From Chitinophagales bacterium (lineage in GTDB: Bacteria; Bacteroidota; Bacteroidia; Chitinophagales; UBA2359): 36,262 nucleotides of DNA. The translations under genes and the position numbers were made by a program. The notes under the pieces were generated by a model. It did not search any database, was not told the DNA's origin, and saw only the letters and a program-made list of their open reading frames with translations. The stretch is taken from positions 1 through 36,262 of the forward strand of contig JAHDEE010000045.1 in the NCBI GenBank assembly GCA_020629005.1, given 5' to 3'. Shown here one piece after another: positions 1 through 36,262 of this stretch (its first letter is position 1; every line of letters starts with the position of its first letter).

Positions 1-2
1 GC

Positions 3-284
3 GGAAATGATGGTCCAGATGGCGGTGGAAACGACGGCCCAGGTGGTGGCGGAAATGATGGTCCAGATGGCGGTGGAAACGACGGTCCAGGAGGCGGTGG
101 AAATAATGGTCCAGATGGCGGCGGAAATGATGGCCCAGGTGGTGGCGGAAACAACGGCCCGGGCGGAGGCGGAAATGATGGTCCAGGCGGTGGCGGGAAT
201 GGCGGCGGTCCAGGAGGTGGTGGAAACGGCGGTCCAGGCGGCGGCGGAAACGGTGGCCCCGGCGGTGGAGGTAACGATGGCCCA
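3..284 (+). repeat. 24-bp in-frame tandem repeat (Gly-Asn-Asp-Gly-Pro units)
   Basis: About 11-12 imperfect 24-bp units encode the G-N-x-G-P-x-G-G octapeptide. Unit 9 has one extra codon (GNGGGPGGG). Early units alternate D and G at position 6 (GNDGPDGG, GNDGPGGG), which suggests a 48-bp higher-order unit that duplicated. Such tracts change length by slippage. Confidence 0.85.
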
Positions 285-617
285 CGTACTAACCTAACAG
301 TAGTTCCTGACGGAGTGAGCCGAATGTATGCGGGAGAGCAGATCGATACTCCACTGCGTGAAAAATCGAATGCGCGAAAAATTGATATTCAAGTTAGTCC
401 GAATCCTGCACAGGGAGAATTGCATCTTGGCTTGCTGGGCGCCAAAGAATCTGTAAGACTACAGGTACACAGTATCTCCGGGATGCAAATGTACTCAGGT
501 GTCATGCCAGCACTTGGTGTTTTTACGCTGGATTGCTCAGACTGGGCCCCCGGGCTCTATATCATTGATTTTGCAGGCAGCGAAATACAACAAAGTCGCA
601 AAGTAATTGTGAAGTAA
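3..617 (+). CDS. Gly-rich repeat protein with T9SS sorting domain (5' partial)
   Basis: The reading frame is open from the left edge of the window to the TAA at 615-617, so the start lies outside. The visible N-terminal half (3-284) is about twelve copies of an 8-residue unit G-N-D/N/G-G-P-G/D-G-G, a flexible, low-complexity linker or fibrous segment. A short spacer is followed by a C-terminal domain (about 384-614) with the motif VSPNPAQGEL, beta-strand-like segments and the ending GLYIIDFAGSEIQQSRKVIVK-type (shown only in part: GLYIIDF ... KVIVK). This is the type A T9SS sorting domain that directs export across the outer membrane and is then cleaved. The protein is therefore probably secreted or surface-attached. 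Its functional domain is upstream and cannot be judged. A strong terminator follows at 677. Confidence 0.85.
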   Translation, partial: GNDGPDGGGNDGPGGGGNDGPDGGGNDGPGGGGNNGPDGGGNDGPGGGGNNGPGGGGNDGPGGGGNGGGPGGGGNGGPGGGGNGGPGGGGNDGPRTNLTVVPDGVSRMYAGEQIDTPLREKSNARKIDIQVSPNPAQGELHLGLLGAKESVRLQVHSISGMQMYSGVMPALGVFTLDCSDWAPGLYIIDFAGSEIQQSRKVIVK

Positions 618-676
618 TGCTTAATAATAGAGACTATTCGTAGGAAATAGTCAAGGGGGTATACTTTAGGGATTAA

Positions 677-711
677 GGCAGGTCAGAATTATTTCTGGCC
701 TGCCTTTTTTT
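677..711 (+). terminator. Rho-independent terminator
   Basis: A 12-bp stem (677-688 GGCAGGTCAGAA, 693-704 TTCTGGCCTGCC, one G-T wobble) has a 4-nt loop and runs directly into seven T residues (705-711). It ends the transcript of the Gly-rich T9SS gene 60 bp upstream. Confidence 0.88.
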
Positions 712-833
712 GCAAAATCCATGTAGAGAATCCAGCCCGAGTAAAAGCTGAGATTGTCTAAATTGTCCATAAAGGCATTTTTGGGGAACTCAATCGAGTA
801 ACATAAACTTCATTTGGGGACTAATGGGTTAAG

Positions 834-2669
834 ATGAAGGCTCATTATTTTAACTTATTGATAGTTATGGAACAAGAGACGGAGCTAGCACCGAAGGAAA
901 GGCAGCGCGATATGACCCGGCGCAGAAGAAAGGCAGATTTTGACCCCCAAAAGAAAGTTCCATGGTACAGTATCACGCAGCTTTCCAGGACAGGTGTTCA
1001 AGTCTTGCTCTCCTCCATCTTCGGAGAGTTTCTGGACCGGAGGGAGTTAATTGCACTTCAAGGTCGTGAGGCGGGTAAGAACACTTATGCCTATGAGGCA
1101 ATAGACGAGGAATATTGGATCGACTATGTGTCCGATGCCGGGGATGGCTTCAATGCCTGCTATACGGTGGCAAAGCACATGAGCGAAGATCAGCAGGGGG
1201 AATCTTACGATACTAAGGTAGGTGACATGTTACTGATGGGCGGTGACCAGGTATATCCCACTGCAAGCACCGAAGAATATGAGAATCGGCTCAAAGGACC
1301 GTACATATATGCTTTCCCTAAGGATGGAGATACTAGAAAACCCTTGTTTGCCGTACCAGGCAATCACGACTGGTATGATGGTCTGTCTTCGTTCACAAAG
1401 ATATTTAGTCATGGAAGTTTCCTTGGTAACTTTGAAACGCCTCAGCACCGGAGCTACTTTGCTATCAAACTCCCCTTCAATGTATGGATCTTTGGAGTGG
1501 ATTTGCAGCTAAAATCCTACATTGACAAGGCGCAGCTGACCTACTTTTCCAAGGTGATTAGAGACTTTGACAAGTCGGAGGTTGCGCATATAATTTTGCT
1601 TAGTGCGGAACCTTCCTGGGTATACAAATCCAAAATGGCTACCGGCTATAAGGCATCTCACAACCTCGATTACTTTGAGCATGAAATTAAGAAGACAGCC
1701 AGGCGAAATGACATTGAACTTGATATTGTGCTCACCTTAGCTGGTGATTTACACCATTATGCGAGATACAGTAGTGAAGATGGCAGACATCATAAGATTA
1801 CTGCTGGTGGGGGTGGGGCTTTTTTGCACGGCACTCATAATCTTCCTGCCAAGGTTTGTTGGAAGGAAGAGGACTATCTTCAAAAGAAGGTTTATCCTGA
1901 AGTTGGTTTGTCGCGGATGTTAAGCTTGCAGGTGCTGGCCTTTGGCCTGTATAACAAGAGCTTTGCCTTGTTCCTGGGCGCTGTATATGTGATTGCTGGT
2001 TGGTTTCTGGTCATTCCCAATTTCATTAACAACATCGTCCCAAGAACCAATCCTTCACTGACCGATACGCTTTATGGCCTTGCTACCTCTCCCTTCGCAA
2101 CGCTCATGCTTTTGTTTATGGGATTCGCTTTCTTCTATTTTACGGATAGAGACCCTGTTCGAGAGCAGCCGTGTGAGAAAGGAAAAGGCCCAATGTTGAT
2201 CAAGCTTGCCTACTTATTGGCTGGTTTGAGTCATGCCATGTTGCAGGTGTTACTTTTGTTATACACCAACTTCTACATTACAGCCTTTATTCACGAGCGA
2301 CATAATCTGGTCACGACACAGGAAAAAGTTAAGACATTACTTCCTATGCTGGAGTTTGCCGCTGCAACTTTTGTTGCCGGCCTTATCCTGTGTCCATTGA
2401 TCTTTGGGATCTATCTATTGCTCAGCAATTTACTCTTAGGAATGCACGAAACAGAGGCTTTCAGCGCAATCAATCTAGAGAAATACAAGAACTTCCTGCG
2501 CTTGAAAATCGACCGAAACAACATTACTGTCTACCCTTTTGGTATCGATCATGTCTGCAAACCAATATATGATGAGGACAAGGATGAGTACTTACTTGAT
2601 GAGTCTTCTGTCTGCAGGCTGATCGAAGAACCAATCCAAATTGCAATTAATCAAGAAAAAAGAACCTAA
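834..2669 (+). CDS. membrane-anchored metallophosphoesterase
   Basis: This is a calcineurin-like phosphoesterase fused to a C-terminal membrane region (611 aa). Metal-ligand motifs visible are DAGDG (around 101), GGDQ (136-139), GNHDW (176-180) and GDLHH (304-308). The usual first motif DxH reads D-A-G here, so the first metal site is atypical. Four hydrophobic segments lie at about 375-395, 416-436, 456-480 and 508-532, followed by a cytosolic-looking tail of about 75 residues. No signal peptide is visible, so the catalytic domain is probably cytoplasmic. ATG 834 is used; a second in-frame ATG at 867 gives MEQETELAP and may be the true start. The next gene starts 18 bp downstream, so the two are probably co-transcribed. 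The substrate is unknown. Confidence 0.85.
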   Translation: MKAHYFNLLIVMEQETELAPKERQRDMTRRRRKADFDPQKKVPWYSITQLSRTGVQVLLSSIFGEFLDRRELIALQGREAGKNTYAYEAIDEEYWIDYVSDAGDGFNACYTVAKHMSEDQQGESYDTKVGDMLLMGGDQVYPTASTEEYENRLKGPYIYAFPKDGDTRKPLFAVPGNHDWYDGLSSFTKIFSHGSFLGNFETPQHRSYFAIKLPFNVWIFGVDLQLKSYIDKAQLTYFSKVIRDFDKSEVAHIILLSAEPSWVYKSKMATGYKASHNLDYFEHEIKKTARRNDIELDIVLTLAGDLHHYARYSSEDGRHHKITAGGGGAFLHGTHNLPAKVCWKEEDYLQKKVYPEVGLSRMLSLQVLAFGLYNKSFALFLGAVYVIAGWFLVIPNFINNIVPRTNPSLTDTLYGLATSPFATLMLLFMGFAFFYFTDRDPVREQPCEKGKGPMLIKLAYLLAGLSHAMLQVLLLLYTNFYITAFIHERHNLVTTQEKVKTLLPMLEFAAATFVAGLILCPLIFGIYLLLSNLLLGMHETEAFSAINLEKYKNFLRLKIDRNNITVYPFGIDHVCKPIYDEDKDEYLLDESSVCRLIEEPIQIAINQEKRT

Positions 2670-2687
2670 ATTAGAGGAAAAACGGAA

Positions 2688-4205
2688 ATGAAACCTTTTC
2701 TTCTGAGCATTGCAGCAGCCTTTTTCCTGTTGCCTGGGACTCACCTTTTTGCGCAATTCGACCTCTGCGATCCCTCCGTACCTTATGCAATAACAGACCC
2801 GGTGATGATCCAGCTGATAGCCACAAATCCGGACTGTTGTTTCACTGGCTGGTCTCCAGCATGCCAGGACTTGTATGATTCTCTTAGCAGTGGAGGAGGA
2901 GGAGGATGTGATGCAACATTCACAAATGAAACTTTTGATGGTTACTTCTTTACTTTCGCTGCACAGCCCAGTGCTTTGATTTATGCCTGGGATTTTGGAG
3001 ATGGATCTATTCCGGCTGATGTTGCTTCGACTGTTACGCATACTTTTAGCGATGCAGGAACCTACAATGTTTGTCTTTCGGTGACCTGCGCTGATTTCAC
3101 AAGTGACACGGCTTGCGAGGAGATCACTGTGGGACTAGTCGAGTGTGCCAGCATTGATGACGGTTCTTCGCCATATGAGATTACGGACAATATATTTCAG
3201 CAAGTGGTTGGCCAAAGTCCTGAATGCTGCGAAGCAGAATGGACTGCGGATTGCGAAGAAGCCTATCAGCAATTGTATCAGGCCTTGCCCTGTCTTGAAG
3301 GTATCATCAGCAGTCCTCAGGGGGATGGAGCCTTCGAATTCTCAGCTGTTGGGCAGTATCAAGGGATAGCAGAAGTGATTGACTGGAATTTCGGAGATGG
3401 ACAAGTTAGTGCAGATGATCAGCAGACGATTGTACATCAATTCACTGATACGGGAAGTTTTTCCGTTTGCGTTTCTGTCAGTTGCGTAGATGGTGATGAA
3501 GAAGAAACCTGTACCATTGTGGATGTAACAGAGGCTCCTTGTGCGGCACTCGTTGATCCGGCATTCCCATATGAGGCAGATGACCCCTTTGTATCGGCTA
3601 CCATTGCAGAACAATCCCAATGTTGCAGCGATTGGATCGCCTCTTGTGATCAGACTTATAACGACCTTGCTAATGCTTCCGTGAATGGTAGTTTTCAGGC
3701 CACCATTGTACAACAGGAGGGACTTTCGGTTCCAGGGGCATTAGTTGATATCTATGACAGCTTTGGTGAACTAATTGAAACCGTGATCTCGAATGATCAG
3801 GGAGAAGTCTTAGTAGAAAATTTGCCTGCAGGCTCCTACGTAGTCTCTGTAAACGGCCAAGGTATCTCGCAGAACGAACTCTTTACCTTTGAGTTGGATT
3901 ATAACACTCCTGACTTATCTGGCCAATCGATACCTGTATTTACAGATGGATCTTCACTTTCCTCTTTGCTAAGCGCAGGAATCAAATTATATCCAAATCC
4001 TGCAAGGAGGAATGTTATCATTCAATCTCCCTACAAGAGCGGCTCTTTGCAAATAATCGGCAGCGATGGAAAGATGATGTATGAGTCTGAAGGCAGTTCT
4101 TCTAAAACTTTCCAAATCGATGTGGAAAATTGGCCTGTCGGAATTTATTTCGTTCATCTCGTTTCACAAGAGATGCACTTTCAAAGCAAGTTTTTCGTAC
4201 TTTAG
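2688..4205 (+). CDS. secreted PKD-domain protein with three CC-W-C modules and T9SS sorting domain
   Basis: The protein (505 aa) begins with a Sec signal peptide ending at FAQ (residue 23). Three copies of a cysteine module of about 40 residues follow, at 27-65, 153-196 and 285-327. Each has the pattern C...PY...D...(D/E/Q)CC...W...C...Y..L. Modules 1 and 2 are each followed by a PKD-like domain (about 75-147 with WDFGDGS, 202-280 with WNFGDGQ). Residues 331-392 resemble a carboxypeptidase-regulatory beta-sandwich (PGALVDIYDS ... NLPAGSYVVSV). The C-terminus (430-505) is a type A T9SS domain with LYPNPARRNVII and GIYFVHL. It is likely an extracellular adhesive or matrix-binding protein, but no enzyme domain is visible and the ligand is unknown. 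Confidence 0.85.
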   Translation: MKPFLLSIAAAFFLLPGTHLFAQFDLCDPSVPYAITDPVMIQLIATNPDCCFTGWSPACQDLYDSLSSGGGGGCDATFTNETFDGYFFTFAAQPSALIYAWDFGDGSIPADVASTVTHTFSDAGTYNVCLSVTCADFTSDTACEEITVGLVECASIDDGSSPYEITDNIFQQVVGQSPECCEAEWTADCEEAYQQLYQALPCLEGIISSPQGDGAFEFSAVGQYQGIAEVIDWNFGDGQVSADDQQTIVHQFTDTGSFSVCVSVSCVDGDEEETCTIVDVTEAPCAALVDPAFPYEADDPFVSATIAEQSQCCSDWIASCDQTYNDLANASVNGSFQATIVQQEGLSVPGALVDIYDSFGELIETVISNDQGEVLVENLPAGSYVVSVNGQGISQNELFTFELDYNTPDLSGQSIPVFTDGSSLSSLLSAGIKLYPNPARRNVIIQSPYKSGSLQIIGSDGKMMYESEGSSSKTFQIDVENWPVGIYFVHLVSQEMHFQSKFFVL

Positions 4206-4238
4206 GTATGTATTTCAATTCACAATCAATTGCTAATT

Positions 4239-4916
4239 ATGAAATATATATCTGTCTTCGCACTCTTGTCCGCTTTGTTTTTGCTGGGCATTAGCTCCTG
4301 TAATTCTGAACCAAAAACAGAACCAGCTGCGAGCAAGGTGCAAAACACCAAAGTCAAAAAATCACCAAACGCTACTGCTAAGACTGCCAGACAAGCATCA
4401 ATTGACACCAAGGGGTCCAAAATTACCTGGAAAGGATCCAAAATAGGTAGCTCACATGATGGAACTATATCATTGAAATCCGGAATGGTGGAAATCGCTG
4501 AGGGTAAAATAACAGGGGGCAAATTCGTGATCGATATGAACTCCATCACCAACACAGACCTTGCTGGAACAGACGGCGCGGAAAAGTTGGTGAAACACCT
4601 GAGTTCGCCTGACTTTTTTGATGTCAATAAGTTTCCGGAAGCAGTTTTTGTCATTACTGAAGCCAAGCAAACAGGTCCCGGAAAAGGGGACTATACCTTC
4701 AACGGAGATTTTACCTTGAAAGGGGTGACAAAACCGATTTCTTTCAAAGGCAAAACAAAGATCGGTGGAAAGGAGTTTATCGTTGATGTTCCTGAGTTTG
4801 CTATTGATCGAACAAATTTTGATGTTCGCTATGGCTCCAATAAGTTCTTCGATAATCTCAAAGACAAGGTGATCAGCGATCAAATCATCATACATATGCG
4901 CATTGTGGGTTCCTAA
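4239..4916 (+). CDS. YceI-like lipoprotein
   Basis: This is a 225-aa lipoprotein. The signal peptide MKYISVFALLSALFLLG is followed by a lipobox ISSC, with the acylated Cys at residue 22. A linker rich in Lys and Thr leads to a YceI-type domain from about residue 52 (STDTKGSKITWKGSK-like start, then GGKFVIDMNSI, HLSSPDFFDVNKFPEAVF, GDFTLKGVTKPISF, IDRTNFDVRYGS). YceI proteins are lipocalin-like barrels that bind isoprenoid or other amphipathic lipids in the envelope. A TTG nine bases upstream (4230) is in frame, but ATG 4239 gives the better signal peptide. It lies 33 bp after the PKD gene and 53 bp before the sugar transporter, possibly one transcript. Confidence 0.88.
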   Translation: MKYISVFALLSALFLLGISSCNSEPKTEPAASKVQNTKVKKSPNATAKTARQASIDTKGSKITWKGSKIGSSHDGTISLKSGMVEIAEGKITGGKFVIDMNSITNTDLAGTDGAEKLVKHLSSPDFFDVNKFPEAVFVITEAKQTGPGKGDYTFNGDFTLKGVTKPISFKGKTKIGGKEFIVDVPEFAIDRTNFDVRYGSNKFFDNLKDKVISDQIIIHMRIVGS

Positions 4917-4969
4917 GGCTACTGCTTGCACTCTTAATGCACTTATAATAGGTCCCAAAGCAAATTACC

Positions 4970-6298
4970 ATGTCCCAAAAGAAACACTATCTAGTCCCAT
5001 TTATAGCACTCACTGTATTGTTTTTTCTATGGGGATTTATCACCGTGATCGTAGATGCCTTTATACCCAGATTGAAGGAGGTATTTGAGTTGTCCTATGC
5101 TCAGGCTGGTTTGGTGCAAGTAGCCTGGTTTGCGGCCTATTTCTTTATCAGTCTTCCTGGTGGTTATCTTGTATCGAGAGTCGGCTATAAACGGGGTATC
5201 GTAATTGGACTTATGATAGCAGCTTTTGGCTGTTTCTTGTTCATTCCTGCTGCTTCTTTTCGAATGTTTGGCTTCTTTTTGTTGGCATTGTTCACGCTGG
5301 CTGGAGGAATTACCATTTTGCAGGTTGCTGCAAACCCTTTTGTGTCTGTGTTAGGGGATGAAGAAAGTGCCTCAAGTCGACTCAATCTATCGCAGGCTTT
5401 CAATTCGTTGGGCACAACGATTGCCCCCATACTTGCAAGTGCTTACCTGCTGAGTGACGCTATCAAATCATCAGATGAAATTGCTGAACTGAGCGAGGCC
5501 GCTAAGGAGACTTATTTTGCTGCTGAAGCTTCGGCTGTGCAGTCTCCCTTTGCCGTCATTGGCGGTGCTTTGCTGGTGCTTTCGCTAATCTTCGCAGCTT
5601 TCAAACTGCCTAAGATTCTCGATGCGGGAACTGGCAATTCCTATATGAAAGCCCTCGAATTCCCCAATCTGAAATTTGGGGTGCTGGCCATCTTTGTATA
5701 CGTCGGAGCAGAAGTTGCGATCGGAAGTTACCTGGTCAACTATTTCATGGATATGAATATGGTGCCCTTGATTCTCGAAAACGACTTCACCAGAAGTCTG
5801 GCAACATTTGTCGCTGATACTTTTCAAGGAAAGGACATTTCCAAGATCGATAACAAAGCTATAGTAGGCACCTTCTTGATTTTCTACTGGGGTGGCGCGA
5901 TGATCGGACGGTTCCTTGGATCAGCATTGACAAAGGTCTTTCCCGCTGCACGAGTACTTACTGTATTTTGTATCGGAGCCATAACCATGTTGACACTAAG
6001 CATGCTTACGTCTGGATTCACTGCCATGTGGGCCGCTCTTGCTGTAGGTCTTTTCAATTCAATCATGTTCCCCACCATCTTTACCCTAGCCATCGACGGT
6101 ATAGGAAGTTACAAACCAGAGGGCTCCGGTTTACTATGCATGGCCATTGTTGGTGGGGCTGTGATTCCGCCTTTGTTTGGACTCATTGTGGATAATGCGG
6201 GTTTTAAGCCCGCTTTCATACTTCCCGCGATTTGCTACTTTGTTATCATGACCTTTGCCTTCTTTATGGTAAGACATCGAAGAACCGCCGTCGCTTAG
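4970..6298 (+). CDS. FucP/GluP-type sugar:H+ symporter (MFS)
   Basis: This 442-aa polytopic protein has about twelve membrane segments, the usual size for the fucose-galactose-glucose:H+ symporter (FHS) family. Family marks visible are the first segment FFLWGFITVIVDAFIPRLK, the loop GGYLVSRVGYKRG between segments 2 and 3, LQVAANPFVSVLG, and RLNLSQAFNSLGTTIAP. The second half carries FYWGGAMIGRFLGS and NSIMFPTIFTLAIDG. It should import a neutral sugar (fucose, glucose/galactose or N-acetylglucosamine). The sequence alone does not decide the substrate, and no catabolic genes are adjacent. No terminator is visible downstream. Confidence 0.88.
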   Translation: MSQKKHYLVPFIALTVLFFLWGFITVIVDAFIPRLKEVFELSYAQAGLVQVAWFAAYFFISLPGGYLVSRVGYKRGIVIGLMIAAFGCFLFIPAASFRMFGFFLLALFTLAGGITILQVAANPFVSVLGDEESASSRLNLSQAFNSLGTTIAPILASAYLLSDAIKSSDEIAELSEAAKETYFAAEASAVQSPFAVIGGALLVLSLIFAAFKLPKILDAGTGNSYMKALEFPNLKFGVLAIFVYVGAEVAIGSYLVNYFMDMNMVPLILENDFTRSLATFVADTFQGKDISKIDNKAIVGTFLIFYWGGAMIGRFLGSALTKVFPAARVLTVFCIGAITMLTLSMLTSGFTAMWAALAVGLFNSIMFPTIFTLAIDGIGSYKPEGSGLLCMAIVGGAVIPPLFGLIVDNAGFKPAFILPAICYFVIMTFAFFMVRHRRTAVA

Positions 6299-6430
6299 CC
6301 TTGTTTGCAGATGGTCCGAATTCTGTTGTAGCTGTCTCTTCGCCTATGGTGATTGATTCAGTCTAAAGACTTCGCGGCATTTTCAATTGCCTGTCTTTAG
6401 TTCGCTATTGGACAAGTTTAGCACATGACC

Positions 6431-6461
6431 TTTGTACTTTCCATATCTGGATATACTTTTG
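6431..6461 (+). promoter_or_regulatory. promoter of arsM (TTTG-N19-TACTTTTG) with internal palindrome
   Basis: TTTG at 6431-6434 and TACTTTTG at 6454-6461 are separated by 19 bp, matching the Bacteroidota housekeeping consensus TTTG-N19-21-TAnnTTTG. The spacer contains the inverted repeat ATATC-tg-GATAT (6443-6454) abutting the -7 box, a possible operator (inference). A second -7-like box TACCTTTG lies at 6519-6526 without a correctly spaced -33 box. Confidence 0.6.
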
Positions 6462-6562
6462 CTATCTAAGAGGTTTGCCAAATTGTGCATTTGACTCGAC
6501 GAGTGCTTTAGATTATACTACCTTTGGCCGACTGCAAATTTCATTTAAAACCGACAAGAAGG

Positions 6563-7612
6563 ATGAATACCAAACATAAGGATGTACAAGAATATTATGG
6601 ACAAAAGCTTCAGCAGAGTGATGACCTGCAGACCAATGCATGCTGTACGCTGGAGGCACCACCAGCTTATATTCAGTCCATATTGGAGCAAATTCATGAC
6701 GAAGTACTGGATAAGTATTACGGTTGTGGCTTATGCATTCCTAATGCTCTGGAGGGCCTGCGGGTTTTGGATTTGGGCTCAGGCTCCGGTAGGGACAGCT
6801 ATATTGCCTCCAAACTGGTCGGACAAGAAGGAGAAGTGGTTGGGGTAGACATGACGGATGAGCAACTCGAAGTCGCAAACAGGCACATTGATTATCACAC
6901 TGAAAAGTTCGGCTACCGATATGCAAACGTTCGCTTCGTGAAGGGAAATATCGATCACCTGGATGAGTTGGACTTGAAAGAGGGTAGCTTCGATTTGATT
7001 ATCTCCAATTGTGTGATCAATCTTGCTTTGAACAAACAAAAAGTATTGAGTGATGCCTATAAGCTGCTTAAGCCAGGTGGGGAGATGTACTTTAGTGATG
7101 TGTATAGCGATCGAAGAGTACCGCAGGAGCTGCAAAAGGATCCGGTACTTTGGGGTGAATGCCTTAGCGGGGCTCTGTATTGGAATGATTTCCTGGGCAT
7201 TGCAAAAGCAGCGGGTTTCACAGATCCTCGAGTCGTGGAAAGCAAAGGCATTAGCGTCGACAATCCGGAGCTGGAAGCAAAGCTGGGATTGTTAAAATTC
7301 TTTTCTGTAACCTATCGTCTTTTCAAGATTGAAGGTCTGGAGCGTGACTGTGAGGATTATGGGCAGGCAGTGATTTACAAAGGTGGGATCAATGATAGTG
7401 CTAGCAGCTACGATCTTGATGATCATCACAATTTCCCCTTAGGGAAAATGATGCTGGTCTGTGGCAATACCTACAAGATGCTTCATGATACGAGATTGTC
7501 CAGCTACTTTGACTTTTACGGGAGCTGGGATACGCACTACGGGATTTTCGAAGGCTGCGGAGGTAATATGCCGTTTAAAGAAGGGGATTCAGCAGAGGTC
7601 AACTGCTGCTAA
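6563..7612 (+). CDS. arsM: arsenite methyltransferase (ArsM/AS3MT type)
   Basis: This 349-aa SAM-dependent methyltransferase methylates trivalent arsenic. The SAM-binding motif is LDLGSGSGRDSY (69-80), with VGVDMT at 93-98. The arsenic-binding cysteines of the family are present: Cys27 in TNACC, Cys55 in YYGCGLC, Cys150 in SNCVINL and Cys200 in LWGECLSGALYW. These blocks closely resemble my recollection of animal AS3MT. ATG 6563 is preceded by AGAAGG; an in-frame TTG at 6524 is rejected because it overlaps a TAnnTTTG box. The C-terminal domain (about 275-349) keeps FEGCGG and ends in Cys-Cys. The gene has its own promoter, and a metallophosphoesterase starts 15 bp downstream. No arsR, arsB or arsC is adjacent. 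Confidence 0.92.
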   Translation: MNTKHKDVQEYYGQKLQQSDDLQTNACCTLEAPPAYIQSILEQIHDEVLDKYYGCGLCIPNALEGLRVLDLGSGSGRDSYIASKLVGQEGEVVGVDMTDEQLEVANRHIDYHTEKFGYRYANVRFVKGNIDHLDELDLKEGSFDLIISNCVINLALNKQKVLSDAYKLLKPGGEMYFSDVYSDRRVPQELQKDPVLWGECLSGALYWNDFLGIAKAAGFTDPRVVESKGISVDNPELEAKLGLLKFFSVTYRLFKIEGLERDCEDYGQAVIYKGGINDSASSYDLDDHHNFPLGKMMLVCGNTYKMLHDTRLSSYFDFYGSWDTHYGIFEGCGGNMPFKEGDSAEVNCC

Positions 7613-7627
7613 GTAGAAGTTTGGAAT

Positions 7628-8266
7628 ATGAAGATATTAGCCATTTCAGATACACACGGATTACATGATCAGCTGACAGAATTGCCTGAAGCTGACATGA
7701 TTATTCATGCAGGAGATGTTTCGAAGAGAGGAACGGAGAGCGAAATCATGAGCTTTCTTGAATGGTATTCTTCCTTGCCATATCAGCATAAGATATTTGT
7801 CGCGGGCAATCACGACTTTTATCTGGAGTCCGTAGAAAAAGAGAAGCTGATCGAGCAGATTCCGGATAACCTGATCTACTTGGAGGATCAGGGCGTTAAT
7901 ATCGAAGGAATCCATATCTGGGGCTCTCCGGTGCAACCCTGGTTCTTTGACTGGGCCTTTCAAAAGCAAAGGGGGGCAGAATTACAAGCTCACTGGCAGA
8001 AGATTCCGAAAGAGGTGGACATTCTGGTCACGCACGGACCTCCCCAAGGCAGATTAGATCGTGTGCACAATGGTAAGTTGGCGGGTTGTGCGGATTTGCT
8101 TGAGCGAATTCGAAAGACAGAAGCCAGAGTGCATATATTTGGACATATCCATGAAGCAGCGGGAGAAATGCATGCAGATGGTGTGCATTATATAAACGCT
8201 GCTGTGGTGAATTTGACTTACAACAATGTTAGATCAGGTGTCGTCTTTGAGTGCTGTGAAAAGTGA
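7628..8266 (+). CDS. MPPED-like metallophosphoesterase
   Basis: This compact 212-aa calcineurin-like phosphoesterase has all metal-binding motifs: SDTHG (7-11), AGDVS (28-32), GNHDFY (60-65), THGPP (about 137-141) and FGHIHEA (about 173-179). Length and motif spacing fit the MPPED/239FB group of class III-type phosphodiesterases, whose bacterial members hydrolyse phosphodiesters such as 2',3'-cAMP in vitro. No signal peptide is present, so it should be cytoplasmic. It starts 15 bp after arsM and is very probably in the same operon. A functional link to arsenic is not evident. The 242 bp after it hold no recognisable feature. Confidence 0.87.
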   Translation: MKILAISDTHGLHDQLTELPEADMIIHAGDVSKRGTESEIMSFLEWYSSLPYQHKIFVAGNHDFYLESVEKEKLIEQIPDNLIYLEDQGVNIEGIHIWGSPVQPWFFDWAFQKQRGAELQAHWQKIPKEVDILVTHGPPQGRLDRVHNGKLAGCADLLERIRKTEARVHIFGHIHEAAGEMHADGVHYINAAVVNLTYNNVRSGVVFECCEK

Positions 8267-8508
8267 TGGCAAACAGGAAATTGTAGCTGCCTTAACTAAA
8301 TATGTATCTGGATTCTAGTGCACATTCCCTTGAGGCAGGGTAGGGTATTCTTGACTTTTTTGACAATTTTCACTGTTGAAGCTAAACTCAGGATTAGTTG
8401 GCCCCGTTTTTTCATTGGAGAGAGGAACGAAAGAGAAAAACAAGTTTGATCTGGTTTCACTACGACCTTGATCAAGACATAAAGTTGACAATCCCCAAGT
8501 GACAAAGC

Positions 8509-8922
8509 ATGAAAATTGCATCCAAGAACATCCTACTCATCGATGATGATGCCGCTGTGCATATTTATCACAAATTGATGATTAAGCAGGCAGGGTTTAA
8601 CGAGCGATTGGTCAAGAGCTTCATCATCGCCTCTGAGGCTTTAGAATACCTTTCAGAGCTGGCGAATTCTGCACAAGAGAAGCTTTGGCCTGACTACATT
8701 TTTGTAGATATACACATGCCCTTGAAATCAGGCTATGATTTTGTACAAGACTACTTAGACAAAGGCTTTGATCAGAAACTTCCGGATATCTATCTGGTAT
8801 CAACCACCAGAAATCCGTCAGACGTCGAGAAAATTGAAAGCATCGATGCCATCAAAGGAGTCGAAGTCAAGTTTCTGAACAAAGCCTTTTTTGAAAGTCT
8901 AAAGGATGTGATGCAGGACTAA
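8509..8922 (+). CDS. single-domain response regulator
   Basis: A 137-aa receiver domain with no output domain. The acidic triad is Asp12-Asp13-Asp14, the phosphoacceptor is Asp67 in FVDIHMP, the switch residue lies in LVSTTR (97-101), and the conserved lysine is Lys125, followed by Ala instead of the usual Pro. This CheY/Rcp1-like architecture is common in Bacteroidota, where such proteins relay phosphate between hybrid kinases. No kinase is adjacent, so the partner is unknown. The TAA stop lies in the loop of a small hairpin. Confidence 0.88.
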   Translation: MKIASKNILLIDDDAAVHIYHKLMIKQAGFNERLVKSFIIASEALEYLSELANSAQEKLWPDYIFVDIHMPLKSGYDFVQDYLDKGFDQKLPDIYLVSTTRNPSDVEKIESIDAIKGVEVKFLNKAFFESLKDVMQD

Positions 8923-8936
8923 TCCTGCTGCTTTTT
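8913..8936 (+). terminator. possible terminator overlapping the receiver stop codon
   Basis: GCAGGA (8913-8918) and TCCTGC (8923-8928) form a perfect 6-bp stem. The 4-nt loop contains the stop codon. The T-rich stretch CTTTTTC follows at 8931-8937. The stem is short, so this is tentative. Confidence 0.4.
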
Positions 8937-8943
8937 CTTCAGA

Positions 8944-9531
8944 CTACATTCTGTCCAGGATCACAGTGCCCTGCGAACTCGAGGTAACTACGGCTCCATC
9001 CTGAGTGCTTGAGGTTGTACCCGTAAAGTCCATTTCCAACGTGCTGTCAGTCAGAGTAACGATAGTGTAAGTAACCTCGGATGTTGTTCCCGGTGCCTGG
9101 TCAACCGTGGTAGACTGCACATCGAAGCCAATCAAATCATTGCCTTCCAAAGTCCAGTTGCCGTTACTTACGACATCAGAAATCTCCAAATCTTGAGTCG
9201 TAGTGCTTGCAGGAATTTCAATTCCATACACCACATAGGCAGGTGTCACGGTAGTCAATTCTACCACATAGCCTCCAGCTACATCCCAATTGTTTGGGTC
9301 TTCGGTGAATCTCATCGTAAAATCAATATCCTTGGCAAAACCAGTAAACTCCGTGTTGGTAGTCAATGCTCCAGTGTTTACGGAACTGCCACCAGAATAC
9401 TCGTTCGAAACCAATCTCCATTCGCCCACAAGTAATGAGTCATTGCTGGAACCGTTGTCATCGTCATCGTCATCGCAGGCTACTACCACGCATAGGCTTA
9501 GGAGCAGAAAAAAGAGTCTTGTTAATTTCAT
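8944..9531 (-). CDS. lipocalin-like surface lipoprotein
   Basis: The 195-aa precursor has signal peptide MKLTRLFFLLLSLCVV and lipobox VVAC (Cys19), followed at once by six Asp residues. In Bacteroidota an acidic run just after the acylated Cys acts as a lipoprotein export signal to the cell surface, so this is probably surface-exposed. The mature part starts LLVGEWRLVSNEYSGG, as in lipocalin-like (lipocalin_4-type) domains, and continues as alternating beta-strands rich in Thr and Ser. The ligand is unknown. A TATATTTG box lies upstream on the same strand. The gene converges with the receiver gene. Confidence 0.8.
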   Translation of the reverse strand: MKLTRLFFLLLSLCVVVACDDDDDDNGSSNDSLLVGEWRLVSNEYSGGSSVNTGALTTNTEFTGFAKDIDFTMRFTEDPNNWDVAGGYVVELTTVTPAYVVYGIEIPASTTTQDLEISDVVSNGNWTLEGNDLIGFDVQSTTVDQAPGTTSEVTYTIVTLTDSTLEMDFTGTTSSTQDGAVVTSSSQGTVILDRM

Positions 9532-9598
9532 AAGGCTATTAGTTTGTTTGCTACATTTAAATTCAAGTTTAGTATAATTTAGGTTATGTGCCGATATG

Positions 9599-9606
9599 CA
9601 AATATA
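9599..9606 (-). promoter_or_regulatory. TAnnTTTG -7 box upstream of the lipocalin-like gene
   Basis: TATATTTG on the minus strand lies 68 nt upstream of the start codon. No clear TTTG is found 19-21 bp further upstream, so this rests on the -7 box only. Confidence 0.35.
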
Positions 9607-9632
9607 GTAATAACAGCTTTAGGCCGACAGCA

Positions 9633-10076
9633 TCATATGTATGCAGCGTATATGACTTCAAATGAAAAAGCCATGAAAACAAAGGCCGGGAAATAACTCA
9701 GTCTTGTGAAATCATGAATAGAATCAAATTTGCCGTGATAGTGAGATTGGGATGGAGATTGGCCAAAAATCAGATACAGTAACCACATACAAACATATTC
9801 GCCTGCCTGTAAAGCAATACCATAGATCAGCATTCGCAGCATCCAGGGAAGTGGGTACACATAGGGCACAGCGATAAAAGTCCAAAAGCCTGCGAGCACC
9901 ATTCCGTATACAAACACATAAAGAATGCTCCAGTAGCCGAAGAACCGAACATCAATTGTTTTTAGCCCCTCCTTCAGCCCTTGTTCAATGCTGTCGTAAA
10001 CGGCCGTAAACAATACCTCAAAAAAACATCCAAAAGCACAAAACAAAAGTGCTGTCTTTATAAAATCCTCTAACAT
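9633..10076 (-). CDS. TMEM229/CmpB-like membrane protein
   Basis: This is a 147-aa protein with four or five hydrophobic segments (about 5-25, 48-70, 75-98, 100-118, 127-147). Three blocks resemble vertebrate TMEM229 proteins as I recall them: an N-terminal GCFFEVLFTAVYD (compare GYFCEVMFTAAWE), a central WSILYVFVYG (compare SVWALFIYG), and PWMLRMLIYGIALQAGEYV (compare LLLRCLIYTLWTYLWEF). This places it in the CmpB/TMEM229 superfamily, whose biochemical role is not established. It starts 30 bp after the NdpA gene and is probably transcribed with it. The assignment is from motif memory and should be checked by profile search. Confidence 0.65.
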   Translation of the reverse strand: MLEDFIKTALLFCAFGCFFEVLFTAVYDSIEQGLKEGLKTIDVRFFGYWSILYVFVYGMVLAGFWTFIAVPYVYPLPWMLRMLIYGIALQAGEYVCMWLLYLIFGQSPSQSHYHGKFDSIHDFTRLSYFPAFVFMAFSFEVIYAAYI

Positions 10077-10106
10077 CCGATTATTGATTATGCAATTGCT
10101 GTAAGT

Positions 10107-11141
10107 CTATCGCTCCTCCTCATAATATATCTTGTAGTACTTTCTACCTCGCTCATCCACTCCTTTTTCGATCAGATCGTTGCCTCCATGAATGTAGACA
10201 TGGAAATTCTTATCCAGTTTCAGCACGCTTCTAAACTGTTTTGACTGTCTGGCCACTGCCTTTCTCGATATATCAAATTCATCTTGCAAGTAGCCCTCTT
10301 CTGAGAGGTCACCATACTGTTTGAAAGCATCAATCAAACGTGCGTCCTGCAAAACCTTGTTTTCAAAAGAAGCCTGTTCGAAGCGCTCGTTTGTCTTGAA
10401 GTAATCCATCGTCTTGGACAACAAAGCAATCTCTTCCTTTTTTTCGATTTCGCCCTGCAACTCGTCGACAACAAAGTTCTTTGTATACCGCAGCACCTGA
10501 TTCGTATTGTTGTACTCATTGCTCACTGGAAGCACATGCAAAAACTGATGCACCCAATATTGAGCATCCTGCATTTTGTTATGCCGATCGATCACAAAGA
10601 CATCAAAACCTTCCTCCTTGTTTCTGTCGAGTATCAGACAGCCTTTGTCTACCCCCTTAATTTGAAAACCAAAATCGTGATGCAAATCAAAGTGCTTTTG
10701 CTTGCCCAGCATCTTGATGAAGGCCACATCATTCTCCGACTTAAACAAGCCGATGGCATTCACCAATTCATCTTCCACCAGGATATCCTCAAAGTAAACA
10801 ACATTGAGTTTGCCATCATTTATCTTAGGATGTATAGATGCATCGTACAACAAACCGGCCAATTCCTTTGACAGGTCAATAAAGCCCTCCGGCTGTTCAA
10901 AGATCGCGCTTGCAAGCCGATATATCGGATTATCCATCAAAACTCCTGCAGCACTAAAAGCATACACTTCCGTTGCCTTGAACAACTGCATGAAGTACTT
11001 CATCAAATAGGCATCACTATCAGCTCCTACAGTAGATAATTGCTCAGAAAGATTGATGCCTTCTTCTCTGGATTTGTTACCCACCCGATGGGTAATCAAC
11101 TTGGACATACTGGCGTTTGTTAAATCAAATTCCTCGGTCAT
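10107..11141 (-). CDS. nucleoid-associated protein, NdpA/YejK family
   Basis: At 344 aa it matches the family length (about 335). The N-terminus (DLTNASMSKLITHRVGNKSREEGINLSEQ) and the middle (FIKMLGKQKHFDLHHDFGF, GCLILDRNKEEGFDVFVIDRHN, AQYWVHQFL) follow the NdpA pattern. The C-terminal third is more divergent and charged. The E. coli member is a cytoplasmic nucleoid-associated protein of unclear function. Relatives also occur in defence and mobile contexts, but none is visible here. It is the first gene of a likely two-gene minus-strand transcript with the TMEM229-like gene. The 5' side faces a structured repeat copy (11251-11431). Confidence 0.85.
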   Translation of the reverse strand: MTEEFDLTNASMSKLITHRVGNKSREEGINLSEQLSTVGADSDAYLMKYFMQLFKATEVYAFSAAGVLMDNPIYRLASAIFEQPEGFIDLSKELAGLLYDASIHPKINDGKLNVVYFEDILVEDELVNAIGLFKSENDVAFIKMLGKQKHFDLHHDFGFQIKGVDKGCLILDRNKEEGFDVFVIDRHNKMQDAQYWVHQFLHVLPVSNEYNNTNQVLRYTKNFVVDELQGEIEKKEEIALLSKTMDYFKTNERFEQASFENKVLQDARLIDAFKQYGDLSEEGYLQDEFDISRKAVARQSKQFRSVLKLDKNFHVYIHGGNDLIEKGVDERGRKYYKIYYEEER

Positions 11142-11250
11142 TATACGTTTTTCTAAGGCTATAAATTGGGCGCAAATTAGTCAATATTTTATTCTCTTTG
11201 GACCCAGCATGATCTGTTGTGGAATACAAGATAAAGCGCGGCGGTGTAGA

Positions 11251-11431
11251 GATAATAATAGCCTCGATGGAAGTGGAAATGCTGCGTCGAAGCAGGTACT
11301 GAGCGCTGTGCCGGCTCTGGCTCCCTTAGGAGACAGGGCAGGCACATGCAGCGAAGCCCTGCTGAGTCGCAGCATTGAAACGGACAGCGAGCAAGCCCTT
11401 TACGCGTAGGGAAATCCTTTCGCTCCAAAAA
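11251..11431 (-). repeat. structured intergenic repeat, copy D
   Basis: This 181-bp copy reads on the minus strand from the head TTTTTGGAGCG (11431-11421) to the tail GGCTATTATTATC (11263-11251). The outer stem is AATGCTGCG (11278-11286) plus AGCAGG (11291-11296), paired with CCTGCT (11358-11363) plus CGCAGCATT (11368-11376). The inner stem is CGCT-GTGCC (11304-11312) with GGCAC (11341-11345) and AGCG (11350-11353). The apex carries GGCTC...AGGAGAC (11313-11334), the complement of the apical motif in the other copies. The rest of the gap 11142-11628 holds no gene; its only other mark is a T7-CG-A palindrome near 11521-11536. Confidence 0.75.
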
Positions 11432-11628
11432 GTTTCTACACAAGAATATCTAAGTCCTAAACTGCAGCTCAAGTCTCATAAGTGGTGGACTCTTGGCCCT
11501 TCGAATGCAGCAACTCGAAATTTTTTTCGAAAAAAAAACATCCTCACTAAGGGTAAGACCCGCAGTCTGTGTATTGAAAGTGAACGGCCCGCAAAGGGGC
11601 CAATATTCATAACTTCAAAATATCAGTC

Positions 11629-12466
11629 ATGAAAAATCTATTGAAAAGCAGCGCCTTATTTTTTGCCCTTTTTGTATGTGTACTAATGAATCAATCCTGT
11701 GAGATGGAGCAACAAATGGATAATCCTGAAGGTCTGGCCGCACCTAAGCTGCCTACCACAGAAATGTTTATGCTTCCGGTGGCCAAATTCGAAGGTGCCG
11801 AAGATCTGGACGGCAAAACAAACGATGGTACCTTTGCAAATTTTGTACATGCAGGTGTAAATCTACTGGTCTGGCATACCGCGGTTGTCTTAAATATGGC
11901 AGCTCCCACAGCGGCACTTGCCGGGGCATTTAATCAGGATGCGGAATATATCGGAAACAGTACTTTTGAGTGGGCTTACGATTATCAGGCTCCTCCGAAT
12001 CTCGGCGGACAGAATTTTAACATCGCGCTATCTGGCCAATATGTCAATGCTACTGGTGAAGTGAAATGGATAATGCGTGCATCGCAGGTCGGAGGTTTTT
12101 CAGACTTCATTTGGTTCGAAGGTCAGACCACAAGCGACGGGAAATCTGCCGCGATTACGGTCAATGCGCATCCGAATAATCCTGCGCCGGTTTTCGAAAT
12201 CGATTACGATAAGACCAATGGTGATCAGCAAGTCTTGCTGCGATTTACAAATGCCATTCCTGGTGATGCGGCAAACGGAAACTATGTGGAGTACCGCGCC
12301 GATAACACTGCAAACCTGAATCGCGCTTTTGATGGGAGTGGGAGGGAGCCTGCTCGAAATTCAATACAGTGATAGCACGGGAGCCGGGCAGGTAAAACAC
12401 CCAACCAGATTCAATGACTACGAATGGCATTGTTGGGATCAAAACCGATTTGATACCGAGTGCTAG
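11629..12466 (+). pseudogene. frameshifted lipoprotein gene
   Basis: ATG 11629 opens a lipoprotein (MKNLLKSSALFFALFVCVLM then NQSC; Cys24) whose frame ends at a TGA at 12370. About 30 codons before that stop the family-like sequence ends at NLNRAFDGSG. The frame shifted by one base continues as VGGSLLEIQYSDSTGAGQ, then KHPTRFNDYEWHCWDQ and ends ...FDTEC at TAG 12464-12466. Good protein sequence on both sides places a frameshift between about 12330 and 12349, in a G-rich run (gatgggagtgggaggga). A tail with WHCWD and a last Cys recurs, as far as I recall, in Bacteroidota and myxobacterial lipoproteins of unknown function. Real mutation or assembly error cannot be told apart here. Inverted repeat copies D and A flank the gene. 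Confidence 0.75.
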
Positions 12467-12545
12467 TAGATCGATAATGAAAGGTCTTGTTGACCTAAAG
12501 CACCTTCCGAGTCAATGTTGACATAGTAAAATATTGAGGACAAAA

Positions 12546-12728
12546 TTTTGGAGCGCAGCTAATCCCTGCGCTCTACCTTTGTCCCCGCTATCCAGTCCAA
12601 TGGAGCAAGCATGCTGCTGCTTCATGCATCCGCTACTGCTGTCTCTCCGCAAGCTCCGAGCCAGCATTAGCGGCGCATTCAGTCAGCATCCTGCCTGCTC
12701 CATTTCCCTTTCTATCGGGGCTATTTTG
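12546..12728 (+). repeat. structured intergenic repeat, copy A
   Basis: This 183-bp copy runs from head TTTTGGAGCG to tail GGGGCTATTTTG. The head hairpin is GAGCGCAG (12551-12558) with CTGCGCTC (12566-12573). The outer stem is 12600-12617 with 12686-12703 (15 of 18 pairs, starting ATGGAGCA/TGCTCCAT). The inner stem is CCGCTACTGCTG (12630-12641) with CAGCATTAGCGG (12662-12673), 11 of 12 pairs. The apex spans GTCTCTCCGCA and GCTCCGAGCC (12641-12662). The rest of the gap 12467-12943 holds only the leader of the TonB receptor gene. Confidence 0.8.
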
Positions 12729-12943
12729 CACCCATTCCCCACGTGGTAATAAAGAAAGACTGTTTTCCAAAGCACTAGCTTTAGTGCCACTGCATTCGAA
12801 AGCTGTAAATGTTAAAATTCGGGATTTGGTATTGTGCAATCTTCGACTCATTTGGTTATATAGTCTATTGATTATGAAGATTGCAAGTAGGGGGCTTGGC
12901 CCGATTTTTCGTCCTATATTCAGGTCGAGAACGGCCACCGCTT

Positions 12944-15571
12944 ATGAAGATCTGCCCCTTGATAATTAGTTTGCTAATGATTGCTCAAATCAGCTTTGGG
13001 CAAAGCCTTGCAGATCAACCAGTAGTGCTTAGCTATCAACAACAATCCCTGGCGGAAATTCTCGAAGATCTTGCCGACAAATATGAGCTCAGCTTCTCCT
13101 ATGCAAAGATGGATCTAGCCTTAGCCCAGACCATTAATTACAGCGGCTCTTTGGATGCTGGGCTGCAGCAGCTTTTCAAGCCTTTGGGTATAGAGCATCG
13201 CTGGATTGGCTCCCAGGTCGTGCTGAAATATGGATTTGCGATTGGCCGGGCTGTGAAAGGGCAGGTATTGGATGAGCAAACCAAAGTGTCTCTTATCGGT
13301 GCCACAATTTGGGTGCTAGACTCCGATCCTGTAATTGGTGCAAGCTCGGATGAAGACGGATATTTTAAGATTGCCGGACTTCCCATTGGACGCTATGATT
13401 TTCAAGTGCAATATCTTGGCTACGAGCCTCGGGTCATTAATCAGGTATTGGTAAATGCTGGCAAGGAAACCTTTCTGGAAATACCATTGAGTGAGTCTAC
13501 CATGTCTCTTGGAGAAGTAGTGGTGGAAGTGGAACGTGACCCTGGGGCAGCTGTAAATGAAATGGCAGGGCCTACTGCACGGGCCTTCTCGGCTGAGCAA
13601 ACACAAAGATATGCAGCTGCGATTTCAGATCCGGCAAGAATGGTGCAGTCCTATGCGGGCGTTTCCAATGGTGGAGATGATTTGTCTAACGAAATTGTGG
13701 TTAGGGGCAATAGCTCCAGAGGACTCTTGTGGAAGATTGATGGCATTGAGGTGACTAATCCAAATCACTTTAGCGGGCTTGGGGCGGGAGGCGGCAGTGT
13801 GAGCATGCTGAGTTCCCGCACCATGGCAGATTCCGATTTCTACACCGGTGCATTCCCTGCTGAGTTTGGCAATGCGCTCACAGGTGTTTTCGACATGCGG
13901 CTACGTAATGGTAATAAAGACAAACGGGAGCACAGCATAGTGATCGGCAACCTGGGGATGGAGGCAGCTACAGAGGGATACATCAGTCGGAAGTCCCGCG
14001 CCTCTTATCTCGCTAATTATCGCTATTCGACCATCGAACTCATTGCAAAGTATCTACCAAGCATAGAACGGCAAAAGCCAGCTTATCGCGATCTTCATCT
14101 GAAGCTCAATGTGCCTACCGATAGATTTGGTCTGTTCAAGGTATTCACTTTGCACGGCAATAACAAGGTAAGTATTGATGCAATTCGAAATCCGGAGACC
14201 TGGCAATCGATAAACGATGCGACGGATACAGAGGAGGCTCAGCGACTGGGAGTGATTGGAGCCAGTCATCGTTATCTTTTTGCTGATGACTCCTATCTCA
14301 CCAGTGCTGTATCTGTGTCCTCCTATCGATTTAGGGATCGGACAGTCTTGTTGGAATTGCAACCGGATATGAGTTTTCTGGAAGATACTGTCGATGAATC
14401 CTCTTTTGCAAATGATGACTATGCATTGGCCATCAACTATTTTAAGAAGTTTCATGCAGGAATGTTTCTGAGTGCGGGTATCACCATGACGCATAAGCGA
14501 TTTGATTATCGCTATTTTAGTATTGATCCTGATTTTATGCCTCAGCAGTTTATCAAAGGAGCTGGAAATACTAATTTCTTGCAGGCTTACTTACAGGGGC
14601 AAATCAAGCCCTACCAACGTATGACCCTGATTGCAGGCTTGCACTTTTCGCAGCTATTTCTCAATAATACCTTTGGAATTGATCCTCGCCTGGCGCTCAC
14701 TTATGATCTTACAGAGCGGCAAACAGTATCCTTATCCGCCGGCTTGCACAGCAAACCGGAACATGCCAGTACTTATTTCATTGAACGCATAGAGGAGGGG
14801 GCTGATCTAAAATATCCGAATCTGGACTTGCCGATGTCCCGGGCTGTGCATTTGGTTGCTGGTTACAGTGCTTTCCTAAGACCAAAGTTGCGCTTCAAGA
14901 CGGAGCTCTATTACCAGTACCTTTATAATGTTCCTGTTTCAGCAGATACCAGTTCAGGCTTTTCTGTGCTCAACAGTTTGGATGTCTTTGACATAGTTTT
15001 TGGCAATCGACGGTCTACTGTAAACCTGGCAGGAGAGGGTAGGGGAAGAAACTATGGAATTGAGCTAAGTCTGGAACGCTTTCTGGGAGACGGCTATTAT
15101 TATATGGTAAATTCCTCTCTGTTTGATTCTCAGTATTCGGGTATAAACAAACAATGGCACAGAACCCGTGTGGCTACAAACTTTCTCTTCAATGCACTTG
15201 CCGGCAAGGAGTGGCTCTTTGGGCCGCGCAAGCAATTCGTCTTTGCCCTGAATTCGAAATTTGCCTTCTACGGTGGGGTGAGGGATCACCCGATCCATCT
15301 ACCATCTTCGATCGAAGCAGGAGTGCAGATTTCGATACCTGGCAGATTCTACACCACTCAGTTGCCAGCTTATATTCGTTTTGATCAGGGAGTCTCTCTA
15401 AAAGTAAACACCCGCAAGACTACCCACACTTTTGCTTTGGATCTGCAAAACGTATTTAATCGCTACAATATCTACAATCGCTACTACGATCCTATAGCTG
15501 AGCGAATCCTTGACGAAAGGCAAAATGGCTTGATTCCTTTTGTGTTGTATCGATTTGAGTTTAGCCATTGA
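12944..15571 (+). CDS. TonB-dependent receptor with STN and carboxypeptidase-like domains
   Basis: An 875-aa outer-membrane receptor. The signal peptide is MKICPLIISLLMIAQISFGQ. Next come an STN domain (about 27-95: SLAEILEDLADKYELSFSY), a CarboxypepD_reg-like domain (about 108-187: VKGQVLDEQTKVSLIGATI, DEDGYFKIAGLPIG), a plug (about 220-320: VVRGNSSRGLLWKIDGIEV) and the beta-barrel, ending in the aromatic strand PFVLYRFEFSH. An STN domain often signals control by a FecI/FecR-type sigma/anti-sigma pair, but none is adjacent. No SusD follows, so it is more likely a small-molecule or metal-chelate receptor than a SusCD glycan importer. An in-frame TTG at 12881 was rejected because the signal peptide begins at ATG 12944. 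Confidence 0.88.
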   Translation: MKICPLIISLLMIAQISFGQSLADQPVVLSYQQQSLAEILEDLADKYELSFSYAKMDLALAQTINYSGSLDAGLQQLFKPLGIEHRWIGSQVVLKYGFAIGRAVKGQVLDEQTKVSLIGATIWVLDSDPVIGASSDEDGYFKIAGLPIGRYDFQVQYLGYEPRVINQVLVNAGKETFLEIPLSESTMSLGEVVVEVERDPGAAVNEMAGPTARAFSAEQTQRYAAAISDPARMVQSYAGVSNGGDDLSNEIVVRGNSSRGLLWKIDGIEVTNPNHFSGLGAGGGSVSMLSSRTMADSDFYTGAFPAEFGNALTGVFDMRLRNGNKDKREHSIVIGNLGMEAATEGYISRKSRASYLANYRYSTIELIAKYLPSIERQKPAYRDLHLKLNVPTDRFGLFKVFTLHGNNKVSIDAIRNPETWQSINDATDTEEAQRLGVIGASHRYLFADDSYLTSAVSVSSYRFRDRTVLLELQPDMSFLEDTVDESSFANDDYALAINYFKKFHAGMFLSAGITMTHKRFDYRYFSIDPDFMPQQFIKGAGNTNFLQAYLQGQIKPYQRMTLIAGLHFSQLFLNNTFGIDPRLALTYDLTERQTVSLSAGLHSKPEHASTYFIERIEEGADLKYPNLDLPMSRAVHLVAGYSAFLRPKLRFKTELYYQYLYNVPVSADTSSGFSVLNSLDVFDIVFGNRRSTVNLAGEGRGRNYGIELSLERFLGDGYYYMVNSSLFDSQYSGINKQWHRTRVATNFLFNALAGKEWLFGPRKQFVFALNSKFAFYGGVRDHPIHLPSSIEAGVQISIPGRFYTTQLPAYIRFDQGVSLKVNTRKTTHTFALDLQNVFNRYNIYNRYYDPIAERILDERQNGLIPFVLYRFEFSH

Positions 15572-15776
15572 GTGCCTGTGCTTACGAGACGTTTAGGTAT
15601 AGTTATTGATTCTCTGTCCCTTAGCAGGGAAAAGCTGGTGCCAAGGATGCGATCACGATTAGTGAATTGTCCAGGTTATTCTGATTCGATGTTTAAACGT
15701 TGATTTAGTGACGGAGATCGCTTATCTTCATGTCTGAGGTGCAAATCACCTCGATTGGTCACACAAACATAGAAGC

Positions 15777-16739
15777 ATGCTTCGTCGAAAATTCATTAAG
15801 GGTTCAGCCATTATTGGGCTTTCTTCACTCTCTACTTTACCGCTTGTTTCCCATTCCGGCATGTTGCTCGGCAAAGGAAAACGAAGAGTACATCAGATAC
15901 TAAGTGCGGATGCAGTTAATGTAGGCACATTACCGGTGATGCGAGCATTTGCCGGTGACCGCCAAGACTATGTTTCTCCCTATGTGCTTTTTGATGAGTT
16001 TGGACCTGTAAACGTCGCCGCCGGTAGCGACCCGCTAAGAGTGGATGCGCATCCACATGCTGGGGTAACGCCCACAACCTATTTTCTGGAGGGCACAGGG
16101 CATCACAAGGATAGTTTGGATTATGATTTTCAGATCGGGAAGGGAGATTTCATGATGTTTAGCTCCGGGCGAGGCGCCATCCACATGGAGGAGTCCGGGC
16201 AAAAGTTATACGATGAAGGAGGTTTCTATCACGGCTTTCAGATTTGGCTAAACACCCCTTCAAAGTACAAATTTGATTTGCCGACTACAAGCGTTCATCG
16301 TGAGGAACACATGGATATGATCGAAGAGGAGGATTATTCGATCAAAGTTGTGTTGGGCCAACTAGGAGAGGCAAAATCGAGTATTGACCTATTGTCTCCC
16401 GCCTTTTATTACCATGTGAAGATGAAGGAAAATGCACGACTGGATATTCCTACAAACCCACTTCATAATGCTTTTGTTTACGCGATTGCTGGAAGCGTGG
16501 AACTTGAAGGTCAAAAGCTGATGAAAGAACAGCAAGTTGTTTTATACGAGCGAGGAGAAAGCTTGATCAACTTGTATGCCCAATGTGATTCTGAATTTCT
16601 GGTTCTCGGTGGGATGCCGCTTGATGAAAGAGTCTATTCCTATGGACCCTTTGTGATGAACAATGAGGAGCAGATTCAATTGTGTATCCGAAATTATCAG
16701 GCCGGCTTAATGGGTGACCCTGATGTGGTGAATCGCTAA
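15777..16739 (+). CDS. pirin-family protein with Tat-like signal
   Basis: This 320-aa bicupin belongs to the pirin/YhhW family, some members of which are quercetin 2,3-dioxygenases. The metal ligands are His92 and His94 in DAHPHAG, His136 and Glu138 in SSGRGAIHMEES. The second cupin (about 200-290) has lost such ligands, as is usual. Ahead of the fold lies a twin-arginine-like signal: RRKFIKGSAIIGLSSL (3-18) followed by a short hydrophobic stretch, suggesting folded export to the periplasm. That is unusual for pirins, which are mostly cytoplasmic. A 6-bp hairpin (GAGGTG/CACCTC, 15736-15752) lies in the leader. The gene stands alone between the TonB receptor and the convergent M43 protease. 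Confidence 0.85.
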   Translation: MLRRKFIKGSAIIGLSSLSTLPLVSHSGMLLGKGKRRVHQILSADAVNVGTLPVMRAFAGDRQDYVSPYVLFDEFGPVNVAAGSDPLRVDAHPHAGVTPTTYFLEGTGHHKDSLDYDFQIGKGDFMMFSSGRGAIHMEESGQKLYDEGGFYHGFQIWLNTPSKYKFDLPTTSVHREEHMDMIEEEDYSIKVVLGQLGEAKSSIDLLSPAFYYHVKMKENARLDIPTNPLHNAFVYAIAGSVELEGQKLMKEQQVVLYERGESLINLYAQCDSEFLVLGGMPLDERVYSYGPFVMNNEEQIQLCIRNYQAGLMGDPDVVNR

Positions 16740-16886
16740 GAAGTAAGACCAACAAGAAGTGGGCATTGACCGGTCATGTTTCTCACCTTGGGAGAATTGC
16801 TGAATTCCAAAGCCGCCAAGATACACAAAGTCCTTTCAAGCGATGAAGGAGAAGATGCCAAGATTCGACTTTGAGCACTTTTAGGT

Positions 16887-18140
16887 TTACTCAAGGACGA
16901 GTTTGCCCCTATGCGATTTCTTGCCTGCCAGAAGCTGGTAGAAGTAAATGCCATCGGGTAAATGACTTACGTCAACCGCAGTTGAAAGAGAATTAGGCGA
17001 TGTCAGCAATACCGTTTTACCTTGTGCATCAAATAACGCGATCTGCTTGACTTTTATTGAAGACCTGAAGAAGCATTGCTGATTCCCCGGATTTGGGAAC
17101 ACCTCTACCTCCCAACCAATTGATTCGACCTCAGTATTGGTTACCATGTCCATGCAGCCCGTCGCAATCAGATTCTCGGTAGTCCATAAATTTGATCTTG
17201 AGGGTAGATAAAGTGCAGCCTCCATTCGTTCAACCTGGCCTTTTGTGAACATTCGTTTACAGCCATGATTGTAGTCCATGAAATTGGAACCATTTGTACT
17301 AACTCCACAACTCATATCATAATTGTAGCAGCCCTCAGGAAATATCGTTCCTCCGTCAGTTCTGGGTGTATCATCTACTTGATCACCTACACCAAAGCAA
17401 GCATCTTCAAAGGTGTGCGCCAGATTTAACCAATGTCCTACTTCATGAGAAATTACTGAAGCCCAATCATGACCTTCTTCCAAAATTGACTTGGTACCAT
17501 AACCCCACCTGATGGAACTGTAGAACACGCCATCAGTATTGTTCAGTACATTTTGGTAATCTGGATAATAGGCATAGGCCGTAAAGTCTGAAGAATCTCC
17601 AAAAGCGTACTTTGGTAAATAAATATTGAGGTACTGTTGATTGTTCCATGCGTATTGAAAAGGATTGCCCTCATTGTATATGGCGAGCGGATCTTCATGG
17701 TACAAGATTCCAGAGGTTGGATTGCCTGAAGGATCCAAAGTGGCCAGGCAAAAGTTGATACTCAGCGATGCCTTTATGCTGTCAAACTGGGCATCGATCT
17801 GATCCCAAGCATCATTAAGCCCATTAAAATCATCGTTCAGGATTTGCAGGCCAGATAGTGCTTGTTCGGTGTCGATTTTTGCATCGTCACCATTATGGAA
17901 AACGTGCAACACGACTGGGATGGTATAAGTTGCCGTGTCGTTTTCTGCTGCTCTATTATTGCGATTTCGCCTAATCTGCTCCTGAATAAAAAACTCATTT
18001 TTACCGATTTCTTCCTTTGCATCTGTCAGCCCGTTTGTTGTAAGCCGATCAATATGCGCCCCTAGCGAGCAAGGAGATTGAGCAATGGAAGCTGTCAAAG
18101 CAAATGAAAGCAAAAGACCTATTGATAGCAGAGTTTTCAT
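16887..18140 (-). CDS. M43-family zinc metalloprotease with T9SS sorting domain
   Basis: A 417-aa secreted protease of the cytophagalysin/pappalysin type. The signal peptide ends near SIAQ (21). A pro-like region precedes YTIPVVLHVFHNG (72-84). The zinc motif is HEVGHWLNLAH (232-242), in which Asn replaces the usual Gly of HExxHxxGxxH. The Met-turn is NFMDY with Met288. Paired cysteines occur around 248-294. The C-terminus (about 340-417) is a T9SS type A domain (VFPNPGNQQCFF, LPDGIYFYQLL, GKLVLE). It is expected to be an extracellular endopeptidase. It has a TATCTTTG -7 box 47 bp upstream. Confidence 0.9.
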   Translation of the reverse strand: MKTLLSIGLLLSFALTASIAQSPCSLGAHIDRLTTNGLTDAKEEIGKNEFFIQEQIRRNRNNRAAENDTATYTIPVVLHVFHNGDDAKIDTEQALSGLQILNDDFNGLNDAWDQIDAQFDSIKASLSINFCLATLDPSGNPTSGILYHEDPLAIYNEGNPFQYAWNNQQYLNIYLPKYAFGDSSDFTAYAYYPDYQNVLNNTDGVFYSSIRWGYGTKSILEEGHDWASVISHEVGHWLNLAHTFEDACFGVGDQVDDTPRTDGGTIFPEGCYNYDMSCGVSTNGSNFMDYNHGCKRMFTKGQVERMEAALYLPSRSNLWTTENLIATGCMDMVTNTEVESIGWEVEVFPNPGNQQCFFRSSIKVKQIALFDAQGKTVLLTSPNSLSTAVDVSHLPDGIYFYQLLAGKKSHRGKLVLE

Positions 18141-18187
18141 CCGATTATTGGTTTTGGGATTAGGGTTGTGTCATGGAATTTGTCTTA

Positions 18188-18195
18188 CAAAGATA
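18188..18195 (-). promoter_or_regulatory. promoter of the M43 protease gene
   Basis: TATCTTTG on the minus strand matches TAnnTTTG, with a weaker CTTGG element about 21 bp further upstream. The leader would be about 40 nt. Confidence 0.5.
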
Positions 18196-18446
18196 CATGA
18201 AACTGTTGCGATCTGCCAAGTTTAGCTGCATATGTCCTCCTACAGGTAGTAGCTGAATACAGTGCAAAAGAAAAACCATGTTTTGCAGCAGTTTTGCCTG
18301 GCAGCCTCAATGCAAATCGTTTCGCTTGGCAGAAGCGCTAATAAAATTTTTTTGATTTTTTTCTCATCGGCATAGGGTGAAGGCTGCTTCCCCCTCAAAT
18401 ATTTTTTCAGCTTTGAACGTTAGCGAATTGGCTTTGTATATTTAGT
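18196..18446. other. AT-rich divergent intergenic region
   Basis: This lies between the divergent M43 protease and xrtK genes (whole gap 18141-18446). Apart from the M43 promoter box it holds only AT-rich runs near 18345-18362 and a weak promoter-like pair before xrtK. No gene, hairpin or repeat copy is visible. Confidence 0.5.
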
Positions 18447-18959
18447 ATGAAGAATGCTGGAAAGAGTGGCTTGGTCTATTTTCTTATGTTGCTGGCCATC
18501 TTTGTGTACCTGAAGTATTGGCACAGTTTGGTTGGTACTGCCGAACTTTATTTCCTTCTTTGGCCGGTCAGTTTTCTACTGGAGTTGACAACAAATGCTC
18601 CTGCTTCGTATGATTCAGAATTTGGATTCGTTTTTGAAGGATTGGGCATCGTGTTGGATCGTTCCTGCAGTGGCTTTAATTTCTTGTTGATCTGTTTCCT
18701 CATGCTCGGATTTAGCGTGTTGCCTCAGTGGATAGATGGGGCAAGCAGGGTTCTAATGATACCCTTATTACTGCTATTTGCTTACCTGGCTTGTGTGGTC
18801 GCAAATTTTAGCAGAGTCATGTTGCTGCTGAAATTGCCGGTGAGTTGGGAGTTGCGATGGGAGTGGCTGCATGCTGGAATTGGAGCAGGGGTGTACCTTT
18901 CGACACTCATGTTGATTTTTCTGTTTTTTACACAGATGAAATCAGAGCGCCAGCCTTGA
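18447..18959 (+). CDS. xrtK: exosortase K
   Basis: At 170 aa this is a small exosortase, an integral membrane cysteine transpeptidase-like enzyme that processes PEP-CTERM-like sorting signals. The catalytic triad of the family is visible: Cys74 in DRSCSGFNFLLICF, Arg123 in ANFSRVMLL, and His142 in WLHAGIGAGVY. About five or six membrane segments are present. The short length and the neighbour, a large protein ending in an MSEP-type signal, identify the XrtK subtype. XrtK serves one dedicated neighbouring substrate rather than many. The substrate gene starts 30 bp downstream, so the pair is one operon. Confidence 0.9.
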   Translation: MKNAGKSGLVYFLMLLAIFVYLKYWHSLVGTAELYFLLWPVSFLLELTTNAPASYDSEFGFVFEGLGIVLDRSCSGFNFLLICFLMLGFSVLPQWIDGASRVLMIPLLLLFAYLACVVANFSRVMLLLKLPVSWELRWEWLHAGIGAGVYLSTLMLIFLFFTQMKSERQP

Positions 18960-18989
18960 GCTATTTTCTTGATCTTATAATTGACTGCT

Positions 18990-21833
18990 ATGAAATTCTT
19001 AATGGATCCCAGAAGCGTATTGCTCACACACTTGCTACCGGTGATCCTGTTATTTCTCTTTGCATACAGTCAATATACCATCATCCATTCCCTGATTGAT
19101 GAAGACAATCTTGCAATCGCAAAGAAGTTTGCGATTTCTCTTGGATCGATTAGTCTGCTACATCTTGTTATTGCAGGATTGAGCTATCTGCGGAAGAAGC
19201 CTCTCGGCATTCTGTACGGCTTGTTGAGTATTGCCACCGTTTGCTTTTGGATTGGCGCCTACTTTTTTCTTGGAAGGGACATGCTTCCAGATGTGCCACG
19301 TTGGATGATGCCAGAGGAACCCGTATTTTTTATCCTGATGTTGCTGATGCCTACACTGGCCCAATCGGTATTGGTCCTGGCAAATGCCATTAGCCCAAAT
19401 CCGGAAAGTAAGAGTGCCTGGAAGAGTTTCTTGCTCTCTGCCCTGGTGCCTTGCTTTTGGTTTCTTGTATCGAGGTTTCCGTATTCTTTCAGAGAGCCAG
19501 AATTCATGAGACACCGCTTCTTTGAGCACTTGATGGTGGTGGTGGTCATTGCTTCTTTTGTGCTTTTCTTTGTTTTGCTGGCAAGGGGTTTTTTGATCTT
19601 GTTTAGTCGTGGATCTTCGCTCTTACAAAAGTACCCTTTGCTGTACAAGATTCCCATCACCCTGATTTTTCCCTTATTGGGTTTGGCAGTCAATTCCGGG
19701 CATTTGATGATGCGATATACTGGTGGAGAGTTCGGCTTCTTCGGCAATTTTTCCAATAAGTGGTTTTATATACTGGCCATTGTAAATGGACTTGCGCTTT
19801 GTTTGCCAAATTTGCCGAATCGCTGGTATCGTCTCGTGCTCTTTCTGTGGAGAAGCTGCACATTTGCCTATACGCTATATTTCTTTTTAGCCTTTCTGCC
19901 GTATATGTTTCTGGCTGTGCCTATGATCGTAATGGCGGGCATTGGCTTCCTTATTCTGACTCCTTGCATTTTGTTTTTGCTTCACGTCAACATAATGAGC
20001 AAGGACATACAGTTTCTGAAAACACAGTTATCACCAGGGCTCTTGGCAATCGGGGCGATGGTATTTTTTCTTCTCATTCCAGCTGCAGTGACCAGGTCTT
20101 ATCTAGATGATCGGACCAGTCTTCATCAGGCTTTGGATTACATTTATCATCCGGACTATGACTCCGAATCCACTGTAGATCAGGATTCAGTTGAGGGGCT
20201 GCTAAAAGTACTTCGTGTACATAAGCGAAGGGATAGAGGTTTTTCTCCTGGTAAGCAAGTTCCGTTTCTTTCATCTTATTACACCTGGTTGGTTTTAGAT
20301 AACCTAACCATATCTGACAAGAAGCTGGACTTGATGCAGCAGGTATATGAGGGTCAAAATTCGGTGCGGCTCCGGGAGGGAATCGCTCCGATTAAAACTG
20401 CTGAGATACAATCTATAAGCAGCAGCAGCACTTACGATAGGCAGCAGGATGCCTGGACCTCGTGGATTGATTTGGAACTGCACCAAGACAACGATAGGCT
20501 GCGAGCTGGGGAATACCTATGTCACTTTAACCTTCCCAATGGTTGCTGGGTTAGCGACTATTACCTCTATGTTGAGGATCGAAAGGAAATGGGATTGCTG
20601 ACGGAAAAGAAGGCGGCTGAATGGGTTTATTCTCAGATTCGGAGCAGAAACCGAGACCCGGGACTGCTGACCTATATATCTGGAAACACCTTGTCTTTTC
20701 GCGTTTTTCCATTTGTACGCAAACAGACTCGGAAGACTGGAATACAACTGATACACAAGGAGCCCTTTCAGCTTGACTTTGATGGGCGCAAAATTATGCT
20801 TGGAGACCCTTCGGAACAGGCACAGGTGAAATCAGCAAGTTCTTCCGATGGAGAAGTTATATATGTGTCTAAGGCTGAGAAGCAAACGTTAAAAGAAGTT
20901 TACAGGCAGCCTTACATGCACTTTCTTGTTGATGTATCTCTTGATATGGCCTTGAACAAGGATCGGCAAATAGCGAGACTGCAAAGCTTGCTGGATTCTA
21001 AGGAGCTACCCTTACAGGGAGCCAAAATCAGCTTCGTAAACACATACGGCAAAACCACTGAATTCGGTGAATCCTGGACGCAAGATTTACGGCAACAAGC
21101 CTGTGAAGGTGGATTCTATTTGCGAAGAGCAATGGACCAGGTACTCGTGCAATCCTACAAGGAAATGTCCGATAGGTATCCTGTCATGCTGGTATTGACA
21201 GATAGCCTTCATGAGGCAATACTGCCGGGTGATTTTCGCGATCTTGCAATGTCCTATCCAGAATCGCCCTACTTCTATGCATGGACTGACGAGGGTTTGA
21301 CCCAGCATTCACTGAACAAAGCACCAAAGCAAATTATTGCGAGACCTCAGGAACTGCAATTGTCACATCCTGTCTTTGCCTGGCCAGGGGCAGGGGAGAG
21401 GATGGCTTACCTTGATACCCTTTCGCAGCCTTCTATTGTGCTAAACAGTGATATCATTTCTCCTCCTCAGCAAAATATTGCTGCAAAAGACTGGCAAGCG
21501 GGACTCAGTATTTGGGGAGCATATCTTTCTCAGGTTTTGCATCCGGACCGGGAGGAGCACAGCTGGCTACAAATGGTCAGGGCAAGTTTCAAATCACGTA
21601 TCATGAATCCGTATACCGCCTACATGGTAGTAGAGAATGAAGCCCAGAAACTTGCCTTGTTGCGCAAGCAAGAACAGATTCTTTCAGGCAAGCAGTCGCT
21701 TGATGCAGGAGAGGAACTTCGGCCGATGTCGGAGCCTGGCATTGGTACAATGTTATTATTGCTGACAATGATGCTCTTTGTTGCTCGAAAATTGGCCAAA
21801 ATAAGAAGTAAAGGGCAATCATTTGTGGATTAG
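18990..21833 (+). CDS. MSEP-CTERM sorting protein with VIT-like domain (XrtK substrate)
   Basis: A 947-aa membrane protein and the presumed single target of exosortase K. The N-terminal 380 or so residues contain about ten hydrophobic segments. A periplasmic part follows with a VIT-like region (about 510-620: LPNGCWVSDYYLYVEDRKE, GLLTEKKAAEWVY, RDPGLLTYISGNTLSFRVFPF), then a part resembling the von Willebrand A region that usually accompanies VIT domains (FLVDVSLDMALNKDR, YPVMLVLTDS). The C-terminus has the tripartite signal: Met-Ser-Glu-Pro at 913-916 (nt 21726-21737), a hydrophobic helix (about 919-932) and basic residues. ATG 18990 is chosen over the in-frame TTG 18981. Its cellular role is unknown; the N-terminal membrane array is an odd companion for a sorted surface protein. 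Confidence 0.88.
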   Translation: MKFLMDPRSVLLTHLLPVILLFLFAYSQYTIIHSLIDEDNLAIAKKFAISLGSISLLHLVIAGLSYLRKKPLGILYGLLSIATVCFWIGAYFFLGRDMLPDVPRWMMPEEPVFFILMLLMPTLAQSVLVLANAISPNPESKSAWKSFLLSALVPCFWFLVSRFPYSFREPEFMRHRFFEHLMVVVVIASFVLFFVLLARGFLILFSRGSSLLQKYPLLYKIPITLIFPLLGLAVNSGHLMMRYTGGEFGFFGNFSNKWFYILAIVNGLALCLPNLPNRWYRLVLFLWRSCTFAYTLYFFLAFLPYMFLAVPMIVMAGIGFLILTPCILFLLHVNIMSKDIQFLKTQLSPGLLAIGAMVFFLLIPAAVTRSYLDDRTSLHQALDYIYHPDYDSESTVDQDSVEGLLKVLRVHKRRDRGFSPGKQVPFLSSYYTWLVLDNLTISDKKLDLMQQVYEGQNSVRLREGIAPIKTAEIQSISSSSTYDRQQDAWTSWIDLELHQDNDRLRAGEYLCHFNLPNGCWVSDYYLYVEDRKEMGLLTEKKAAEWVYSQIRSRNRDPGLLTYISGNTLSFRVFPFVRKQTRKTGIQLIHKEPFQLDFDGRKIMLGDPSEQAQVKSASSSDGEVIYVSKAEKQTLKEVYRQPYMHFLVDVSLDMALNKDRQIARLQSLLDSKELPLQGAKISFVNTYGKTTEFGESWTQDLRQQACEGGFYLRRAMDQVLVQSYKEMSDRYPVMLVLTDSLHEAILPGDFRDLAMSYPESPYFYAWTDEGLTQHSLNKAPKQIIARPQELQLSHPVFAWPGAGERMAYLDTLSQPSIVLNSDIISPPQQNIAAKDWQAGLSIWGAYLSQVLHPDREEHSWLQMVRASFKSRIMNPYTAYMVVENEAQKLALLRKQEQILSGKQSLDAGEELRPMSEPGIGTMLLLLTMMLFVARKLAKIRSKGQSFVD

Positions 21834-21936
21834 TTTGATATTTTACATACCTTGCCGGACAGCCCTCTGCTGAGGGTAAAGCAGTTTTTACTCGACATAG
21901 AATTTTTGACTATTTGTAGACGGAACGTGGGAATGA

Positions 21937-21950
21937 TCCGCCATGGCGGA
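21937..21950. promoter_or_regulatory. 14-bp perfect palindrome in the leader of the helical-repeat gene
   Basis: TCCGCCATGGCGGA lies 33 bp before the start codon at 21983. It could be an operator or a leader hairpin. A promoter-like ACTATTTG (21910-21917) lies just upstream. Confidence 0.3.
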
Positions 21951-21982
21951 GCTATATATGCTACCTATGCAAATCGATATGT

Positions 21983-23512
21983 ATGAGAACTCCCGTTGAC
22001 AATCTCTATATGCTGATCAGCAGCATGACTGCCGCAGAAAAGAGGTACTTTAAGGTGCACTTTTACCGTAAAGGCAACAAACTCTCTCGGCTATATGACT
22101 TTCTCGTTAAAATGAAACGATACGACGAGGCAGTTGTGAAACGCTATTTTTCCAAGGATAAATTAAGTGCAAACCTTAAAGTATACAAGAGATTGCTCTA
22201 CGATCTTTTGCTAAAGTCTCTGATGTCCAATCGGGAGCCTGCAGATCCCATGCAGGAAGTACTTCGAGGTCTGGATGCCGTAATTCTGCTGGAGAAGCGT
22301 GGACTCTACGTTGAAGTTTACAGAAGGTTAGAAAAATTGAAACTCATTGCTGAGCGCGCCAATCTCGCGGAGTACACCCTGATTCTCCTACAATATGAAA
22401 TTCGCTTCTTGCATCGAAATGGATTTCAATTGGAGTTTTCACCGCAAGAAACCTTTGAGAAACAAATGGAAATCAGTAGTCGGCTTGAAACAGTGATCAG
22501 AAAGTCTGAAATTGCCGTCGAGCTTTCTGCTATGGGCCTTCGTATTGCCCACTACACAAATAATAATGAACTCAAGAGCGAGGCGCAGCGGAAGGAATTA
22601 GAAGATTTTCTCAATGGCAATCTGCTCAATAAGCAGGTCGAACGAACCGCAAACAGCTCTGTAGGCCATTACTTTTTAAGTCTTCAGGCATCCGCACTGA
22701 CTGCTCTGGGCCGGCATCAAGAGGCAAGGGCCACATTTCTGGCAATTCTGCAAGAGCAGTATGTAAAAGCAAATGAACTAGTGCTGGCAGAAAAGCAGAG
22801 CTTTGTATCCGTTTGCATAAATTTCTTACATTGCTCCGCATTGCTGAGAGATTATGAAGGGTCTGAAGAATGGATCGCAAGAGCAAAGCGCATCATCATT
22901 ACAGAACCCACATTGGTCGGTCTACTCGCCCTGATTCATGCCTCTGAAGTTAAGATGCTTCTGAACAAAGGCTTGCTGGAGCGGATGCAAATGATCCGAG
23001 AAGGTATCTTTTCCCGGCATCTCAAAAATTTTCAAAACCTTGGTCTTGCTCAGCAATCCATCGTATGGTCATACTGCATTCTTGATCTGGTTGACGGCTT
23101 ATTTGAAAGCTGCCTGAAAACAATCGAGGAATTGCAGAATTGGCCGTATATGCGAAGCCACTACCTGTCCAGTGTTCGAGCAGTGCAGCTGATATGTCAC
23201 TACGAACTGGGAGATCACCCTGCGATCAGACTGCTATTGCGAAATTCTGTGAAGCAACCTTCCGTAATTCTGCAAACTCTTGAGAATGCATTTGCCCGGA
23301 TTCTCGAAGATCCTACTGAAAACGAGCGCTACCTGACGCAGGCCCATAAAGACTTTATGGCAAGTCAGCCTTCGGAACAAGAAGAGGACGAGCGTGTATT
23401 ATGGTACTGGCTCCAAAGCAAAAGAGAATTATTGGACTTTAAAACCCTGCTGCTTCAGCAGCTTCCACAAGAGACAGGAGGAATTAAGTTATCCAAAGGA
23501 GGTTCTCATTAG
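21983..23512 (+). CDS. Bacteroidota helical-repeat (TPR-like) protein of unknown function
   Basis: This 509-aa soluble protein is almost entirely alpha-helical. It opens with NLYMLISSMTAAEKRYFKVHFYRKGNKLSRLYDFLVKMKRYDE-type sequence (key motif EKRYFK at 19-24), a start I associate with a widespread but unnamed Bacteroidota family. The middle and end contain paired helices in TPR or SEL1-like spacing (for example 235-270 and 385-420), without a clear consensus repeat. No signal peptide, catalytic motif or DNA-binding motif is seen. It is probably a scaffold or regulator, which is inference. A 14-bp palindrome precedes it, and it converges with the small membrane-protein gene 6 bp away. Confidence 0.7.
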   Translation: MRTPVDNLYMLISSMTAAEKRYFKVHFYRKGNKLSRLYDFLVKMKRYDEAVVKRYFSKDKLSANLKVYKRLLYDLLLKSLMSNREPADPMQEVLRGLDAVILLEKRGLYVEVYRRLEKLKLIAERANLAEYTLILLQYEIRFLHRNGFQLEFSPQETFEKQMEISSRLETVIRKSEIAVELSAMGLRIAHYTNNNELKSEAQRKELEDFLNGNLLNKQVERTANSSVGHYFLSLQASALTALGRHQEARATFLAILQEQYVKANELVLAEKQSFVSVCINFLHCSALLRDYEGSEEWIARAKRIIITEPTLVGLLALIHASEVKMLLNKGLLERMQMIREGIFSRHLKNFQNLGLAQQSIVWSYCILDLVDGLFESCLKTIEELQNWPYMRSHYLSSVRAVQLICHYELGDHPAIRLLLRNSVKQPSVILQTLENAFARILEDPTENERYLTQAHKDFMASQPSEQEEDERVLWYWLQSKRELLDFKTLLLQQLPQETGGIKLSKGGSH

Positions 23513-23518
23513 TGCCAT

Positions 23519-23923
23519 CTACTTCCAGGCAACCTGCGAGATCATCATCAGGCAAAACCCAATAATGGCTACAAACTTGATGGCGGTAGAAAGTTTGTAC
23601 GATTTCAAATAATCAGAATCAAATCCAAGTTCTCGCAACTTTTTGCTAGTCGTTGTAACCTGGACAATGAGAAATATCAGCAGCACCGCAAAGTACAAAC
23701 TCATCGAAACGAGCGGGTCCATAAACCGCATCTTCAGCACAGCAAAATAGCCGATGATCAGCAAGATCATCAGACCCAATGACCAAAGTCTCTGGGAAGC
23801 AAACTGGGTCACGAGGAGCTGCACCTGCTCTACCTCCAACTTCTTTATCGCCCTCTGGTTGATAATATTGGCCCCCAGAAACAAGACAAGCATAAAAATA
23901 AAGGCAAGCATAAATCCATCCAT
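23519..23923 (-). CDS. small membrane protein of unknown function
   Basis: 134 aa with four hydrophobic helices (about 3-20, 47-65, 72-90, 112-130) separated by short charged loops (NQRAIKKLEVEQ, TTTSKKLRELGFDSDYLKSYKLS). Both ends appear to face the same side. No family was recognised. The stop lies 6 bp from the stop of the convergent helical-repeat gene. The next upstream gene (AlkD-like) is divergent. Confidence 0.7.
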   Translation of the reverse strand: MDGFMLAFIFMLVLFLGANIINQRAIKKLEVEQVQLLVTQFASQRLWSLGLMILLIIGYFAVLKMRFMDPLVSMSLYFAVLLIFLIVQVTTTSKKLRELGFDSDYLKSYKLSTAIKFVAIIGFCLMMISQVAWK

Positions 23924-24078
23924 CCTTTCTGATTTTGTTCATTTTGTGCCAGGCAAATGATGCGACAATCCAATGCTCAAGCCTTACAGCAGCTATCGCC
24001 AGGCTTAACCTTGCATTAAAGCGCTTCGTTTTGTCTACAGCAGACTGGATCAAACGCTTCCAATCTACGCAAAAGAAC

Positions 24079-24086
24079 TATCTTTG
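24079..24086 (+). promoter_or_regulatory. TAnnTTTG -7 box of the AlkD-like gene
   Basis: TATCTTTG ends 18 bp before ATG 24105. It contains the in-frame TTG 24084, so that TTG would precede the transcription start. No well-spaced TTTG is seen at -33. Confidence 0.45.
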
Positions 24087-24104
24087 AAAAAAAGAAATTG
24101 GCCA

Positions 24105-24812
24105 ATGACCGCTCAGGAAATCATGAAGGAGTTAGAATCTTTGGGTAGTGAGTCCACAAAGAAAATATTGATCAAGCATGGCGCTAAGGAGCCTTTTTAC
24201 GGCGTTAAAGTAGCGGATCTGAAAAAGATCCTCAAAAAGACCAGGAAAAACCACGACCTGGCCATGGAATTGTACGCCACTGGTAACTCAGACGCCATGT
24301 ACCTCGCAGGCCTGATGGCCGATGAAACCAAGATGACTAAAACCATCCTCAATAAATGGGCGAAAGAGGCCTATTGGTATATGCTCAGCGAATACACCGT
24401 GGCCTGGGTCGCCTCTGAGACTAAGCATGGATTCGAACTAGGCAATAAGTGGATTGAATCCAAAAAGGAGCATATTGCTGCGGCTGGTTGGGCTACACTT
24501 TCTTCCTATGCCTCCATCAAGCCAGACGAGGAACTGGACATAGCCAGATATAGCGAATTACTCGACCGTGCTGGCGAAGAAGTACACGATGCGCAGAATC
24601 GGGTTCGCTATGCAATGAATGGTTTTGTGATTGCCACAGGTTGTTTCATCACTGAACTCACTCAAAAAGCAAGCGAAATAGGTGCAAACATCGGCAAAGT
24701 AAGCGTCGACATGGGAGGCACCGCTTGCAAAGTGCCATTGGCCAAAGAGTACATCGAAAAGGTGAGTACTAAAGGACGATTAGGCAAAAAGAAAAAGCAG
24801 GCTCGCTGCTAA
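24105..24812 (+). CDS. AlkD-like DNA alkylation repair protein
   Basis: This 235-aa protein fits the HEAT-like-repeat AlkD family, whose characterised member is a DNA glycosylase removing N3- and N7-alkylpurines. Family marks are the N-terminal ESTKKILIKHGAKEPFYGVKVADLKKI, then LYATGNSDAMYLAGLMAD and the helical pair WAKEAYWYMLSEYTVAWVA, with HIAAAGWATLSSYA further on. It lacks a signal peptide and ends in a basic tail (GRLGKKKKQARC). This group is somewhat divergent from AlkD proper, so repair activity is inferred. ATG 24105 is chosen because the upstream in-frame TTG lies inside the promoter box. lspA begins 30 bp downstream and may be co-transcribed. Confidence 0.8.
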   Translation: MTAQEIMKELESLGSESTKKILIKHGAKEPFYGVKVADLKKILKKTRKNHDLAMELYATGNSDAMYLAGLMADETKMTKTILNKWAKEAYWYMLSEYTVAWVASETKHGFELGNKWIESKKEHIAAAGWATLSSYASIKPDEELDIARYSELLDRAGEEVHDAQNRVRYAMNGFVIATGCFITELTQKASEIGANIGKVSVDMGGTACKVPLAKEYIEKVSTKGRLGKKKKQARC

Positions 24813-24842
24813 GTCAAAGCTTCAATATATTAATTAGTAGTT

Positions 24843-25367
24843 ATGAGTAAGTTGTTGCGCAGCATCATCATTATTTCTGTCATTCTTGTCAACATTGGTT
24901 GTGACCAGATTTCCAAGGAAGTGGTTCGCAACAGCATCGACAAATACGAGCGGATAGAATTGATCAAAAGTAATTTCATACTTACCAATGTAGAAAATAC
25001 CGGAGCAGCGTTAAGTCTCGGTTCCGATCTGCCTCCAGCGCTAAAAGTCCTCTTCCTGCAAATTTTGCCAATCATCATGCTGCTGATATTGCTTCGCATG
25101 ATCATCGTCCGCACTGAGCTTTCACCCTGGGCAGTCATCGGACTCGCATTCGCAATCGGTGGCGGTATCGGAAATATATATGATCGGGTTCTTTATGGAT
25201 CTGTCACGGATTTTATGCACATAGATCTAGGATTTGTCAAAACAGGCATCTTCAATATGGCCGACGTCTCTGTGGTCATCGGAATGATCCTCATCCTTGT
25301 GGATTTTGCCTTCAGTCAAAATAGAAAGCCCCCAACAATTGCGGATTCAGAAGCGGGTGCCGTTTAG
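24843..25367 (+). CDS. lspA: lipoprotein signal peptidase (signal peptidase II)
   Basis: This is a 174-aa inner-membrane aspartyl protease that cleaves prolipoprotein signal peptides after lipid attachment. It has four membrane segments. The family motifs are CDQISKEVV (20-28), NTGAALSLGS (about 52-61), GGIGNIYDRVLYGSVTDFMH with the first catalytic Asp, and FNMADVSVVIG with the second. Length is typical. This window alone encodes at least five lipoprotein precursors that would need LspA. It may be a paralogue rather than the only copy in the genome. A structured repeat copy with a long hairpin follows at once. Confidence 0.93.
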   Translation: MSKLLRSIIIISVILVNIGCDQISKEVVRNSIDKYERIELIKSNFILTNVENTGAALSLGSDLPPALKVLFLQILPIIMLLILLRMIIVRTELSPWAVIGLAFAIGGGIGNIYDRVLYGSVTDFMHIDLGFVKTGIFNMADVSVVIGMILILVDFAFSQNRKPPTIADSEAGAV

Positions 25368-25393
25368 GTCTCCACTACGAATTAGATGATTCT

Positions 25394-25634
25394 TTTTTGG
25401 GCGTGCCCTTGGCTGTCTCGTGGGCGCAGCGGCTAGAGCAGGATGTTTCCCGCCGCTAGTACTGCGCCCACCAGACAGCCAAGGTCGGGCTATCCGCTCT
25501 CACTCACCTTGTCCACTGCGCTTCGGCTTATGCGCTCTGTGGTCTCTCCGCAGGCTCCGAGCCCCCATAGCACATGCCTCAGTCGCAGTGGCCGGCGGCT
25601 CGTACCGCTTCTATCCCTCACGCAGGTAGTTTTG
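25394..25634 (+). repeat. structured intergenic repeat, copy B (long-headed)
   Basis: This 241-bp copy runs from head TTTTTGGGCG (25394-25403) to tail GGTAGTTTTG (25625-25634). Outer stem: CCACTGCG (25513-25520) with CGCAGTGG (25584-25591), perfect. Inner stem: TATGCG and CTGTGG (25529-25542) with CCATAG and CACATG (25565-25576), one mismatch and a 2-nt bulge. The apex GTCTCTCCGCA/GCTCCGAGCC (25542-25563) matches copy A at 21 of 22 positions. CGGGCTATCCGCT (25486-25498) is identical in copy C. The extra 60 bp are a long head hairpin (25408-25483). The rest of the gap 25368-25807 has only a promoter-like pair. Confidence 0.8.
25408..25483. repeat. 22-bp-arm inverted repeat in the head of copy B
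   Basis: CTTGGCTGTCT-c-GTGGGCGCAG (25408-25429) is complementary to CTGCGCCCAC-c-AGACAGCCAAG (25462-25483), with a single C:C mismatch; CTAG is repeated further inside on both sides. It lies 40 bp after lspA and could also end or stabilise that transcript, but no T-run follows. Confidence 0.8.
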
Positions 25635-25749
25635 TCCCATCTTTTGGGAGTTAGACGACAAATATTCAATGTGTAATTCGTTGGCTTTGACATACATCAG
25701 CCCGGTGCATATGGAGAGTTTCGTAACTTACTTACCTGCCCTTTGGATT

Positions 25750-25781
25750 TTTGGCCTAAAATGTGATCTACAGTCTATTTG
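25750..25781 (+). promoter_or_regulatory. possible promoter of the broken discoidin-like gene
   Basis: TTTG (25750-25753), 20 bp, then TCTATTTG (25774-25781), one mismatch from TAnnTTTG. It ends 26 bp before ATG 25808. Confidence 0.35.
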
Positions 25782-25807
25782 AATAACTAATACAAAACGA
25801 TCGTCGG

Positions 25808-26272
25808 ATGCATTTCTTTTTCACAATATTTTTGCTGACGCTTCTTTGCTGCTTTCAGCAATGATTTGCACAATGTACGGACAACGGCAACTATTGGAAC
25901 AAGTCATGGGTTTCTTGTAGCAATAGCCCCAACCCAAATACAGCACATGGAAGCAGCCAATGGATTCTTTATGAGTTTCATGGTGGTCAAAACCTGGATA
26001 GTACACACATTTGGAACGCCAATCGCATTGGCGAAAGCGGGAACGGTGTCAAAGGTGTGATTGTAGATTATTCTGAAGATGGAACAACCTGGATCAACAA
26101 GGGCAGCTATACCTGGCCTCAGGCAAATGAGTCGAATGAATATAGTGGTTTTGAAGGTCCTTCTGTGCATCGTGAACCCATAGAAGTCATTGACCAGACT
26201 GACATAAATACCATTGCATGCCTGTTCCAGAACTTTAAGAGTTTTGTTATCTTATGCCTTTCACATAAATAA
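25808..26272 (+). pseudogene. broken secreted discoidin-like protein gene
   Basis: ATG 25808 starts a good signal peptide (MHFFFTIFLLTLLCCFQQ) that hits an in-frame TGA at 25862-25864. The same frame then continues FAQ-CTDNGNYWNKSWVSC, so the TGA sits just before the expected signal-peptidase site and replaces one sense codon (TGG or CGA would each need one change). The following 80 or so residues (HGSSQWILYEFHGG, THIWNANRIGESGNGVKG, VIVDYSEDGTTW, GSYTWPQA) match a discoidin/F5_8-C-like domain I recall from T9SS-secreted Bacteroidota proteins. After GFEGP (about 26160) the sequence loses family character and ends at TAA 26270, with no sorting domain. It has therefore both a nonsense mutation and a lost 3' part. 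Confidence 0.75.
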
Positions 26273-26281
26273 CTTGACCTT

Positions 26282-27853
26282 ATGATTTGGAGAATTCTGC
26301 TGCTGGTAATGCTAGCACTTGGAACCAGTGCCCCGCTGCATGCTGAATCGCATCTTTTCTTTCTGCACAATCGTTGGCTTGAACTTGAGCCGGATGAAGC
26401 TCACCCGCAACATGGTCGGGCGATGTATCAAGAAATAGTACAGGCATTTGAACAAGCAGGATTGATCGTACATTCAGAATTGCGGGCGCCTGATACCGAG
26501 GTAGAACCGTACTCCCAAAAGGTTGTTGAGGAGATCAAGGGATTGTTAGCTGATGGGGTAGATCCTTCCGACATTACTGTTGCTGGAACCAGCAAAGGAG
26601 GATTTATAGCCCGCAGAGTAAGTGCCCAATTGGCGAATCCGGATATAAACTTTGTCTTCATTGCCTGTTTCGTGCCACCGGATACCGAGCCAATTCGAAA
26701 ACTGGATCTGCAAGGCAATGTGCTGTCCATATTTGAAAGCAGTGACGGATGGGCACAATCTGCTATTCCTTATCTCGAAGCTCAAGAACAGAAAGTCACT
26801 CGCTTTAATGAATTGCAATTGCATACACAGCTAGGACATGGCTTCCTTTTCAGGGCTTTGCCAGAATGGATTGTGCCAACCATAGCCTGGGCAAAGGGAC
26901 ATTATGATCAGCCGAACTACGTTTCTAGCCTAAACCAGATTCTGGAGAAAGACAGTAGCTTCAATGGCTGTATACTGGTGCAGCGGGAAGGACAAGCTGC
27001 TTATGCTCGATGTCAGGGCTTTTCTCATTTGGAAAGTGGTGAGCCGCTGACGATGGCAGAGCAATTTGTCATAGGCTCTATTAGCAAGCAGATTACAGCT
27101 GTGTTGGTGATGCAGGCAGTTGAACGCGGTGAGATAGCTTTGGGCGATCGTGTATCCAGGTTTCTGCCGGATTTGGGTCAGGATTGGAAGGATGAAGTTA
27201 GCATTCACCATTTGTTGACTCATACACATGGTATAGAAAGGATAGATGAGGGTTTATCTTTCAAACCAGGTTCTTCCTTTGCCTATTCGCAGATAGGATT
27301 CCATTTGCTAGCTAAAGTACTGGAGCAGGCCAGCGGCAGATCATTTCAGGAATTGTCGGCAGAACTCTTCAAGACGCATGCTTTAAATAAAACCTGTCAC
27401 CCTGATGAAGCACCTTTATCTTATGCAAACCTGGTAGATGGATATGAAGAGGACGATACCGGTCAATTGCAAATAGCAAAAGAGAGTTTGCGAAACTTTG
27501 CAGCAGCAGGCAGTTTTATCTCATCTGCATTTGATCTCGCCAGGTGGAATGATCTTTTGCATGAGGGGAACTTGGTTTCGGAGGCCAGCCTTGCGCAGAT
27601 GAAGAAGGCACATGCTAGAAGGCAACACCCGATATTTGGAGAGATAGAATACGGTTATGGACTCACCTTCCTGAAAGGGGAGCAGGATACACAAATTGGC
27701 GCTTTAGGGTACTCACCAGGTTTCGTATCTGCCAGCTTTTACAATCCGGAGTCCCACACTTCAGTGATTGTACTTCAAAATGTTGTGCAGGGGTTACCGG
27801 ACTTTAAAAAAGTATTCAAAACAGCTCTTGCAAGCATGGAGGTCATTCGCTAG
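26282..27853 (+). CDS. alpha/beta-hydrolase fused to class C beta-lactamase-family serine hydrolase
   Basis: This 523-aa exported protein joins two serine-hydrolase folds. After a signal peptide (MIWRILLLVMLALGTSAPLHA), residues 22-205 form an alpha/beta-hydrolase-like domain with nucleophile Ser104 in GTSKGG, a possible acid Asp155 and His186 in LGHGF. Residues about 215-520 are a beta-lactamase/DD-peptidase-like domain: S266-I-S-K269 (SxxK), Tyr335 in AYSQ (the usual YxN, with Gln for Asn), HHLLTHTHGI, and LGYSPG in place of the third motif. It probably acts as a periplasmic esterase or peptidase, not as an antibiotic-resistance enzyme. It starts 9 bp after the upstream pseudogene. Confidence 0.82.
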   Translation: MIWRILLLVMLALGTSAPLHAESHLFFLHNRWLELEPDEAHPQHGRAMYQEIVQAFEQAGLIVHSELRAPDTEVEPYSQKVVEEIKGLLADGVDPSDITVAGTSKGGFIARRVSAQLANPDINFVFIACFVPPDTEPIRKLDLQGNVLSIFESSDGWAQSAIPYLEAQEQKVTRFNELQLHTQLGHGFLFRALPEWIVPTIAWAKGHYDQPNYVSSLNQILEKDSSFNGCILVQREGQAAYARCQGFSHLESGEPLTMAEQFVIGSISKQITAVLVMQAVERGEIALGDRVSRFLPDLGQDWKDEVSIHHLLTHTHGIERIDEGLSFKPGSSFAYSQIGFHLLAKVLEQASGRSFQELSAELFKTHALNKTCHPDEAPLSYANLVDGYEEDDTGQLQIAKESLRNFAAAGSFISSAFDLARWNDLLHEGNLVSEASLAQMKKAHARRQHPIFGEIEYGYGLTFLKGEQDTQIGALGYSPGFVSASFYNPESHTSVIVLQNVVQGLPDFKKVFKTALASMEVIR

Positions 27854-27893
27854 TAGAGATGAATGATGGCAGAAGATTTCCGCAAAGCGCAGG

Positions 27894-28361
27894 TCATTGA
27901 GGTTCTAGCTCAGGCGTTGGGACCAGTTTTTTTGGGGTAACAATGGGTTCGTAGGTTTTTTCAAACTGCTCCGTATAGCTTTTACGCAATCGTTGAATCG
28001 TTGTATCGTAAGTGCTCGATTTGGTTGTTGGAACTCTAAGTTCTTCACTGCCAGTTACTCCGTCGGGCATCATCGGTTCAGTTCGACTATCCTGACAAGC
28101 CAGCAGATCTTTGTACGCCTTTTCCAGACTGTTTTGGTAATCCTTTACCAGCTGAAGCTGCTTATGTATCGCCTCTTTGTGTTGCTTCTCTGCTTCAAAC
28201 AGTAGCTCTGCCTCACCTTGATCTACCTCAACCGTCACCTTACCAAGGATGTCGACTTTTTCTACTTTTACGAAAAGCTTCAGCCAGGCTTCACGAAAAA
28301 CGAACATGGCAATCACTGCTACGACTGCCCAGATCAGATGCTTGTACGGAAAATTCTTCAT
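27894..28361 (-). CDS. membrane-anchored coiled-coil protein, unknown function
   Basis: 155 aa with a single N-terminal membrane helix (about 8-27: HLIWAVVAVIAMFVFREAW) and a predicted coiled coil (about 50-90: GEAELLFEAEKQHKEAIHKQ, VKDYQNSLEKAYKDLLACQ), then a Pro/Thr-rich tail ending in PTPELEPQ. The bulk should be periplasmic. No family was recognised. It is a monocistronic gene on the minus strand, downstream of repeat copy C. Confidence 0.65.
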   Translation of the reverse strand: MKNFPYKHLIWAVVAVIAMFVFREAWLKLFVKVEKVDILGKVTVEVDQGEAELLFEAEKQHKEAIHKQLQLVKDYQNSLEKAYKDLLACQDSRTEPMMPDGVTGSEELRVPTTKSSTYDTTIQRLRKSYTEQFEKTYEPIVTPKKLVPTPELEPQ

Positions 28362-28574
28362 AGCTTATCTGTTTGGTCTTATGCAAAAGATACCACATTT
28401 TTATAATAAATCCGTGATCTTTCGTTTGATTTGTAGTGGAATACCAAAATGAAAAAACTGAAATATCTTCCATTGACTTGTTTGTCTCGGGAAAGTTTAC
28501 CGTATTGTATTTCTACTGTTGATTGATTTCGCGATGAACTGCACCATGCATTGTGGCCGCGGGTATGGCAGTAA

Positions 28575-28753
28575 CAAAATAGCCGGGATAGAAGCGGAAT
28601 GCAGGAGGCAGCAGGCCGACTGAGTGTGCCTGTAGCCATGGCTCGACCAAAGGAGAGACATGGCTACAGGATACACGAAGCGGCTTGATGCCTCCTGCAT
28701 TATAGCGGATAGCCCGTAGGCCACCAACGCGCTGGCTACTGCCTCGCTCCAAA
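28575..28753 (-). repeat. structured intergenic repeat, copy C
   Basis: This 179-bp copy reads on the minus strand from the head TTTGGAGCG (28753-28745) to the tail GGCTATTTTG (28584-28575). Outer stem: AATGCAGGAGGCA (28598-28610) with TGCCTCCTGCATT (28689-28701), perfect 13 bp. Inner stem: CCTGTAGCCATG (28629-28640) with CATGGCTACAGG (28659-28670), perfect 12 bp. Apex GGCTCGACCAAAGGAGAGAC (28640-28659). It shares CGGGCTATCCGCT with copy B (complement at 28704-28716). It fills much of the 448-bp gap 28362-28809, which holds nothing else recognisable. Confidence 0.82.
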
Positions 28754-28809
28754 TTCTTTTAAAAGAGTCGTTCAGCCACTTAGCAGTTTCCTTCAGGCAC
28801 ATTCGATAA

Positions 28810-30798
28810 CTAGCGAACTACCTGTATCTGTACCTCAGCTTGTGAATCAGAAAGCGGGTCGATTAACTGCAAGATGTACTGTGCGGAAGGTAGCTGATCG
28901 ACGCTAAGCACTTGGCTTAAGGTACCTTGCTGCACCAGCTTTCCTTCCAGATTGATGATGGTATAATTCAGAGAATTCGATTGCAAGCCTTGCACAAACA
29001 GTTGATGGCTTACCGGATTTGGATAGAGCCTTAAATCTAGCTCAGCGATGTTAATGTTGTTGGTTAGAAGGTCATCGCCATCGCAGTCTTCATCTATTCC
29101 ATTATTGGCGATTTCTTCTGCGTCGGGATTGATGTCCGGATTTTCGTCATCACAATCATCGGCTTGGGCAAATCCGTCTTGATCAAGATCGTCGTCTGGT
29201 GTCGCAGGGTCGCAGTCATCATCGATCGCATTGTAAGCAATTTCTTCCATTGCTGGATTGACTGCTGGGTCGTTGTCGTCACAATCCTGTGAAAAGGGAT
29301 AAGTATCCAGGTCAAGATCGTCGTCTGGTGTTTCAGGATTGCAGTCGTCATCGACTCCATTGTAGGGAGTCTCCGATTGACCGGGATTGATGTTTGGATC
29401 AAGGTCATTGCAGTCTACCGTTTCATCATATCCGTCATTGTCTGCATCGCTCGCTGTGTTTTCGAAGGTAACCAGGAAGGGCTCCCATCCCAGATCGCCA
29501 ACATTGGCAAAGAGAAATAATTGATCTCCGTATTTATGGAAATTGGTGGGAGCTGATTCGCCATTAGGATCGAGATCGACCTCATAGGTTCCAGGGCCTG
29601 TTCCATTGCTGACCCAAAGTTCTTTTTGAAAGGAGGGACCAGCGCTCATGAAGAGTTGCTCACCATCGGTGGTAATGAGCGAAGGCAGGAAGAAGCCAGA
29701 GCTTGATCCTGGATTCAGTTCTGTGACCAGGAAGGTGCCGTCTGCTGTACCATCTGAAGTGTATAACTCGATGCCTGTGCTGCCATTGTCTCCTTTGTAG
29801 TAAAGACGGTCGTTGAGAACCACCATGTTTTGAGGCGCGTAACCATCATCTCCCGGCATGAGATCGATGACCATGAAGGTGCCTTCCTCTGTGCCATCAG
29901 TTCGCCAGAGTTCATCGCCATGTATGCCATCATCACCAGGGAACAGCATTAGGTCTCCCACTTTCCAATGCCTCGGTCCTCCCCAGTTGACACTTACATT
30001 TTCCAGCTCTTTGATTTTGTAGGTTCCAGCTGTCGTTCCATCGCTTCTCCACAATCCGGAATTTTGCATGATCATGTAATCCCCGGCATTCTGGATGGAG
30101 AAGGGTTCAAAACCAAATATGTCATCTGGATCTTCACTCAACACTAATTCGGTTCCTTCTTCAGTGCCATCTGTTTTCCAGAAACCTTCTCGGCTGCTGA
30201 AATAGACATTTCCCTGGAAGGTGGTATACCACTCTGGCCAGCTGCCGTTAAAGGAAGCAATGTCTTTGACTTTGAAGGTGCCTGCTGCAGTGCCATCGGT
30301 TCTCCACAATTCATTATTGTTTGGTGAGTCGATTCCTGAGAATAGCAACATATCATTGTACAGATGAAACTCTTTGTAAGTGTAGACAAAGCCGTCATTG
30401 ACACCATTTTCTGAATCTGGACCTATGTCGAGTAATAGACTAGTTCCTGCTTCAGTGCCATCGGTGGTCCAAAGTTCCATGCCGTGTGTACCATCATCGG
30501 CGGTAAAGACGAGCCGATCATTGACGATGTAGAAATTTCGGCATTCTGAGCCGGTCGCTCCAGGGTTGATATCTTTGACCAGGCTGGTTTCATTACCATC
30601 GTATTTCCAGAGTTCGATGCCATTGGCTCCATCGTCTGCCGCAAAGAGCAGCATGCCTTGAAATTCGATCACCGTATTGTCTTCAAAGAAGGCGGAAGAT
30701 TCACCGCCAGGATTGAGATCTCCCAGCGATTGTACGATCTGTGCAAAAGTGCTAAGGCTTGCCAGCAAGCAGAATGCGAGTAGAATTAGTTTTTTCAT
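28810..30798 (-). CDS. ELWxxDGT-repeat / MopE-repeat secreted protein with T9SS domain
   Basis: A 662-aa secreted protein. The signal peptide ends at FAQ (20). Residues about 45-450 hold eight ELWxxDGT-type repeats (ELWKYDGN, ELWTTDGT, ELWRTDGT, GFWKTDGT, GLWRSDGT, ELWRTDGT, ELYTSDGT, ELWVSNGT), each followed by a GT..V.D..PG segment, probably beta-propeller blades. Then come three calcium-binding-like MopE repeats (DCNDLDPNINPG, DCDDNDPAVNPA, DCDDENPDINPD, each followed by a YNG/NNGIDDDC-like stretch) joined by PDDDLD linkers. A type A T9SS domain follows (LYPNPVSHQLFV to the end). It is a surface or extracellular repeat protein of unknown ligand. The acidic repeats suggest calcium-dependent stability. 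A TACCTTTG box lies 35 bp upstream. Confidence 0.87.
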   Translation of the reverse strand: MKKLILLAFCLLASLSTFAQIVQSLGDLNPGGESSAFFEDNTVIEFQGMLLFAADDGANGIELWKYDGNETSLVKDINPGATGSECRNFYIVNDRLVFTADDGTHGMELWTTDGTEAGTSLLLDIGPDSENGVNDGFVYTYKEFHLYNDMLLFSGIDSPNNNELWRTDGTAAGTFKVKDIASFNGSWPEWYTTFQGNVYFSSREGFWKTDGTEEGTELVLSEDPDDIFGFEPFSIQNAGDYMIMQNSGLWRSDGTTAGTYKIKELENVSVNWGGPRHWKVGDLMLFPGDDGIHGDELWRTDGTEEGTFMVIDLMPGDDGYAPQNMVVLNDRLYYKGDNGSTGIELYTSDGTADGTFLVTELNPGSSSGFFLPSLITTDGEQLFMSAGPSFQKELWVSNGTGPGTYEVDLDPNGESAPTNFHKYGDQLFLFANVGDLGWEPFLVTFENTASDADNDGYDETVDCNDLDPNINPGQSETPYNGVDDDCNPETPDDDLDLDTYPFSQDCDDNDPAVNPAMEEIAYNAIDDDCDPATPDDDLDQDGFAQADDCDDENPDINPDAEEIANNGIDEDCDGDDLLTNNINIAELDLRLYPNPVSHQLFVQGLQSNSLNYTIINLEGKLVQQGTLSQVLSVDQLPSAQYILQLIDPLSDSQAEVQIQVVR

Positions 30799-30833
30799 TG
30801 CAATGTTGGTATAATTGTCGTCACAAGATTGGA

Positions 30834-30841
30834 CAAAGGTA
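30834..30841 (-). promoter_or_regulatory. TAnnTTTG -7 box of the ELWxxDGT gene
   Basis: TACCTTTG on the minus strand, 35 bp upstream of the start codon. The nearest TTTG is only 14 bp further upstream, so the -33 box is unclear. Confidence 0.45.
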
Positions 30842-30946
30842 AAGGGATTCTCTTACAAAGTATTGAGCTATACGGCCCTTTTTTGATAGTATTGACCATC
30901 TCTGCCAAAGTATCTCGAAAAAAAAATGAAGAAAAATTGTCCAAGC

Positions 30947-30973
30947 TGTCCAATCGCTCCGGACTTGTTCGTC
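30947..30973 (+). promoter_or_regulatory. candidate ECF42-type promoter
   Basis: TGTCCA (30947-30952), 17 bp, CGTC (30970-30973), 42 bp before the DGPF/YCII gene. It resembles the ECF42 promoter pattern as I recall it (-35 TGTCGA, -10 CGA/TC), with one mismatch. It would let the sigma factor activate its own operon. Confidence 0.35.
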
Positions 30974-31015
30974 TTGAGGGTGAATTTCATTTTTTAAACC
31001 GTTTAATTTATTACG

Positions 31016-31360
31016 ATGCAAGAATTTATGATGCTATTCCGACATGTTCCAAATCCAGAGTTCGAAGCTAGTCCTGAACAGATTCAGGCCGAAATCAAGA
31101 AGTGGAAAGATTGGATAGGTGCGACTGCGGCTCAGGGCAAGTTTGTAGGAACCAATCAGTTGCTCAATGAAGGTAAGGTAATCAAGCCTGGAAATGTGCT
31201 AACGGATGGTCCCTATGCGGAAGTGAAAGAGATACTTGGTGGCTACATGATTGTGAAGACCGAGACAATTGAAGAAGCCATTGAAATTGGTAAGGGATGT
31301 CCGATTCTCGATATGGGTGGGCATGTTGAAGTCCGTGGTTTCGTGCAGCTCGATCTTTAA
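31016..31360 (+). CDS. DGPF/YCII-domain protein, partner of the ECF42 sigma factor
   Basis: This is a 114-aa cytoplasmic protein with the DGPF signature region TDGPYAEVKEILGGYMIVK (64-82), here DGPY, in a YCII/PhnB-like ferredoxin fold. It opens with the typical MQEFMMLFRHVPNP. Genes of this type sit next to ECF42-group sigma factors across many phyla. Their biochemical role is not settled, and the group lacks a classical anti-sigma factor. The sigma gene starts 19 bp downstream, so the two form one operon. Confidence 0.88.
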   Translation: MQEFMMLFRHVPNPEFEASPEQIQAEIKKWKDWIGATAAQGKFVGTNQLLNEGKVIKPGNVLTDGPYAEVKEILGGYMIVKTETIEEAIEIGKGCPILDMGGHVEVRGFVQLDL

Positions 31361-31379
31361 TTGAACTTGTTTTAGATTT

Positions 31380-32612
31380 ATGAAGGAGATCGATCAATTG
31401 ATCCCAAAACTTTTCAGAACAGAGTACAGCAAATTAGTTGCTGTACTCTGTAAAGTTTTTGGACTATCTAACATTCAGGTTGCGGAGGACATTGTAAGCG
31501 ACACATTTGTGTTAGCTGCGGAGAAATGGAAGGAGCAGGGACTGCCTGATAATCAAGTGGCCTGGTTGTACACGGTTGCAAAAAATCGTGCACGGGATTA
31601 TTTGCGAAGGGAGAAATTGCGCCGAGAAAAGATCGAGCCCAATATCAAGCACAGCCAGGAAACATCCTATGACCTTGAGCTTGATTTGAGTGAGCAAAAC
31701 ATTGAGGATTCTCAACTTCAGATGTTATTTGCGGTAGCCAATCCATTGATTAGCGAGCAGTCGCAAATAGCGATGGCTCTTCGGGTGCTTTGTGGATTTA
31801 GCATAGATGAAGTAGCCTCTGCCTTGCTGAGCAATAGAGAGGTGATTAACAAGCGTTTGTATAGGGCTAAGCAGAACTTGCGTAAACATAAAGTAAAGCT
31901 TGAACTACCTCCGCCAAAGCATATCGCAGAGCGTCTTGACACCGTACTTACCAGCTTATATTTGCTTTTCAACGAGGGTTATTATGCTACGCATTCCGAT
32001 GTCGTTATACGCAAAGATCTCTGTCGGGAGGCCATGCGTCTTTGCATTCTTTTGACTAGAAATGAAAGTACTGACTTGCCGAAAGTAAGCGCGCTACTTT
32101 CGCTCATGTGCTTCCATTCGTCTCGCTTCGAAGCGAGATTTGATGCACAGGGTGACCAGGTATTGTATTACGAGCAGGATCGGAATTTATGGCAGCAATC
32201 GTTAATTGCAAAGGGAGAATACTATCTGAATCGATCATCCACTGGAGAGCAATTAGATAAATTTCACCTTGAGGCTGCGATAGCCTACTGGCATACTGAG
32301 GAAGATAGCCACGAAAAGTGGGAGAATATATTGCAACTGTACAATTACCTTTTGCAGCTGGAGTATTCACCGATAGCAGCCTTGAATCGCACCTATGCGC
32401 TCGCTCGGGCCGATGGAGCGAATATAGCGATACCGGAGGCATTGAAGCTAAATCTTGAGGATAGGCATCTCTACCATACTTTACTTGCTCAGCTCTACGC
32501 CGAGATAAACAATCTGGACAAGCAGAAGTTGCATCTCAACCTGGCCTTGGACAAGGCAGCCAGTAAACGAGACAGGGATTTTATTCAGGCAAAACTCGAT
32601 AAACTGAGCTAG
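31380..32612 (+). CDS. ECF42-group RNA polymerase sigma factor with C-terminal helical domain
   Basis: At 410 aa this is far longer than a usual ECF sigma (about 180). Region 2 covers about 10-80 (AEDIVSDTFVLAAEKW, AWLYTVAKNRARDYLRRE) and region 4 about 110-170 (LRVLCGFSIDEVASALLSNREVINKRLYRAKQNLR, key motif DEVASALL). The remaining 235 residues form a helical, TPR-like domain (LYLLFNEGYYATHSD, LCREAMRLC, LLSLMCFH, HLEAAIAYWHT, NRTYALARADG). This architecture together with the DGPF neighbour defines the ECF42 group. In studied members the C-terminal extension is needed for activity. No anti-sigma factor is present. The regulon is unknown; the adjacent divergent ELWxxDGT gene is not an obvious target. 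Confidence 0.9.
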   Translation: MKEIDQLIPKLFRTEYSKLVAVLCKVFGLSNIQVAEDIVSDTFVLAAEKWKEQGLPDNQVAWLYTVAKNRARDYLRREKLRREKIEPNIKHSQETSYDLELDLSEQNIEDSQLQMLFAVANPLISEQSQIAMALRVLCGFSIDEVASALLSNREVINKRLYRAKQNLRKHKVKLELPPPKHIAERLDTVLTSLYLLFNEGYYATHSDVVIRKDLCREAMRLCILLTRNESTDLPKVSALLSLMCFHSSRFEARFDAQGDQVLYYEQDRNLWQQSLIAKGEYYLNRSSTGEQLDKFHLEAAIAYWHTEEDSHEKWENILQLYNYLLQLEYSPIAALNRTYALARADGANIAIPEALKLNLEDRHLYHTLLAQLYAEINNLDKQKLHLNLALDKAASKRDRDFIQAKLDKLS

Positions 32613-32761
32613 AATTAAATTTATTACAGCGTTTGAAGACATGCCCACAGGAACCGACGGCATTTGAGCGATATGTTCTGCTCAAGTGAGCCAAAGATTG
32701 CATGAAATTGTCAATTGCTCAGGAAACATGTGAACGACTTCTGCCTGGCTGGAACTTGCTG

Positions 32762-32769
32762 TATCTTTG
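32762..32769 (+). promoter_or_regulatory. TAnnTTTG -7 box at the kinase start (possible leaderless mRNA)
   Basis: TATCTTTG ends only 6 bp before ATG 32776, with TTCTG (32739-32743) 18 bp upstream as a weak -33 box. Transcription would begin at or next to the start codon. Confidence 0.45.
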
Positions 32770-32775
32770 ACTAAG

Positions 32776-34479
32776 ATGAATAAGCAGATTCTACTGTTCA
32801 TTTTGGCGGCTATTGTCGCAATGTTTTGCACTTCCTGTGGTGATCCGCCAGAATATCGTATGTCTGACAGTGGTGGGATGAAAATAGGGGATGACCCTAG
32901 TTGGCTAGAAAAAGATTTTGACCATAGCGAATGGGGTGTTGACAGGAATATTCCGCCAGATGTAGTTTTTTGGGTTCGACTTAGCGAATACTTTGAGGAA
33001 GACTTTCGGGATCAAGGGGTTACTATTGGGATACCGGCGGCCTACGAGGCATATTGGGATGGACATTATCTGGGAACAAATGGGGAACTCGGCATTGAAG
33101 GAAAGACGGAGGTTCCGGGAAGTTATCACTTTACTTTACAGATTCCTGACTCCCTTTGTAAAAAGGGGCAGCACAGCATGGCGCTGCGAGCAACGAAGGC
33201 TCATCGGAAGCCGAATATTCATGCATTTCTAATTTTCGATCAATACCGTAACCTGATTGAAGCTCCGCTACAGATGAGTAAGTACATGTTTATGTTTGCC
33301 GGTGCTTTTGCTCTGGCGAGTATTTACTTTTTTATCATGTTCTTTGCGAATCCCCGCGATTTTTCTCCCTTGATTTTTGCCTTCATTTGTCTGTTATTTT
33401 GTGCGCAGCTGCTCTTGGAATACCTAAAGCTATTTCATGCATATGCCTATCCTTTTCAGCATATACGCTTGCACTTGATCGGAATCAGTAATTTACTTTT
33501 GAGTGTCTTGGTCCCGCTCTTTTTCATGAAGCAGCTGGCAACACCCAGAAAGTTTTGGCTGCTTGGTATTTGGATACTGGGATTGTTGCTGTTTGAGTAT
33601 AAATTCTACCATGATTTCGATTTTCTAGCGCGCAGGGAAAATATTGCAACTGCATTTTTCTGTGTCTTAATTTGCGGTTTTGCGGTGTACCAGAAGGTTA
33701 AGGGAGCACTAGTAGTTTTCGGGGCCTGGCTATTAGCAATTGTCCTGGGCTATTGGATGCTGCAAGCGAGGTTTAGTTTTGTCTCAGGATTTGATGTCAG
33801 CATATTTGTAGGTTTCGGGCTAGTGTTGGTAGCAATGCTGTATATACTCATTGTAAGAACCAGGAAACAGCAACGTGATTATCAGCTATCTTTGGTGCAT
33901 TCTGAGCGCCTGAAAAATGAGCTACTGCGAAAAAATATACGGCCTCATTTTATCATGAATACGCTTACTTCTTTGATTGACTGGGTGGAGGAGAGTCCTG
34001 ATCAGGGCGTGAAACTTATCAATGCGCTGGCAGGAGAGTTCGAAATACTCAACGATATTGCAGACGAAAAACTGATCCCCATAGAACAGGAAATCGATCT
34101 TTGCAAGAATCATTTGAAGGTCATGGCTTTCCGAAAGGAGATTGAATACCTATGGAAACAAGAGGATGTGATTGAAGGAGAGCTCATACCTCCGGCAGTT
34201 TTTCACACCATTGTAGAGAATGGCATTACGCATAGCCTGCCCAGTGAGGATGGAACTGTAGAATTTAGACTTCTTTGCAGCAGGAGCAGTAAACAAAGGA
34301 CCTATCGTTTGCTAAATGTGGCTAGGACCCGAGGATCTAACAAGCGCAAAAAAGTGAAGGATGGGACCGGACTTAAGTACATCAAGTCGCGGCTTCAGGA
34401 ATCATATCCGGACAAATGGACCTTCTCATCTGAAGCCATTGAGGACGGATGGGCAACGCAAATTACGATTGTTAAATGA
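32776..34479 (+). CDS. LytS-type membrane sensor histidine kinase with lipobox-like N-terminus
   Basis: 567 aa. Residues 1-21 form a signal peptide ending in a lipobox-like FCTSC (Cys21). A periplasmic jelly-roll-like domain follows (about 22-165, with YWDGHYLGTNGELG), then about seven membrane helices (170-365), a 7TM-DISM-like layout. The His_kinase domain has phosphoacceptor His391 in IRPHFIMNTL (family INPHFLFN). The ATPase part has an N-box ENGITHS (481-487) and a G-box DGTGLKYIKSRL (529-540). The partner LytTR regulator starts 55 bp downstream. ATG 32776 is preferred to TTG 32767, which overlaps the -7 box. The signal sensed is unknown, but the jelly-roll suggests a small ligand such as a carbohydrate. 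Confidence 0.87.
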   Translation: MNKQILLFILAAIVAMFCTSCGDPPEYRMSDSGGMKIGDDPSWLEKDFDHSEWGVDRNIPPDVVFWVRLSEYFEEDFRDQGVTIGIPAAYEAYWDGHYLGTNGELGIEGKTEVPGSYHFTLQIPDSLCKKGQHSMALRATKAHRKPNIHAFLIFDQYRNLIEAPLQMSKYMFMFAGAFALASIYFFIMFFANPRDFSPLIFAFICLLFCAQLLLEYLKLFHAYAYPFQHIRLHLIGISNLLLSVLVPLFFMKQLATPRKFWLLGIWILGLLLFEYKFYHDFDFLARRENIATAFFCVLICGFAVYQKVKGALVVFGAWLLAIVLGYWMLQARFSFVSGFDVSIFVGFGLVLVAMLYILIVRTRKQQRDYQLSLVHSERLKNELLRKNIRPHFIMNTLTSLIDWVEESPDQGVKLINALAGEFEILNDIADEKLIPIEQEIDLCKNHLKVMAFRKEIEYLWKQEDVIEGELIPPAVFHTIVENGITHSLPSEDGTVEFRLLCSRSSKQRTYRLLNVARTRGSNKRKKVKDGTGLKYIKSRLQESYPDKWTFSSEAIEDGWATQITIVK

Positions 34480-34534
34480 GTCCTGATGCAATCCCCGAAG
34501 ATGCTAAACAGGAGTATGCAATAAAGTTGTGAGT

Positions 34535-35230
34535 ATGAGAGTATTAATAGTGGAAGATGAGGCTCGGATAGCCAGGCGATTGGAGCGAATGGTTAAGAGC
34601 ATTATGGCTGGAGAATTGCAATCTTTGGAGCTCTGCTCCTCCTTAGATGAAGCCCAAAATTACCTGAGTATCAAGAAGATTGATCTCCTGTTTCTTGACC
34701 TCAATCTCAACGGTGAGGACGGATTTGAAGTGCTTGAATCGATGGTCTCTGAGCCCTTTCACACCATCATAGTTTCCGCTTACAAAGACAGGGCTGTGCG
34801 AGCTTTTGAGTTTGGCGTTTTAGATTTCGTTCCAAAACCTTTTGACGAAGAGCGTCTGGCAAAAGCCATCAGTCGAATGTCACAGCGCGATGTAAAGCCA
34901 CAAACCAAATACCTGGCTGTGCAAAAAAGGGGAAGGCGAATTCTCGTGAATGTGGAGGATATACTCTACATACAGGGTGCCGGCATCTACACTGAATTAC
35001 ATTTGCGTAATGGTAGAAAGGAAGTTCATAACAAATCTCTCGAAAGTCTCAATATATTGTTGCCAGACCGCTTCGAACGCATTCACAAATCGTATATTGC
35101 CGATATGACGGCTGCAAAGTCTATCCTGGTTGAGCCTGGTAGTAAGTATCGGCTGATGATCGAGAATGAACTTTCCCTACCGATCGGTCGGACAAGGTAT
35201 AAGCAGTTGAAGGAAAAGTACTTTGCCTAA
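34535..35230 (+). CDS. LytTR-family response regulator
   Basis: 231 aa. The receiver domain (1-115) has Glu7-Asp8, phosphoacceptor Asp55 in LFLDLNLNGEDGF, a switch Ser in IIVSAYKD and Lys in VPKPFDEERL. The LytTR DNA-binding domain (about 128-228) shows KYLAVQKRGRRILVNVEDILYIQ, then YTELHLRNG, DRFERIHKSYIAD and LPIGRTRYKQLKEKY. It should bind DNA as a dimer when phosphorylated by the upstream LytS-type kinase. A GTG at 34529 is in frame, but ATG 34535 is the likelier start. Targets are unknown; the serine hydrolase 80 bp downstream could be one. Confidence 0.92.
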   Translation: MRVLIVEDEARIARRLERMVKSIMAGELQSLELCSSLDEAQNYLSIKKIDLLFLDLNLNGEDGFEVLESMVSEPFHTIIVSAYKDRAVRAFEFGVLDFVPKPFDEERLAKAISRMSQRDVKPQTKYLAVQKRGRRILVNVEDILYIQGAGIYTELHLRNGRKEVHNKSLESLNILLPDRFERIHKSYIADMTAAKSILVEPGSKYRLMIENELSLPIGRTRYKQLKEKYFA

Positions 35231-35310
35231 AGGGAAGAAGGCAGTATTATTTTTTTGACCAGGCTGTAACTTATAGTCTGGTAAGCGCGTTTAAAGCACA
35301 AAACCAACTG

Positions 35311-36262
35311 ATGTTAAAGAACCTACTTTGCTCCCTATTATTGGTCCTAAGTTTGCCTTGGATCGCTTGGACCCAGACTAAGCCAATGCAAGCAGAATTC
35401 CCTCTGCAAAAAGACTCGCTGGATACAGCGCTAAATGAAATACTGGAAGCCGGAAAGATAAACGGCTTTATGGTTGCTATTGTCGGAGGCTCTGGTCCGC
35501 TTTACGCTAAGGGTTTCGGACTCGCAGATGTTGCTGACTCAACAGCCTATACTGCCAACACCATACAACCTATCGCCTCGGTGTCCAAGACTATGGTTGG
35601 TCTTGCGATAATGAAGGCACAGGAACTTGGTTTGCTAGATCTGGATGATCCTGTTTCAAAGTATCTATCCTGGAATGTTGATAATCCACATCACCCGGAT
35701 GTGCAAATTAGCATTCGACAGTTGGCGACACATACATCCGGAATTGTGGATTCCAAGGAATACATGGACAAAGCCTGGGTAATGTTGCCGGATCAGGATC
35801 TTGAAGGATTGCTGGTAGACTCACCTGCGCAAACCCTAAATGCTCCTGAAAGCATGGTGAGTATAGGTGAGTTCTTGAAAGCGATGCTCACTAAAGACGG
35901 TAAATATTATAGGGAAGAAGGGTTCCTTGAACAAAAGCCTGGTACCCGCTTCCAGTATTCCAATATGGGTACAACGCTGGCCGCATATGTTGTAGAGTGT
36001 GCATCAGGAGAGGATTTTGCGGCTTTCACCAAGAAGCATATTCTGGATCCACTTGGTATGCGTTCAAGTGGCTGGAATGCTGAGCAGGTGGATTTAAGGG
36101 CCCATTCGCGACTGTATCTTACACACGAGTTGCCGCTACCTTTGTATACGGCGATTACCTACCCAGATGGTGCCCTAATGACGAGCGCTCAGGATATGTC
36201 TCTTTACCTGACGGAACTTGTGCGAGGATTTAATGGGAAAGGCACGCTACTCAAGCCAGAAT
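35311..36262 (+). CDS. beta-lactamase-family serine hydrolase (3' partial)
   Basis: The frame is open from ATG 35311 to the window edge (317 codons, end not seen). Signal peptide MLKNLLCSLLLVLSLPWIAW precedes a class C beta-lactamase/DD-peptidase-like domain: S90-V-S-K93 (SxxK) in QPIASVSKTM, Tyr216-Ser-Asn218 (YxN) in FQYSNMGT, IRQLATHTSGI, and PDGALMTSAQDMSLYL. Unlike the fusion protein at 26282, it keeps the canonical YSN. It is most likely a periplasmic esterase or peptidase; resistance function cannot be inferred. It lies 80 bp downstream of the LytTR regulator on the same strand. Confidence 0.88.
   Translation, partial: MLKNLLCSLLLVLSLPWIAWTQTKPMQAEFPLQKDSLDTALNEILEAGKINGFMVAIVGGSGPLYAKGFGLADVADSTAYTANTIQPIASVSKTMVGLAIMKAQELGLLDLDDPVSKYLSWNVDNPHHPDVQISIRQLATHTSGIVDSKEYMDKAWVMLPDQDLEGLLVDSPAQTLNAPESMVSIGEFLKAMLTKDGKYYREEGFLEQKPGTRFQYSNMGTTLAAYVVECASGEDFAAFTKKHILDPLGMRSSGWNAEQVDLRAHSRLYLTHELPLPLYTAITYPDGALMTSAQDMSLYLTELVRGFNGKGTLLKPE

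Follow-up and report, generated by a model that had tools for sequence, protein, structure and literature searches.

Flavo-1 (Rfam RF01705) entered the literature in 2010, when Weinberg et al. (PMC2864571) reported it from Bacteroidetes as a probable non-cis-regulatory RNA, and its function has stayed unassigned. Its matches in F. psychrophilum include sense and antisense ones as well as some located outside transcribed regions (PMC9723704). Two further kinds of repeat come close to the elements described here, namely the REP elements with their associated RAYT / TnpA-REP proteins (PMC3733652, PMC6006769) and the MITEs and other non-autonomous mobile elements.

We analyzed a 36,262-nt stretch of a Chitinophagales bacterium genome (contig JAHDEE010000045.1; hereafter the window), in which four copies of a structured repeat, labeled A to D, display features of all three. 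With Flavo-1 they share a Bacteroidota host, a core (UAGCC-GAU-GAAG-GGAA ... AGCGGA-AGC) and short helices split by 3x3 internal loops; with REP elements, a high-copy, intergenic and palindromic nature and an occurrence in both orientations near gene ends; and with MITEs, a short length, many copies, precise ends and lineage-specific sites. The four copies belong to an extended Flavo-1 family counting several hundred repeats in this genome. The reading that we favor, with a probability of roughly 0.58, is that they are dispersed non-autonomous mobile elements of Bacteroidota, recognized as a folded single strand in one orientation. A family seen as a probable RNA since 2010 now shows signs of being a mobile repeat with a larger structure, and testable predictions follow, concerning insertion polymorphism, a binding protein and a role in phages.

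Enlarged Flavo-1 relatives in the window

Scanning the whole window against 4227 Rfam families with cmscan (E ≤ 1) gave three matches only, all to Flavo-1, corresponding to copies D, A and C (Table 1). Each match spans the full model (positions 1-76), over which the core motifs and the order of helices and internal loops are present, with about 80 extra nucleotides in the apical hairpin. The three scores remain under the Flavo-1 gathering score of 42 bits, so these copies are best termed enlarged Flavo-1 relatives. Copy B gave no match to the model in the same scan; some relatives of its subtype in other genomes (loci L271, L289 and L298) pass the gathering score. A literature search by sequence string returned nothing relevant.

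The stem pairs that the original prediction had placed in the four copies were read directly at their positions, with A and B running on the minus strand and C and D on the plus strand. That prediction had missed the conserved flanks on both sides of the stems, including the second hairpin and the closing stem of copy B, and it had given the apical loop motif as GTCTC-CC ... GAGCC; the motif is indeed conserved, in the form GGCTC...GAGAC, and its tip is variable. RNA folding z-scores relative to shuffled sequence reached -11.2 for C, -8.1 for A and -6.0 for D. Hairpin 1 of copy B taken alone scored -2.1, a weak value explained by the omission of the second hairpin, with which the score is -6.8.

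Table 1. Positions of the repeat copies, their parts and other features mentioned in the text (window, the 36,262-nt stretch; L numbers, other loci). The outer limits of copies A, C and D are approximate, those of D being taken from flank conservation. In the rows on viral contigs, terminase stands for a large-terminase or terminase-like gene.
Feature	Sequence	Position	Strand	Details
Copy D, type I (Flavo-1-like)	window	11236..11429	+	Rfam part 11256-11398; 3' end CGCTCCAAAA; 38.5 bits, E 6.6e-5
Copy D, stem	window	11278-11286 / 11368-11376		AATGCTGCG / CGCAGCATT
Copy A, type I	window	12547..12746	-	Rfam part 12577-12726; 35.7 bits, E 4e-4
Copy A, stem	window	12600-12607 / 12696-12703		ATGGAGCA / TGCTCCAT
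Copy B, type II, three-way junction	window	25396..25623	-	3' end CCCAAA
Copy B, closing stem, 5' arm	window	25619..25623	-	GCGTG; covarying
Copy B, closing stem, 3' arm	window	25401..25405	-	CACGC; covarying
Copy B, hairpin 1, Flavo-1-like core	window	25487..25618	-	
Copy B, hairpin 2	window	25407..25484	-	inverted repeat 25407-25429 / 25462-25484, 96% complementary
Copy B, stem	window	25513-25520 / 25584-25591		CCACTGCG / CGCAGTGG
Copy C, type I	window	28557..28753	+	Rfam part 28577-28723; 31.9 bits, E 0.0045
Copy C, stem	window	28598-28610 / 28689-28701		AATGCAGGAGGCA / TGCCTCCTGCATT
24-nt tandem repeat	window	1-319		
Gene of 662-aa protein with MopE-like motifs	window	28810-30798	-	internal repeats at 29735-30615
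Y1 gene near an element copy	L010	1365-1913		own genome
Y1 gene near an element copy	L011	1396-1941		own genome
Y1 gene near an element copy	L009	339-884		own genome
Type II beside terminase	L379	3740-3821		viral contig
Type II beside terminase	L382	5909-5983		viral contig
Type II beside terminase	L386	~3268-3360		viral contig
Type II beside terminase	L468	6204-6284		viral contig
Type II beside terminase	L498	2609-2688		viral contig
Orthologous element	L519 / L528	12129-12206 / about 288134-288284		L528 is on G101:C25

Compensatory change in the stems

A covariance model built from 44 copies recovered 70 copies in 821,174 bp of tiles from the same genome, or about one per 12 kb; extrapolation from these 821 kb to the 6.9-Mb genome yields ~590 copies, and a direct genome search found at least 150. 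Decayed copies are rare (69 of the 70 score at least 89 bits, the remaining one 36 bits), as far as the model does not miss badly decayed ones. Identity to the nearest copy has a median of 0.78, with one pair at 0.94; the copies of this genome are old, so recent movement is not visible here.

RNAalifold, run on a MAFFT alignment that was not fitted to structure, predicted 28 pairs, 24 of which have changed on both sides. Over the 70 copies, 95.4% of the predicted-pair cells are paired and the covariation score is 0.80, against 0.20 for shuffled and 0.05-0.11 for slid controls, in an alignment fitted to the covariance model and hence leaning toward structure. With 70 copies in 821 kb and covariation above both controls, the pattern is not due to chance. 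The original prediction had noted that the stems change while their pairing is kept, and had called for a covariation test on genomic copies; the compensatory changes seen at this scale bear it out.

In the 18 closest pairs of copies, which share an identity of 0.78-0.94, 42 double changes keep the pairing, where 8 are expected if the two sides are independent; one-sided changes that keep it number 18, and at most 27 cells do not pair in one copy or both, where 111 one-sided changes are expected. Of the 41 double changes counted at the 28 model pairs, 31 stand alone and 10 fall in runs, a proportion that implies point-wise compensation and not the exchange of hairpins alone. G-U combinations are far more frequent than A-C ones, both in folds counting the two as mismatches (45 vs 12) and in alignment columns (87 vs 8), hence structural selection acts on one strand, an asymmetry that either a functional RNA or same-strand single-stranded DNA would produce. 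The conserved positions are the unpaired ones of the internal loops. Selection on secondary structure, as originally proposed, is thus strongly supported by the covariation, the double changes, the G-U/A-C asymmetry and the conserved internal loops.

Type II elements and the distribution of the family

Copy B and 11 other copies in the tiles are of a second type, which consists of a 5-bp closing stem, a Flavo-1-like hairpin 1, a hairpin 2 and the terminal sequence CCCAAA. This layout indicates that the complete element exceeds the 76-nt Rfam model, which covers hairpin 1 alone. The closing stem pairs at 5/5 positions in 29 of 32 type II copies from the own genome and from G149, a genome of the same genus, a count somewhat favored by the choice of the 3' arm as the best match before CC. 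Its sequence varies (GCGTG/CACGC, GCCTT/AAGGC, GGCTA/TAGCC, GCGGC/GCCGC), and few other explanations would account for arms that differ from copy to copy, stay complementary and sit where the element is expected to end. In type I copies, the evidence for a closing stem is weak, the own 3' partner ranking within the best 10% for 12/58 copies. No own-promoter signature was found upstream of type II copies, the 5' flank showing only a pyrimidine at -1. The same pyrimidine and AAA after the end were seen when the flanks were inspected by eye, with no consistent target-site duplication, which may be one difference from MITEs; a complex covarying multi-loop structure in place of simple terminal inverted repeats is another.

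At least 119 genome-contig stretches carry the type II 5' motif GCGTGAGGGATNGNAGCGG, and all the matches listed with an organism name are from Bacteroidota, with hosts ranging over Flavobacteriaceae, Chitinophagaceae, Saprospiraceae and Tannerellaceae. Among 95 sites, some of them on viral contigs, 65 have a matching CACGCC[CT] end within 330 nt, versus 78 of 1984 control stretches. This sister subtype with its covarying closing stem therefore spans the phylum, and its copies keep their fold as the sequence turns over; one genome, G133, harbors both type I and type II.

Complete type II elements were also present in 14 viral contigs, in 13 of them with distinct element sequences; viral contigs scanned with a type I pattern gave no match. 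In five viral contigs (four of these 14, plus L386, where the element was read directly), a large-terminase or terminase-like gene is followed, at most about two dozen bases downstream, by the element, whose orientation is always opposite to that of the gene. Two of the genes, those of L386 and L498, gave a match to the terminase family phrog_2; the other three (L379, L382 and L468) gave none and group with terminases through BLAST or through their position. This terminase cluster excepted, no recurrent neighbor protein family emerged at 62 type II-motif loci, viral ones included. Tentatively, Flavo-1 and type II might form one phylum-wide mobile superfamily, propagated as folded single-stranded DNA or RNA by a putative Bacteroidota enzyme and ferried between hosts by phages with a copy directly behind the large-terminase gene.

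Of 149 genomes sampled from the class, 54 (about a third) carry Flavo-1, and its copies within a single genus number 0, 2, 11 or 22; likewise, within the host's own family, the R1 model detects the element many times in some members and not at all in others. Relatives of copy B in G149 are 83-91% identical, where shared genes reach about 61-71%. Sites are lineage-specific, G000 and G149 differing at three compared loci: in G149, the element is absent from the locus of copy A, the intergenic region of copy D contains another subtype, oriented the other way, and one gap, of 31 bp in the window, is occupied by a copy. Because the distribution is patchy, sites are specific to lineages and copies are more alike across species than genes are, these comparisons indicate that the elements are probably mobile. 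By a crude gene call, copies are most frequent in convergent gaps (19 of 27) and less so in divergent ones (11 of 39); the region just downstream of genes is preferred, and the elements show no strong orientation bias relative to genes. Copy B gave no blastn match in the plasmid and phage record collections. Two other genomes of one genus, G065 and G101, have one orthologous site in common, which counts against mobility and would be expected of a resident functional element, and a second copy apparently absent from one of the two. At the shared site (L519 and L528), the flanks match but the apical hairpin has been wholly replaced; ~47 nt are also inserted in the 5' side of the element, and a similar hairpin module exists in L261.

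Mechanism and alternative readings

In the reading that we favor, a putative trans-acting protein would recognize the element, about 75-240 nt long, as a folded single strand of defined orientation, whether RNA or the single-stranded DNA that arises in replication or transfer, and would copy it to new sites. Copies that do not fold would not be propagated or would be lost, and such loss would keep the stems complementary while their sequence drifts. We found no mobilizing gene or transposase for the element.

An alternative that we regard as unlikely is that of an RNA element resident in the host, whose copies would each act within the transcript containing them, as a 3' UTR stabilizer or as a processing or protein-binding site, and would be maintained by selection locus by locus, movement being incidental. 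Structure kept copy by copy and the tolerance of G-U pairs, as in RNA, would suit it, and so would the gene context. Genes on the 3' side of the element have their stop end facing it in 27/55 and 38/67 cases, with median gaps of 29 and 60 bp, and the phage copies come right after terminase-like genes, always in opposite orientation. However, tandem gene pairs show same/opposite element orientations of 10/17 and 11/16, without a clear preference, and this, the F. psychrophilum matches on either strand or outside transcripts (PMC9723704), the patchy distribution and the lack of site conservation at most compared loci all speak against a resident function.

That the repeats are REP-like elements moved by a Y1 protein, either a RAYT (TnpA-REP) of subclass 2.6 or a member of subclass 1.2, appears improbable. 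The original prediction had proposed a hairpin-recognizing Y1/REP transposase whose gene should be sought in the genome, and three Y1 proteins are indeed encoded there: two RAYTs (NF047646, 107.7 and 100.8 bits), whose motifs NHxH, WQ and YIHxNP fit subclass 2.6 of PMC6006769, and one subclass-1.2-like, IS200-like Y1 with the motif YIQDQEAHH. All three genes lie about 200-630 bp from a copy, a closeness that is unconvincing because the genome holds one copy per ~12 kb. Atypical structures flank subclass 2.6 genes in Bacteroidetes (PMC6006769), and Y1 genes and Flavo-1 co-occur weakly across genomes (p 0.009 and 0.018, phylogeny not corrected for); some Flavo-1-rich genomes nevertheless lack RAYT 2.6. 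In relatives, 0 of 29 loci for each Y1 type had an element within 1.5 kb of the gene, and Rfam, also run on 20 of these loci, was negative; since the pattern employed picks up 24 of the 30 known Flavo-1 loci and some 44 of the 70 own copies, this negative result is informative but not absolute. The copies are moreover far longer than REP elements and lack the 20-40 nt hairpin with a GTAG or CGTC foot. A RAYT or other Y1 was accordingly rejected as the mobilizer, being near copies in the own genome but not beside elements in others.

Lastly, long hairpins could be corrected by template switching during replication, both arms then changing at once with no selection involved. The correction of quasi-palindromes is a known process, and hairpin 2 is a near-perfect palindrome in some type II copies, B included, but we hold this explanation to be very improbable, since conserved mismatched internal loops persist inside otherwise perfect stems, symmetric switching would not yield the strand-specific G-U excess, and almost no copies are decayed.

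Apart from the repeats, the ORF located between the inverted copies D and A, considered as a possible trapped gene family, had no Pfam match. The tandem repeat at the start of the window is rich in GGN codons, and the 662-aa protein encoded beyond copy C combines MopE-like metal-binding motifs with a type IX secretion tail.
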